From contig JASEVX010000013.1 of NCBI GenBank assembly GCA_031761405.1, positions 33,856,458 through 33,920,457 on the forward strand: a stretch of DNA of 64,000 nucleotides, given 5' to 3'. Positions 1-64,000 of this stretch are shown here, piece by piece. The position numbers and the translations under genes were made by a program. The notes under the pieces were generated by a model. That model saw only the letters and a list, made by a program, of their open reading frames with translations. It had not been told where the DNA came from and made no database searches. Each line of letters begins with the position of its first letter. Within the stretch, counting starts at the first letter, position 1. Source of the stretch: Serripes groenlandicus. Taxonomy: Eukaryota; Mollusca; Bivalvia; Cardiida; Cardiidae.

Positions 1-1110
1 ATAGAGTTGAAATCTTGAAATCTTTCATAGGTGTGATGGTTGGGAAGGATTTTATAACGTTTCAATGGAATGCATCAAGTAGTTACTAAGATACAGACTC
101 TTAATGTAGTTGCATGCACACCTTTAAAAATAATTTATAAGTAAAAAAGGGCAACAATTTGCATCATATGTAGGATAGAGTTATCTTAATTGGTTGTGTA
201 TATAGTTGTGAAATTGGGAAGGGTTGTATAAAGTTTCAATACAATGCATCAAGTAGTTACTGAATAACTTACATAAAATGCAGGATAGATTTATTTAACT
301 CAAAAATCAACATAGGTGTGATAGTTGGGAAGGGTTGTATAAAGTTTCAAAGCAATGCATCAAGTAAATACTAGGATATCGACTCTTAATGTAGATGCAT
401 GCAAAACTTTAACGAAATGTCTAGGTAAAAAAGGGCCATAACTTGCATTAAAAATCTAAATTAGTTTAATAGTTGGGTAAGGTTGTATGAAGTTTCTATG
501 CGATGCATAGAGTTAATACTGAGATATGGGACTCTTAAATTTAGTTGCACAAAAAACTTTAACAAGAATTTCTATGTCAAAAAAGGCCATAATTTGCATT
601 AAATGAAGGATAGAGTTATCAGACTTGATTAATTCAATAGGTGTGGTAGTTGGGAAGCATTGTATAAAGTTTCAATGTAATGCATCAAGTAAATACTGTG
701 ATATGAACTCAAAACTTTAACCAGAATTTCTAAGTAAAAAAAGGGCCATAACTTGCATAAAATGCAGGATAGAGTTTTCTTACTTAATAATCTACATAGG
801 TGTGATAGTTGGGTAGGGTTGTAGAAAGTTTCAATGCAATGCTTTAAGTAAATACTGAGATATTGACTCTTAATTTAGTTGCATGCAAAACTTTAACCAG
901 AATTTCTAAGTAAAATAAGGGCCATAACTTGCATAAAATGTAGGATAGAGTTATCTAACTTGAAAATCTACATTGGTGTGATAGTTGGGTAGGTTTGTAG
1001 AACGTTACAATGCAATACATGTAGTACTTAAGTACTTGCATTCAAAATTGACGTGGACGCCGACGCCAGGGTGATTAGTATAGCCCTCATATTCTTCGAA
1101 TAGTCAAGCT
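1..1110 (+). repeat. HINE-like satellite array, left end outside window
   Basis: About seven diverged units of roughly 150-178 bp (one truncated), each with GTGTGATAGTTGGGAAGGGT, a CAATGCATCAAGTA block and AAGGGCCATAACTTGCAT. It ends with a GACGCCGACGCCAGGGTGA stretch and TTCGAATAGTCAAGCT. A second copy with both ends is at 43087-43789. Confidence 0.7.
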
Positions 1111-1435
1111 TCAATACAGAGATAAATACATATTCGCAGGTCAGCATAGCTCACCAGAAAGGGGCTTGGTAGTTTATGCCATTGCTGTTGATATACAAAT
1201 GTTGTATTTGCATGTGTCATGGGTCATATTTAACCCTTTTCACATAGAAAAAATATGCAGAAAACGATATTGAAAGATTCCTGGTAAGAATGTTGAAAAT
1301 CTCTATTAATTACAAGTTTAATTATTGACGAGTTTTAAAATGTTGTTGAAAAAGGAGAAATTGATTAATTTAAGCAATTTCTTCAGTTCCGACAATGTAT
1401 TCACAAGTTGTATGCAGGCGGGAAACTTAAAGTAC

Positions 1436-1572
1436 CTCTGTACATAGCCATCCTTATTTTCTCCATTAAATCTGTCGCCTGGCCCGGAATCAAATCAATG
1501 GCAAGCTCACCCCGACCATTTTTAACATTGGCATCCACATTGGCCTTCAGTAATACCATGATGATAGAGTAC
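1436..1572 (-). CDS. TRANK1: TRANK1-like exon 18 (ankyrin; last exon in window)
   Basis: Residues 1036-1081 plus 1 nt. It contains IIMVLLKANVDANVKNGRGE, then LAIDL, an ankyrin repeat continuing exon 17. Acceptor TTGAAG, donor GTACTT, phases 2 to 1. The coding sequence must continue left of position 1; no exon is visible in 1-1435. Confidence 0.75.
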
Positions 1573-4500
1573 CTTCAATAACAAGAATTATGCGTAATTA
1601 TATGTCACCGACTTTGACTATCAAAACAAGTGTAAAATACAAAGACAAAATGTGTGTGCAAAACTTGAAGTCGCTCTAACAAGTGCAAAATACAAGAAAT
1701 TAGAAAACAAAAAACATTATATGACGCATAAAATTATTTATTTATTATATTATTATGTCTCCCCTTCTCTGAAAGGGAGACATACTGTATTTGTCATTAT
1801 TCTTCTTATTATTATTCTTAACTTTTGTTTGTCCCGAGCAGAACTCGGAAACTATAACTCTGGGCCACTTTGTTGCAAAGTTATCTCCCTTTGTTCAATA
1901 TTTTAATAGTGTAAACTTTGCATTTTTAGGGGAGACATCTGTTTTCGATGCAGTGCTCAAAAAACAACCCATCTAGTTATTATTATCATTATATTTATTT
2001 GTGCTAAAAAAAATCAAAATTAAGGAGCCAGCTTGTTATGGGGTTAAACTCTGCCCGACAAGTAGACACATTTAAACACATCTGCAGCAGACCACTTTTG
2101 AAAACATTGTGGCAAAAATATTGAAACTATAGTATCTATAAAGGACAGAACAACTATTGAATAATGTTTCCAAAAGTGTTCAGCTGCAGAGGCATAAATC
2201 TAATGGTACTAAACTCCAGTCTTTTATCAGAAAATGCATTTAGGTATATTTAACATATATGCGGATGGCAGGGCTCCGCAAAACACGTAAATTGCCGGTT
2301 AGACCGAATTTATACTAGACGGACCGGTTTCAATCTTAAAACTAGTAAAAAATCGGACCATGATTCTCTATAAAGTTAACTATATAACACCTACACTATA
2401 GGTCACTTTGTAAACGTGAACAGTCGTCTGTAATCCTTTGAGATAGTCACTTACCATAACGTAAACCGCATTATCGATCCAATTAATTTTGACAATCATG
2501 TAAACTTATTGATAATGCCAATTGAAATTCCTAGGTTATAATCAATGCTTGACCACTGATGGTTGACTGAATTACCAAAGAAAATCCCTATGAATGCATG
2601 CGATAATGATTTCGTGTATCTGATTGGCTCTATGGCTTTTAGGGAATTTCTATAAGTCACGTGACCTTTGTTACCTTTCAAGATGGCAAAAGTGGCATGG
2701 AAAAAGAGATATTTACAAAACCTTTCGTAAAAATAAATATGTCACTAAAAATATAAGGCAGAAATTTTAACTTCATTTCATTTCATTTGTCTTTCAATAC
2801 ATTGGTGAAAGGGCTCAAAACAATTTACTTGCAATGTCCACCAAAGAAGGAACTTACGCTCCTTTGTTTTAACATATCGAGGGAAATTTCAATAACATTT
2901 ACATTGAGTCTGCTCCATAACTAGGAAACGAGCACCTAGCTGTTGGCTTCATACGCAACTTCACGGCAATCGAAATTCAGGATGCTTTAATGGGCATCGT
3001 TACTAGAAACGAGCACATGTTGCACCATACACAACTTCATGGCGCTCGGAATTTGGGTTGCTTCGTTGGGCATCGTCACTCACGAGCACCTGTTGCATCA
3101 AACACAACTTCATGGATGTTTTGATGGGCACCTTGTTGAAGGAATAGATAGATAGAGAGAGAGAGAGAGACTAAAAGCTCAGCAATGCAGAATATTATGA
3201 TAATGGACATGAATGAATATTTTGCAAAATGTCTAATTTGATTTTAAATTGCCAAATCTTTTTTTTTTTTCTTTACCTTTTCCGACATACAGTTGCTTTC
3301 TGACACCTCTGTAGCAGACTTTTGAAAACGAGAAATGAGCAATTAGCAACTTCCCCTTTTTCCACAATGTTTTCAACTTCATTATAAAATTATCCTTTCA
3401 TTCATACAGATTTGTTCAGTCATCTGCTTCGGATTTCCTACAGGAGTTCTCTCTACATCTTACCTCAACTCCGTGGTAACGCCTCTCTCTTTAGCAGCAG
3501 TGTGTAGGGGAGTATTCCCATCTTTGTCAAACAAATTTACCTCTTTGTATCTCTTCAATAGCCATTTCAAAAGAATTCCATTCTTGGCTGTGATTGAAAC
3601 AAAAGAACAATTGATTCTTTGTTTGGTGTTTAACACTACTTTCAACAATTGTTCAGTTATACAATAACATTTACTGGGTAAAATAACAGTACTGCTGGTC
3701 TATTTATCTTGACACCAGGCAGTCAGTTGTAATGCTAACCCTGAAAACCTATGCGCAAAGGAGGGCAGCAATTACTACCAATTTTAAGGTATCTCTTTGG
3801 TATGATTCGGCCGAGGATCGAACCTGTGACATCCAACAACCTAGGTGTATGCTCTACCACTACACCACCAAGGTGGTGGATCAATCAAATAAGTGGAGCA
3901 GTGGTAGATTGTCGGCCTCTGGCACCAAAGGTCTGAGGTTCGAATCATGTGAAGTGCGGTTTCAACCTTTGAGACGTTTCTACACAAAGGGTGCAACTAC
4001 TTGTGAAGTCTCCATGAAGCAGGCATCAAGCTTGATTAAAATTAAGCTGATATCTTGTGTTGTAATCAATGTGAAATAAATCAGTTTAAACCATACTAAT
4101 CAATCAATCAATCAATCAATTAAAGAATTAATCAATTAATCAATTAATCGATGAAACAACTCACCAACAAGTAAACAGATTCTAACAGCTGCATGTAGGT
4201 AGGTGTCACCTTTATTCAAGGTCAAGGTCATTTTGTCTGCACCAAAGTCCAGAAGATATTGAATGAGATCAGCTGACCATCGGTGAGCCTATAGATATAT
4301 ATATAAACATATGAATTTTACTAGCAATTTGGGTCCTTTTGTGTATGTTACTAATAGATCCCCATGGTAGAGTGCCCTTTCCTAGCCTAGTACTGGTTTT
4401 TTTTACCCAGGGATCATGAATAAATTAACTGTTGCTGTGATATAACTGAACTAAAGTTGCAAATGGCATAAAACCCTTGCTGAAAACCTATCACAGATAT

Positions 4501-7500
4501 AGATAAGGCGTGTATATCATATTTTAAAATTCATATATTTAACTCAAACCCTATGTTGTTTGTATTCAGAATTGTCACACTAACCTTATGTTGTTGGTAC
4601 TCCAAAGAACCATCTCACTAACCTTATGTTGTTGGTATTCCAAAGAATCATCTAACCTTATGTTGTTGGTAAACCAAAGAACCATCTAACCTTATGTTGT
4701 TGGTACTCAAAAGAACTGTCTCACTAACCTTGTTGTCGGTACACCAAAGAACCATCTCACTAACCTTATGTTGTCGGTACACCAAAGAACCATCTAACTA
4801 ACCTTATGTTGTCGGTACACCAAAGAACCATCTAACTAACCTTATGTTGTTGGTACACCAAAGAACCATCTCACTAACCTTATGTTATCTACATGTACAC
4901 CAAAGAACCATCTCACTAACCTTATGTTGTCTACATGTACACCAAAGAACCATCTCACTAACCTTATGTTGTCGGTACACTTAGGAATCATCTAACCTTA
5001 TGTTGTTGGTACACCAAAAGAATCATCTAACTTTATGTTGTTGGTACACTAAAGAATCATCTAACCTTATGGTGTTGGTACTCTAAAGAACCATCTCACT
5101 AACCTTATGTTGTCTACATGTACACCAAAGAACCATCTCACTAACCTTATGTTGTCGGTACACTTAGGAATCATCTAACCTTATGTTGTTGGTACACCAA
5201 AAGAATCATCTAACTTTATGTTGTTGGTACACTAAAGAATCATCTAACCTTATGGTGTTGGTACTCTAAAGAACTGTCTCACTAACCTTATGTTGTTGGT
5301 ACACTAAAGAATCATCTCACTAACCTTACAGTGTTGGTACTCTAAAGAACTGTCTCACTAACCTTATTGTGTTGGTACTCTAAAGTACTGTCTCACTTAC
5401 CTTATGTTGTTGGCAAACCAAAGAATCATCTAACCTTATGTTGTTGGTACTCAAAAGCATCATCTCAGTGAGATGATTCTTTGAGTACCAACAACATAGG
5501 GTTTAATTGAATAATAAGAGAGATATTGAGACAAGTACCTGTTACTCTCTTTTTCTAGGCATCTGAGCCAAAGCCTTCTCTTTTAGTCTGACTTTGTATA
5601 AGTGTTAGATGAACCTTCTAAACGAGATTATGTATTGGAGTTTAAAGTTGTTTTTAACTGAATTTGAGTTATATCAAGTCAAAATGTTGTTGAAAAAGGC
5701 GAAATTGCTCATTACATGCAATTTCTTCATTTGCCACAATGATTTCAAGTCATCTGCTACATATAGGCATCAGAAAGTGTATGTATGAGGGAAGGGTTAA
5801 CAAAAATTCCATACTCGCATCTTCTCCAGTTTGCATATCGGTGCCAGTGTGTAGGTTATATGCGGTATCTTTATCATTTCAGACATAATGTGAGCATAGG
5901 CAATATACGCTCTGTCCCAATCGTCTTTTCGTATCAATTCGTATGAAGTTTTCAGCCAGACATGTCCTTGACCTTTATCAAAATTGTTGTGGATTTTCGC
6001 ATCAACTAAAATGTGAAGAATCATTAATGAGATTGTAATACAATCTGATTAAATTAAACGGAGACTGAACCCAATCAAACATCTAATAAATCTGCAGCAG
6101 ATAATTCTGAAAACACCCATGCGAAATAAGTTATCTACAATAACTGATCTCACGGTTGTTTTCCAAAGAGGCTTCAAGAATGCCATAAGATTGCCAACAC
6201 AGAAGAACCTGAACTAAATGCAGTGTTTAACCCTTTCCCTCATACAACAATTCTGCAGCAGACAACTTTGAACATATTTCGTCAAAAAAAGGAAAAATCT
6301 CTTTAATTGAATGGATAACCTATGACTAAAAGTGGAGAGCATTATGGCAAAAGGAGAAATTGCTCGTTTTGAGCAATTTCTTATTTTGTCACTATGTTTT
6401 CAAAAAGCTGTCCGCTGCAGAGGCTTCAGAAAGCGTCTATATGAGGCAAAGGGTTAAGGCTGATCTGGATCTATTTTCATTGGTTTCATTTGACGTGGCA
6501 CATTTCATAGAAAGATACTTGTCAGAGCAATGTCTTCCTTACCACAATGTTTTCAAAAAAATAGTTAATTTGACGCATGTGCAGCAGACAACATTTGAAA
6601 ACATTGTCGTAAAAGGATGAATTGCAATTTTCCTTTTTCCTACATGCGTCAAAATAAATATTTTAAACACATGTTTAGGTCATGTCAATGGAAGAAATGG
6701 CATTCTTTCCTTGGATCTCAGGGTTGTGGGGTTAGCATTATACAAATGTCTCACTGGAGTCAAGCTAAATGTGCCAGTATAGAACTGGCAACTTACCCAT
6801 GAAATGCTGTGATATAACTGAAATACTGTTGAAAACAGCATAAAACACCATACAAACACAATTTGGTATATCAGCAGCAGACATCATTTGAAAAAATTGT
6901 GGTAAAAGGAGAAACTGTTTGTAATGTTTTCATCTCTATTCAGTGATTATACTTGTTTATCAAGACTTTCCATATCTTTGCCTAGATGTTTTTCATGTCA
7001 TCTGCTACAGATTTGTTGTATACTGTAAGAATGAATGAATGAATGTATATTGTTTTATGGCCCATCGACAGCTAAGGTCATTTAGCGCGCAATTAAATTT
7101 AATTATTCATGATCCCTGGGTTAACAAACATACTGTAAGAAGAGATTAACACTTACCCACATAGAACAAATCTGCTTCAGACAACTTTGATAATAGTTAG
7201 ACAACTCTATAGGAAAGCTCTATAAATGAAATTATTTTCATTGGATAGAGTTGAACACATTGCGAGCAATTTCTCCATTTGCCATAATGTTTTCAAGTTG
7301 TCTGCTGCAAAGGCGTCGAAAAATGTCTGTGTGGGAAAGGATTAAATGTTTACTAACATGTCTTGGGAGCCATCTGTTGTGAGATAAGAGTCATCTCGGA
7401 GAGGATCTCAATCCGCACTTTGTCGTCCATCGAAGCCTCTACATCTTTATATGCAGTTATGTATGCGTTTAGTGAACTTTCCATTTTCTTCAGTCCTTTC

Positions 7501-10500
7501 AGCGCCTTGGCAACCCGGAGATGAGCCTAAAATTTCAACCAACAACTTTCTACATAATTGATTGATTTATTGTTAGTTGTTTTACGCCACTTTCAACAAT
7601 TTTTCAGTTCTATATATCATCTTGTCACATTCTACATACGAGACCTTGGGAGGAGGTTTCAATCCCTGGTAAAAGGTCACCCTAGGAACATTTCTATAAA
7701 ACAATTAAAAATTGGTCCATTATTTTCTGAGAAGAAGATTTTTAAAAAGTATTCATTTCAGGAGGAAAATGTAAAATTAACAGCCGCGTCACGACCCCTT
7801 GAGCCCATGTTCTGAGGATAAGATTTTTCACTATAGACATATACAACAAAACAGCACGCCACATGGCGTCCATGTTTTTTTAATGAATCAACATAGTTTA
7901 AAGGAATCTGGTAGAGGGTTTACCCAAAAAACATGTATACCAAATTATCTAAAAATTGGCCAAACAATTTTGGGTGATATTTTTTTTTCTTGTTTGAAAT
8001 ATGTTTTACAAAATTGGATAATCCTGGATCAACCAGGCCGCAATAATACTCCCACATCAAATTCCTGAACAATGAATTGTGTGACTCCTTCGTAGGTAAT
8101 TAAATACTAATCTTACCTTGTACCAATGTCCCTGGTATGAAACGCACGCTTTCGCATCATCAAGGGCACAGTCATATTGTCCAAGCTTTAAATATCCCTC
8201 AGCTCTGTTCCCATACAGAATAGAAACATCTTTACTTGCAGACCCTTTGAGCTGATTCATCGACTGAGACTGGAGCATATCTATGGCCTTTGTGTAGAGC
8301 TCGACGGCCTCTTGTATGTCCCCGGACTTGTACTTCAGATTGCCCTGATCTTTTACCAGGTTCACTTCACCCCACGAAAAGGCTGCAAAATATGGAAATT
8401 GATTAATTATTATGGCTTAATGCAGTTGTGGATTGATTGTTTGGTGTTTTATGCCCCTTTCTAAAAGAATCAGTTATATCACAGCTTTTCCTTTGTAAGT
8501 CATAAATACTACTGAACCATTTATCCTGACAACAGCCAGTCAGTCGTAATTCTAACCTTGAATACCGCCATTACTCCTATTTCAAAAGACTTTTGTATGA
8601 CCGAGCTAGGGACCGAACCCACGACCTTCTGCACCCGAGGAGGACACTCTTAACACTACACTACCAAAGCGGTCTTGATGCGGTTATCAATGTTATCTCA
8701 GTCATATCACAGCTGTAAAGGTAATTCTACTTCCCCTGCTCTTTCACCAGATTTACTGTATAAGGTTGCAATAATAGAACTGAGACCCGTCTTGGTGGTT
8801 GGGGTCTAAATGACACTCCCCTTTGACTTCCTTTAACCCTTTCCCTCATACCACAATTCTTCAGCAGACGACTTTGAACATATTTTGTCAAAAAATAGAA
8901 AATCTCTATAATTGAATGGACGACCTATGACTAAACGTGGAAAACATTGTGTCAAAAGGAGAAATTGCGCATTTTGAGCAATTTCTTCTTTTGTCACTAT
9001 GTTTTCAAAAAGTCATCTGCTGCAGAGGCGACAGAAAGCACCTATATGAGGGAAAATGTTAAAGACATATTATTGCATAAAATCTACGCTTATGGGATAC
9101 AGAAACATTGCAAAAGCTGGGCGTAAACGGCGAGAAAACAAGTATAAAACAAAGCGATTCTCGCGTGTACGTGCCGTTTCAGACCAGTTAGATGTTTTAC
9201 ATATGCATTAACCGCGGGCACTGTTAGTAAACAAAACATGGACGCTGCATCTCCCGGCTACTGGCCAAAAGTCGTGACGTCATTTTTTTAAAATTCCTAG
9301 TATTAATTTGTTTTTCATTTCATTTTCATTGACAATTAATTCCTTACACACATAAAATAATAATATCAGCTTGTTTAACTCGATAATTAGTAACATGCAA
9401 TAGACTCACAGCTAAAGAGCATACTATAATCCAAAACCATTTATTTAATTCGACCCATGTCGAGCTTGATGTAGGACCGGTTCGTGGATATGTAAAACAT
9501 AAATTGTTTATTTTATAACGTTGAATGGGTTCATGTTCATCAGCGGTTATCGTACATCTGAACGTTACAGCAGACTATATAGTGGATGTTTGCTCTTATT
9601 TTATGCATTAATAGAGAAAATACACATTTTCTCGGGCATGAACATCTGTGGACGCTCTTCAAATGTGTTTATGCCCGAGTGCGAACATTTTTTGCGGGCG
9701 TCCGCAGATGTTCACGCCCTCGAAAATGTGTATTATCCCTATATTGGCATAACACTAGTGGGGATACATTTCAAATTATTTCTTTACTGAAAGATATATT
9801 CAGGATTATGGCTGTAACAATAATCCAATTTGTTTCGGGGCTGACATATAGGCCGATTCATTTTCATGAGTTCATTTACTTCCGCATCTCGTTCTTAAGG
9901 GCGCTTGCCTATGTATTCTGGCTGAATGAGCGCCTAATCACAAAGATGTAAACATTTGGTTTACTTGGCTTTTATCTGTCAACGCTACATTTCGGAACAG
10001 AATTGCACGCAATCGGAATACTCGGCCTTTTCCAACATTCTCTTTCGCGAAGACGGACTGTTCAAGCTTTTCAAATTTACAATTTTAATCTCCGATTATC
10101 GTACATTTAAAGTCGACATCGTGTATTGAAAATGCCGAGAAGAAAACAACCAAATACGGAACAGGCGACAGCAAAAAGGCCCCGTACGAGGCGTGATGAT
10201 CCTGAAACGGCGACACTTGGAGCTATTCCCGATGCTCCAGCATCAGGTGAGAATAATTCGGTGACAAATAATTTCGTCGATTTTGAATCTGTCCTCAGAC
10301 AGACACTGGGATCTGATTCTGGTTTGCCTGGGTGCTCGACCGATCCTGTTATTTTTCCTGATTCCGACTCGATTCCCACTGCCGTCCACTTAGGATCCGA
10401 CGAGGTTTCGGCCCACGTGCCCACTGCCCTTAGACAAAAAATTTGGTCCAACCAATTTATTAATTTTGCCCTATTGCTTAAGGGCAGCGTAGAACTGAAT

Positions 10501-13500
10501 GACATTTACAGTGCCGGCCCTCTTTTCACTAACGAAAAAGGCCAAATTATGGAAACTCGCCCAAAGGCTACCACGGACAGGGTTGCGAGCGCCGAAAAAT
10601 GGACCGACGCGTTTATTATATTTATGTCCGTGTACTTACAGAAATATCCAGATAAGGCTCAGGAATTATTGCAATATATGGTCATTATTCGGGAGGCTGC
10701 AGGTCGTTCTAAGTCCATGGCATGGCGCTCATATGATGAGCAATTTAGAATCCGCCAAGCCTCTAATCTCCAGCCATGGGATAAATTGAACCACGATCTG
10801 TGGCTGCGCATTATGATGCTAAGTCAATCATACGAGCCTCAACCAGCCCATACTATGGCTAGAGGATCCTGCTTAGATTTCAATAAAGGCACATGTTCTT
10901 GGAAGTCATGCAAATTCCCACACACATGCTCTCATTGTGGAATAGCAAACCATGCCAAAATCAATTGTTTTAAGTTGAACCCAGGTAGGGGAGGTTCTTC
11001 CTTTCGGGGAGGTAGGGGTTTCCACTCACAGGGTCGAGGTGGCGGTTCGAGGAGTGGCAACCAGTAACGCTGATGTTGAATCCTCTTTTTCGTGCACTGC
11101 CTCGCCTGACATAGGTTACCTTTTTTCCCTTGCAAATACCCCAATAAATGTTTTAAACTTGGAAAGGGAGCTTGTCCACTATGATCCTGCTAAAGCGGCT
11201 GCTATCCTGAATGGCTTTAAATATGGTTTCCCATTGTATTATACCGGACCACGCACCCCAACAATTTCAAAAAATCTCAAATCCGCCAGAGCTCGACCGG
11301 ATATAGTTCGAGAAAAAATATTGTCCGAAATAAACGCGGGTAGGGTGGCAGGCCCTTATGATTACCGTCCCATTCCAACTTTGAGAATCTCCCCTTTAGG
11401 CTTAGTACCAAAACACGAACCGGGTGCGTTCAGATTAATTCATCATTTATCCTACCCATCTGGGTCTTCTCTAAACGATTTCATAGACCCAAAGCTATGT
11501 TCCGTCCAATACACAAGATTTGATGAAGCTGTAAATATGGTTCATGACCTAGGTCAAGGCTGTCTTTTGGGAAAAGCAGATATCAGGTCCGCTTTCAGGC
11601 TTCTGCCGGTTTCAATTTTAGATTTCGATCAATTAGGGTTTATGTTTGAAGAAAAATATTACTTTGACAAAGCCATGCCATTCGGCTGTAGCCTGGCATG
11701 TAAAACATGGGAGCTTTTTGCCTCGTTTCTGGAGTTTACTGTTGCAAGACACTCCACAGTTGGTAGTCTTTTACATTATCTTGATGATTTTCTGTTTGGT
11801 GGAAGAAATAACACCAATCATTGTGCAGTAATAATGTCTGTTTTTCACGAAAAAATGGAATTACTGGGTGTACCAGTCGCTCAGGAAAAGACAGAGGGTC
11901 CCACAACACATTTGTGCTTCCTTGGCCTTGACATAGACACCATTGACATGGTGATACGCATCCCATCTGATAAGATCGTTGAAATAGTTAGAAAAATTAA
12001 GGCTATTATATCTGGCAAAAAGTGCACCTTGAAACAAATGCAGTCTCTCATTGGCTCTCTGAACTTCGCCTGCCGTGCAATCCTTCCAGGGCGCCCTTTC
12101 TGCAGGAGATTAATTGATTCCATCTGTGGGCTTACTAAAGCCCACCATCACCTCCGTATTACTGCCGGCATGAGAGAAGATCTTCAACTATGGCTGCATT
12201 TCTTTAGCAATTTCAACGGTGTGTCAGTATTTAATGAAAGGTACTGGGTGTCTAATGAAGACATTAACCTTTTCACAGATAGTGCAGGGGGCTGTTCTCT
12301 TGGTTTTGGGGCATATTTTTGTGGTAAATGGGCATTTGGACAGTGGCCACAGGACTGGGTTGAAAATGGAATTACAAATGACATAACTGTTTTAGAATTT
12401 TTTCCTATCGTGGTATCCTTGCATATCTGGGGTGAACATCTTCGTAACAAAAAAATTGCCTTTCGATGTGATAATATGGCAGTTGTTCACATTGTTAACT
12501 CAATGACATCAAAATCTAAATGCGTTATGGCTCTTTTAAGGGATTTCACCCTCTTATGTTTGAGAATGAATATTGTCTTTAGGGCGGTGCATGTAAGTGG
12601 TGCATCTAATAAAATCGCCGATGCACTGAGCCGTTTTCAATTTCAGAAATTCCACCAGCTTGCTCCCGAAGCCGATTTAGATTCGACGCCTGTCCCTGTC
12701 CACCTGTGGAACATCTTATTAGCGAATCGCAAAACCTTGTATCAATGAGTATCGCGCCAAATTCTCAAAATGCCTATAAAAATGCTTTGGGGGCTTTCAC
12801 ATCTTTTCGTAAAAAGTACAGACTGCCAAACCTTTACCCAGCCCCTATTGGTCATATTACATTGTTCATTTCTTGCTGTGTTCAACTTGGTTACTCTCCA
12901 TCAACAATATCTACTTATGTATCGGGTATAAGTTTTTACCATAAAATTCGGAACCAGCCAGATCCGACGTCCGTTTTTATAGTTAAGAAAATGATCGAGG
13001 GAGCTAAAAGAGCCAAAACAACATGCGATGTAAGGTCCCCTATCACAGACTCCATCCTTCGGAAAATATTAAACATACTCCCAAACACGTGTTATACGAT
13101 GTATGAAACCTACCTTTTTAAGGCAGCCTTTCTGACTGCATATTACGGTTTATTAAGAGTAAGTGAGATAACACATACAAGTCCGTTACAAGCTCATAGG
13201 CCTCTAGCACTTTCAGACATACATGTTGAGAATTGCTCGACAGCTATTCAAATTACAATTCGTTTTTCAAAAACATGTCAACGTGGAACTCCAACCACTC
13301 TGCGAATACCTGCTACTAATGACCCATCCTTTTGCTGTGTCTCGGCCATGAGAAAGTTCTTAAATAAACGCCCTGTGAGTTCAGGTATTTTATTTTGCCA
13401 TGAAAACGGCTCGCCTCTTACGCGCTCGCAATTCAGCGGAGTGTTGGCAAAAGCTATAAACTTACTGGGTTTGCCCACCTTCAAATACACAACGCACTCT

Positions 13501-16500
13501 TTCCGAATTGGAAGGGCGTCCGTCCTTGCAGCCCAGGGTGTTCCGAACGAGGCTATCAAAAAGATGGGTAGGTGGCAATCCAATGCCTTTGAAAGGTACA
13601 TCCGCCTTATTTAAATTTGGATTGTGTTATTGTTCGATCAGTGGGCTGTCTGCTAAGACACCTCCTAAGTCTACTTCCAGGTGTTTGGATAATAGGGGAT
13701 TCACTGGTTGCCAGGGTAGCTGATAGGGCAGCATTTCGAAGGAAAGAGAACCTGGGAATTCAAAGCGGTCAAGTTCACTGGCTGGGAAAAGGGGGCATGA
13801 AATGGAACGAGTTACATGGACAAGTGCAATTGACAATGTTATTCAACTCGCCACCAGCCATGATAATTATCCACCTTGGTGGAAATGATTTAGTATCAAT
13901 AAAACAGGGAAAGCTTATAAAGTCTATTAAGCGTGACTTAAACTACATTTCGTCAGTCTTTCCATCCGCCCTAATTGTCTGGTCAGATATCTTGCCCAGG
14001 TTGTCGTGGAGGGGGATAACACCCACCCTGGAGAATCTGGGTAAGATAAATAGAAAAAGAAAGCGCATCAACAGGGCAGGGCGCCAAATGGCTCGTGAGC
14101 TTCCTAGAGGCCGGGTCATAATTCACGAAATTGATACCGAAACAAAAGGTCTGTTTTCAAGGGATGAAGTGCACCTTTCCCCTGTGGGTAATGATATATT
14201 TCTTAGTACATTGTCGGAAGCAATTGACTCTTTTCTAAAAAATCCGGTTAAGCGTTTGTATGATGCCAATCAGTAGGCCTCAGAATGGGGGTCAAATTTA
14301 GATAAAATTTGCTGTGGCGGTATTCTTGCGGCCAGTGAGTGGACGGCGTGGTGTAACAATATTTTACGGATATTTATACTGGGAATTTGTACTTTTCTTC
14401 GGCACTCCTCCATCCGACCTCGGCGCCTGGACTCTGCATTAAACAGGAACGGGGCCTCGGGTGTTGATGGGGGAAGCTTCGAATTGGTGGGGGCTGCCTT
14501 GCATGGCATGTCAAACAATGACGGAACCTTGTGAGGTGGCCTCCTCCGGTTGTCAAGCATATCAAAACTTTATGTCATTAGATTTTAGGGGAGAGGGATG
14601 TCCAGAACAAGCAATGGATGCATTGTATTAGCGCATCCCTCGTGGACCCCGTTTTTTAGGCTCTTTGGATTTATGGAATTGTAAAAGTAAACTTGGATGG
14701 AAATGGAGCTTGTTATTTTCAGAGGAGGATCGGATTTTGTTCACCGCGCCGTCCACAATGTAGCTATACCCCAACGTCCAATTTTTATTCCACTTAATAA
14801 ATATGTGAACAGTGAATCTATCTTGTTTTACACACTCGCCCTGGCACAAAGTGCAAGGGACAAGTTTTACTTGTGTTCTCCTTGTCCAATTGCCTAATGT
14901 CACCCCCTCCCTCCATTTAACATATTAAGTTATGTCAGCATCCTTAAATAATCAGGATTATGGCTGTAACAATAATCCAATTTGTTTCGGGGCTGACATA
15001 TAGGCCGATTCATTTTCATGAGTTCATTTACTTCCGCATCTCGTTCTTAAGGGCGCTTGCCTATGTATTCTGGCTGAATGAGCGCCTAATCACAAAGATG
15101 TAAACATTTGGTTTACTTGGCTTTTATCTGTCAACGCTACATTTCGGAACAGAATTGCACGCAATCGGAATACTCGGCCTTTTCCAACATTCTCTTTCGC
15201 GAAGACGGACTGTTCAAGCTTTTCAAATTTCCCACCCAACCCAACCCATTTCTCTGTATTTTGAACATCTGATGCTGCGCTAGGTTTTTTCTACTTTCAG
15301 CCTCTAGGGAATTACAGCCAAAGGTCCGGGAAGACTGCGACAAGTAAAGCGAATCAGGCCTGTTTAGTCTAGTATGCAGCGGGCAAGATTTTCAGCAGCA
15401 GTTACGAGAAGTCTGCGTACAGTCTAGATAGAATATTTGACATTGCTTCAAAACGAGTGTTTTAGGAAGAAACTTTTATTGTATTAGTCATTATTTTCTT
15501 TTATTTTCGTCGTTGGCGGTATTCTTGCGGCCAGTGAGTGGACGGCGTGGTGTAACAATATTTTACGGATATTTATACTGGGAATTTGTACTTTTCTTCG
15601 GCACTCCTCCATCCGACCTCGGCGCCTGGACTCTGCATTAAACAGGAACGGGGCCTCGGGTGTTGATGGGGGAAGCTTCGAATTGGTGGGGGCTGCCTTG
15701 CATGGCATGTCAAACAATGACGGAACCTTGTGAGGTGGCCTCCTCCGGTTGTCAAGCATATCAAAACTTTATGTCATTAGATTTTAGGGGAGAGGGATGT
15801 CCAGAACAAGCAATGGATGCATTGTATTAGCGCATCCCTCGTGGACCCCGTTTTTAGGCTCTTTGGATTTATGGAATTGTAAAAGTAAACTTGGATGGAA
15901 ATGGAGCTTGTTATTTTCAGAGGAGGATCGGATTTTGTTCACCGCGCCGTCCACAATGTAGCTATACCCCAACGTCCAATTTTTATTCCACTTAATAAAT
16001 ATGTGAACAGTGAATCTATCTTGTTTTACACACTCGCCCTGGCACAAAGTGCAAGGGACAAGTTTTACTTGTGTTCTCCTTGTCCAATTGCCTAATGTCA
16101 CCCCCTCCCTCCATTTAACATATTAAGTTATGTCAGCATCCTTAAATAATTAGGTATATAATACATATATATACAGACAGTGAAGACTGGTGAGACTATG
16201 CATTAACCTATCCCAACATATAAAAATATCTGGGCAAAATAATGAAAAAAATATGTGAATTAAAGCATAATTATTGAAAAGAGTTAAAAAACAAAAGGAT
16301 ATCACAATAACTCACCTTGAGCAAAGCTCAGGTGAGCTAAAAACAAAAACAATGAAATATGCTTTTAAGTATTTAAGAATTACTAAGTGCTAAGTAAGGT
16401 TGGTGGAACTGGAGCCAGAGCACATAGTATTACAGTGATTTAGTTCCTTCATATAGACGCTTTCTGACGCCTCGGCAGCAGATAGCTTTTTGAAAACATA

Positions 16501-19500
16501 GTGACAAAAGAAGAAATTGCTCAAAACAAGCAATTTCTCCTTTTGACACAATGTTTTCCACTTTTAGTCATAGGTTATCCATTCAATTATAGAGATATTT
16601 TATTTTTTCACAAAATATGTTCAAAGTCGTCTGCTGCAGAATTGTCGTATGAGGGAAAGGGTTCAGAAATAGCAGAAACAAGAGCACCGCGTACGGCACA
16701 GACGCTCGACTGATAGAAAACAGAAAAAAAGCTGAGCTGAACAAAAAACCTCAACCGGACGACCACGCCGCCGCCGCCGCCACCGGACGACCACGCCAAC
16801 GACGACGCCAGGGTCTTGACAATAGCTTTCGTTTTTTCAAAAGTCGAGCTAAAAATATTAGACAAATACTTACGGACAACTTTCTTGAAGAAAAGGTCGA
16901 AAACCTTTCCACTGTATCTCGTATCTAGAAAGTCAACCGCCAATTTACCATTACCGTTCTTCACCATAGTACTGTGGATTATAACCCAGACTTAATCCTT
17001 TCCCAAATACAACAAATCTGCTCAGAACGACTTTGAAAACATTTAGTCAAAAATATGGAAACACTCTATATTAAATGAAAGAAGGATTATTGAATAAGAT
17101 TGAAAGCATTGTGGCAAAAGTACTCATTATGAACAAATTTTTCTTTTGACATAATAGTTTCAAAAGGTATCTCTATATATGGGAACATCTAACACAAGAG
17201 AATCCGAAAACACTTTCAAAACATTTGGGAGGAAATATGGAAAATGCGTGCGAATGAAATCATAATTATTAAAAATAAAATATTAATATTTGAACATTTT
17301 GATTTTTCCACAATGTTTTCAAATCGTCTACCACAAACGCGTCAAAATGCATGATGAGGTCTGCATGTGGGAAAGAGGACATCCATTCCCTGGCAGACCC
17401 TTGTCACAAGAAAGATAGTTTGACGGCCGAAGGATTTGATACTAAATCTAAACCCTTTCCCACATCCTGCAGCAGACAACTTTTAAAAACATTGTGACAA
17501 AAGGAGAAATTGTTCGAAACAATTTGCCACCAAATGTTCAACTTTTTTCAGTAATTATACATTTAATCGTCTGCTGTGATTTGGCCAATTTCTTAACCCT
17601 TTCCCTCATATAGACGCTTTCTGACGTCTCTGCAGCAGACGGCTTTTTGAAAACATAGTGACAAAAGAAGAAATTCCACAAAACGTGCAATTTCTCCTTT
17701 TGCCACGATGTTTTCCACTTTTTGTCATAGGTTATCCATTCAATTATGGAGATTTTCCATGTTTTGACAAAATACGTTCAAAGTCGTCTGCTGCAGAATT
17801 GCTGTATGAGGGAAAGGGTTAAAGCAACAAAGGTTTTATGCCCATAGACATTCACTGCTAGTTTGACGAAGATAAGAATAGAACTGAAGTTGAAGACTGG
17901 ACAAGACCTATTTGGCCAAAATTTGGATAATTCAAAAATGCCTCGGGTGATTTGGCGGGTTATCGAACTTGGCCCAGACATTATGCCAAATATCCAAGGA
18001 TGAAAACTATTTTACTTTAATAGATAGCAGACAAAGGTTATTCTGCCAATTTTGGATAATTCAAATGTGCCTTTGGTTATTCTGCTAGTTATCAAATTTG
18101 GACCAGACATGTGGTGTTGATCAGATGAAAACAGTTAGACTAAGACCCCTGCCGCAAGTGTTACATCTATCGACAGGCATATAAAAGGGGAAACAACCCT
18201 GGAAGTTCAAAGATTAATCAAAAGCAAAACAATTTAGGTCTGCTACATATATGACCCAAGTTTGCACTGATGACATTTTTAGTCTATTAATGGAAGATAA
18301 ATGACAAGAGAATAAAACTCATGCCACAAGGATTTACAGTTCTCAAGGCTACCAAATATATTGACTTGAATAGTGATTTACCTGAATCCCTTTGTCATAA
18401 ACATCTGTGTAACTTTTACTAGAGTTTTCTCAGAAGGTAGCGGCACAATCTTAGTGATCGTGTGATATACTGATTCTCCGTGTCCATTAATAATCTGGTC
18501 TTTCATTGCATCCAGGGGCTGTTTCAAAATTGTTTCTAGTAGAAAGACTCTTTCTGAAAGAATAAAGGAAAAGGGTCATATATTTCAAAGTTGTCTTAAG
18601 TAAAGAGGCTCTTATGCCTTACCAACATAGCAAGAATCTGCATCAGATGATTTATATGACGAACAATAGTTTAATCGTTGAATAGAAATGAAAACATTGT
18701 GCCAAAAGAAGAAATTGCTCAGTATTTTCAAATGCGTTTGCTGCAGAGGCATCAGAAAGCACCTGTATGTGGTTAAGGGTTAACTCTTTGTCTCTTTGCC
18801 GACGCGTTTTGAGGCATCTGCAGCTGATGTCTTTATAAAATTTGTTTCTCCTTTTGCCACAACGTTTTCAACTTTTATCAATAATTATACTTTCACATTT
18901 TCAGGTTTTTCTATAAACAGAGTAGAAGAACAGTAAAGTGTTTGTTTATTATATTGTCATCTCTATTGAAAGGGCCAGCCATTTCCATCTTATGAGACAC
19001 CTTTATCCTGTACACATTTTTACTTCCCATGGCCTATCTTTTTACAAGGTACCCGGCAGACAGGCTTTCGGTACCATTATTTAACTATCTTGCGGCTAAC
19101 CAACTGGCCATATCAGAACTGACCCCACGGTCACCACTTGGACTCAAAACTTTGACCTCCTGCTCATGATTTACCAAGCTTTTTTCAAAGTCTTCCAAAG
19201 ATGGATATGCATACCAATTTTGGTAACTCCCGAGTTATGCAGCATAGGAGATATCGCCTAAAAAAAATTTGGTTGAAAAACGGACTGAAGGAGAGACATA
19301 CTTGGTGCAACCCTATAGTCCCCCTTGGACTTCCGTAAGGGAACTAAAAATACAAGAGAAAATACAAACTTGCTTAATTATTACTTGCAATTTTTCATTT
19401 TTCCAAAATATTTTTAAAAGGCATCTGCTGCAAAGGTACAAAATGTCATGAGAAAATAGGGAACAGTAAATATTATGTAAATAGCAGTTTCTCCTTTTCA

Positions 19501-22500
19501 CACAATATTTTCATAAAGAATCTGGTGTAGAACACAAGACATCCATATTGGATAAATGGTCATTCAAATCACACTTACCGGTAAACAATGCAAATCTGGC
19601 TGCGGCATGTAAATAGTTGTCTTGGTCATTTTCCGCCAGTTTGTTAAAGGCAACCCTGTTTACCCTGACATAAATGGAAACTAATAAAATGTCAAGCCAA
19701 TAGATGTCACAATGGGGCTTCCTGTATAGGTAGGCGAACACCGTCCTGAGGTCTAAACAGTCTCTGGAGCAATTACACGCCACCCCAGAGTTGACGTCAA
19801 TTATCTCCTTCACTGAAATAGAAAACACTTGTTGCATTGAGGTTTATATGAAATCTAAGTTTGACTTTTTTGTTTATTTTTCCAGCCTTGTTGAACAAAA
19901 TGAATTACAGGGGATTTTTCCAGTGATTTTGTCTTTTCTTTATTTTACAAAAGCTGTGTTGTTATCGAGTTAACAAATGGTCAAATTGCACCTAAACCTT
20001 TTACTAGATATAGAAACATTTTGATGCATCTAAAACAGATGAATTTGAAAATATTCTAACAAAAGGAGAATTGGATCACAAAGACTAATCTGTTTTCCAA
20101 AAATGTTTTCAATCCTATTCAATAATTATACTTTTATTTATAGAGAGTTTCTATGGTTTTAGCAATTTCTCCTTGTATCACAATGTTTTTAACTCTATAT
20201 AACCCTTTCCAACATATAGACACTTTCTGACGCCTATGCAGCAGACGACTTTTTGAAAACATAGTGACAAAAGAAGAAATTGCACAAAACGTGCAATTTC
20301 TCCTTTTGCCACAATGTTTTCCACTTTTAGTCATAGGTTATCCATTCAATTATGATTTTCTATGTTTTGACAAATAATTCGTCTGCTGCAGAATTTTCGT
20401 ATGAGAGAAAGCGTTAAATAGCTTGAAAATATTATGTTATAAGGTGATATTACCCATAATATGCAATTTTCTTCTTTTGCCATTGACTTCAACTCTATGT
20501 AATAATTATACTTTCATTTCTAGAGGTATTCCATATTTTTAACTAGATGTTTTCAAAGTTGTCTGCTGCAAATTTGTTGTATATTGGAAACAGTTAAGTC
20601 CACAATGTTTTCAACCCTATATATACTTTCATATACAGTTAAACCTGTGCTGAAGACCAACTTCCTATCGCAATTCCCTGTCTATAGCAACCACACTTTA
20701 AATTTCCCAATTAATCATTTTCTGCATAAATCATTGACAATCAAAGACCACATGTGAATCAAGAGGGCCAAGATGGCCCTAAATCGATCTCCTGAATATT
20801 TTTAAAGTGTTTACCTAAAGGAGTCTATATAGGGCCATTTTTGACACCAGGGCTATAATTTGTCCTATCTTGGTAGAGGTCCACTAGATCTAGATTTCAA
20901 ATATCAACTTTAAGACAAGATTTTTTTAAGTTTTTCCCTATACAAGTATAATATTATGTAAACAAGTGACCTGGGATGGGGCCATTTTTTACCCCAGGGC
21001 TATAATTTGAACAATCTTGGTAGAGGTCCACTAGATGAAGCTACATACCAAATTTCAAAGGCCTGGGCCTTCTACTTTTAGACAAGATTTTTTTTTAAGT
21101 TTTGGTTAATTTCCCTTTTTTTGTTGCCGTGGCAACCAGAGTTCTCAATTGAATTTAAATCTTTGAACAATTTTGAAAGAGGGCCACCAAAGGAACACTC
21201 CTGTGAAGTTTGGTTGAAATTGGTCTTGTGGTTAAGGAGGAGATGATGTTTAAAGCTAAAAGTTAACGACGGACGACGACGGACAGAAAGTGATCAGAAT
21301 AGCTCACCTTGAGCCTTTGGCTCTACGTGATCTAAAAAGACCATATTGTTCTCTTCTCATGGATGGTCTTTAACCCTTTTCCTCATACAACAATTCTGCA
21401 GCAGACGACTTTGAACACATTTGTCAAAAAATGGAAAATCTCTATAATTAAATGGATAAACTATGACTAAATGTGGAAAACATTGTGGCAAAAGCAGAAA
21501 TTGCTCGTTTTGAGCAATTTCTTCTTTTGTCACTATGTTTTCAAAAAGATGTCTGCTGCAGAGGCGTCATAAAGCGTCTATATGAGGGAAAGGGTTAAAC
21601 ACAGGTTAGACTGTACATGTACAGAGATTTTCCATATTTTAACCTAGATGTCTGCTGCAAATATGTTGTTAGTGGGAAGGATTTAAGTACACAATGTTTT
21701 AAACCCTATATTCAATAATTATACTTTCATATTTAGATATTTTAACCTCGATGTTTTCAAAGTCGTCTGCTTCATATTTTGTTGTACGTGTGATAGGGGT
21801 TTTTCTTACCTGTAGGACAAGTTTTGAACGGTTTCAGATCCAGGTTTGGACCCAGTAACAGATATATAATGCATTGCCATTCACCGTTACTAGAAAACTT
21901 CTGCAGTGCAAGAGTCCAAACATCGTTGTCCTTGATTCGTCTTAATTGGTCGTAACAGGAAACCAGCTCTGATTCTGAAATATACATTACAGTCAAACCT
22001 ATGCTCGAGACCACCTTTGTATAAAAACTCTGTCTACAGCAACCACACTTTAAATATCTTCAATTACTCAATTTCTGAATAAATGTTACTGCAATTAAAG
22101 ACCACCTGTTAACAAAAAACATATGGTTCTCTTCCCATTGGTGGTCTTTAAACACAGGTTGGACTGTATATAGCATTGATAACAAAACATGTTTATAAGC
22201 AAATTTTGAGCAATTTCTCCTGTCACAATGGTCTTAAAAGTTGTCTGCTACATCAGCAGTTTAATCAGTATATTTATCCAGAAACCAATGCATCCGTCAT
22301 AATAAAGCTATCCCATAATACCATGAGCAGCAAGAACGGAATACATTACATGTATTTCTAAAGTCTTTGGTATGACCGGACTGCGGAAGAAAACACAAGT
22401 CAACAATTCATCAGGCACAAATATTGAAGAGTTGAAAAACAAGAGGGCCATGATGGCCCTGGATCGCTCACCTAAATTATGCAATGTGATTTCTAAAGCA

Positions 22501-25500
22501 AAACACATCAAGACAAGTACTCTGACAAAGATTCAAAATGCAACCTGTTAAAAATGTTAACAAGATTTTCCTTCATTTGGCCTAGTGACCTACTTTAAAG
22601 GGCCATAATTCAGTCATGCATGGACGGATCTGGTTTTCAAAAGGAACTGAGCTCTCATGTATATCTAGCTACTGTATGACATGGTAAACATCTGATAATA
22701 AATGATGACTTTATCTTGTTCACAAGGTCAATTATAGCAATTTTGCCAATTTTAAAGGGCCATAATCCCGTCATGCATAGACGGATCGAAAGGAACCGAG
22801 CTCTCATGGATATCTAGCTACTGAATAAGTTTGGTAAACATCGGATAATAAATGAAGACTTTATCATGTTCACAAGAAATTGTGCACAGAGGATGGACGA
22901 AGGGCGATCACAAAAGCTCACCTCGTCACTATGTGACAGGTGAGCTAAAAATATTGTAAAGGGAGAAATTGCTCATTTTGAAATGTCGTCTGCTGCAGGT
23001 GAATTAAAATTGTGTCTGCCCTTGGGAAAGGGTTAAAAAGGAATATTTAAACAGAAATACCCTGTAGCTGCAGTAGTTGCATAACAGCCAAAGTGACGAA
23101 ACGTAATTTATCGTCTGAATTCGCGACAGACTGCATGAATCCGTCCACATAAGATAGAAATCCCTCCTGGATGGCTCCCATTTGGCATAGTATCTTTCCT
23201 TTCCACCAGTGACCCTATAGATGATAAATATTTTATTTACCATTAGTTTAAAGTGGCATTTCTATCCAGAGGGAAGAAAACTCATGTAAAAAAAGTTCAA
23301 ATCAATTTTTTTAAAAGTAAGAAGCTGAATGGGTTTGGGATTAACCACAAACATGTTAGCCAAAGAGCCCACACTCACAAATTATACTTTTCTCCAAGAT
23401 TTCAGGATTTTAAAAACGGAGCCGTTCATGTACATTTTCATTCCGGAATGTATTTAAAGGTTGGATGTCATATAAAAACCGTGTTGAGATAAAATGTACA
23501 TAACTGTTATAAAAACACACTCAGTTCAATGAGGCATATACATTGTATACACAATAAGTATGTGTATCTAGTGCTTTTAAAGTAATATAAATGCTGTTTA
23601 TGGAAAGTCACAGACAACTAACATTATCTTGTTTCCATAGTTTTCTGTGACATACCTGAAATTACTTACGCAATAAGTAAATGTTTATTGTTTGGTGTTA
23701 AACTCCGCTTTCAACATGTTTTATGTTATATCACGTAGTTTCCTGGGTAAGTTACCAGTGCTACTGGTCTATTTATCCTGACATCAGCCAGTCAGTCGTA
23801 ATGCTAACCCAACGACCCTCAGCGCCACGGAAGGCAGCTTTCTATCAATTTTAATGTGGTATGACCCGGCAAGGGATCAAACCTGTTACCGCCCGCATCC
23901 GAGGTGGACGCTCTACCACAACATCATCGAGGCGGTCAAGTAAATGTTTATCTAGTGCTAAACTAATTATGCTGTTTATTAGATGATTTATGGTATGTCA
24001 CAAGGAAATAAGAGAATGTTAGTTTTCTGTGACATACCTGAAATCATCTATATCCCATACACAGCATAATTGTATAATGCTTTAACACTAGATAAACACA
24101 CTTATTGTGTATCTGTGCTTCAATGTTTTTTATAACAGTTGACTTGTGTACACTTTATTCCCCCCCCCCCCCCCCCCCCCGAATGTTTGTATTAGACACC
24201 AACCTTTAAAGAGGTACCTACCGAGCAGGGAAAAAAACCTTTATTTAAATAATTAAAATATGAAAGCTTTCTCATACTACAGTCTAGTTAGAATCAAACA
24301 TGTCCTCATAAAGGTTTATAAGGGAAAACAATTGTTATTCTACTTATTTTTTTTATGTATTTCTATAAGAGTGCAACTTTAAACTTATTCTTTTTACATA
24401 GATTCCTGGAGACATAACCAGTACTTGCGCCGTTTGTGTGGAAAAATCCGAAAGGCAGAACCCACTCATCACTCAGGTTTTCACAATATATATACATTTA
24501 AGAAAAACAAGCCCCGTCCCCTGGCAGCCATGTTTTATTAATACAGTTAAGAACATCATGAAATTGACAATCTGAGCGCAACGTGATTGGATCTTGAGTG
24601 TGAACAAAGTTGGAACGCTTTAAGAGCGGAACAGAATTTTGCGCTCTGATTGAAACAATCATAATGAATGAAAAAATCCAATCACATGAATGCTTTGCTC
24701 ATTGAGCAGTTGCAACAATTTACTCGATAATAATTTTACGAAACTACTTTTGATAAAAAAAAACATTCCCAGTGAGCGTAAAAAGCTATCAATTTGATCG
24801 TAACAGAAACAATAGCTGTCGTACGAAAGCGCGCTCGACTTTTTTGTGCTTGCCAATAAAACAAAACTTTTTAGGGTGATAGAGAAAACATAACCAAGTA
24901 CTTTATCATATTATTTATAAGCAAAGTACTTTATAAGTCGAAAAAAGAGTCATAATTCTTACAAAAACCTTTACTGAATTATGCACTCTTGGTTGTTGGT
25001 GGAGGTTATGATGGTAAGCGGGATCGACAAAAACCAACCTTATGGTATGAAGGATCACAAGAAACGGCAGCCAGCGCATTAGTGAGAGCTTCTTCCCAGC
25101 CCTTTAACGTATAAAACACATTGGCTCTGTTACTGTACACAACTGCGGCTTCCTTATAAAGTTCTTTGGATTGTTTTGAGATATCTAATGCTTCCTCATA
25201 AAGTCTCAGTGCTTCTGAGGTATCCGTTCGCTTAAAAGCCTCATTTCCCGTTTGTTTCACTGATTCCAGTTGTTTTTTCAGTTCTGCGACTGAAATGACA
25301 TTATCTATACATAGTTCCCAATACTACTACAACAAGTAACTGGATTGCAAGCAATACCATAGTCCCCTACCGGTTTACACTAAGTCCAAAAAGGGGCATA
25401 ACTCATTAAAAAATTGACGAAATCCCAGGAAACGCGAACTTGATCTGTGACACATGATTACAGAGGCATATACAAAATTTCAGCTCAATACCTCAAAGCA

Positions 25501-28500
25501 TGTAGAAAAAAAATGCGGAAAACGAATATTCTAAGTCCAAAAAGGGGCATAACTCATTAAAAAATTGACGAAATCCCAGGAAACGCGAACTTGATCTGTG
25601 ACACATGATTACAAAGGCATATACAAAATTTCAGCTCAATACCTCAAAGCATGTAGAAAAAAAGTGCGGAAAACTGATTTGCCGGACTGACTGACTGACG
25701 GACGGACTGACGGACGGAGTGCAAACCTAATAGTCCCCTTCGGCACGCCGGTAGGGGACTAATAATGATCTCCCTTGCTGACTATTTTGATAGGCAAATT
25801 ACAGTGCATTCGCGAATAACTTAAACATGTGAAAATTCAATTGTATCGCAGCTAGCTTCACTCGAACCATTTCTCGGAATGGATCCGCCTTTTGAAACAA
25901 TAGGGCCAAGATGGCCCTAAATCGATCACCTGAATATTTATAAAGTGTTTACCTAAACGAGTCTATGTAAAACAAATGATCCCCAGGGTGGGCCCATTTT
26001 TGACACAAGGGCTATAATTTGTCCAATCTTGGTAGACTAGATGAAGTTAGATTTCAAATATCAACTTTAAGACAAGATTTTTTAAAGTTTTTCCCTATAC
26101 AAGTATAATATTATGTAAACAAGTGACCCGGGATAGGGTCATTTTTACCCCAGTGCTATAATTTGAACAATCTTGGTAGAGGTTAACTAGATGAAGCTAC
26201 ATACCAAATATCAAAAGCCAGGACATTCTACCTTCAGACAAGAAGATTTTTAAAGTTTCTCCTTATACAAGTCTTTGTAAAACAAGTGACCCCCAGGGTG
26301 GGGTCATTTTTGACCCAAGGGCTTTAATTTGAACAATCTTGATAGAGTTCCACTAGATGTAGCAACATACCAAATATCAAAGGCCTTGGCCTTCTACTTT
26401 TAAACAAGAAGATTTTTAAAGTTTTTACCCTATACGAGTCTATGTAAAACAAGTGACCCCATTTTTGACGCCAGAGCTATAATTTGAACAATCTTGGTAG
26501 AGGTCAACTAGATGAAGCTAGGGCTATAATTTGAACAATACCAAATATCAAAGGCATGGGCCTTCTACTTTTTCTACGAGCCCCGGTAGCTCAGTCGGTA
26601 GCGGAGCAGGCTGTCAATCCAGGGGTTGTGAGTTCGAATCCCGGCTCGGCCAACTTTCTTTCCGACGATTGACAAAAGTCAATGCGACATGCGTCATTCG
26701 TCTTTCACCACTGGGCTAAGTCTATGTGGAAAAGCAGCCAGTTGCTTGGGAACATTGTTGCGTTGAGTACTGGTGTGAGAAAACCAGGAAATGCATGAGT
26801 AGGTGAACTGGCCGCCGTGATATAACTGAGAAATTGTTAAAAACGGCGTTAAACCCCAATCAATCAAACAAGCAAGGGCCTTCTACTTTCAGACAAGAAT
26901 TTTTTGGCATATAAAAGTTCTGCATGGAATAGAGTTCTTTGAACAAGTTTGAAAGAGATCAACCCAAGGAACATTCCTGTAAAATTATTTTGGTTAATTT
27001 GTTAAGGAGGAGAAGTCGTTTTTAGGAAAATGTGAACCGACGGACGTTGCGCTAAAAAGGGTTGAAAACATTCTGGTAAAAAGAGAAATTGCACATCATG
27101 AGCAATTTCTCCTTTTGTCACTATGCCTTTAAAAGTTGTCTCCTGCAGACTCCTCAAAAAGTGCCTGTATGTGGGAAACAGGTAAAAAATCAATTAAGTC
27201 GGAGCTAGCTTGACTTGAACCATTTCCTTGAATGGATCCGAATTTTGAAAACAGTGAAGCCGTAGTTCTCAGTTCTCATTGCTCATATATATGATTTTAT
27301 CACTGACTTGCTTTTCATATTATAAGCACTTAAGTATAAATGAATTACGAAATTTACAGTATATAATTGTAGTTAGTTTTAACCCTTTCCCTCATACGAC
27401 AATTCTGCAGCAGCCGACTTTGAACATATTTTGTCAAAAAATAGAAAATCTCCATAATTGAATGGATAACCTATGACTAAAAGTGGTAAACATTGTGTCA
27501 AAAGGAGAAATTGCACGTTTTGTGCAATTTCTTCTTTTGTCACTATGTTTTCAAATAGCCGTCTGCTACAGAGGCATCAGAAAGCGTCTATATGAGAGAA
27601 AGGGTTAACCCACATGTAGACGCTTTCTGATGAGCAATTTCTACATTTGCCAAAATGTTTTAAACTAGCGAATACACTGTACACAATTTTGAGACATGTT
27701 GAATTATTTTATGTCTTATCCAATAACTATCTAATGTTCATGTATAATTTGGTTTAATATAAGATTTAATGAAATATATTTATCATGCGAATAGACGTAG
27801 GACCCTAAAGTGAACCCTTCACAATCTAATTTGAATGTATATTAAAACAAGATGTGTTTGTGAAACACTGATGCCCCCGAATGGCAACATCTAGGTCAAA
27901 GGTCAAGGTCGCAAGGTCAAAAATGTTGGTACTGACAGAAAGGTCATGTCACAAGGAATACACATGTGAAATATGGTAGCCTTACCTGTTATGGTTCAAA
28001 AGAAGTGGTCAAGGTTAAAGTTTTTTTCGAGAATGGCAACATCTATGTCAAAGGTCAAGGTCGCAAGGTCAAACATTTTGGTACTGACAGAAAGGTCATG
28101 TCACAAGGAATACACATGTGAAATATGGTAGCCTTACCTGTTATGGTTCAAAAGAAGTGGTCAAGGTTAATTTTTTTTTCGAGAATGGCAACATCTATGT
28201 CAAAGGTCAAGGTCGCAAGGTCAAACATTTTGGTACTGACAGAAAGGTCATGTCACAAGGAATACACATGTGAAATATGGTAGCCTTACTTGTTATGGTT
28301 CAAAAGTAGTGGTCAAGGTTAAGTTTTTTTCGAGAATGGCAACATCTAGGTCAAAGGTCAAGGTCGCAAGGTCAAAAATTTTGGTACTGACAGAAAGGTC
28401 ATGGCACAAGGAATACACATGTGAAATATGGTAGCCGTACCTGTTATGGTTCAAAAGTAGTGGTCAAGGTTAAAGTTTTTTTCGAGAATGGCAACATCTA

Positions 28501-31500
28501 GGTCAAAGGTCAAGGTCGCAAGGTCAAACAATTTGGTACTGACAGAAAGGTCATGTCACAAGGAATACACATGTGAAATATGGTAGCCGTACCTGTTATG
28601 GTTCAAAAGTAGTGGTCAAGGTTCAAGTTTTTTTTCGAGAATGGCAACATCTAGGTCAAAGGTCAAGGTCGCAAGGTCAAACATTTTGGTACTGACAGAA
28701 AGGGCATCTCACAAGAAATACACATGTGAAATATGGTAGCCGTACCTGTTATGGTTCAAAAGTAGTGGTCAAGGTTAAAGTTGTTTTTTTCGAGAATGGC
28801 AACATCTAGGTCAAAGGTGAAGGTCGCAAGGTCAAAAATTTTGGTACTGACAGAAAGGTCATATCACAAGGAATACACATGTGAAATATGGTAGCCGTAC
28901 CTGTTATGGTTCAAAAGTAGTGGTCAAGGTTAAAGTTTTTTTCGTGCAGACAGGCCAAAAACTAGATGCCCACCGAATTGGTGATTCCGGGGGCATAAAA
29001 ATAAATTGTTCTTCGTTGACTCTGTATACTGTATAATTGCTTAAAGATGTTGTAATTACTTCAAGCAAATTAAAATTCAGTTCTGCTCTGTATGTGAATG
29101 ACGAGATACATGTCAAACCTGTGCTAAAGACTACCTTTCAATAGCAACCACACTTTTTATTTCCCAATAACCCATTTTCTGCATAAATAACCCTGCAATT
29201 AAGACCTTGTGAACAAAGACCATTATTGTTGTGTTCTAATGGGTGGTCTTTAAACACAGTATTCAGTGTACTATCTGAAAATCATGTATAATTTATGTAA
29301 ATTCATGTATGTAAATGACAAAATACATGTATTTGTACAGGCCAAATATAACATCTGTATATCTACCTGATTTTGTCGCATTCTTTATTAACATAAACAC
29401 ATTGGTTCCCTGTATGACATAATCTATAGGCCGTTTCCCTTCCCTGTCTCTCAGATTGGGATCACAGCCATGTTTCAACAAAGTCTCGATGATCCTCTCT
29501 CCGACGGGCTGATAGACTTGGCCTGACAGTACGGCCTGGTGAAGTGCTGTTTGTCCTTTGACGTTTGTGATATTTATTGCATTCGGACTATCTTTATAAC
29601 AATGAAGTATTGCTTGTAGAAGTCGAAGGGAATCTGTTTTTTATAAAGACATAAATGTAACCATTTCCAAGAAAGTCTAGGAACATTGATCAAGCTACAT
29701 ATTTTAGACCATTTCCCTTATAAAGACACATTTTGATGCCTCTGCGGAAGTGTACTTTTGCAGACATTGGGACAAAAGATGAAATTGCTCATAATATTCT
29801 CCTTTAGCCACAATATTTTCAATTCTATTCTATTATTTAAAATAATAGTATAGAATTGAAAATATTGTGGCTAACTTTACTTCCAATTACAGAGATTTTT
29901 TTGGGCTATTGCCAAGACATTTCGGATTTGTTTGTAAGAAGGAAAGGGTTAAGGTAACATATAAAGGTAGCTCCTAAAAACATCGACAAGCAAAAAAAAC
30001 CATGGAGAAATCAAGACATTTCCCTATTACAGATGATATTTGATGCCTTTGAAGCAGAAGACTTTTCAAACGAGAGGGCCATGATGGCCCTTGATCGCTC
30101 ACTTGATTTTTTTCTTTTCACTTAAGCCATATAAACCCAGCCCCTTGGCGGCCATAGTTTTCTGATAGAGGGTCACCCTAGGAACATTTCTACAAAATTA
30201 TTTGAAAAATCGGCCCAACACTTTCGGAGGAGAAGATTTTTAAAGCTTTCACAATTTTTCTTTTGGTTGCCATGGATACCAGAATTCTAGATGGATAAAA
30301 AAAAATTGAAGAAATTTAGTAGAGGACATTGAGAGGATGCTTCCTATGAAGTTTCAACCAAATTGGCCAAGTGGTTAGGGAGGAGAAGTTGTTTAAAGGA
30401 AAAAGTTAACGCATGCACGCACGACGGACAATTCGCCATGACATAAGCTCGACTGGCTTTCAGCCAGTGGAGCAAAAAAATTGTTGAAAGGGGCATAATA
30501 CACAAAACAATGAATTGATCAACCTTTAAAGCAGATATCTTTTGAATAAAGCGTAACTGCAGGACAGTGTAGCTGGCTAGTTAATGGCTTGATTGTAGAC
30601 CCAACCACATCCTTTTCCCACATACAACGAAGCAGACAACTTTGAAAATATCTAGGCAGAAATCTCTATAAGTGAGGGTTTAATTATTGAAAAGAGTTGA
30701 AATCATTGTACCAAAATGAGAAATTGCTCTTTAAGAGTGTTTTCTCCTTTTGCTCCAATGTTTTCAAATTGTCTGTTTGTGGTAAAGGTTTAACCCTTTT
30801 CCTCATATAAACGCTTTCTGATGCCTCTGCAGCAGACGGCAGATTTTTTTTCGGGTATGTTTTCAAAGTTGTCTGCTGCATATTTGTTGCATGTGTGAAA
30901 GGGTTCAACACAAATTTAAACTAAACTGATTTAAAGAGACACCAAACAATTTTTTTTTAAATATGGTGATCACCGTTGATTTCTCAAATTTCCTATGCAC
31001 TTAAGACTTTGAAAAGGAAGTCAGAGTACTAGAAAAGATGGAGTACACATTTCTTCTTTGATGATTTTTCTCTTAAAAACTATGCTTTGGGTACTCAAAA
31101 GATTCGGCTCAGTGAGACTTTTCTTGTGCGTACCCACAATATAGGTTTTGGAGATTAAATAAGAAATTTAGAGCCAGAAAAAACGCCTCTTAACCCTTTC
31201 CCTCATATAGACGCTTTCTGGCGCCTCTGCAGCAGACGGCTTTTTGAAAACATAGTGACAAAAGAAGAAATTGCACAAAACGTGCAATTTCTCCTTTTGC
31301 CACAATGTTTTCCACTTTTTGTCATAGGTTATCCATTCAATTATGGAGATTTTCTATTTTTTGATAAAAAATGTTCAAAGTCGTCTGCTGCAGAATTGCC
31401 GTATGAGGGAAAGGGCTATATATCTAGAGTTCTGAGGAAGAGTCTAATATATATAGAAAATGGGAAAATACCAGTTTTCACAGCTAGGTCTGTACCAACA

Positions 31501-34500
31501 TGTAAGGCAGGCATTCCAAATTTATCTTCAATTTTTTCTAAGGGAGCTCCAAGTTCCAAGAATTTTTCTACCAATGAAATCCCCCATGGTATCAGGCTGA
31601 TACATGAAGCGTCTAGTAATCCACTGATATCAAAGCCAGAAAAGTCTAAATTCTTACAAAACCCTCTCAACAAGCAATCTGGACCACTGAAAATAAAATT
31701 ACCATGATCAAAAACAAAAGGCCCAACAGGACCATTATTGCTCCACTGCACTGGGCAAAAACTTAAATCACTAAGGCTATATAAGGCAAAATATCATTTC
31801 CCCCTGGAGGCCATGTTTCATGACCAATCACCTTGGATTGAAAGATTCTGAAAGAGGTTCACCCAAGGAACATTTCTACCAAATTATTTGAAAATGAGTA
31901 TCATATTATAGGAGAAGTTTTCACTATAGCTATATAATGCAAAACAGTGCATTTAACATTTAACCCTTTCCCTCTTATACACGTTTATTGACGCCTTTGC
32001 AGCAGACAGCTTTTTGAAAACATAGTGACAAAAGAAGAAATTGCTCAAAACGAGCAATTTCTCCTTTTGCCACAATTTGTTTCCACTTTTAGTCATAGGT
32101 TATCCATTCAATTATAGAGATTTTTTACTTTTAACAAAAGTCGTCTGCTGCAGAATTGTCGTATGAGGCAAAGGGTTAAGAGAAGACATTGAGAGGATAT
32201 CCAGTGGTTACAGAGGAAGCATGCATGACAGAAAAAAAATCAAACTGGGGTTCAAACCCTGTTGTTCTGCTCTTGAAACAGTGGCTGTACTGATACCCGA
32301 CACAGCCAATGGTAGTATCATTTTGATATGAATCAGCAAGCATGGCAATTTCCTTTTCCCATTGTGTTCAAGTTTTGGAAATAAAAGGCTGTTATTCGAC
32401 AAGCGTTCAGAAGTTATTACGAGATATGCGAGTCGCAGTAATATCCGCAGTAGATTCCTAGACATGTTATTTGTTGTTCTTATTTTCCCAATTATTTATT
32501 TTATGCATAAATGACCCTGTAAATAAAGACCACACAAACCATATCGTTCTCTTCCCATTGGTAGTCTTTAACCCTTTCCCTCATACGACAATTCTGCAGC
32601 AGACGACTTTGAACGTATTTTGTCAAAACATAGAAAATGAATGGATAACAAAAAGTGGAAAACATTGTGGCAAAAGGAGAAATTGCACGTTCTGTTGTCT
32701 TTAAACACAGGTTTGACTGTACTAGCAAAAGAAAATTAACACTGAGGTGTCTCTTCTTTTGAATTCCAATCATTGACTTTAAAGAATTCTTTTTTTATTT
32801 AAGAATTTAAGACACCCCTTAACCCTTTCCCACATACAGCAAATCTGCAGCAGACAACGTTTCAAAAAACAACAAGTCAAAAATTGGAAAAATCTGTCTG
32901 ATGCCGATTTATTGCATGCAGAGGCATCAAAAAGCGCCTGTATGAGGGAAAAAGGTTAACCTTTTCCCACATACAGATGCTTTATTACACCTCTGCAGTA
33001 GATGACTTTTTCACACATTATGACAAAAGGAGAATTTGTGGATAATGAGCAATTTCTCCTATAGCCACAATGTCTTCAACCCTTTTCAATAATTAAACTT
33101 CCATTTAAAAAGGTTTACCATATATATTTAACAAGATGTTTTCAAAGTCATCTGCTGCAAATGTGTTGTATGTGGAAAAGGGTTTAAAGCTTTTGAAGGT
33201 CTAACCTGTTTCCCAGCACAAGCATCCTTAAACTATCCCAACACTTATTTCCGACCAAAGTCTTCAGGGTTTTGGTCCATATTTGAATATGGGAGATTAC
33301 TGGTACGACAAGATCATCCAGTACTGGATCTCCTGAAAATTAGAAGAAATGCAGAGCTCATGTTCAAATTCTAAATAAAGACAGCCTTGATGGTGTTCTG
33401 GTAGAGCATCCGCCTTCGGTGCAGGTCATGGGTTCGATCCCCGGACAGAAAAAGTATTGATCAAATTGTCGCACTGTAACAATTTTTTTGGTACCCATAA
33501 CATAAGGTTGAAATGAGTAATAAGAGTTATTATACCTCACTTTTGTCTACAATGGTAAAATCCCATTACCCGAAAAAGAGATATCTTGACTATCAGAAAC
33601 ATTTTCAACCTTTTTGACATGTGACCAAGCGAAAATTGACTGTCAGTTCATGCGACCGCAGTGATATTTTGAATGTCATATAAGGGCAAATAACTGCTTC
33701 AATATTTTAGCTTAATCATGACGTGATTGCCTCCCTTATACACATACAGCAGTGACGTCACTTAATTGTGTTCGGAATAAATATCATATGGCAGCATGTG
33801 TGACATTGATAATGTCAACCCTCGAAACAGAATGTCACCCTCGGCTTACGCCTCGGGTGACGTTCTGCTCTCGGGTTGACGATATCAATGTCACACATGC
33901 TGCCATATGATATTTATATATTATTAAAAGTGCATTTATGTCATGTTACACCAAATAAATTCCTTCTTCGTTTCAATGTAAATCAACCAGTTTCAACCCT
34001 CAATTGTCACACTTTCTAAGCGTGCGACAGGGAGAACAACCCTACATCATTGAAAAGAGTTACCTCAAAGCTTTAAAATAATCCATTATGTACATGTTCA
34101 TATATTATGCAAGAAAGAAATCACTCCAATGAAAACCTATGATGATCTAGAGCTAATCTGTAAAGATTTGGTGAATTACTTACGTGAATTTGGCATGTTT
34201 TGAACTAAGGTACATAACTCTGTTAGAAATGAGATCACGTCTTGTGATGTGCCAGCCACTCCTATGGCAATTTTCAGCCCCCTACACACAAAAGGAAGGG
34301 TAAATTGGGGGTCGTCACGAATCCTTTTAGCTGCCTGGTATCCGCGCCAATAACCCTGACGTAAAACAACAACAATAGTCAACAGGAATTCTTAAACCCT
34401 TCCCACATGCGCAGACACATTCTGACAAATCTGAAGAAGAAAACTTTTGAAAACACTTTGGCAAAAGGAGAAATTGCATTATGGTATTCATAAATGTTAT

Positions 34501-36868
34501 TTAATGTTGTGTATAGTGGCAAAAAGTATTTTGTTTAAAGTTTTGTAGCGGGATAATTGTCTCACATGCAGACACATTTTGAAGCATCTACTTTTTTGAA
34601 TTTAATACTTACATTCGTTATGATCAAAGGACAAGTAATCTGGTCTTTTCCCCACAATGTCCCTCTTCTTACTCAACAAAACCCTATGCTGTGGGTGTTC
34701 AAAAGAATCATCTCACTTAGACGATATTTTGAGTATCCACATCATAGGGTCCGAGTATCAAATAAGGGTTTTAGACCATGAAAAAAAAAAACTTAACTAG
34801 AACTCTGCAAAATGTTTTCAAAGTCATCTGCTGTAGGTTTGTTGTATGTGGGAAAGGGTTAATAATACATTGTATGTCTTATGTAGCAACTACCCTGAAC
34901 CCCTTTCGACAATTCCATGGTCCATAATCCAGTCTTGCATGGGCGGATCTGGCTGGTTTGCAAAAGGAACCGAGCTCTCATGGATATCTAACTACTGTAT
35001 AAGTTTGATTGAGATACAATCAAAACTGAAGACTTTATCTCGTTCACATGCTATATTATAGCAATTCTGACAATTTCAAGGGCCATAATCAAGTATTGCA
35101 TGGGCGGATCTAGCTGGTTTGCGAAAGGAACCAAACTCTCATGGATACCTACTGTGTAAGTTTGGTGAAGATCAGATACTAAATGGGGCCTCTATGTGTT
35201 CACAAGTTCCTATTATAAGAATTTCGACAATTCCAAGATCTATAATCCAGTCTTGCATGGGCGGATCTGGCTGGTTTGCGAAAGGAACAGAGCTCTCATG
35301 GATATCCAACTACCGTATACGTTTGATCGAGATACAATCAAAACTGAAGACTGTATTGCGATCCCAAGCAATTGTTTATGGACGCATGCACACACGGACG
35401 ATGGACACCACGCCACGGCATAAGCTCTTCTGGCATTTGGAAATAGAAAATCTCTATCAGTGGAAAAACTTTATGGCAAAAGGAGAAATTGCTTGTTTTG
35501 AGCAATTTCTTCTTTTGTCACTATGTTTTCTAAAAGCCGTCTGCTGCAGAGGAGTCAGAAAGCGTCTGTAGCAGGGAAAGAGTTAACTCAGAGCTCAAGA
35601 TCAAGCAACGTTTGTCATGTCCTAAAATACATATTTGAACACCAAAACTTGTGTTGTGCGAACTCAAAAGAATCATCTCTTTTGAACACCCTCAACATAG
35701 GTTATCATCAGTGCCACATACAGACGCTTTCTGATGCCTCTGCTGCAGATGACTTTTGAAAACAGTATCACAAGAGGAGAGAGGGCTATTTCTCCTTTTG
35801 TCACACTGATTTCTACCTTTTTCAGTAGTTTAATCTTCATTTAAAGATATTTTCAGTGTTTTTGCAAACTTCCTGTTGTCTGCTGCAGATTTGAGACAAA
35901 TTTGATGTATGTGGGAAAGGGTTAACTCATATTTATCCAGTCCTCTGTAAACTAACCTTTAGAAACGTTGGACCAACAGTAACAGCTGTGGTGGCATCAT
36001 TTACTGCATCTTGGTAATGTGACATTTGGAAGAAAACTAGTGACCTGTTACACAATATTTTAACAGCCTCATCCCTGAACTGTGGTTGTCCAGGAAACAA
36101 CTCTGCTACCTGAAGTGCCAGCGTGTAGTTGTCAAGAGCGTAAGCATAGCGGTTGGAATTAAGAAACTCTTGACCGCAGCCTTTAAAGTACATCATCCGT
36201 GGCCATGCCTCAGTAGCTATAGATAGATAAACATTAATCTTTAAAATCTTTAACAAGAGCACCGCAAGCGAAAGCCAACACTCGAAAAAGGGGCATTACT
36301 GAATAATTTTTACAGCCAGAAGGTTATGTTGGTATAGTAATGCGTATTGTTCCTACATGTGTACCAAGTTTCATTAGGAAATGTTGAACAGTTCTCCAGA
36401 TACGAGGTAAGGTTAAAGTTTTGGGACGACACAGACAACAATTCTTTTGAGTATCCACAAACAAAGGGTTATCAAGAGCTGGGAACCAGCACCCTTATTA
36501 TAACAAAAGTTTGGTATAAGCCTTTCCCTCATATAGACGCTTTCTGACGCCTCCGCAGCAAACAGCTTTTAGAAAACATTGCGACAAAAGAAGAAATTGC
36601 TCAAAACGAGCCATTTCTCCTTGTGTCACCATGTTTTCAACTCTATTCAATGATTGTACTTTCATTTAAAGGGAGTTTCCTATTTTTTTCGGGTAGTTTT
36701 TTCCTGCTCCAGATTTGTTGTATATGGGAAAAGGTTAAATAGAAACTTACGATTCGGTGGAAAGGTTATTCCAAGCTCGTAGCAACACTGAGACAAATGT
36801 CTGTCTAACTCTCTCCCTGGCATGGGTCTTCTCCCCCGCCCTCGACCTCCGCGAGATTGATTTGCCAT
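1436..36868 (-). CDS. TRANK1: TRANK1-like gene (TPR and ankyrin repeat protein), 18 exons, 3' end outside window
   Basis: I joined 18 minus-strand exons by hand, each with an AG acceptor and GT donor (exon 1 donor only). Reading frame is kept across all 17 junctions, giving 3244 coding nt (1081 codons plus 1 nt) before the gene leaves the window. The product starts with an RG-rich basic stretch, then alternates TPR exons (2, 7, 13) with ankyrin-type exons (5-6, 10-12, 16-18). That combination matches TRANK1, whose vertebrate form also has a helicase-like C-terminal part that would lie beyond the left edge. Three modules can be aligned: exons 2-6, 7-12 and 13-18 (1041, 1074 and 1011 nt). Introns are packed with mobile elements, including a 6.35-kb Ngaro. 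The role is not known from sequence; TPR and ankyrin repeats normally bind proteins. It could be another TPR/ANK family member. Confidence 0.78.
1757..1945. repeat. Short hairpin-ended repeat
   Basis: Starts with a hairpin, ATGTCTCCC...AAGGGAGACAT, and ends with GGGGAGACAT, so the first arm recurs inverted at the far end. It resembles the other hairpin-ended elements here but lacks satellite units. Confidence 0.5.
1951..3460. other. Intron sequence, no gene seen
   Basis: Contains TTAA-MITE fragments (about 2084-2190 and 3300-3440, recognised by CTGCAGCAGA and CAATGTTTTCAAC pieces) and a (GA)n run at 3153-3172. No coding or RNA signal is supported. Confidence 0.5.
3464..3587 (-). CDS. TRANK1: TRANK1-like exon 17 (ankyrin)
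   Basis: Residues 995-1035. Clear ankyrin repeat: LFDKDGNTPLHTAAKERG. Acceptor AATCACAG, donor GTAAGA, phases 1 to 2. A minus-strand SINE ends about 20 bp upstream of the acceptor, so polypyrimidine and branch signals may come from SINE sequence. Confidence 0.82.
3607..3878 (-). repeat. tRNA-derived SINE
   Basis: On the minus strand the tRNA-like head has an A-box-like GTAGTGGTAGAGC and B-box GGTTCGATCC, then CATACCAAAG and a tail ending in TGTTTGGTG-type sequence. It lies head-to-head with the next SINE and 20 bp from the exon 17 acceptor. Confidence 0.8.
3893..4150 (+). repeat. tRNA-derived SINE, second family
   Basis: Plus-strand head AGCAGTGGTAGATT with B-box-like GAGGTTCGAATC; the body runs to a (ATCA)n tail at about 4098-4150. 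The tail stops 14 bp from the exon 16 donor. Confidence 0.7.
4165..4288 (-). CDS. TRANK1: TRANK1-like exon 16 (ankyrin)
   Basis: Residues 954-994. Ankyrin repeat: YLLDFGADKMTL, then GDTYLHAAVRICLLVG. Acceptor CTATAG, donor GTGAGT, phases 0 to 1. The tail of a plus-strand SINE stops about 14 bp from the donor. Confidence 0.8.
4352..4428 (+). repeat. SINE fragment
   Basis: Reverse-complement match to 60650-60735 and 61400-61471: GGCACTCC-like end, CTAGTACTGG, ACCCAGGGATCATGAATAA. Confidence 0.6.
4546..5505. repeat. Minisatellite made of hairpin arms
   Basis: About 22 units of roughly 40 bp with consensus ACCTTATGTTGTTGGTAC, CAAAGAA and CATCTCACTA. A higher-order block of about 182 bp occurs twice (from about 4928 and 5110). 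The last unit (5431-5505) is a full palindrome centred near 5469: arm, CATCTCAGTGAGATGATTC, inverted arm. Single-copy palindromes of the same sequence occur elsewhere (for example 34681-34755). Confidence 0.85.
5690..5800. repeat. TTAA-MITE remnant beside exon 15 donor
   Basis: Pieces AATGTTGTTGAAAAAGGC, CATCTGCTACATATA and right end TATGAGGGAAGGGTTAA (TTAA 5797-5800). Confidence 0.7.
5815..6005 (-). CDS. TRANK1: TRANK1-like exon 15
   Basis: Residues 890-953. It contains GHVWLKTSYELIRKDDWDRA, the module III copy of the exon 4/9 block. Acceptor TTTTAG. The donor is taken as GTATGG (phase 0 out), which fits exon 16. A TTAA-MITE end lies 13 bp from the donor. Confidence 0.72.
6227..6457 (-). 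mobile_element. TTAA MITE (piggyBac-like), full length
   Basis: 231 bp including a TTAA at each end. Ends TTAACCCTTTCCCTCATAC and TATATGAGGCAAAGGGTTAA. The internal palindrome AAATTGCTCGTTTTGAGCAA is intact. Minus means the TATAGACGC end lies right. Confidence 0.88.
6540..7020. repeat. TTAA-MITE remnants
   Basis: Scattered pieces such as GCAGCAGACAACATTTGAAA (about 6580), GGTAAAAGGAGAAACTG (about 6900) and CATCTGCTACAGATTTGTTG (about 7000). No gene seen. Confidence 0.55.
7032..7129 (-). repeat. SINE fragment with target duplication
   Basis: 98 bp with a (TGAA)n tail and CGACAGCTAAGGTCATTTAG, flanked by 12-bp direct repeats ATACTGTAAGAA (7020-7031 and 7130-7141). Confidence 0.8.
7142..7346. 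mobile_element. TTAA MITE, diverged copy
   Basis: Starts ATTAACACTTACCCACATA and ends GTGTGGGAAAGGATTAA (TTAA 7342-7345), 11 bp from the exon 14 donor. Confidence 0.7.
7358..7526 (-). CDS. TRANK1: TRANK1-like exon 14
   Basis: Residues 834-889. It begins AHLRVAKALKGLKKMESSLN, the last TPR helices. Acceptor TTTTAG, donor GTTAGT, phases 0 to 1. A TTAA-MITE ends 11 bp from the donor. Confidence 0.76.
7550..8060. other. Intron with fragments of HINE-like core sequence
   Basis: Contains GGTCACCCTAGGAACATTTC and AGAAGATTTTTAAA, the core words of the 40-kb and 60-kb satellite elements. No gene seen. Confidence 0.5.
8117..8382 (-). CDS. TRANK1: TRANK1-like exon 13 (TPR, module III)
   Basis: Residues 745-833. 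Strong TPR: DQGNLKYKSGDIQEAVELYT, then YGNRAEGYLKLGQYDCALDD. Acceptor TTTGCAG, donor GTAAGA, phases 1 to 0, like exons 2 and 7. Confidence 0.84.
8430..8676 (-). repeat. tRNA-derived SINE
   Basis: Tail TTGTTTGGTGTTTTATGCC at left, CAGCCAGTCAGTCGTAATTC in the body, degenerate B box (GACCGAACCCACGACC read in reverse) and head at right. Confidence 0.78.
8833..9062 (-). mobile_element. TTAA MITE (piggyBac-like)
   Basis: 230 bp, TTAACCCTTTCCCTCATACC to GAGGGAAAATGTTAA, with AAATTGCGCATTTTGAGCAA inside. Confidence 0.85.
9616..9737. repeat. Palindromic MITE-like element
   Basis: Arms AATACACATTTTCTCGGGCA and its imperfect inverse near 9716-9737, with CATCTGTGGACGC against GCGTCCGCAGATG. About 122 bp, just left of the Ngaro. 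The rest of 9063-9800 shows no gene. Confidence 0.7.
9801..10078 (+). repeat. Ngaro repeat A1 (left end)
   Basis: 278 bp, identical by eye to 14953-15230 at an offset of 5152. It starts CAGGATTATGG and ends at TTTTCAAATTT, after which A1 and A2 flanks differ completely. It marks the left end and probably holds promoter or 5' leader sequence; gag starts 53 bp later. Confidence 0.95.
10132..11067 (+). CDS. Ngaro ORF1, gag-like nucleocapsid protein
   Basis: 311 aa from the first ATG at 10132 (the open frame extends slightly upstream without an ATG). The N-terminus is basic (PRRKQ, KRPRTRRDD). Near the C-terminus is a C-x7-C-x4-C-x3-H zinc-finger pattern (residues 247-264), then a retroviral-type CCHC knuckle, C-x2-C-x4-H-x4-C (266-279), then an RGG-rich tail (285-309), all consistent with RNA binding. 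ORF2's open frame overlaps its last 89 nt in the +1 frame. Confidence 0.85.
   Translation: MPRRKQPNTEQATAKRPRTRRDDPETATLGAIPDAPASGENNSVTNNFVDFESVLRQTLGSDSGLPGCSTDPVIFPDSDSIPTAVHLGSDEVSAHVPTALRQKIWSNQFINFALLLKGSVELNDIYSAGPLFTNEKGQIMETRPKATTDRVASAEKWTDAFIIFMSVYLQKYPDKAQELLQYMVIIREAAGRSKSMAWRSYDEQFRIRQASNLQPWDKLNHDLWLRIMMLSQSYEPQPAHTMARGSCLDFNKGTCSWKSCKFPHTCSHCGIANHAKINCFKLNPGRGGSSFRGGRGFHSQGRGGGSRSGNQ
10979..12748 (+). CDS. Ngaro ORF2, reverse transcriptase-RNase H
   Basis: Open from just after a TGA at 10976 to TGA 12746-12748; no in-frame ATG occurs before the RT core. Numbering from codon 11039: RT motif A aspartate in GKADIRSAFR (D181), catalytic YLDD (247-250), then FLGLDID; RNase H acidic residues in FTDSA (D414), LEFF (E453), CDN (D478) and IADALSR (D528). 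RT followed directly by RNase H with no integrase or protease is the DIRS-order arrangement. Because the frame overlaps ORF1 by 89 nt in +1, translation probably uses frameshifting or another non-standard route. All key residues are present. Confidence 0.92.
   Translation, partial: TQVGEVLPFGEVGVSTHRVEVAVRGVATSNADVESSFSCTASPDIGYLFSLANTPINVLNLERELVHYDPAKAAAILNGFKYGFPLYYTGPRTPTISKNLKSARARPDIVREKILSEINAGRVAGPYDYRPIPTLRISPLGLVPKHEPGAFRLIHHLSYPSGSSLNDFIDPKLCSVQYTRFDEAVNMVHDLGQGCLLGKADIRSAFRLLPVSILDFDQLGFMFEEKYYFDKAMPFGCSLACKTWELFASFLEFTVARHSTVGSLLHYLDDFLFGGRNNTNHCAVIMSVFHEKMELLGVPVAQEKTEGPTTHLCFLGLDIDTIDMVIRIPSDKIVEIVRKIKAIISGKKCTLKQMQSLIGSLNFACRAILPGRPFCRRLIDSICGLTKAHHHLRITAGMREDLQLWLHFFSNFNGVSVFNERYWVSNEDINLFTDSAGGCSLGFGAYFCGKWAFGQWPQDWVENGITNDITVLEFFPIVVSLHIWGEHLRNKKIAFRCDNMAVVHIVNSMTSKSKCVMALLRDFTLLCLRMNIVFRAVHVSGASNKIADALSRFQFQKFHQLAPEADLDSTPVPVHLWNILLANRKTLYQ
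12745..13614 (+). CDS. Ngaro ORF3, tyrosine recombinase
   Basis: 289 aa from the ATG at 12745, which overlaps the ORF2 stop as ATGA. The tyrosine recombinase active site is complete: Arg in YYGLLRVSEI (R138), Lys in RFSKTCQRG (K176), HSFR (H251, R254), GRW (W277) and the nucleophile in FERYIR (Y285), four residues before the stop. It should cut and rejoin the circular cDNA at the B-A junction for integration. It belongs to the phage-integrase-like YR family of DIRS/Ngaro elements. Confidence 0.92.
   Translation: MSIAPNSQNAYKNALGAFTSFRKKYRLPNLYPAPIGHITLFISCCVQLGYSPSTISTYVSGISFYHKIRNQPDPTSVFIVKKMIEGAKRAKTTCDVRSPITDSILRKILNILPNTCYTMYETYLFKAAFLTAYYGLLRVSEITHTSPLQAHRPLALSDIHVENCSTAIQITIRFSKTCQRGTPTTLRIPATNDPSFCCVSAMRKFLNKRPVSSGILFCHENGSPLTRSQFSGVLAKAINLLGLPTFKYTTHSFRIGRASVLAAQGVPNEAIKKMGRWQSNAFERYIRLI
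13593..14276 (+). CDS. Ngaro ORF4, SGNH/GDSL-type hydrolase
   Basis: An open frame from 13593 (after TGA 13590) to TAG 14274-14276, overlapping the end of the recombinase ORF by 22 nt in another frame. Numbering from 13617: WIIGDSLV with Ser29 (block I), HLGGND with Asn90 (block III), DEVHLSP with Asp183 and His186 (block V), a complete SGNH esterase triad plus Asn. There is no ATG before block I; the first in-frame Met is residue 61. So it is either coupled to ORF3 translation, spliced, or started at a non-AUG codon. SGNH hydrolases are known passengers of Ngaro and CR1 elements; their substrate there is unknown. Confidence 0.88.
   Translation, partial: KVHPPYLNLDCVIVRSVGCLLRHLLSLLPGVWIIGDSLVARVADRAAFRRKENLGIQSGQVHWLGKGGMKWNELHGQVQLTMLFNSPPAMIIIHLGGNDLVSIKQGKLIKSIKRDLNYISSVFPSALIVWSDILPRLSWRGITPTLENLGKINRKRKRINRAGRQMARELPRGRVIIHEIDTETKGLFSRDEVHLSPVGNDIFLSTLSEAIDSFLKNPVKRLYDANQ
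14315..14952 (+). repeat. Ngaro repeat B1
   Basis: 638 bp, matching 15514-16150 except for one extra T in a run near 14653. It starts TGGCGGTATTCTTGCGG and ends CCTTAAATAAT, directly abutting A2. Antisense open frames in it occur twice only because B is duplicated. Confidence 0.95.
14953..15230 (+). repeat. Ngaro repeat A2
   Basis: 278 bp, identical by eye to A1. The B1-A2 joint (AAATAAT then CAGGATT) is the internal copy of the joint expected in a circular intermediate. Confidence 0.95.
15231..15513 (+). other. Spacer between Ngaro A2 and B2
   Basis: 283 bp unique within the element. It begins with a CCCAACCCAACCCA run and contains no coding frame I can support. Its presence makes the right end B1-A2-spacer-B2. 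Confidence 0.8.
15514..16150 (+). repeat. Ngaro repeat B2 (right end)
   Basis: 637 bp. It ends CCTTAAATAAT at 16150, after which the sequence is TAGGTATATAAT, unlike the CAGGATT of A2. This defines the right border of the insertion. Confidence 0.95.
16446..16662 (+). mobile_element. TTAA MITE, left end eroded
   Basis: TTCATATAGACGCTTTCTGA at left, AAATTGCTCAAAACAAGCAA inside, GTCGTATGAGGGAAAGGGTT at right. Confidence 0.8.
16679..16860. repeat. HINE-like element beside exon 12
   Basis: Starts ACAAGAGCACCGCGTACGGC, has a GGACGACCACGCCG-rich stretch, and ends in a weak hairpin (GCTTTCG...AAAAGTCGAGC) plus TAAAAA. The right end is about 13 bp inside the intron from the exon 12 donor. Confidence 0.6.
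16874..16971 (-). CDS. TRANK1: TRANK1-like exon 12
   Basis: Residues 712-744. Ankyrin tail: KNGNGKLAVDFLDTRY. It aligns with exon 18 (KNGRGELAIDL) and the second half of exon 6. Acceptor CCACAG, donor GTAAGT, phases 2 to 1. A hairpin-ended element stops about 13 bp inside the intron from the donor. The following intron holds the Ngaro. Confidence 0.75.
16990..17450. repeat. Diverged TTAA-MITE copies in intron
   Basis: TTAATCCTTTCCCAAATAC at 16993, AGCATTGTGGCAAAAG near 17105, and a further degenerate copy near 17190-17370 ending TCTGCATGTGGGAAAGAGG. Confidence 0.6.
17593..17822 (+). mobile_element. TTAA MITE, full length
   Basis: 230 bp with TTAA at both ends, TTAACCCTTTCCCTCATATA to TATGAGGGAAAGGGTTAA; one of the cleanest copies. 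Confidence 0.9.
17823..18381. other. Intron, nothing recognised
   Basis: A short internal duplication (TTTGGATAATTCAAA near 17925 and 18055). No gene or named repeat supported. Confidence 0.45.
18382..18553 (-). CDS. TRANK1: TRANK1-like exon 11
   Basis: Residues 655-711. It starts ERVFLLETILKQPLDAMKDQ and continues GESVYHTITKIVPL, a degenerate ankyrin repeat aligning with exon 17 and the first half of exon 6. Acceptor TTTCAG, donor GTAAAT, phases 1 to 2. Confidence 0.74.
18600..19560. other. Intron with TTAA-MITE remnants
   Basis: Remnants near 18610-18785 (ends TATGTGGTTAAGGGTTAA), 18785-18930 and 19380-19530; a short hairpin-element fragment near 19150-19345 (GTTATGCAGCATAGGAGATA). No gene. 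Confidence 0.5.
19579..19812 (-). CDS. TRANK1: TRANK1-like exon 10
   Basis: Residues 577-654. It ends in NYLHAAARFALFTG, an ankyrin-type helix pair that also closes exon 16. There is a cysteine-rich CNCSRDC near the start. Acceptor TTTCAG, donor GTAAGT, phases 1 to 1. Confidence 0.77.
20199..20417 (+). mobile_element. TTAA MITE
   Basis: Left target changed to ATAA; right end TATGAGAGAAAGCGTTAA. Internal AAATTGCACAAAACGTGCAA palindrome present. Confidence 0.82.
20760..21337. mobile_element. HINE-like element
   Basis: Starts TCAAGAGGGCCAAGATGGCC (hairpin), carries two diverged units with ATTTGAACAATCTTGGTAGA, then GACGGACGACGACGGAC, then the terminal hairpin GCTCACCTTGAGCC...GGCTCTACGTGATC and TAAAAA. 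Confidence 0.72.
21370..21598 (-). mobile_element. TTAA MITE, full length
   Basis: Inserted at the TTAA of an ACAGT-ended MITE; the empty site GGTGGTCTTTAAACACAGG is seen at 22142-22158. TTAACCCTTTTCCTCATAC to GAGGGAAAGGGTTAA. Confidence 0.9.
21810..21974 (-). CDS. TRANK1: TRANK1-like exon 9
   Basis: Residues 522-576. It contains CYDQLRRIKDNDVWTLALQK, then EWQCIIYLLLGP. It aligns with exons 4 and 15. Acceptor TTTCAG, donor GTAAGA, phases 1 to 1. Confidence 0.77.
21988..22168 (+). mobile_element. ACAGT-ended MITE, uninterrupted
   Basis: 181 bp from TACAGTCAAACCTATGC to ACACAGGTTGGACTGTA. It supplies the empty sites for the nested insertions at 20760 and 21370. Confidence 0.78.
22438..22950. 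mobile_element. HINE-like element
   Basis: Starts AACAAGAGGGCCATGATGGC (hairpin) then GATCGCTCACC. It carries repeated units around GGGCCATAATTCAGTCATGC and ATCTAGCTACTG, and ends in hairpin CTCACCTCGTCACTATGTGA plus CAGGTGAGCTAAAAA. Confidence 0.75.
23061..23214 (-). CDS. TRANK1: TRANK1-like exon 8
   Basis: Residues 471-521. It starts GHWWKGKILCQMGAIQEGF, completing the TPR of exon 7. The reading frame was chosen by phase (0 in, 1 out). Acceptor CTATAG, donor GTATTT. A TTAA-MITE ends 23 bp from the donor. Confidence 0.75.
23543..24115. repeat. Palindromic MITE, one truncated and one full copy in tandem
   Basis: Ends CACAATAAGT...TATCTAGTG and CACTAGATAAACAC...TTATTGTG; internal stem GATGATTTATGGTATGTCAC against TGTGACATACCTGAAATCATC-type sequence. 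Copy 1 (23543-23672) lacks its right end. Copy 2 is split by a SINE. Confidence 0.7.
23689..23937 (-). repeat. tRNA-SINE with 14-bp target duplication
   Basis: Flanked by AAGTAAATGTTTAT at 23675-23688 and 23938-23951. The tail TTGTTTGGTG is at left and the tRNA-like head (GTGGTAGAGCGTCCACCTCG in reverse) at right. Confidence 0.88.
24116..25030. other. Intron, no gene seen
   Basis: A poly-C run around 24162-24180; otherwise unique AT-rich sequence. A short HINE-core fragment (AAGCCCCGTCCCCTGGCAGC) is near 24510. Confidence 0.45.
25039..25289 (-). CDS. TRANK1: TRANK1-like exon 7 (TPR, module II)
   Basis: Residues 387-470. TPR signature: KQTGNEAFKRTDTSEALRLY, then YSNRANVFYTLKGWEEAL and CDPSYHK. 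Acceptor TTTCAG, donor GTTGGT, phases 1 to 0. Confidence 0.82.
25360..25763. mobile_element. HINE-like element, two satellite units
   Basis: Left TAGTCCCCTACCGG, right hairpin AGTCCCCTTCGGC...GCCGGTAGGGGACTA. Two nearly identical units of about 151 bp begin CTAAGTCCAAAAAGGGGCAT at 25380 and 25531, followed by ACTGACGGACGGACTGACGG. Confidence 0.78.
25897..27056. mobile_element. HINE-like element interrupted by a SINE
   Basis: Hairpin start AGGGCCAAGATGGCCCTAAA. Several units with CAATCTTGGTAGA, CTAGATGAAGCTACATACCA and CTTCTACTTT. The right end is eroded (GACCGACGGACG). Confidence 0.68.
26572..26875 (+). repeat. tRNA-SINE with 14-bp target duplication
   Basis: The head is strongly tRNA-like (CCGGTAGCTCAGTCGGTAG, then GAGTTCGAATCCCGGCTC). 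Body has TTTCCGACGATTGACAAAAG, tail GGCGTTAAACCCCAATCAAT. Flanked by GGGCCTTCTACTTT (26558-26571, 26876-26889), lying inside a HINE-like element. Confidence 0.9.
27060..27190. repeat. TTAA-MITE remnant
   Basis: AAATTGCACATCATGAGCAA palindrome with CTGTATGTGGGAAACAGG right end. Confidence 0.65.
27379..27608 (-). mobile_element. TTAA MITE, full length
   Basis: 230 bp; ends TTAACCCTTTCCCTCATACG and ATGAGAGAAAGGGTTAA. A second, decayed copy (TTAACCCACATGTAGACGC) begins at the same right TTAA. Confidence 0.9.
27848..28997. mobile_element. HINE-like element with 7-unit 152-bp satellite
   Basis: Starts AACAAGATGTGTTTGTGAAA (hairpin GTGTTTGTGAAACAC) then GATGCCCCCGAAT; ends CCGAATTGGTGATTCCGGG then GGCATAAAA. 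Between are seven very similar units starting at about 27879, 28031, 28183, 28333, 28485, 28639 and 28793. Confidence 0.82.
29109..29271 (+). mobile_element. ACAGT-ended MITE copy
   Basis: TGTCAAACCTGTGCTAAAGA to GGTCTTTAAACACAG, with the TTAA site unoccupied. Confidence 0.68.
29367..29633 (-). CDS. TRANK1: TRANK1-like exon 6 (ankyrin repeats)
   Basis: Residues 298-386. Two ankyrin repeats: GQTALHQAVLSGQ then LLKHGCDPNLRDREGKRPID. Acceptor AACAG, donor GTAGAT, phases 1 to 1. It alone covers what exons 11+12 (270 nt) and 17+18 (261 nt) cover in the other modules, so one intron has been lost here or gained there. Confidence 0.82.
29700..29953. repeat. Diverged TTAA MITE with local inverted repeat
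   Basis: CCATTTCCCTTATAAAGACA to GAAGGAAAGGGTTAA; centre holds inverted copies of TTTTCAATTCTATTCTATTA near 29815 and 29855. Confidence 0.65.
30068..30482. mobile_element. HINE-like element, single core unit
   Basis: ACGAGAGGGCCATGATGGCC hairpin start; core with GGTCACCCTAGGAACATTTC; GCACGACGGACAATTCGCC; terminal hairpin CTCGACTGGCTTTCAGCCAG then TGGAGCAAAAAA. Confidence 0.75.
30610..30910. repeat. Two diverged TTAA-MITE copies
   Basis: A degenerate copy around 30610-30790 and a short copy 30789-30907 (TTTAACCCTTTTCCTCATAT to GTGTGAAAGGGTTC) with most of the interior deleted. Confidence 0.7.
31083..31165. repeat. Solo palindrome related to the 4546-5505 array
   Basis: CTATGCTTTGGGTACTCAAAAG, shortened here to TTTGGGTACTCAAAAG, against GTACCCACAATATAGG. 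Followed by AGATTAAATAAG, the usual right flank. Confidence 0.65.
31190..31417 (+). mobile_element. TTAA MITE
   Basis: TTAACCCTTTCCCTCATATA to TATGAGGGAAAGGGCTA; right target mutated. Confidence 0.87.
31472..31686 (-). CDS. TRANK1: TRANK1-like exon 5 (ankyrin-type)
   Basis: Residues 226-297. Ankyrin-like helices: VEKFLELGAPLEKIEDKFG, then MPALHVGTDLAVKTG. The last segment aligns with the ends of exons 10 and 16. Acceptor TTTTCAG, donor GTATTT, phases 2 to 1. Confidence 0.78.
31780..31935. repeat. HINE core fragment
   Basis: Has GGTTCACCCAAGGAACATTT and AAATTATTTGAAAATGAGTA, without terminal hairpins. Confidence 0.5.
31960..32179 (+). mobile_element. TTAA MITE, full length
   Basis: 220 bp; TTAACCCTTTCCCTCTTATA to TATGAGGCAAAGGGTTAA. 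Confidence 0.88.
32470..32721 (+). mobile_element. ACAGT-ended MITE with a TTAA-MITE inside
   Basis: Body ATTTATTTTATGCATAAATG to GGTTTGACTGTA. A truncated TTAA MITE (about 32568-32690) occupies the same TTAA used by the insertion at 21370. Confidence 0.75.
32819..33187. mobile_element. Two TTAA MITEs sharing one TTAA
   Basis: Copy 1 is 32819-32959, copy 2 is 32956-33187; they share TTAA 32956-32959. Copy 1 is internally deleted. Copy 2 ends 17 bp from the exon 4 donor. Confidence 0.78.
33206..33332 (-). CDS. TRANK1: TRANK1-like exon 4
   Basis: Residues 184-225. It contains IWTKTLKTLVGNKCWDSL, alignable with the VW...L...W blocks of exons 9 and 15. Acceptor TTTTCAG, donor GTTAGA, phases 1 to 2. 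The exon is too short to show in a simple ORF scan. A TTAA-MITE ends 17 bp from the donor. Confidence 0.75.
33385..33450 (+). repeat. tRNA-like SINE head
   Basis: TGTTCTGGTAGAGCATCCGC, then GGGTTCGATCCCCGGACAG; no recognisable tail. Too irregular for a tRNA gene. Confidence 0.6.
33778..33919. repeat. Long palindrome (hairpin MITE)
   Basis: Arms of about 68 bp (ATATCATATGGCAGCATGTG and inverse) with a few mismatches around a 6-nt loop CTTACG. Confidence 0.82.
33945..34140. repeat. Dispersed repeat shared with the 44.6-kb loop
   Basis: ACACCAAATAAATTCCTTC, TCAATTGTCACACTTTCTAA and GAAAAGAGTTACCTC recur at about 44640-44770. Confidence 0.7.
34184..34355 (-). CDS. TRANK1: TRANK1-like exon 3
   Basis: Residues 127-183. 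It begins GYWRGYQAAKRI, the second helix of the TPR unit that started in exon 2. Acceptor ACGTCAG, donor GTAAGT, phases 0 to 1. It matches exon 8 (GHWWKGKI) and exon 14 (AHLRVAKAL) in position and phase. Confidence 0.78.
34393..34865. repeat. Decayed TTAA MITEs around a solo hairpin palindrome
   Basis: MITE start TTAAACCCTTCCCACATGCG at 34394; palindrome ACCCTATGCTGTGGGTGTTC against GAGTATCCACATCATAGGGT (34681-34751); MITE right end TATGTGGGAAAGGGTTAA at 34845-34862. Confidence 0.7.
34880..35437. mobile_element. HINE-like element with three satellite units
   Basis: Units of roughly 170-180 bp share CATGGGCGGATCTGGCTGGT and GAGCTCTCATGGATATC; then ACACACGGACGATGGAC and CATAAGCTCTTCTGGC. Confidence 0.65.
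35438..35587 (-). mobile_element. TTAA MITE, left part missing
   Basis: AAATTGCTTGTTTTGAGCAA inside, GCAGGGAAAGAGTTAA right end. Confidence 0.78.
35640..35925. repeat. Solo hairpin palindrome and diverged TTAA MITE
   Basis: CTTGTGTTGTGCGAACTCAA against AACACCCTCAACATAGG; then MITE from GTGCCACATACAGACGC to TATGTGGGAAAGGGTTAA (TTAA 35922-35925), 30 bp from the exon 2 donor. Confidence 0.7.
35957..36216 (-). CDS. TRANK1: TRANK1-like exon 2 (TPR, module I)
   Basis: Residues 40-126. TPR signature: GQEFLNSNRYAYALDNYTLA, then NRSLVFFQM and a DAVNDATTAV helix. The acceptor is TATAG before 36216 and the donor is GTTAGT from 35956. Phase 1 in, 0 out, identical to TPR exons 7 and 13, which supports module duplication. 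Confidence 0.8.
36251..36437. repeat. HINE-like fragment
   Basis: Starts AACAAGAGCACCGCAAGCGA with one core unit (AAAGGGGCATTACTGAATAA, TACCAAGTTTCATTAGG). The right end is missing. Confidence 0.55.
36518..36738 (+). mobile_element. TTAA MITE beside exon 1 donor
   Basis: AAGCCTTTCCCTCATATAGA to TATATGGGAAAAGGTTAA; the right half is of the diverged subtype. Confidence 0.78.
36751..36868 (-). CDS. TRANK1: TRANK1-like exon 1 (start codon)
   Basis: Residues 1-39 plus 1 nt. The ATG lies at 36868-36866. The N-terminus is arginine/glycine rich (RGGRGRGRR), followed by a likely helical segment with ELDRHLSQCCYELGIT. The donor GTAAGT starts at 36750. A TTAA-MITE right end (TTAA 36735-36738) lies only 11 bp inside the intron. 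The exon joins exon 2 in phase 1. Confidence 0.75.
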
Positions 36869-36959
36869 ATTTTCTGGTTAATCATCCATTCATCTACTTT
36901 TGTTTACTGAGGGTATAAAGAAAACGGTACATGTTCCATGACTATAAATTTTCGTAAGT

Positions 36960-37770
36960 TAATTTTTTCAGCATATTCCAATTCTGCAGCAGGCCATTTG
37001 AAAAAAATCAGGGTAAAAATATAGAAAACCGTCGTATGACTGAAAGTAGAATCAAGGATTAAAGGCTTAAAACATTGTGGAAAAAGAAGCTTATAATATT
37101 CCTTATATAAATGTTAAGACCATTAAATGTCAACTTAATATTATCAGCAGGAATTTTGGAAAACATCAAAGTAATTATATAAGTTTTCTGTTGACATGGT
37201 GTTTAACGTCACTTTCAACAATAGGGTCTTCAGTTATATCACAAAGTCTCCTGGGTAAGTTAACAATCATACTGGTCCGTTTATCCTTACACCAGCGAGT
37301 CCATTTATCCTTACACCAGCGAGTCAGTTGTAATGCAAACCCAAAATTCCTGAGTACCAAGGATAGAAAACCATTACTACCATTTTTAAAGTCTTTGGGT
37401 ATGCAGGGTTGTCAAAATTAACCGATTGCTGATCTAAATTATCCTTTAAAATCACTCTTTGATCTGTAAGTTTTGCTCCCCTGTGGGGCCTTACCAGGGC
37501 TTTGCTCTTGACCCAAAAGGGGCCCTTACTACAGCCTGATCAGTTACTTTTCTCATTTGATCTGTTACAACAAAACATTTTGAAAACCCTGGGTATGACT
37601 CTTGAAAACATTGTGGCAAAAGGTGAAATTGCTCATGATGAACAATTTCACCTTTTGCCACAATATCTTCAACTGAATTCTTTCTTTTGTAGAGAATTTC
37701 CAAATTTTTGCCAAGATGTTTTCAAATTCGTCCACTGCAGGATTGGTGTAAATTGTTGGAAAGGGTTAAA
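36960..37770. repeat. Decayed TTAA MITEs and SINE tail upstream of the TRANK1-like gene
   Basis: MITE pieces at about 36975-37090 and 37595-37765 (palindrome GAAATTGCTCATGATGAACA, TGTTGGAAAGGGTTAA). A 5'-truncated minus SINE at 37187-37410 has an internal duplication of TCCATTTATCCTTACACCAG. No promoter motif can be assigned. Confidence 0.65.
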
Positions 37771-38048
37771 CAAAACTAAATAGAAAACCCTCCATTCCTT
37801 AGGTGAACTAAAATGTTTATAAAACTTCAAGTTACCTTATATAACCGTTAAACCATGAGTCAACTTACTCTTATCAACACAGTTTGTTTGAATTAGTTCC
37901 ATAATTGTTATGTCATGTAGCCAATTATTGAGAAATGAAAGTGAAAGTTCTTTATTGGAAAAACCATATTTAATCAATTGTCAATAGTTAAAATGTCAAA
38001 GTTTAAAACATGACACATAGATTACAGGAAGTTGGCACATTGCCAGTA

Positions 38049-38278
38049 TTAACCCTTTCCCTCATATAGACGCTTTCTGACGCCTCTGCAGCAGACGGCT
38101 TTTTGAAAACATAGTGACAAAAGAAGAAATTGCTCAAAACGAGCAATTTCTCCTTTTGCCACAATGTTTTCCACTTTTAGACATAGGTTATCCATTCAAT
38201 TATAGAGATTTTCTATTTGTTGACAAAATATGTTCAAAGTCATCTGCTGCAGAATGGTCATATGAGGTAAAAGCAGTT
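38049..38278 (+). mobile_element. TTAA MITE, right end eroded
   Basis: TTAACCCTTTCCCTCATATA start; end CATATGAGGTAAAAGCAG. Confidence 0.82.
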
Positions 38279-38369
38279 ATGAGAGCATTATCGGAAAAGA
38301 AAAATCAGTAGCAGATAAGGTCAGCAGCCATTGTCCAGATTTTACAATTTTATCAACAACTTTCATTGA

Positions 38370-38600
38370 ACAGAACAGAATAGATTTATTGACTCGAACT
38401 TTACACAGTTTATGGTCATTTACAAATATACAAGAAAACATTATATATTATGTGTATCAAGGAAATTATTAAATACATGGTCTCAATATCATTTTAGAGG
38501 ACAAACTGCTTTGTAATATGTATTTTCCTTAGATGTGTAAAAGCACATAGGACTCAATAATGAGGAGTGTAATGGTCTTTTCACATCAATATCTCTCTTA
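38370..38600 (-). repeat. Possible LINE 3' tail
   Basis: GAACAGAACAGAATAGATTT followed by ATTGAC reads in reverse as a GTCAATAAATCTATTC...GTTC tail, a style seen on some LINE 3' ends. No coding part remains. Weak call. Confidence 0.3.
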
Positions 38601-38604
38601 TAGC

Positions 38605-38790
38605 TCAACTAAACTCACTGAGATGAATCTTTTGAGAACCCTCAACATAGGGTCCAATAAGGATTTGGGGATCCCGGATGTGAAATACTCTTTGTATCTT
38701 AAGTAGGGTTTGAGGGTCAAATAAGGACCTTGAACATAGGGTTTTAGGGTCAAATAAGAACCAAACATAGGACTTGAGGGTCAAATAAAG
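38605..38790. repeat. Short tandem of hairpin-arm flank
   Basis: TTGAGGGTCAAATAA/GACC words recur at about 38709, 38747 and 38774 after AACCCTCAACATAGGGTCC, related to the solo palindromes. Confidence 0.6.
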
Positions 38791-38802
38791 ACCCAACATA
38801 GA

Positions 38803-39060
38803 TTAATTGTTTGGTGTTCTATTCTATGCCACTTTCAACAATTTTTCAGTTATATCACGGCATTTCCTTGCTTATTTACGAGTACTACTGTTCCATTCAT
38901 CCTGAGCTAAAGCAAGTTAGTCATAATGCTAACTCCGCAACGCTGACCGCCAAGGAGGGCAGCCATTAATACCATTTTTAAAGTCTTTGGTATGACCATG
39001 CCAATGATTAAACCCACTGCCTACCGCACCAGAGGCAGACTCTCTTCCACTATTGAGTCG
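38803..39060 (-). repeat. tRNA-derived SINE
   Basis: Tail AATTGTTTGGTGTTC, body AGTTATATCACGGCATTTCC, TATGACCATGCC, degenerate head at right. Confidence 0.75.
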
Positions 39061-39169
39061 GGTAACAGGTTTGAGAGTCAAATAAGGGTTTGGGGATCCC
39101 GGATGTGAAATACTCTTCGTATCTAAAGCTCTGTATGATTCAAAAACTGTCGTATGAGGTAAACGGTTA

Positions 39170-39375
39170 TCCCTTTCCCACAGAAAGACACTTTCTGATG
39201 CCTCTGCAGCAGACAACCTTTTAAAACATTGTGATGAAAGGAAAAAATTGCTTGTAATGAGCAATTTCTCTCTTATCCACTCTGTTCAATAATTGTTCTT
39301 TAATCTATGCAGTTTCATATTTTTTGCTTCATGTTTCCAAAGTCGTCTGCTGCATACGTGTTGAATGTAGGAAAT
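39170..39375. repeat. Diverged TTAA MITE
   Basis: GTTATCCCTTTCCCACAGAA to GAATGTAGGAAATATATAAG; internal AAATTGCTTGTAATGAGCAA. Confidence 0.65.
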
Positions 39376-39544
39376 ATATAAGGTATAAATTTGTAGACCC
39401 TAAAAATCAAGGAGTTTGAACTTTCAATAATACAATCATGTATTAAATAAGCTTTATCAAAAAAATAACAGATAACAAAACAATGATCAATGTAAAACTG
39501 AAAGTACAAGTAATTGACTGTTAAATATATCAAAGTACTGAAAG

Positions 39545-42500
39545 TATAGAGTATAGAGTCCGCATCGGGCTCGGGAGATATGTATGATTTGGTCATACCA
39601 AAGACTGAATCAAAGTACTGAAAGTACTGAAGGTAGAATTGTGATCGGTTAAGAGGAGATGCAGAAATGCATAAAGAAATGTTTATCTAAAAATATCCCC
39701 ATCATGACAGACAAGTAATGATACATCAAGCCAGAATAAAATATTTCCAAGATCATAAATTCTTGTTGTTTCATTTGGTCCACATAATACTTTTTTAATT
39801 ATCATATTACCCAAAAGCTCTACGGAAATCCCACCAGGAACATTTGTGATAGTAGTGTCTTCCTATTTATTGACTGTACTGAACCAACTGATACATTCAG
39901 AGTTTGCAATCTATTAATACAATCTATTATTGTTTTCAATGATAAAAGTAAACTTAGAAGTGTAATCTACCATAACAGTTGTGTTTTTAATGATTTTCCG
40001 GTTGTTCATCTCCAGTATTAAACTTTACTTTAAGTGTCTGTTAAACGAAATGGATTGCAAGTTTCTATTTTGACAGAAAATTTGTATAAAAATGGACAGA
40101 TGGCCCTAAATCGATCACTTGAATGATAGTAAATTAGAAGCAAATATTTAACTGCAAATACTGTGAAAATTTGATCAAAAGCCATTTGTATCTGGAAATC
40201 TAACAAGAAATTTAATAAGAATGGAATTATAAAGTTTTGTCATTTTGCACCTTTCCTGATGCCGCTTTGCTGCCCTATTTGTCAACGAAATCAATATGGC
40301 TTGAACGGTTTTTGTAGAGAGTCACTCAAAGAACATTCTGCCAAATTATCTTCGAATCTGACAAATGGATTATGGAAATGGAGGTTTTTAAAGTTTGCGT
40401 ATTTTTCTCAATTTCTGATGCCGCAGCAACAAAAGTTCTACACAGAATGTAAGTCTTTGATTAATTTTGAAAGAGGACCATCAAAGGAACATTCCTGTGA
40501 AGTAACGTTGAAATTGGTCGAATAGAATGGTAGGAGTTGTCATTTGAAGCTAAAAGTTCAATTTACCCCTTTTGTGATGATGCGAGGTTGCTATGATTGT
40601 GTAACCAATCAATACGGCTTGAACAAATTAAGTAGATGATCACTGAAGTAATATTCCTATTCAATTTTCTTAATATCAGACAAGGACTTAAAAAAAATGG
40701 AATTTCCAAATTTTGTCATTTTGCCCCTTTTCTGATGCCTCCTGACTGCCATGTTTTTCAACCAATCAGTATGCCTTGAACAATTTTTGCAGAGGGTCAC
40801 CAAAGGAACATTTCTACAAAACTATATTTGAATCTGACATGCAAATTCAGAGGAGAAGATTTAAAGTTTGGACATTTTGCCCCCTTTCTGATGCTGCGGT
40901 AACCAAAGTTCTCCATGGAATTTGAATCTTTGAACAATTTTGAAAGAGGGTCACCAAAGGAACATTCCTGTGAAGTTTGGATGAAATTGGTCCTGTGGTT
41001 TAGGAGGAAATGATGTTTACAGCTAAAAGTTAACAACTGACCATTTTGCCCCTTTTCTGATGTCTCCTGACTGCCATGTTTTCAACCAAACAGTATGCCT
41101 TGAACAATCTTTGTAGAGGGTTACCCAAGGAACATTTCTACCAAACTATATTGAAATCTGACATGCAGATTCAGAGGAGAAGATTTTTAAAGTTCGGAAA
41201 TGTTCCCCCTTTCTGATGCCGCAGCAACCAAAGTTCTCAATAGAATTTAAATCTTTGAACAATTTTGAAAGAAGGCCACCAAAGGATCATTCCTGTGAAG
41301 TTTGGATGAATTTGGTTGTGTGGTTCAGGAAAAGATGATGTTTAAAGCTAAAAATTAACGACGAACGACGGACAAAAAGTGATCATAATAGCTCACCTCG
41401 AGCCTTTGGCTCTAGGTGATCTAAAAAGGTATAAACCAAAAACAATGTTATGATATATACAAAAGATTTTGCATCACCAACACAGAGGGCAAGTGTGGCC
41501 CTGAATAGATCACCTGAGTGATAGCTATGTAGCATATGTGTAACTGTTACTATCAGATTTTTTTTAATCAAGAGCATAAATGAAACTGCTAGGAGTGGAT
41601 ACTGTAAATGAAACTTATCAATAAAGGATATTTGTTCTGATATTAAATCTTTGACCACCAACGTAACATTCCCAAAAGTCATGCAGTCCAATTGTTTGGG
41701 AGGAGTCCCTATTCTGATGCAGCGTGGCATCTATCTTTTCAATGCAATCAATCAATATGGCTTTTACAAATTACAAATCTATCCTGAAATCAGACAAAAA
41801 CTTGAATAGAAAAGGAACTATTAAGTTTTGTCATTTTGCCCCTTTTCTGATGCTGTCTGGCTGACATGTTTTTAACCAATCAATACGGCTTAAGCAAATC
41901 TTGTAGAGGGTCTATCAAGGAATATCTTGCAATCTGACAAGCGGATTCAGAGAAGAAGAATTTTAAAATTTAGGCATTTTACTACCTTCCTGCTACCGCA
42001 GCAACAAAAGTTGTGTTTATAATTTATATCTTTGAAAAAAATTGAAAGAGGACGACCACCAAAGGAACATGTTGAAATTTCCAAGTGTCTTAGGATGAGA
42101 TATCATTTGAAGCTATAAGTTCAATTTAGCCCTATTCTGAATCCGCCTGGTAACTATGTCTTACAACCAATCAATATGGCTTAAAGAAATATGATGAGGA
42201 TCACCGAGGGAACAAATAAGCACTTTCATAAGAACATAGTTTTAAAATAACTATGTCTTACAACCAATCAATATGGCTTAAAGAAATATGATGAGGATCA
42301 CCGAGGGAACAAATAAGCACTTTCATAAGAACATAGTTTTAAAATATTGTCATTTTAGACATTTCTGATGCCGCGTTGCTTCTCTTGCTTGGGTAATTTT
42401 CGTAGTGAGTCTCTGAAGGAACATTTCTACTAAATAACTGGAATCGGACAAGAATTTTAAATATTGGGCATTTTACTCCCTTTCCCAGATACCGCACAAA

Positions 42501-42695
42501 ATTAAGTTCTACACATATCTTTGAACATAATTAAGAAAAGGACCACAAAAATACATTCCTTGTTTTTTTGTCAAGTGGATAAGGATGAGATTTTATTTGA
42601 AGCTAATCGTTCAATTTTACCCTTTTTAGATGCCACCTGGTTTCTATGACTTTTAACCAATCAATAAGACTTGAAACATGTAGAGGGTCACTGCA
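39545..42695 (+). repeat. Left arm of long inverted duplication
   Basis: Matches the reverse complement of 49262-51065: for example GAGTCCGCATCGGGCTCGGG here against CCCGAGCCCGATGCGGACTC at 51037, and CACAGAGGGCAAGTGTGGCC against GGCCACGTTTGCCCTCTG at 50099. Arms differ by many substitutions and two clean insertions. Confidence 0.75.
40090..41428. mobile_element. HINE-like element inserted in the left arm
   Basis: Absent from the matching place of the right arm (50160-50200). Starts AGATGGCCCTAAATCGATCA; several 300-400-bp units (TTTCTGATGCCGCAGCAAC, CAAAGGAACATTCCTGTGAA); ACGACGAACGACGGAC; hairpin CTCACCTCGAGCC...GGCTCTAGGTGATCTAAAAA. Confidence 0.72.
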
Positions 42696-42790
42696 TGAAC
42701 AGTTTTGTTAAATCACTGGAAATAAGAAAAGCACTTTCATAAGAATGTAGTTTTAAAATGTTGTCATTTTGCCCCTTTTCTTATAGAGCT
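41480..42790. repeat. HINE-core satellite units
   Basis: Starts ACACAGAGGGCAAGTGTGGC then GATCACCTGAG; diverged units with TTTTGCCCCTTTTCTGATGC. A perfect 98-bp-class tandem duplication (ACTATGTCTTACAACCAATC at 42151 and 42249). Confidence 0.65.
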
Positions 42791-42799
42791 TTTGACAGG

Positions 42800-43086
42800 A
42801 ATATATTAAAAGTTAATTTTGTGTCAACTGCAAATAATGAAGCATTCTAGGGTACTTTATGGGGTGGGATACAGTCAAATTGCTTGAAAAACGATGAAAC
42901 TAGGAGCCTGGAGTGGAATTTAGGCTTATGGCGGTATTCAGCCATCAGGTAATAGCCACTTTGACTTTTTTCCATAAAAAATGATGTTTTTTCAAGCTAT
43001 TTAAACTTTTCTTTGATTAGTTAGTGGCCTTAAACAGGCATAAACATGAAGTTTTGTCATTTCTTTAAAACATATGACACAGTAAA
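42800..43086. other. No gene seen
   Basis: Unique AT-rich sequence with the start of a larger repeat that recurs at about 43860-44400. Confidence 0.4.
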
Positions 43087-43789
43087 AACAAGAGCTATCG
43101 GAGAACAGCATGATCGACTGTTCCACCGCTTATTTGATTACTGAGATAATGGACTCTTATGTAGTTGCATCTTAAACATTAACCACAATGTCTTAAAGGG
43201 TGATAATTTGCATTATATGCAGGATTGAATTATTTAACTTGATTATTTTCATAGGTGTGATGGTTGGGAAGGGTTTTATAACGTTTCAATCAAATGCATC
43301 AAGTAGTTACTAAGATATGGACTCTTAATGTAGTTGCACGCAAACCTTTAACCATAGGGCAACGGGTAACAATTTGCACCATATGCAACTAGTTCAAAGT
43401 TATTGCAAAAAATAGTGTTTTTTCCGTTAAAGGTCAGTGACCTTGACCTTTGACCTTACAATCCCATGACCTGTTTGAGTCAAGTGCTGATCATGACCAT
43501 TACCGAAACTAAGTTTCAGGGTCAAAGGCCTAAGCAATCAGTAGTTTTAAAGCAAGGAATGTTTCTGTATTGAAGGTAAGTGAACTTGACCTTTGACCTA
43601 TTGACTCCAAACTGTGTAGGCATCACCAACTTGCTATGAAGTATGTCCATACCAAGTTTGAAGATCATTGGCCTAGGCATTATGTAAGTTATAAGGGTAA
43701 ATGCTAACTTACACAACACTTTAACCAACGCCGACGCCAGGGTGACTACAATAGCTCCCCTTATTCTTCGAATAGTTGAGCTAAAAATG
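43087..43789. mobile_element. HINE-like element, complete copy of the 1-1110 family
   Basis: Starts AACAAGAGCTATCGGAGAAC (hairpin GAACAGCATGATCGACTGTTC-type), one satellite unit as in 1-1110, CCAACGCCGACGCCAGGGTG, terminal TAGCTCCCCTTATTCTTCGA then ATAGTTGAGCTAAAAA. Confidence 0.75.
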
Positions 43790-43859
43790 TTATGTGTATT
43801 TGTTTTTTGGTCTTGGACACCTGTATAATGCGCGAGCGCAGAAAACTTGCCGGACGCAA

Positions 43860-44405
43860 ATCGCAAAACCTTGGTTTGGGTGGCATAGGAAATTTGAAAT
43901 TTCTTTGAAAAAATTGCCTAATTGTCCTAATATTTGTTATTTTGCCTTCATTTCATATCATACTCCGTAAATTTACACAAAACCAGATCTCTGAGGGCAA
44001 AGAAAGTGTCTAAAGGAGCTTTAGAGTCCAAAAATATGACAGGTTAATTTTTTGTTGTCTGCAAAAATGTTTAGATACAGTCAAACTGGTTGAAAATGAT
44101 GATACTGGTTGCCTAAAAAATCTGATAATAGTGCAAAAATATTAGGTTTGATCATTTCTATGAACAATTGACACAGTAAAACCTAAATATGTGATGCTTT
44201 TTCTTATTTTTCCTTTGCGAAGACCTATGTATTGCGTGAAAGCATAAAACTTGGCCGAATTCAGCCGAAAAACCTTGGTTTGGGTGGTATAGAAAAATTG
44301 TATTTTCTTTGATAATCATTGCCTAATTAACCTAATATTTGCTTCTGTGTTTTTATTTTATATCATACTTTGTAAATAGGTAGAAAAAACAAATCCAAAA
44401 GAACA
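43860..44405. repeat. Two-copy direct repeat of about 400 bp
   Basis: AAAACCTTGGTTTGGGTGG at about 43866 and 44272, each followed by ATTGCCTAATT and TATCATACT. No coding frame. Confidence 0.65.
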
Positions 44406-44424
44406 ATTTTCTTGTCTTAAAGGT

Positions 44425-45065
44425 CAAATTTCACAAATACATCTGCTGACATGCTGATCTACACTCAAATAGTACCTAAAAAATAATGTTTGCGTAGAAA
44501 TGAGTGTATACCATCACCAGAATGTATTGGATATATGACATTGAGTTTAAATTCATTAAAAATGTGTATAGGATGCACTGGAAATGATTGATTTGATCAC
44601 TTTTAGTATTTTGACCTTGTTTGAAAGTGAAAATAGGACAATACACCAAATAAATTCCTTCCTTGTTTCCATGTAAATCAAAGAGTTTCAGTCCTCAATT
44701 GTCACACTTTCTAAGCGTTTCTCATGTAGAAGACCATATATCATTGAAAAGAGTTACCTCTAAGCTTTAAATTAATCCAAAGAAAATGGGGGGTCTTGCA
44801 TTATGCAAGAAAGAACTCACCAGGCGAAAACCGGTGTTTAGCATTCTCTACTTTCACTTTCAAACAAGGTCAAAATACTAAATTTGATCAAATCAATCAT
44901 TTCCAGTGCATCCTATTTATTATTTACAATGATTGTAAACCCAATCGTCATATATTCAATACATTCGGGTAATGATATACACTCATTTCTTATGCAAACA
45001 AAGGTTTTTTTAGGGACTATTTGGGTGTAGATCAGCATGTCAGAGGATGTATTTGGCGTAATTTG
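44425..45065. mobile_element. Fold-back element with about 200-bp arms
   Basis: Arms 44425-44636 and 44859-45065 (for example TGACATGCTGATCTACACTC against GGTGTAGATCAGCATGTCAG); loop of 222 bp shares sequence with 33945-34140. Confidence 0.75.
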
Positions 45066-45269
45066 ATTATATAAATACCACCTAATTGCCGTGTTTAACA
45101 AACAATCAATATAATTATATATGTAGAGAGTTATACAATGATAACTTTATACCACATTATATTGCTATCAGACAAGCTAATTCAGAGGTGAATATTTAAA
45201 CAAATTGGGAAAAATGTCACCCTTTCTTATGCCGCAGTAAGTTCTCCATAAAAAATAAATATACCGCGT

Positions 45270-45480
45270 AATTACTTCATTTGCCACAGTATTTTCAAAA
45301 GTCGTCTGCTGCAGAGGGTCGGTATGTGGGTAAGGCTTGAAATCTCAGGTTTATTTCTCTGAATAGCATAGAAAATATTGTGGCAAAAGGAGATATTTCT
45401 CTTTATGTCTCCTTTTGCCACAATGTCTTGAAAAGTTATCTGCAGCAAATGCATCTGCAAGTGGAAAAAATGCTTTTCAA
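45270..45480. repeat. Decayed TTAA MITE
   Basis: GTCGTCTGCTGCAGAGG, a GTGGCAAAAGGAGA...TCTCCTTTTGCCAC inverted pair. No TTAA ends. Confidence 0.6.
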
Positions 45481-45786
45481 ATTTTCAACCAAACCTACTT
45501 TGTCAGAAGGAATATAGGCAGTCTGGGTGTCGGGGTAGTGATATCATCCCTTTCCTTTATTACACTTAAATATGATACACTCAGAGATTTGTAATTTTAT
45601 TTGGTTACCTAGAATAAGTGGAATTTATTTGACTTTTGCTTATGTTTGCATTTGTAATTCAGTCTAGAATTTTTTTTCCACTATTTTTTTGGCTAACTGA
45701 TATCAAAATCTCATTTGTAACTTTGATAGCCGTGCTATCACAATTCAATTATTCTACCAATGAAAATGATAAACGATTGATTGGAG

Positions 45787-46016
45787 TTAACCCTTTCCCT
45801 CATACAGACGCTTTCTGACGCCTCTGCAGCAGACGGCTTTTTGAAAACATAGCGACAAAAGAAGAAATTGCACAGAACGTGAAATTTCTCCTTTTGCCAC
45901 AATGTTTTCCACTTTTTGTCATAGGTTATCCATTCAATTATGGAGATTTTCTATGTTTTGACAAAATACGTTCAAAGTCGTCTGCTGCAGAATTGACGTA
46001 TGAGGGAAAGGGTTAA
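45787..46016 (+). mobile_element. TTAA MITE, full length
   Basis: 230 bp, TTAACCCTTTCCCTCATACA to TATGAGGGAAAGGGTTAA, followed by a partial diverged copy at about 46036-46112. Confidence 0.9.
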
Positions 46017-46339
46017 ACGGGATTTCAGTTATGTTAACCCCTTCCCACTTGTAGACACATTCTGACACCTCTGCAGCAGACTAATTTTGAAAACATTGTG
46101 GCAAAAGGAGGTAAGATGTCAGGTACAGTGGGTTTTTGTTCTGTTTGAGGGGAATGGTGGTCGGGATGTTCAGAGGGGAAAATGTTGTATTATAGAAGGT
46201 TTTAGGGAAAAATAAGGAAATGACATCAACTAGCAGCTATAAATGAGAAGACAAGCAGCTTATTATGAGAAGATTCTTTTGTGTACCCACAACATAAGGT
46301 TTGGTTGTCAAATAAAGTTTTAGGCATATGAAATAAGTC

Positions 46340-46595
46340 CAACAGCTAATGCTCTGGTTCAGTGCCCTATGCTCCAACAGCTAAAGCTCTAGTTCAGTGC
46401 CCTATGCTCCAACAATTAAAGCTCTGGTTCAGTGCCCTTTGCTCCAACAGCTTAATCTCTGGTTCAGTGCCCTATGCTCTAACAGCTAAAGCTCTGATTC
46501 AGTGCCCTATGCTCCAACAGCTAAAGCTCTGGTTCAGTGCCCTATGCTCCACTAGCTAAAGCTCTAGTTCAGTGTCCTATGCTCCAACAATTAAA
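46340..46595. repeat. 35-bp minisatellite, about 7 units
   Basis: Unit CTCCAACAGCTAAAGCTCTG plus GTTCAGTGCCCTATG, total 35 bp. Open frames through it are a by-product of the period. Confidence 0.85.
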
Positions 46596-46650
46596 CGCGA
46601 CCTCCTGCATCCGAGATGAGCGCTCTACCATTTCTACACCAAGGCGTTAT
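46596..46650 (-). repeat. tRNA-like SINE head fragment
   Basis: Reverse reads GTGTAGAAATGGTAGAGCGC, then CATCTCGGATGCAGG. Confidence 0.6.
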
Positions 46651-46906
46651 TATAGCCTCTCTTAAGTTATCTATACTCATTATGGTTAGTATACTAAGCC
46701 AATTCTTACTGGGAGGATTGTTTGTATACCCACAACATAGGGTTTGATAGTCAAATAAGGAATTCAGAACATAGAATGTTACACAGATTGCATGTACCTT
46801 GAGCATTGTGTGAATTCGTTTGTACAACTGAATATAAATTAAGGAACAGATGTTGACTATATTATTTTCAATCAATAATCAGATATATAAATAAACAGCC
46901 TAGATC

Positions 46907-46998
46907 CACAGGGGAGAGGCTCATATTTTTTTTCACTTTTACTATTATACTATAGTATAATAGTAAAAGTGAAAAAAAATATGAGCCTCTCCCCTGTG
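46907..46998. mobile_element. Perfect 92-bp hairpin MITE with 8-bp target duplication
   Basis: Arms of 46 bp are exact inverse repeats (CACAGGGGAGAGGCTCATA outwards). Flanked by CCTAGATC at 46899-46906 and 46999-47006. An 8-bp duplication with CA-starting ends fits the hAT superfamily. Confidence 0.9.
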
Positions 46999-47006
46999 CC
47001 TAGATC

Positions 47007-48166
47007 TAGTGAGTTTAGTACTTTTGTTTTACAATATAATTAAATAAGAACTTAAGATTAACATAATGATTTCGAATAACAACTTTAAAATATGTGGTTA
47101 AACTTACACCATACTTACAATTACTACGTATTTCAGTAAATTTCTAGTTTCACTTTGACAGCTTCTACGAAATGTTGACAAATTCCCGCCATTGTCAAAA
47201 CTTCCGTGATTCGCTCGGTTTATTTCGGTAATCTCCGTGGTAAACAGTTAATCAGCTTATTGCGTAACATGTCTATTATCGGAGCTGAATTTTAGATTTG
47301 CGATATGCCCAACACTAGAAAAAAAGCTTTTCGACATAATGTTTGACATTGACGGAGAAAAGGATAAAAGCGTTGCATGTATTCTCAAAATGTTTTCTTT
47401 TTGTTCTAAATATACCAGAGACATATAAACATGTCTCTGAATATACACATTAAGTTTTCAAGTTTTTCAAGAATTTATTCTAAAATGGCATTTGATGATA
47501 GGCTAAAACATGTGTGCATGAACTTGTAATGCCTCATGTAATTTTTTAAGGTCGCTGAGATGTTTACATGTACCAGATAGCCTGTGATATATTAAGAGTC
47601 GTCTGCTAAAAAAACATCCGGAAAAAGAAAGATATGACGTCTGGAAATTGAAATGTTGGTACAGATTCAAAAGGGACAACAATCTCATTAAAATCATCTC
47701 CTATTAACGCTACTCATAGTCAGATCATGTACTTAAGTCAGATTGAAGGGACAATAACTTCGCAATAACTTCGTTTCTCACAGATATTCAAATGTCACGT
47801 CCAGTAAACTTTCTAATTGACCTCCATATGAAGTCATAGGAAATACAATTTGATGATCTTCCGGTGTGCAATTTGAAATCTTCCGGTTATTGGTTTTTCG
47901 GGAATTATACTTTTTTGTATTATAGTTAACAGAAAATACCTTTAAAAATCAGGAAACGTTTCGAGTATTTTATCATTGTATGTCGGTGACAAATAATAAG
48001 ACACTATTTTCAGCGTTGCTCTTGTGTTTGCGTGTGGCCTAGTGCCACAGTTACTAGGCCACAGTTTTGAAAACGAAAATTGATCAATGTTACGAGGGGT
48101 GTTTGATAAAATTATAAAGTATGCCACTGCATGGTCTTCACACAACGAAGTGTTACTATCCACGAG
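47007..48166. other. No gene seen
   Basis: Unique AT-rich sequence. Short open frames lack any family motif. A short MITE-like word (AAGAGTCGTCTGCTAAAAAA) is near 47596. Confidence 0.4.
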
Positions 48167-48225
48167 TTAACCTTTTCCCTCATATTTACGCTTCTGACGC
48201 CTCTGCAGCAGACGGCTTTTTGAAA
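48167..48225 (+). repeat. TTAA-MITE left end only
   Basis: TTAACCTTTTCCCTCATATT to GCAGCAGACGGCTTTTTGAA. Confidence 0.75.
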
Positions 48226-48289
48226 AAATTCATCGATAATGGTTACCGTCATTTTGGATGAAGTCAGGCTGGGACGAAACTGGGTTTTC

Positions 48290-48840
48290 ACATGCTCTAT
48301 TCTCACATTCAAACAAGGTGAAATTACATAAAATGCTCAAATCAACCATTTCCAGTGCATCCTATACACATTTACAATGAATTCAAACTCAATGTCATAT
48401 ATTCAATGCATTCTGGCGACGGCATACACCCGTTTAGGCACTCTCTTACACTATCGGTTTATTACATTTACCTCTGTCACAGGCTCGAGCTACTTTCGGG
48501 TTTCACGTGACTTTTTATATTGGTGACCTACATAACAGATATATTAATCTTTAAATTTGTAAAACTACCGAAAAGTAGTCCGTAGCTTTTTGCTAAATAA
48601 ATACTTTGTTTTTGATTAGCAAAGTTAGAAAAAGATCCTGTCACAAGTGTAAAAGGTTAGTGCTTACATCAGTGACAACTAAGTCAATTAAAATACAGTT
48701 ATCATGTTTCGTCAAGAATCTTGACATTGAGCCTGTTGCAGAGATGATAGTGAGTGTAAGGAACGGTCACTCTGCGATAGGAGATTGCCGTTTAGGGACT
48801 ATTTGGCCGCAGATGTATTTGGCGTAATTTGACCTCTAGG
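48290..48840. repeat. Fold-back element right arm, interrupted
   Basis: 48290-48440 and 48785-48833 match the right arm at 44859-45065; the 344 bp between are unrelated. Confidence 0.65.
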
Positions 48841-49205
48841 GGTTTATCGTCGGGACGAAGCTACGGGTTACTTATGCTAAGCCATTCTTTTACCACAATT
48901 TGGTACAAGATCTGACTGCAATGCAGTTACTTTAGGCAAATTGGACAGGCCCTACCCTAGTTGCTGTTTCTGCTGTTGGTAACTGACTATAACTGCTCTA
49001 TCAGTATAATAAGATGTAAGCCTTGTTAACCTTTATTTGGGAGTTCATTTTGATAGAAGTTTTGACAAATGAAAGTTGTTTTTAGATAAAAAATCCAAAC
49101 GTTTGTTGCCACGATCAAAATGCTTGGTCATGATTTTGTCCTGTGTCAACACGTAGCACAAACATTTTCTTATCCAAGTCAAAATGTTCTACACAAATAT
49201 ATCCT

Positions 49206-49262
49206 TTACCCTTTCCCTCATATAGACGGTTTTCGACGGCTCTGTCGCAGACAACTTTAGTC
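49206..49262 (+). repeat. TTAA-MITE left end only
   Basis: CCTTTACCCTTTCCCTCATA to CGCAGACAACTTT; stops where the right inverted arm begins. Confidence 0.7.
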
Positions 49263-51065
49263 ATTCAGTGACCCTCTACATGTTTTAAGTCTTCTTGATT
49301 GGTTGAAAGTCGTAAACACCAGTTGGCATCTAAAAATGGGAAAATTGAACGTTTAGCTTCAAATAACATCTCATCCTTATCCACTGGACAAAACAAACAA
49401 GAAAAGTCCTTTTGGCGGTCCTTTTCTCAATTGTGTTCAAAAATATGCGTAGAACTCTTGTTTGTGCGGTGTCTGAGAAAGAGAGTAAATTGCCCAATAT
49501 CTTATATTCTTGTCCAATTCCAGTTATTCAGTAGAAAAGGTCCTTCAGAGACTATTTGAGAAAATATAAAAGGCAAAATGACAACATTTTAAAACTTTGC
49601 GGAAGCAGGAAGGGAGTAAAATGCATAAGCTGTAAATTTCAGATTTCAAGATAATTTAGTACAGATGCTCCTTGAGCGACTCTCTACAAGATCTGCTTAA
49701 GCCGTAGTCATTGGTTGAAAAACATGGCAGCCAGACGGCTACATAAAACGGGCAAAATGACAAAACTTATTAGTTTCTTTTCTTTTCAAGTTTTTGTCTG
49801 ATTTTAGGAAACATTTGTAATTCTTTCAAGCCATATTGATTGGTTTGAAAAGATAGCTGCCATGTAGATGAAATGAACTTTTAGTTTTAAACAAAATCTC
49901 CTCCCAAACTATTGGACTTATATCAACTAAACCTCACGGAAATGTTAGTTATGTGGTCCTCTTACAAACTGTTCAACGATTTAATATCATAACAAATGTT
50001 CTCATTTACAGTGTCCACTCCTAGCAGTTGATTAAATTGTCTTCGATATTAGCAGTTACACATGTGCAACATAGCTATCACACAGGTGATCGATTTATGG
50101 CCACGTTTGCCCTCTGTTTTGGAGATGCAAAACTATTTTGTATATTATTACATTATTTTTGGTTTAGAGCTTTTAATATTAATCTGTTCATTTGTATACA
50201 AATTGTCGGTAAAAATAGAAGCTCGCAATCAATTTAGCTTAACCGACACTTGAAGTAAAGTATAATACTGGATATGAACAACCAGAGAATCATTCAACCA
50301 CAATGGTTTTGGTAGATTACACTTCTAAGTTTACTGTTATCATTGAACACAATACTATATTGTATTAAAAGATTGCATACTCTGAATGCATCAGTAGGTT
50401 CAATACAGTCAATAAATAGGAAGACACTGTACTGTCACGAATGTTCCTGGTGAGATATCCGTAGAGCTATTGAGTAAAATGATAATTAAGCTAGAATGGA
50501 GTGCTCCGCGGAGCACGTGTGTCACCTGCCGGCCTTGTCAGAAAATTTTAATTTTTGACAGAAAAGGGGCAATAACTCTGATATAAAATTATTTGGATTA
50601 TCCCCCTTTTGTGAACCAATCACACACATTGATATAAACATTTGTCAGAAGTTTCAATGTAATCCTTTTAGTAGAAAAAAGTTATTTGAAAACGTGACGA
50701 AAAAGTGTGACAGACAGACAGACACCGGACAAAAAAAAAGTAATCCGTAAGTGCCTACCATGCTTCGCAGGTGACACAAAAAGTGTTATGTGGACCGAAT
50801 GATATATTCGGGGTTGGGGTCAATTAATTTCCACAAGACCAGCACAAATTTATGATCTTGAAAACATTTCGTTCTAGCCTGATGCATCATTACTTGACTG
50901 TCATGGTGGGGATTTTTTTTAGATAAATATTTCTATATGGACTTCTGCATCTACTCTTAACCGATCATAATTCTACCTTCAATACTTTCAGTACTTTGAT
51001 TCAGTCTTTGGTATGACCAAGTCATACATATCTCCCGAGCCCGATGCGGACTCTATACTCCTACA
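49262..51065 (-). repeat. Right arm of long inverted duplication
   Basis: Reverse-complement partner of 39545-42695. Contains a HINE-like insertion (50484-50774) missing on the left and lacks the 40090-41428 insertion. Confidence 0.75.
50484..50774 (-). mobile_element. HINE-like element with resolved ends
   Basis: Plus strand: CTAGAATGGAGTGCTCCGCG at left, GCTTCGCAGGTGACAC at right. The palindrome GTGCTCCGCGGAGCAC lies 6 nt from CTAG when read in reverse, like a Helitron 3' end. Subterminal inverted repeats GTGTCACCTGC and GCAGGTGACAC. The empty site is at 39790. Confidence 0.8.
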
Positions 51066-51220
51066 CCACCGAGGCGGTCTAAACTATTATATATATGGAA
51101 CTTAATATGTTTCCCTTAGTAACCGGGTGAGGGAGGTCGTGGGTTCGATCCTCTGCCGGGTCATACCAAATATTTTAAAATGTGCATTAATTGCTGCCCT
51201 CATTGGCGCTCGAGAAGTTA
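51035..51220. repeat. SINE head fragments
   Basis: A reverse head at 51035-51085 (CTACACCACCGAGGCGG) and a forward one at 51125-51220 (GTGGGTTCGATCCTCTGCCG, then CATACCAAA). Confidence 0.7.
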
Positions 51221-51327
51221 ATAAGAGCACGCAGATGCACGATGAGAGGTGATGGTGCCCCAACTTTTCCTAACGATGTTGCGTTGGTACCAACAGGAAT
51301 TCCGTATAAACCCTCCCAGATTGCACC

Positions 51328-51421
51328 CACAGGTGCCATTCTCGTTTAAAATCTAAAAATAGTATTTGTTAATATATAGTTAAATGCTATTTTTAGATTT
51401 TTTACGAGACTGGCACCTGTG
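51328..51421. mobile_element. 94-bp hairpin MITE with 8-bp target duplication
   Basis: Terminal CACAGGTGCC and GGCACCTGTG; long imperfect arms (AAATCTAAAAATAG / CTATTTTTAGATTT). Flanked by ATTGCACC at 51320-51327 and 51422-51429. Confidence 0.88.
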
Positions 51422-51680
51422 ATTGCACCATTTCATTCTAGAAAAAGACCATAGAAAATTAGGGAACGCCTTTAACTTTACCTCAGCCTAGCTTAGCCCT
51501 TGGTCTAGGGAGGTCCTAAATTTGAACCCGGTTCAGGAAGCCGACGCTATATATGCGAGTCGCTGGTTCCCACTGATAGGTTGCGAGGTAGCTTAACCCT
51601 TATACCGCTAAAGTGATAGTGCGTAACCTCTCATAAGGCCACCTCTGTATAGCATATATATATATATATATATATACATA

Positions 51681-52541
51681 CTGAAAGGATAAAGAAACGC
51701 AGGGTAATCATTTGAGGTGATTTAAAGTGATGTGTTTGATGTTATATATACACTATTTTATATGAGTATAAAAACCAATCTTTAATAAACAAATTTCCAA
51801 AATGTCATTAGATTTTGACCAATAATTCATTAATAATTGAAGCACATTTGACGGTACCCCCCAATATCGCAAAGTGAAATCGACTGACTCGTCAGTATCT
51901 CGTATGCCCCCCTCGCGTGAGAGGCAGACCAACGTAAGACTTACAGTTTTTGGGTGAATGTGGTGATTATGATTGCCTACCGTATTACTAGCGGTTTCAG
52001 TGGCAGTAACGTGGCGATTACGCAGGTGGGAAAGACGAATAGCCCTGTCTTGACGTCGCGACGTTACGCGCGGACGTCCCGATCGCGGTCGATCGGCAAC
52101 TCTTCCGGTTTCTCTCAAACGACGGACAAGACGTTCTATGGTGGAAACATTCACACCAAAAACTGCATAGCAACCTGTTCTTGCCTCTGACCTTGCATTA
52201 GCAATGCAATAGCCTGACCCCTCTGAACTTCCGCCAGCCGTACCACGATTGCAAGAGCTTCAAATTTAATTCAAAAAGCGGAAAGTGATGTGTATACCTC
52301 AAGAGTATCAATTGGTATGACAAGATGTTTTGACGATTTTGTCATCATTATTCTGCCCGTGTTTTGGGCCTTTCATCACTTTCCCCAGGTGGCACGGAGA
52401 AATACACGGTTGAGTAACTTTAGGTACGGGATTGAGTACACAGTGACCAAGATAGTCGTATGACCGGTTTTCATAATTTTACGCCAAGCATTTAAGAAAT
52501 TATTGCATATATTGCTACCCTGCGTTTCATTATCCTTTCAG
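51681..52541 (-). mobile_element. Deleted Tc1/mariner element
   Basis: 861 bp with terminal inverted repeats matching at 25 of 26 positions (outer 16 bases CTGAAAGGATAAAGAA on the left), flanked by TA on both sides and set in a (TA)n run. TA duplication is the Tc1/mariner hallmark. A transposase N-terminal remnant lies inside, but the full-length catalytic half is missing. Confidence 0.9.
51753..52260 (-). pseudogene. Tc1-like transposase remnant
   Basis: The minus strand encodes a paired-like HTH start (AIALLMQGQ upstream, then STIERLVRRLRETGRV and the GRPRVTSRRQDRAI linker typical of Tc1 transposases). A frameshift near 52160 separates the first helix block from the rest, and the DDE catalytic domain is absent. 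Not functional. Confidence 0.8.
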
Positions 52542-52559
52542 TATATATACATATATATA

Positions 52560-53165
52560 CATTTTTAGAGCAACCATTTAAGGGTTGAGAATTACAGTTA
52601 CAGATTGGTAAACATAAACAATTGACAGTTCACTGTTTTATGCTTCCCCCATACACGGACTTCAAGCTTCTGAAGTAGACGACGTTCATTGAAAACATTG
52701 TCGTCAAAGGTGAAAATAGGTTCGTATCTGGCGGTTTGGATTGTACAGCGCTGATGCGCATGCGTCACCGTAAATCTTTCAGATAATACGTATTATTCTA
52801 TACCTAATTTATACGTCCAATCGTAGACGCTCATTCGAATTATGTGACCGTACAATATATTTCCGTATCGGGACGCACGCGCGTACAAAATAACTCGTAT
52901 TTTTTTCGTAGTGTACGATTCACAGGTCCCATGTTAAACCTATGATAAAGACCGAAACACGTGAAAAGGTTCCGAATGAAAGTCTGAATCGACAGGCGCT
53001 CTAGATAAAGCGTTACGATAAAGCTCCTGTTGTCACCGGATTATTATTGTCGTAAATGCAAACAAGGAGTAACACTGAAACTAAAATGTTATCCGATTCT
53101 GAAATAGATGACTTTGTAATTGAACAGAAACCAAAAAACACTGAAAAAGTCGAGGTATAGAATAA
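52560..53165. other. No gene seen
   Basis: Possible MITE trace near 52675-52715 (GAAAACATTGTCGTCAAAGG). The rest is unique. Confidence 0.4.
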
Positions 53166-53174
53166 AAAGATCAT

Positions 53175-53325
53175 TTAACAGTGTTCTGTACAATACGGAA
53201 TATATTTGGACTCGTACACAGCTTGGAAAATCATATTGGACTCGCCTAGCGGCTCGTCCAATATGATTTTCCAAGCTGTGTACTCGTCCAAATATATATC
53301 CGTATTGTACAGAACACTGTTAAAT
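53175..53325. repeat. Long palindrome (hairpin MITE)
   Basis: Arms of about 70 bp (AACAGTGTTCTGTACAATAC and inverse) around CCTAGCGG; very few mismatches. Confidence 0.85.
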
Positions 53326-53394
53326 AACCTATAATTATTGACACATGAAATGCATCATGAATTAACACCACTCTTAAACCAGCTATCCTTCCGT

Positions 53395-53592
53395 TATTTT
53401 AACCCTTAACCTAAAACAACACATCTGCAGCAGAAGACATTGTAAACATTACGAAAATCTTTATAAATAGAAGTTTAATTATTGAATTGAATTTAAAATA
53501 TGATGGCAAGAAGGAGAAATTGCTCATTTTGAGCAAATGTGGTCTGCTGAAGGCGAGTCAAAATGGGTCTCCAAGTCGGAAAAGGTTAAATT
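53395..53592. repeat. Diverged TTAA MITE
   Basis: TTTTAACCCTTAACCTAAAA start, GAAATTGCTCATTTTGAGCA inside, GTCGGAAAAGGTTAA end. Confidence 0.65.
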
Positions 53593-53617
53593 CCTGGTCG
53601 GTTATTAACTTATCGAG

Positions 53618-53858
53618 GGCTTGGCGTGAAACGGTTGTAACTAAAAATCTATTTTGAAAACCTTGGTTTAATGGGCAATTTTGACCTCTATTTTTAACAA
53701 TGCAAATTTAGATGCCATTGCTCTGCAAGAGCAATGTCACCTAAATTTTCATTGTTTACCAAGAAAAATGATTTAACGCTTATAAAGACTTCATGGCGAG
53801 GTGATTAACCTTGGTAAAAAATATAACAATTTTAGTTAAAACCGTTTCACGCCAAGCC
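53618..53858. mobile_element. MITE with GGCTTGGCG ends
   Basis: 241 bp; inverted ends GGCTTGGCGTGAAACGGTT and AACCGTTTCACGCCAAGCC. An inner palindrome centres on CATTGCTCTGCAAGAGCAAT. No certain target duplication. Confidence 0.8.
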
Positions 53859-53904
53859 ATCGGTATGGTCGCCATATTCCTTCATTTCCCTTACGGGACC
53901 GTCC

Positions 53905-54155
53905 GCCCCAGTGGAGTAGTGGTAAAACGTCAAACTCCAGTGCTTGAGGTTATGGATTCGATGCCCGACCGGGTCATACCAAAGACTTTAACAATGGTAG
54001 TAATGGCTTTCCCTTCTCCACGCTGAGGAGTATTGGGTTAGCATTACGCCTGAATCGCTAGTGTCAGGATAAATGGACCAGCAGGCAGTATTGGTAATAT
54101 ACGCAGGAAACGCCGTGATAAAACTGAAAATGTTGAAGTGACGTGAAACACAAAT
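53905..54155 (+). repeat. tRNA-derived SINE
   Basis: Head GGAGTAGTGGTAAAACGTC with GGTTATGGATTCGATGCCCG, CATACCAAAGACTTTAAC, tail AACTGAAAATGTTGAAGTG. Confidence 0.8.
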
Positions 54156-54382
54156 AAATAAGTCATTTCGTTTACACCTGTATATATTGTCACACTATGT
54201 TGTATTAATGCCAGGCTTTCGTCCAATCGAGTTCGAAATCGAGTCAGGAGTTTCAGAGGAGAAGAATTTCAAAGTTTCCACTATGAGCTTTACTATATGA
54301 AGAGAAAACTAATCCCACCCCCTTTGGATGCAAAGGTCCGTGATGACGGAAAACGGATAAAGTATGATCACTATAGCTGATC

Positions 54383-54594
54383 TTAACTCTTTCAGAGACG
54401 AATTCCCTAAAGTAGACTCATCCATATTAAAAACGGGCCATTCCATTTTCATATTATTTGAGTTTTGGAATATTTTGATAACTAAAAGGCAAACGATGCC
54501 GATGTCCGATGAGACAGCCCGTCATGAACTGGCTCACCTGAATCTGTATTGTTTGCAAAAATCAAAATATTAACATTGGCGCTGAAAGATTTGA
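54383..54594 (+). mobile_element. Second TTAA MITE family, copy 1
   Basis: TTAACTCTTTCAGAGACGAA to GGCGCTGAAAGATTTGA. Shares AACTAAAAGGCAAACGATGC and TGTTTGCAAAAATC with the copy at 59398. Confidence 0.78.
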
Positions 54595-54619
54595 GCATTT
54601 TATGCTGAGGTGGAATAGA

Positions 54620-54861
54620 TTGATTGATTGATTGACCTAGTTCACCTACTCGTGCATATCCTGGTTTTCTCACACTAGTACTCCACACAACAATCTTCCA
54701 AAGCAGCTGGCAGCTTTTCCACATAGACTTAGCCCATTGGTGGAAGACGAATGACGCATGTCGCATTGACTGTTGTCAATCGTCGGAAAGAAAGTTGGCC
54801 GAGCCGGGATTCAAACTCACAACCCCTGGATTGACAGCCCACGTCGCTACCGGGGCTCGGC
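54620..54861 (-). repeat. tRNA-SINE with 13-bp target duplication
   Basis: Same family as 26572-26875, reversed. Flanked by GAGGTGGAATAGA at 54607-54619 and 54862-54874. Confidence 0.9.
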
Positions 54862-54977
54862 GAGGTGGAATAGAGAAACAACCCAGATTCGTGAACATGC
54901 TTTTTTTTTTATCTGTTGAAACATTTTTGTAAGTTTTCTTCTTCTATTTGGGGGTGGTGGTGGTAACACCTCGGCAA

Positions 54978-55020
54978 TATCATTTATTTATGTATTGGGG
55001 TTTTACGCCGCTTTCAACAC
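54978..55020 (-). repeat. 43-bp SINE-tail insertion with 13-bp target duplication
   Basis: Only the SINE tail (TTGGGGTTTTACGCCGCTTT in reverse) is present, between two copies of AACACCTCGGCAA (54965-54977, 55021-55033). Confidence 0.82.
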
Positions 55021-55033
55021 AACACCTCGGCAA

Positions 55034-55840
55034 ACTCTTGATGTCATTGACATACATCGGTCATGAAAGCAGGACCTCTTCAGAGAAACATTCTGGAGCG
55101 GGAAATATCTGCAGCTGTTATAGAGAGATAGAGTGACCAATATTTCTATTTGAATAAACACATTTAGAAACGTATGAAGTTTGGAAAGTTAATTGAATAT
55201 TGACCTTTGACCTCTCCATGTTTCAATAATATCCGATATATAGACATGCAAAATAGCAGCCCGATCCAACTTTTGACGGGCGGAAAAAAACAGGAGTGAT
55301 TTAAAATAAAAAATCAGAAAAATAGCCCCGAAGACGTACCATTATGCAATGTAATGTTACATAGTGGTATTTCTCGAGATTGGGAGTCTCTGAAACGCAT
55401 GTCTCATCCGACCTTGGAGTACACGTCTGTTGGTAGTAACTGTTGGATTGGAGGTACAAATGAATGACAAAGTTTTATGATAAAGTCAATTTATGTCAAA
55501 TTTTCCCATATGTTACATGCAGGTATTTTCTGGCCTTTTTAAAATACATTTTGACATATTTAATTGTTTCTAAGATTGGAAATGGTGTTTATCTTTTCAA
55601 ATTGGTGGACACAAAAGGTCCAAATTGGGATTCGAACGAACTACTGTTGGCGGAGAGGCAAACAGAAAGTAACTGGTGGCTGCACTCTAACCACACAATG
55701 GCCAGTGTCAATTTATATCGTTATTATATTCATTATACATGTATTACTTTATTCACACTTGTTTATTCGGTGATATTTAGGATAGCATGCGGAATTGAAC
55801 TGGTACTAAACAATGTGTTTGAACAGGTTTGATGTTGAAG
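55034..55840. other. No gene seen
   Basis: Unique AT-rich sequence; open frames near 55464-55832 have no recognisable motif. Confidence 0.4.
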
Positions 55841-55847
55841 GCGTTGT

Positions 55848-56193
55848 CAGGGGCGTAGCTTTGCAACAATTAATGTTTAGGCCGTCTCGTGAGAAAATCA
55901 ACATTGTGGACTCTGCGTAAAGTATCGACCCGGATCAGCCTAAGCATGCCACACAGGCCGACCAGGATAGACACTTTTCGCCTCTTGTGGAGTTTCTGTT
56001 TCAGGAATAACTACTCTATACATATATCCCCCTAAGACGGAATGTGTCTGCCGGATCAGTCTGCGCGGACAGCACAGGCTGATCTGGTCGATACGTTACG
56101 CAGATGTCTATCGCCGCAGCTTCATTTTTTGGGCATTTTGAGAACAAATGTGTAGGCACGTGCCTACAGTGCCTAAAGGGAGCTACGCCCCTG
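55848..56193. mobile_element. MITE with CAGGGGCGTAGCT ends, copy 1
   Basis: 346 bp; ends CAGGGGCGTAGCT and AGCTACGCCCCTG. Flanks share GTTGT on both sides (5 bp). The superfamily is unresolved; ends resemble hAT-type. Confidence 0.78.
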
Positions 56194-56289
56194 GTTGTAA
56201 TTCGGACAAGGAATTGATAACCTGGCCTCGTAGTGTTGGTGGAGGGGAGATATGAACAGCTGTCACACTTCTTCAAAATGTTAAACTAA

Positions 56290-56425
56290 GAATAGTCCTC
56301 CCCTTAAAACAACTCGATTTCTCGTACAATCCCATCCAGTTATTTTGACATTCAAATATTCTCTCGACAATTCAGTACAATTCTCTACAATCCAATACAA
56401 TTCTCTGTACAATTCAGTACAATGT
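56290..56425. repeat. Short tandem repeat in the 3' flank of the fucosyltransferase gene
   Basis: Words TACAATTCTCT and AATCCAATACAATTCTC recur four to five times just after the stop codon; probably part of the 3' UTR. Confidence 0.6.
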
Positions 56426-56426
56426 T

Positions 56427-57482
56427 CTACAATCCAATCCACCGGTCTGGGTAATAATGCTCTTTAAGATGTCCATGCCACAGACTGCTGTGTGGTTTAG
56501 GGTACGATTTATCATAAACCACAGTTCCTGTTTCATTAATCCACGCCCCCATCCACCCAAATGTTCCAGTCGTTACAATAGTGTGCTCACACTGGGTAAG
56601 AATAAACAGATCCCGTCCTGGGTCCGTGAATGGTGAAAAGTAGACGTTTTCTAATTTTACATTCTCTTGGCACCATGTTATATTATCACTAACAAATACA
56701 AACGCCAGGAGTTTAGAATTTATCTTTATATTATAATATCTCATGGCATTGAAGATATATTGTAAGCTAGACGGAAAATAACCAAAATTTAATTTAATTG
56801 GATTCTTGAAGTCTCCACGTCTTACGTGTATCCCAACTTTAATTTTAGAATCTAAGGATGTGGTCTTGAAAAAGCTCAGTACATCTTTTTTGATTGCGTC
56901 CTTGAAAACAAAAGATGATTGTACAAGTCCTTTTTTATGTTGAAAATATTTAAAACTCTGGTGATAACCCTGTATTGTCCAGTTTCCTTTAGTACTGATC
57001 TGTTTATGGATTGGTCCACTATAAATACCCCAACCCCTTTCATAGACCATATTAAAATTTAATTCACTGTAGTTTGTACGACGAACAAAATTCTGGATAT
57101 CAAATATCGAATCCAATACAAGCGTCCGAGGAGTTAAAACTGCCGTGTAGCAAGAATCGTCCGCAGACACAATCAATGTGAATAATTTAAATAGCTGGTT
57201 TCCGATTCGTCCGTCGACAACACTCCTCATTAGATGACGTGTTTTGAATTCGTCCGTACACGCATATTTACCATTTGCAAACTGAATTGTCGCTTTAGTA
57301 GAAGTAATTTGGTTAAGAAGATCTACTTCTGGAAAAGATCTTCCGTTTTGAGTAGAAAATATGTCTGGTGTGTCTCCTTTTAGCATCTCTTTGTTTGTTA
57401 CTATGACCACGAATAATATGACAGCAACAAGCGCTTTAAAGTACGCAAGTTTGACACGTTTTGCAGTCTTGAACCACCCCAT
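56427..57482 (-). CDS. Galactoside alpha-1,2-fucosyltransferase (GT11), single exon
   Basis: 351 aa from ATG 57482-57480 to TAG. GT11 enzymes transfer fucose from GDP-fucose to the 2-OH of terminal galactose on Golgi glycans (H-antigen-type structures). Visible: a basic cytosolic tail and a membrane segment at residues 12-28 (type II signal anchor); GRIGNQLF at 91-98; the family's GDP-fucose motif VGIHVRRGDF at 216-225; FVSDN at 263-267; and TTGTFGWMGAWI at 304-315. N-glycosylation sites are at N137, N167, N267 and N316. Length is normal for FUT1/FUT2-type proteins, which also have one coding exon. A TTTTCAG acceptor lies about 20 bp before the ATG, suggesting a 5' UTR intron. The frame is intact, so it is probably functional. 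The acceptor substrate cannot be told from sequence. Confidence 0.92.
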   Translation of the reverse strand: MGWFKTAKRVKLAYFKALVAVILFVVIVTNKEMLKGDTPDIFSTQNGRSFPEVDLLNQITSTKATIQFANGKYACTDEFKTRHLMRSVVDGRIGNQLFKLFTLIVSADDSCYTAVLTPRTLVLDSIFDIQNFVRRTNYSELNFNMVYERGWGIYSGPIHKQISTKGNWTIQGYHQSFKYFQHKKGLVQSSFVFKDAIKKDVLSFFKTTSLDSKIKVGIHVRRGDFKNPIKLNFGYFPSSLQYIFNAMRYYNIKINSKLLAFVFVSDNITWCQENVKLENVYFSPFTDPGRDLFILTQCEHTIVTTGTFGWMGAWINETGTVVYDKSYPKPHSSLWHGHLKEHYYPDRWIGL

Positions 57483-58370
57483 TAATTAAGTCTTGAAATC
57501 CTGAAAATCAAATATGTAATTACGTGAGTAAGCGAGCAAAAAAGAATGAAAACCAATCCTTAGTGTGTTTTTTAATTAAGCTCATTTTGATTTGGCAAGT
57601 CGCCACAATAACTACAATGGCCATTTACAAGTGAAACAAAATGTTGGTCCAAGGGAAGTAAATCGGATCGGCTTGCCGGGCGGACAATTTTGTCAATTTC
57701 AGATGAATATATAAGACTTAAGTTATCTCCCATTGGACAATTATGATTTTGTTAAAAGTTGAAAGCGCTTTTTTATAAAGTTGAATAACCTCTGACTGAT
57801 TTATAATCAAACTATTGTTTGCTTTTAGCTATATTGACACTCTTAATAGCCATTTTCAGAACATCCTGTATTTTCTGAAATTGAAAGTAAAATTCAGTGC
57901 GGGATAAGGATGACCTATTTGACCTCAGAACACGAACAAAAAAAGGTCCGCCAACCTGTATGTTTTCTTTGCTATTTTTATAGTTCTTATATTGAACTTA
58001 ATTTTTAGACAGGTTTCTTTGTAGTTTCACTTGTTGGGAACGAACTATAACCCATAATGCTATAATGGTCGTCTATGGAAAATGAATTACTTCCCTTTGA
58101 CCTAAATACCTTAATCAACGAGAAGTGGTAAGATGGTAATAAGAGAAATCTAAGAGAATATATAACACTTTCCCGTATCCACCAAATCTGCAGCACATCG
58201 AGGAAAAATGAAAGGAAAGTTACATTATTTATAAGAATTGAAAACATTGTGGCAAAGGGACAGGAAACTGCTCAAATTCTCCGATTAACACACAGAAGCC
58301 GAATAGACCTTAACAGTTGACCAGGCCTACATAAATAAACCGCTTCTTGTGATTTGGCGTCTTTTTTAAC
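57483..58370. other. 5' flank of the fucosyltransferase gene
   Basis: A likely 3' splice site (TTTTCAG) lies next to the ATG at about 57500. A decayed MITE trace is at 58165-58270. No promoter motif is assigned. Confidence 0.45.
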
Positions 58371-58600
58371 TCTTTCCCACACACAGTCGCGTTCTGATGC
58401 CACTGCAGCAGACGACTTTTGAAAACAGTGTGACAAAAGGAGAAAGTGTTCATAAGGAGCAATGCCCCCCCCCCCCCCCCCCCCCCTTTTCCACAATGTT
58501 TACAAGCATATTTAACAGTTATACATTCATATATAAAAATGTGTTCATGTTTGTGCCAAGTCGTCTGCTGCAAATGTGTTGTATGTGGGAAAAGGTTAAG
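58370..58600. mobile_element. Diverged TTAA MITE with poly-C expansion
   Basis: AACTCTTTCCCACACACAGT to TATGTGGGAAAAGGTTAA; a run of more than 20 C (about 58464-58487) replaces the usual CTCC centre. Confidence 0.7.
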
Positions 58601-58696
58601 CTAATTTTAAGTGTATAAAGGTAACCGGTCAAATTTCATAATATTAATAAATTCGTAAAAAAATAACACTTCCACGGCAGTTCTTCTTCTATATTT

Positions 58697-58829
58697 AACC
58701 CTTTCCCTCATACGACAATTCTGCTGCAGATGACTTTGAACATATTTTGTTAAAAATAGAAATTCTCTATAATTGAATGGATAACCTATGACTAAAAGTG
58801 GAAAACATTGTGGCAAAAGGAGAAATTGA
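58697..58829 (-). mobile_element. TTAA MITE cut by a SINE
   Basis: TTTAACCCTTTCCCTCATAC to GGCAAAAGGAGAAATTG, where SINE sequence begins; the right half is missing. Confidence 0.78.
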
Positions 58830-59108
58830 TTTATTGATTGATTAGGGTTTAACGCCATTTCTAACATATCATGGCGACTCATGCGTTTCCTGGTTTTCCT
58901 ACACCAGTACACCACACAACATACTTTCCAAGCAACTGGCTGCTTTTCCACATAGGTTGTTAAAGAGCCCATTGGTGAAAGACGAATGACGCATGTCACA
59001 GTGACTTTTATCAAACGTCGGAAAGAATGTTGGCCGAGCTGGGATTCGAATTCACAACCCCTGGATTGACAGCCCGCGTCGCAACCGACTGAGCTACCGG
59101 GGCTCGGC
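58830..59108 (-). repeat. tRNA-derived SINE
   Basis: Same family as 26572: reversed head GAGCTACCGGGGCTCGG at right, (TTGATTGA) tail at left. No clear target duplication. Confidence 0.85.
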
Positions 59109-59397
59109 TGTAACAATGAAACAACTACATGCAAGTTGTAACTATTCCTTTAACTGATATTTTGTACTCGTGTTATTGTTAAAAACGTGCATTATTATGG
59201 CTTCAGTATTAAAATAAATAGTACTGTAACCGAGGTATTATAACAATACGTTTGTTGTGGAATAATCTGTATTATACAGTTTAGCCTAAAATGTACATGT
59301 ATGATATTTACGATGAGCATGAGTTAAACATGAGATAAACATGGTAAGATAAACAAAAGTATGTAAAATGACAAAAGATATATATACAATAATGAAA

Positions 59398-59611
59398 TTA
59401 ACTCTTTCAGCGCCGAATTGTTTAAAGTATGCTCTTCCATGTTCAAAATCGGGTGTGTCAATTTCTCAATTTATGAAAGTGTTGGTCTATTTTGGTAACT
59501 AAAAGGCAAACAATGCTGATTGCAGGTGAGACAGCTCGTTACGAGCTGACTCGCCTGAATCTGCATTGTTTGCAAAAACCTCAATATTGCCTTTGGCGCT
59601 GAAAGAGTTAA
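59398..59611 (+). mobile_element. Second TTAA MITE family, copy 2
   Basis: 214 bp with TTAA at both ends: TTAACTCTTTCAGCGCC and GGCGCTGAAAGAGTTAA. Internal palindrome GACAGCTCGTTACGAGCTG. Flanked by about 80-bp direct duplications (59320-59400, 59605-59697). Confidence 0.85.
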
Positions 59612-60088
59612 ACATGAAATAAACATGAATTTACTCCACGGTAAGATAAACAAGAGTATGTAAAATGACAAAAGACATATACAGAAATGAAATTAAACGA
59701 GTAGCTCATATCTTACCAAAGAGTAATAAATAACACTTGTAAAAGTATTATCGTCGTAGTGATAGCAGCATGTCGTAAAGCGACAGCGAGGGGAATTGAA
59801 AGAGTGCGTCGCAAGTGGATGCGCGCGCAGAAAGTGTTAGGCACGTACCTTCCATGCACGCACGATGCTTCCCGTGAACCTCCATTAAAATGCCGGTACA
59901 CAACCACGCCCAATGCGAAAAGGGAAAATACACCGTCTTACGTTAAAAAAGAGTTTTTAAAATTCAGGTAATCAATAACAGAACAAATGAAAATGCTTGA
60001 ATGGTTCAGTACAATGAACTACAATATATGTATTTATCGACAGTAGTAAAGGTACACGTATGCAAAGTGTCGAATTACCATATACAAT

Positions 60089-60259
60089 GTATAGTGAAAC
60101 CTGTGTATAAAGACCACCAATATGGTCTTTGTTCACAGGTAGCCTTTAATTGCAGGGTCATTCATGCCGAAAATTATTAATTGGGAAACTAAAAGTGCGG
60201 TTGCTAAAGACAGGGAATCGCTGTTCCAAGGTGGCCTTTAGCAAAAGGTTTGACTGTAT
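60089..60259 (-). mobile_element. ACAGT-ended MITE, reversed copy
   Basis: TATAGTGAAACCTGTGTATA to GGTTTGACTGTATA; the two nested-insertion sites are empty here. Confidence 0.72.
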
Positions 60260-60299
60260 AGGGAATATTATGTTGCAGTAGCGATAGATGGGTTCGTGT

Positions 60300-61102
60300 T
60301 GTTAGACGTGCAGCGTTGAACAAATCCATATCTTGCGAGACCGAAGGATTCCTTCAAGCCATGTCGATTGGTCGAAAAACAGTGCTGCCAGGGGCGAGGC
60401 TGTTTTGCATTATATGGCTATAGACTTTTTTTAAAAAGACATTCTTCTTTGAAAGTATCTGGCCGATTTCCAAGACGTTTTATAGAAATGTTCCTTGGGT
60501 GACCTTCGAACTCATTCCTACAGGCCATGTTGATTGGTCCAAAAACGTTGTCGTCAGGAGGTGGGGCTGTTATGACTATAGTGAACACTTTAACTTATTT
60601 ATTTATTGGGGTTTTACGCCGCTTTCAACATTATTTCAGTTTTATCACGGCGACAGTTCACTTATTCATGATCCCTGGGTAAACAAACCAGAACTAGGCT
60701 AGAAAATATGCATTTCCCAAGGGCACTCCACCATGACTGAACACTTTTAAACGTTCTCCTCCGGAAATATCTCGCCGTTATCCAAACAATGTTGTAGAAA
60801 CGTTCCTTGGGTGATCGACCCTCTATCATATTCCTTCAGGTCATGTTGATAGGTTAACAAGAATGGCCTTTAGGGGCAGGGCTGTTCTGTCGTATATGGA
60901 TATTGTGAAAACTTTAAAAATCTTCTCCTCCGAAAGTGTCCGGCCATGTCCAAATAATTTTGTAGAAATGTCCTTTGGTGACCCGCTACGAGATTACTTC
61001 AAGTCTTGTTCATTGGTAAACATAATAGTTATTGTGTTTGGCATGACAAATTACATTGCATTACTCAGGTGATCGATCCAGGGCATGGTGGCCCTCTTGT
61101 TG
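60300..61102 (-). mobile_element. HINE-like element, reversed, with SINE inside
   Basis: Units with GAAACGTTCCTTGGGTGA and CATGTTGATTGGTC; right end GGTGATCGATCCAGGGCATG then GTGGCCCTCTTGTTG, the mirror of the usual start. Confidence 0.7.
60594..60735 (-). repeat. SINE fragment
   Basis: GGGGTTTTACGCCGCTTTCA to CCAAGGGCACTCCACC; flanks share TGAACACTTT (about 60580 and 60739). Confidence 0.75.
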
Positions 61103-61282
61103 TTTTGAGTGTTGAATATGTTTTGCTGATGTCTAATGTGAAAGATGAAGCCAGAAGGCTCGGACAAGAGTCTGAATTTACTTGATTTAATTCGGGGTCT
61201 GAAAAGGCCAGCTCACCGTGGCACAAAATCCATAAAACCTGATTCGTTAACGGTCCATGTTTTACACGTGCAATGCGATGTT

Positions 61283-61640
61283 TAACCCTTTCCCACATAC
61301 AACAAGTCTGCAGCAGACGACTTTCAAAACAATCATGAATGAATGTATATTGTTTTATGGCGCATCGACAGCTAAGGTCATTTAGCGCGCAATTAAATGT
61401 AATTATTCATGATCCCTGGGTAAACAAACCAGTACTAGGCTAGAAAATGTGCCTTGCCCAAGGGCACTCCAAAAACAATCATGCAGACAAAACATGTAAA
61501 ATCCATATAAATGAAAGTATAATTACTGAAAAAGTTGAAAACATTGCGGCAAAAGGTGAAATTGCTTGTTTTGAGGAATTTCTCCTTTTGAATAATTTCA
61601 AAATTCGTTCAGAAAACGACTTTATGAGGGAAAGAGTGAT
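61283..61640. mobile_element. Diverged TTAA MITE carrying a SINE fragment
   Basis: TTTAACCCTTTCCCACATAC to TTTATGAGGGAAAGAG, split by the insertion at 61338. Confidence 0.72.
61338..61471 (-). repeat. SINE fragment with 12-bp target duplication
   Basis: 134 bp, same family as 7032-7129; flanked by AAAACAATCATG at 61326-61337 and 61472-61483. Confidence 0.88.
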
Positions 61641-61762
61641 TAGATATGGTATATATATTCATCTCTCTGATGTTGACTTTGAAATTTTAAATGTTCTGTC
61701 TGCATCCCAAAGTTTATAATAAACGCCAAAGTAAGTCGTTAACGTAGTATCTGGAAATCGGT

Positions 61763-61991
61763 TTAACCCTTACCCTCTTATAGACGCTTTCTGACGCCTT
61801 TGTAGCAGACGGCTTTTTCAAAACATAGCGACAAAAGAAGAAATTGCTCAAAACGATCAATTTCTCCTTTTGACACAATGCTTTCCACTTTTAGTCATAG
61901 GTTATCCATTTAATTATAGAGATTTTCTATTTTTTGACAAAATATGTTCAAAGTCGTCTGCTGCAGATTTGTCGTATGAGGGAAAGGGTTC
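61763..61991 (+). mobile_element. TTAA MITE
   Basis: TTAACCCTTACCCTCTTATA to TATGAGGGAAAGGGTTC. Confidence 0.85.
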
Positions 61992-62232
61992 AATGTGTGT
62001 GTACCTAGACTGGCAACAGTCCTTATGGTTATTTTTCAATGTTACAATGGGGGAGAACTCTAATAGACAAAATATGTCTATGTTTCAGACACCAGTTGAA
62101 ATGCAGCATATAATAATAAACATAGAGCCTTGTGCCAGGCTAGTGTGTACCATGTGTTCATTATAAACAACTTGCGATGCTTTTAACACTTGTTCAGTTA
62201 TATCACTGCGTCTCCTTGGTAATTATCAGTAT

Positions 62233-62575
62233 CAGGGGCGTAGCTTGGCAATAATCAATGTGTAGGCCGTCTCGTTGAAAATCAACATTGTGGACTCTGC
62301 GTAAAGTATCGACCCGGATCAGCCTAAGCATGCCACACAGGCGTACCCGGATATACACTTTTCGCCTTCTGTGGATTTCTGTTTCAGGAATCACTACTCT
62401 ATCTATCCCCCTTAGATGGAACGTGTCGGCCGGATCAGTCTGCGCGGATAGCGCAGGCTGATCTTGTCGATACATTACGCAGATGTGTATCGCCGCAGCT
62501 GCATTTTGGGGCATGTTTAGAAAACATGTGTAGGCATGCACGTGCCTACAGTGCCTAAAGGGAGCTACGCCCCTG
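62233..62575. mobile_element. MITE with CAGGGGCGTAGCT ends, copy 2
   Basis: 343 bp; same orientation as 55848-56193 and near-collinear with it. No clear target duplication. Confidence 0.78.
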
Positions 62576-62669
62576 ATTAGATGTTACAAGTAGGCTTACT
62601 AAACAATGATTATGATGACAATTTATATATATGGTCTGTGAAGTGAACTAAAGTTACATATTGATGATT

Positions 62670-62872
62670 TTAACCCTTTCCCTCATATAGATGCTTTCTG
62701 ACGCCTCTGCAGCAGACGGCTTTTTGAAAACATAGTGACAAAAAAGAAATTGCTCAAAACGAGCAATTTCTCCTTTGCCACAATGTTTTCCACTTTTAGA
62801 GATTTTCTATTTTTTGAGAAAATATGTTCAAAGTCGTATGCTGCAGAATTGTCGTATGAGGGAAAGGGTTAA
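62670..62872 (+). mobile_element. TTAA MITE with small internal deletion
   Basis: 203 bp; TTAACCCTTTCCCTCATATA to TATGAGGGAAAGGGTTAA; lacks the GGTTATCCATTCAATTA part. Confidence 0.88.
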
Positions 62873-63486
62873 ACTTGTTCTTATTGTATAGCTGTATTTT
62901 TCTATTTTTCTGTATATGAATAAACCTATTCACTATGAAAAACATGCATACATGAATATGAACAAAATAAGAAAATTCAATAGTAGTAATCATTATTGCG
63001 ACGTGTGCACATAGCCTCAAACCCATAGTGGTGCGAATTATTCCTAATCGAGAAGGGAACCAGTTCATCCGGGATATCAGTATCAGAGTGTTTCCGTCTT
63101 GGGAATTCCCGTCAAGAACCAACTTGCTTCAGAACAGAACAGAAACGGTTAACAACCACAGATATTACAGGTATGTCATCCTCCATCTTTAAGGTCGTTT
63201 CACAATTATAAACCTCTCAGCGACGTGCATTTACTTTCAATCCGCAACAATGCCGCAGATGGCCATATAAATTAGTGAACTGTTCTACCATAGTGCAATT
63301 CTACTACAAGTTCGGCATTCCTACCATGCAGGAAGTTATAAAAAAGAGCGAGGTCGATAATCTGGAGAAAAGACAAATTCAAGAGCACCTATAGTGTTTA
63401 TGGTTTCTTAAATTGATCAGAACTATGTGACCCCGAAAAATTTCAAATGACCCCCAAATTTTCAAGTAGGTGGTCATATGATATCA
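62873..63486. other. No gene seen
   Basis: Unique AT-rich sequence without recognisable repeats or coding motifs. Confidence 0.4.
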
Positions 63487-63697
63487 CTCATATAGACGCT
63501 CTCTGACGCCACTGCAGCAAACAGCTTTTTGTAAACTTAGTGACAAAAGCAGAAATTGCTCAAAACGAGCAATTTCTCCTTTTGCCAAAATATTTTCAAA
63601 TTTTAGTCATAGGTTATCCATTCAATTAATAGATTTTTCATTTTCTGACAAAATATGTCCAAAGTTGTCTGCTGCATAATTGTCGTATGAGGGAAAG
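63487..63697 (+). mobile_element. TTAA MITE, ends eroded
   Basis: CACTCATATAGACGCTCTCT to GTCGTATGAGGGAAAGG. Sequence beyond to 64000 is AT-rich with no gene. Confidence 0.8.
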
Positions 63698-64000
63698 GTA
63701 TGGTTACAGGTATGCGTGACAGTGGCCACCATTTTGTTTTAGCAAATCTTCAAACCAAATCCTTTTTAGTTCCGTTTTATTAATTATTTGCTGAAATAAT
63801 AATATATTTTGGTCCGATACATATATAACAATACATATTATATTTACTTTTTATTACTTAAAAATTGAATAAAACATTGTATTTATTGTTCAATAATGAC
63901 CAGACTCTACCAGTCTCCACTGTCAAAGATATTATATTCCTACGAAAATGAACTAAAATAGGCAAATACATTTTTTTTTTAATTTAGATAAATATGAAAA

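What the first reader, a model, noticed from the sequence alone, without database searches (positions are those of the whole stretch)
1427..36750. TTAA-MITE ends sit next to many splice donors of the TRANK1-like gene
For at least 8 of 18 exons (1, 2, 4, 8, 9, 14, 15, 18) a MITE right end of the GTGGGAAAGGGTTAA type lies within about 4-30 bp inside the intron from the donor (distances about 11, 30, 17, 23, 12, 11, 13, 4 bp). Exons 12 and 16 have a HINE end or SINE tail 13-14 bp away. With roughly 60 MITE ends in 36 kb, about one such case is expected by chance. Either the MITEs prefer intron 5' ends, or these introns arose from or were re-built by MITEs (introner-like).
Basis: partly seen in the sequence, partly recalled or inferred. 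Interest (0 to 1): 0.85.

Follow-up and report, generated by a model that had tools for sequence, protein, structure and literature searches.

The report
Transposon copies crowding exon edges
In the genes examined in this animal, a very common small mobile element sits 10 to 60 bases outside the edges of exons about five to ten times more often than deeper in introns, unlike in mammals, where mobile elements avoid exon edges, which suggests that the element prefers to land there.

Summary
The minus-strand TPR/ankyrin gene has 18 exons with consistent phases; 10 of 18 donors have a MITE copy starting 10-35 bp into the intron (1.6 expected, p=3.6e-8), the 8 named cases included. The MITE is of piggyBac type: TTAA ends, CCCTTTCCC termini, 414,828 exact 13-bp ends in the 1.76-Gb genome, and two 3.0-3.5 kb elements there with transposase matches, the same ends and one matching arm. 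An independent sample of myosin, SNF-transporter and kinesin exons reproduces the pattern and corrects it: MITE ends are enriched on BOTH sides of exons (donor 10-40 bp 6.5x, acceptor 20-60 bp 9.1x, versus 160-1450 bp). Genome-wide donor-motif counts agree (562 near, 305-320 in three controls); acceptor-motif counts agree weakly (2849 versus 2539). Introner origin is not supported: introns lie at the same places in three old modules with different MITE status, and near-donor MITEs end 300-1876 bp short of the acceptor. TE saturation of short introns fits poorly. Best reading: preferential insertion beside exons, probably in accessible linker DNA next to exon nucleosomes, trimmed by selection on splice signals. 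The mechanism is inferred, and the most consensus-like copies do not clearly follow it.

The parts
1436..36868 (-).
   Evidence: phases, GT-AG; Pfam Ank and TPR families
36517..36738 (+). full-length MITE, 12 bp inside intron 1 from the donor
   Evidence: 197 bits
35713..35925 (+). MITE, 31 bp from donor of exon 2
   Evidence: 125 bits
32956..33185 (+). MITE, 20 bp from donor of exon 4
   Evidence: 182 bits
31190..31418 (+). MITE, 53 bp from donor of exon 5
   Evidence: 256 bits
22948..23036 (-). MITE fragment with intact end, 24 bp from donor of exon 8
   Evidence: 18.8 bits, exact TTAACCCTTTCCC end (context)
21689..21799 (+). decayed MITE, 10 bp from donor of exon 9
   Evidence: 32 bits
19483..19551 (-). 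strongly decayed MITE, 27 bp from donor of exon 10 (weak call)
   Evidence: 14.9 bits, E 3.5e-4
7146..7345 (-). MITE, 12 bp from donor of exon 14
   Evidence: 138 bits
5682..5799 (-). MITE half, 15 bp from donor of exon 15
   Evidence: 76 bits
   Evidence: 72 bits
1231..1421 (-). MITE, 14 bp by profile (TTAA about 5 bp in) from donor of exon 18
   Evidence: 59 bits
16993..17171 (-). MITE, 21 bp upstream of acceptor of exon 12
   Evidence: 85 bits
34393..34478 (+). MITE fragment, 37 bp upstream of acceptor of exon 3
   Evidence: 37 bits
18617..18783 (-). MITE, 63 bp upstream of acceptor of exon 11
   Evidence: 72 bits
29708..29952 (+). MITE, 74 bp upstream of acceptor of exon 6
   Evidence: 78 bits

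Best explanation
The element is a ~230-bp near-palindromic MITE of the piggyBac superfamily (TTAA target, CCCTTTCCC termini), present in very high copy number and related by its ends to larger piggyBac elements of the same genome. Shown: its copies are enriched 10-40 bp after donors and 20-60 bp before acceptors, in the window gene (donor side) and in a sample of unrelated genes (both sides), over intron interiors. Inferred: the cause is a bias of insertion. New copies land preferentially in DNA immediately outside exons, most likely accessible linker DNA flanking nucleosomes that sit on exons. Selection then removes insertions that break the donor consensus (about the first 6-10 bp) or the polypyrimidine/branch region (about the last 20 bp), leaving a peak at 20-30 bp on either side. 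Introns pre-exist the MITEs; the MITEs lengthen them and put their ends next to the splice sites.
For: Window gene: 10 of 18 donors within 35 bp, 1.58 expected. Independent sample of 128 exons (29 myosin, 19 SNF, 80 kinesin): after removing near-duplicates (110 donors, 107 acceptors), MITE ends with up to 1 mismatch: donor 10-40 bp 11 in 3300 bp versus 25 in 49017 bp at 160-1450 bp = 6.5x (3.2-13.3), p=8.6e-6; acceptor 20-60 bp 15 in 4280 versus 17 in 43933 = 9.1x (4.5-18.1), p=2.2e-8; exact ends 5.3x (p=0.0055) and 10.3x (p=7.9e-6); myosin+SNF loci only 6.4x (donor 0-40 bp) and 7.6x. Without splice-site inference, from profile-match ends: 5.0x and 4.6x. By the whole-element profile in myosin+SNF loci: one MITE start per 170 bp at 0-40 bp after donors and per 130 bp before acceptors, versus 670 and 739 bp at 640-1450 bp, that is about 4x and 6x. 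Peak bin 20-30 bp on both sides: 12 of 33 donor hits below 110 bp; 9 of 31 acceptor hits below 140 bp, with a shoulder to 60 bp. 35 of 111 donors have a MITE within 60 bp and 43 of 107 acceptors within 80 bp. Whole genome: AGGTRAGT 1-30 bp before an exact MITE end 562; same at 301-330 bp 320; MITE end before the motif 305; scrambled motif 308. Acceptor-like TTTTNCAG 20-50 bp after a MITE end 2849 versus 2539 at 301-331 bp (z 4.2). TTAA itself only 1.5x (donor) and 1.3x (acceptor) denser near exons, MITE ends included. SINE motifs (my labels) are not enriched: tail 0 near/10 far at donors, 1/6 at acceptors; head 0/5 and 0/5. Near copies are not older on the whole: identity to consensus 0.798 versus 0.799, p=0.63; bits per base p=0.25; window gene p=0.70. 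piggyBac kinship.
Against: No chromatin data: the nucleosome step is an analogy. The most consensus-like copies are not over-represented near exons: identity at least 0.9 in 4 of 35 near versus 33 of 123 far (p=0.07), at least 0.85 in 6 of 35 versus 39 of 123 (p=0.14); the TCATA-type subfamily is less enriched than the ACATA type (near 18 T, 32 A, 5 undecided; far 26 T, 23 A, 10 undecided; p=0.11). That leans, weakly, towards older insertions or better retention near exons. With exact ends in myosin+SNF loci alone the donor excess is 2 hits, 4.6x, p=0.08. A looser scan that counts both MITE ends in the far zone gives only 2.9x and 3.4x. Raw genome-wide ratios are modest (1.8x donor, 1.12x acceptor), presumably because most motif matches are not splice sites. 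In the window gene acceptors within 35 bp are at chance. Exon edges in the sample are inferred, without transcripts. The far baseline comes from myosin and SNF loci, the kinesin stretches being short. A few other TE ends may share the pattern (AGGACTAGATAAGG, HINE ends, and one repeat at acceptors 2 near/2 far), which would point to a general and not a family-specific cause.
Confidence: 0.5

Rival explanations
1. TE saturation or dilution: introns were short, the first insertions into them were necessarily near both splice sites, and later insertions into the interior diluted MITE density there. No insertion preference is needed.
For: At least 55% of intron sequence in the gene is repeated within the window alone, and the nearest repeat of any kind lies close to acceptors too (17 acceptors, median 63 bp). 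The most consensus-like copies are somewhat rarer near exons.
Against: In simulation of the window gene, 10 near-donor cases become the typical outcome only with TE-free introns of 70 bp and 400-bp elements, and that setting predicts 10.4 acceptors with a MITE within 75 bp against 4 observed (element sizes are assumed). Intermediate settings (quarter of unique length or 100 bp with 400-bp elements, 70 bp with 200-bp elements) give P 0.02-0.05 for the donors. Near copies are not older than far ones overall. Exact-ended copies are enriched similarly to decayed ones. SINE motifs show no such pattern.
Confidence: 0.2
2. Retention (border-induced selection): insertions are random, but deletions near exons are selected against, so MITEs survive longer beside exons.
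For: Such a border effect is modelled for human introns (PMC9748784; abstract start in a search listing and section outline seen). Slight shortage of the most consensus-like copies near exons.
Against: It predicts older near-exon copies; median identity is equal (p=0.63). Exact-ended copies are enriched 5-10x. Deletion shelter should favour all TE families; SINE motifs are not enriched (small counts).
Confidence: 0.15
3. Introner: the MITEs created these introns and the splice sites were recruited next to them.
For: TTAA-ended DNA elements with ends near splice sites; introners are mostly DNA-transposon-like and commoner in aquatic lineages (PMC9860276, passages).
Against: Introns 2/7/13, 3/8/14, 5/10/16 are at matching places of modules 21-24% identical, with and without MITE. 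The distal ends of the near-donor MITEs lie 300, 1357, 1269, 1556, 973, 1876, 929, 1140, 1393, 1702 bp from the acceptors for introns 1, 2, 4, 5, 8, 9, 10, 14, 15, 17, and MITE-free lengths of the 17 closed introns are 312-8040 bp.
Confidence: 0.03
4. Function: MITE ends near splice sites aid splicing and are kept by selection (CCCTTTCCC after the donor as an enhancer, or a hairpin looping the intron).
For: Positions are tightly next to splice sites.
Against: The two sides place opposite strands of the end in the RNA (pyrimidine-rich after donors, purine-rich before acceptors), yet both are enriched. Both MITE orientations occur near donors (6 minus, 5 plus). Several near copies are decayed. 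Not tested directly.
Confidence: 0.07

Closest known systems
piggyBac superfamily MITEs (TTAA-specific)
   Same: TTAA ends, CCC-starting termini, non-coding palindromic body, transposase-bearing relatives in the genome with the same ends
   Different: Concentrated at exon edges; none of the papers listed showed this in title or abstract start (full texts mostly not read)
Intronic TE distributions in mammals (underrepresentation zones, PMC3088655; passages)
   Same: TE position relative to exon edges measured; the few mammalian TEs under 20 bp from exons favour donors
   Different: In human and mouse TEs are depleted near exons (all DNA elements within 50-100 bp, near-full-length ones within 2 kb); here the MITE is enriched several-fold in that zone
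Introners (PMC9860276; passages)
   Same: Mostly DNA-type elements at intron ends; introners favour predicted nucleosome linkers
   Different: Here the introns pre-exist and the MITE does not span from splice site to splice site
MITE-like elements in Lucina pectinata haemoglobin introns (PMC4732748; passages)
   Same: Clam introns carrying MITE-like repeats
   Different: No position preference in the passages seen; its authors could not identify the flanking target repeats

Membership tests
piggyBac superfamily (DDE_Tnp_1_7) non-autonomous element | TTAA at both ends of intact copies | tested here: met
   17 end pairs found in the window with up to 2 mismatches per 13-bp end; counting the printed list, 15 of 17 begin and 14 of 17 end with exact TTAA
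piggyBac superfamily (DDE_Tnp_1_7) non-autonomous element | Transposase-bearing element in the same genome with the same termini and TTAA | tested here: met
   81 PF13843 matches; of 4 loci fetched, 2 (L150, L152) carry TTAA-CCCTTTCCC ends 3.0 and 3.5 kb apart around the match; one arm of each (87 and 89 bp) matches the MITE profile at E 4e-13 and 1.9e-13, the other arm shares only the terminal bases; L149 and L151 showed no such end pair
piggyBac superfamily (DDE_Tnp_1_7) non-autonomous element | Mobilised by that transposase | not testable with these tools
   needs an excision or integration assay
MITE | Short, non-coding, inverted-repeat, high copy number | tested here: met
   230-position profile, matches on both strands of many copies; 414,828 exact 13-bp ends genome-wide, mirror control 1578
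Introner | The element fills the intron, splice sites lie in it or at its target duplication | tested here: not met
   distal MITE ends 300-1876 bp from acceptors in ten closed introns
Introner | Intron is new (absent in relatives) | tested here: not met
   only within the gene: intron places shared by three old modules; orthologues of other species not available
Exon-edge-targeting transposon | Excess of copies just outside exons over intron interior | tested here: met
   genome-wide motif counts
Exon-edge-targeting transposon | Excess already present among new insertions | tested here: inconclusive
   exact-ended copies enriched but copies at least 90% identical to consensus are 4 of 35 near versus 33 of 123 far

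The most novel reading that the evidence does not exclude
A piggyBac-type transposon family recognises exon edges, through exon-positioned nucleosomes or a chromatin- or splicing-linked tether, and by inserting symmetrically 20-30 bp outside exons has come to border (extrapolating from the sample) roughly a third of the splice sites of a 1.8-Gb animal genome, reversing the exon-avoidance known from mammals and making introns grow from the splice sites inward.
Probability: 0.3. Interest if true: 0.82.

Novelty: new variant of a known kind. Interest (0 to 1): 0.64.

Why it matters
In mammals transposable elements are scarce next to exons and this is read as purifying selection. A family that is several times denser there would show that insertion bias can outweigh that selection, would give a natural record of how chromatin at exons steers DNA transposons, and would offer a stage between ordinary intronic MITEs and introners: elements that land beside exons are one step from landing where they can be spliced out. 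The claim is directly testable with sequence reads from the species.

Tried and rejected
Introner origin: rejected on module-level intron conservation and far distal ends. Exon-plus-MITE duplication as the source of repeated proximity: rejected, the modules are only 21-24% identical in protein, MITEs near matching donors differ in distance and spacer, both orientations occur. Near-donor copies being the oldest: no difference in bits per base. Viral contigs as a source of related host DNA: 0 hits with two patterns. Protein relatives of the 1081-aa fragment: 7 generic ankyrin/TPR hits only, so orthology to TRANK1 was not tested; the length limit of that search excludes full-length relatives. Other TE ends at donors: AGGACTAGATAAGG 5 near/8 far, two HINE-like 5' ends together 4 near/1 far, too few to interpret. 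Both-flank coupling: 17 of 99 exons have a MITE on both sides, 18.0 expected if independent.

Rows dropped before counts: of 30 myosin loci 29 and of 30 SNF loci 19 were used (L029, L039-L047, L049, L052 dropped for several stops or as a tandem large-exon cluster); of 83 myosin, 99 SNF and 126 kinesin matches only 29, 19 and 80 were examined, the kinesin rows picked by hand from the list, leaving out most that reach the domain end or hold several stops. Splice sites scoring -2 or less and acceptors of domain-start matches were left out; near-duplicates removed (117 to 110 donors, 113 to 107 acceptors; searches used an earlier hand list of 7 duplicates).

Full report
What was claimed.

Gene model. 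Splice sites were read from the sequence and tested in a script. Eighteen exons from 36868 to 1436 join into 1081 codons without a stop; all introns are GT-AG and all 17 phases fit once the donor of exon 14 is placed at GTTAGT. Pfam finds ankyrin and TPR families.

The element. The 15-mer occurs 62 times with up to 3 mismatches in the window against 2.0 in shuffles. Full-length copies are about 230 bp and nearly palindromic; a profile built from 16 end-paired copies finds 66 copies or fragments in 64 kb. Genome-wide the exact 13-bp end occurs 414,828 times on both strands, against 1578 for the mirrored word, and the 15-mer 121,603 times against 26. Of 81 matches to the piggyBac transposase family four loci were fetched; two of them (L150, L152) show TTAA-CCCTTTCCC ends 3.0 and 3.5 kb apart around the match, two do not. 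In both, one arm of 87-89 bp matches the MITE profile at E 4e-13 and 1.9e-13, while the other arm shares only the terminal bases. So the MITE is a piggyBac-superfamily relative; mobilisation by that transposase is inferred.

The observation in the window. The gap from donor to MITE is at most 35 bp for 10 of 18 exons (1, 2, 4, 8, 9, 10, 14, 15, 17, 18) and 53 bp for exon 5; the case of exon 10 is weak. Random placement of each intron's own MITEs gives 1.58 donors, p=3.6e-8; acceptors within 35 bp are at chance, 1 of 17, though 4 of 17 acceptors have a MITE at 21-74 bp. Counted on target sites, the first 35 bp of introns hold 10 MITEs and 6 empty TTAA (4 of these within the first 41 bp or less of intron 16, one array) against 35 and 211 in the rest (p=3.2e-5). 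Copies near donors are not older than the others in this gene (p=0.70) and come in both orientations.

Are the introns made by MITEs? The protein is three modules of 21-24% identity. Introns 2/7/13 (phase 0), 3/8/14 (phase 1) and 5/10/16 (phase 1) fall at matching places, while their MITE gaps are 31/none/none, none/24/12 and 53/27/none. I infer that the introns are as old as the modules and that the MITEs came in later and independently. The far ends of the near-donor MITEs lie 300-1876 bp short of the acceptor in ten closed introns.

Is it simply that introns are full of TEs? At least 55% of intron sequence is repeated within the window. A simulation of sequential random insertion makes 10 near-donor cases typical only when the TE-free intron is 70 bp and inserted elements are 400 bp, and that setting overpredicts acceptor cases (10.4 against 4); intermediate settings give P 0.02-0.05. 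This simulation rests on assumed sizes and is a guide only.

Independent test. The window's own genome (1.76 Gb) could be searched. Exons matching myosin head, SNF transporter and kinesin profiles were taken with 1.5 kb flanks (48 used) or 130-160 bp flanks (80 kinesin exons). Splice sites were inferred near the ends of the profile matches. After removing near-duplicates, MITE ends with at most one mismatch lie 10-40 bp after donors at 11 per 3300 bp against 25 per 49,017 bp at 160-1450 bp (6.5x, 3.2-13.3, p=8.6e-6), and 20-60 bp before acceptors at 15 per 4280 against 17 per 43,933 (9.1x, 4.5-18.1, p=2.2e-8). Exact ends give 5.3x and 10.3x; myosin and SNF loci alone 6.4x and 7.6x, though with exact ends their donor excess is only 2 hits (4.6x, p=0.08). 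Measured from the profile-match ends, without splice-site inference, the ratios are 5.0x and 4.6x over wider bins; by the whole-element profile about 4x and 6x; a looser scan gave 2.9x and 3.4x. The highest 10-bp bin is 20-30 bp on both sides, with a shoulder to 60 bp before acceptors. In all, 35 of 111 donors have a MITE within 60 bp and 43 of 107 acceptors within 80 bp.

Genome-wide counts. AGGTRAGT 1-30 bp before an exact MITE end: 562. Controls: same motif 301-330 bp away 320 (partly another TE that begins with the motif), MITE end before the motif 305 (partly a satellite on C668), scrambled motif 308. Acceptor-like TTTTNCAG 20-50 bp after a MITE end: 2849, at 301-331 bp 2539. Both excesses are significant as counts (z about 8 and 4) but small, presumably because most motif matches are not splice sites; the acceptor excess is only 12%.

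What could cause it. TTAA sites are only 1.5 and 1.3 times denser near donors and acceptors, MITE ends included. SINE motifs show no enrichment (tail 0 near, 10 far at donors; 1 near, 6 far at acceptors; head 0 and 5, 0 and 5). Median identity of near and far copies is the same (0.798 and 0.799). These speak for a family-specific insertion bias. Against it, the most consensus-like copies are not in excess near exons (identity at least 0.9: 4 of 35 near, 33 of 123 far, p=0.07), and the TCATA-type subfamily is less enriched than the ACATA type (p=0.11). As the consensus comes from seeds that are mostly of the TCATA type, identity mixes age with subfamily, so age is not settled. A few other TE ends may also crowd donors. 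The near symmetry of the peak around the exon, with opposite strands of the end facing donor and acceptor in the RNA, fits a DNA-level cause such as linker DNA beside exon nucleosomes better than a splicing function. Exon-centred nucleosomes are recalled from general knowledge; introners' preference for predicted linkers is from passages of PMC9860276.

Compared with what is known. In human and mouse, TEs near exons are underrepresented, DNA elements within 50-100 bp, and those under 20 bp favour donors (PMC3088655, abstract and passages). Here the MITE is overrepresented in that very zone. Searches of the literature (listings, with passages of PMC9860276, PMC10294476, PMC4732748 and PMC3088655) showed no report of a MITE concentrated at exon edges; the library lacks most subscription papers, so this is not proof of absence.

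Verdict. Observation confirmed and broadened; introner reading not supported; preferential insertion at exon edges most likely, with retention and dilution as live rivals.

Noticed in passing
window 9500-16200: Intron 12 (8.5 kb) holds a plus-strand retroelement with a reverse transcriptase (10979-12745) and a tyrosine-recombinase-like ORF (12613-13611), DIRS-like by content (label recalled), followed by two near-identical stretches around 14273-14950 and 15487-16122.
   Followed up: partly
L150 and L152: Two 95% identical piggyBac-type elements (3.0 and 3.5 kb) share ends with the MITE; one has a 436-aa open frame, the other only shorter frames.
   Followed up: partly
L026, L030, L033, L054, L092 just after donors: A second repeat end, AGGACTAGATAAGG, lies 10-32 bp after 5 of 111 donors in the gene-sense orientation (8 far matches), so another TE family may share the exon-edge habit.
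   Followed up: partly
   Followed up: partly
window 27879-28944: Tandem array of a 152-bp unit, 7 copies, 95% matching, in intron 6.
   Followed up: partly
window 4578-5467: Array of a 38-bp unit, about 24 copies, in intron 15; on the gene strand many units hold donor-like AAGGTTAGT.
   Followed up: partly
G000:C1:4014230-4016787 and C668:1503699-1505977: MITE ends recur at spacings of about 75 bp or multiples (C1) and at other short spacings (C668), as if parts of the MITE had been amplified into satellite arrays.
   Followed up: no
window 56430-57485 (-): Single open frame of 352 aa matching glycosyl transferase family 11.
   Followed up: no
window 51756-52259 (-): ORF with helix-turn-helix domains (weak Pfam matches) of the kind found in Tc1/mariner transposases (recalled).
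   Followed up: no
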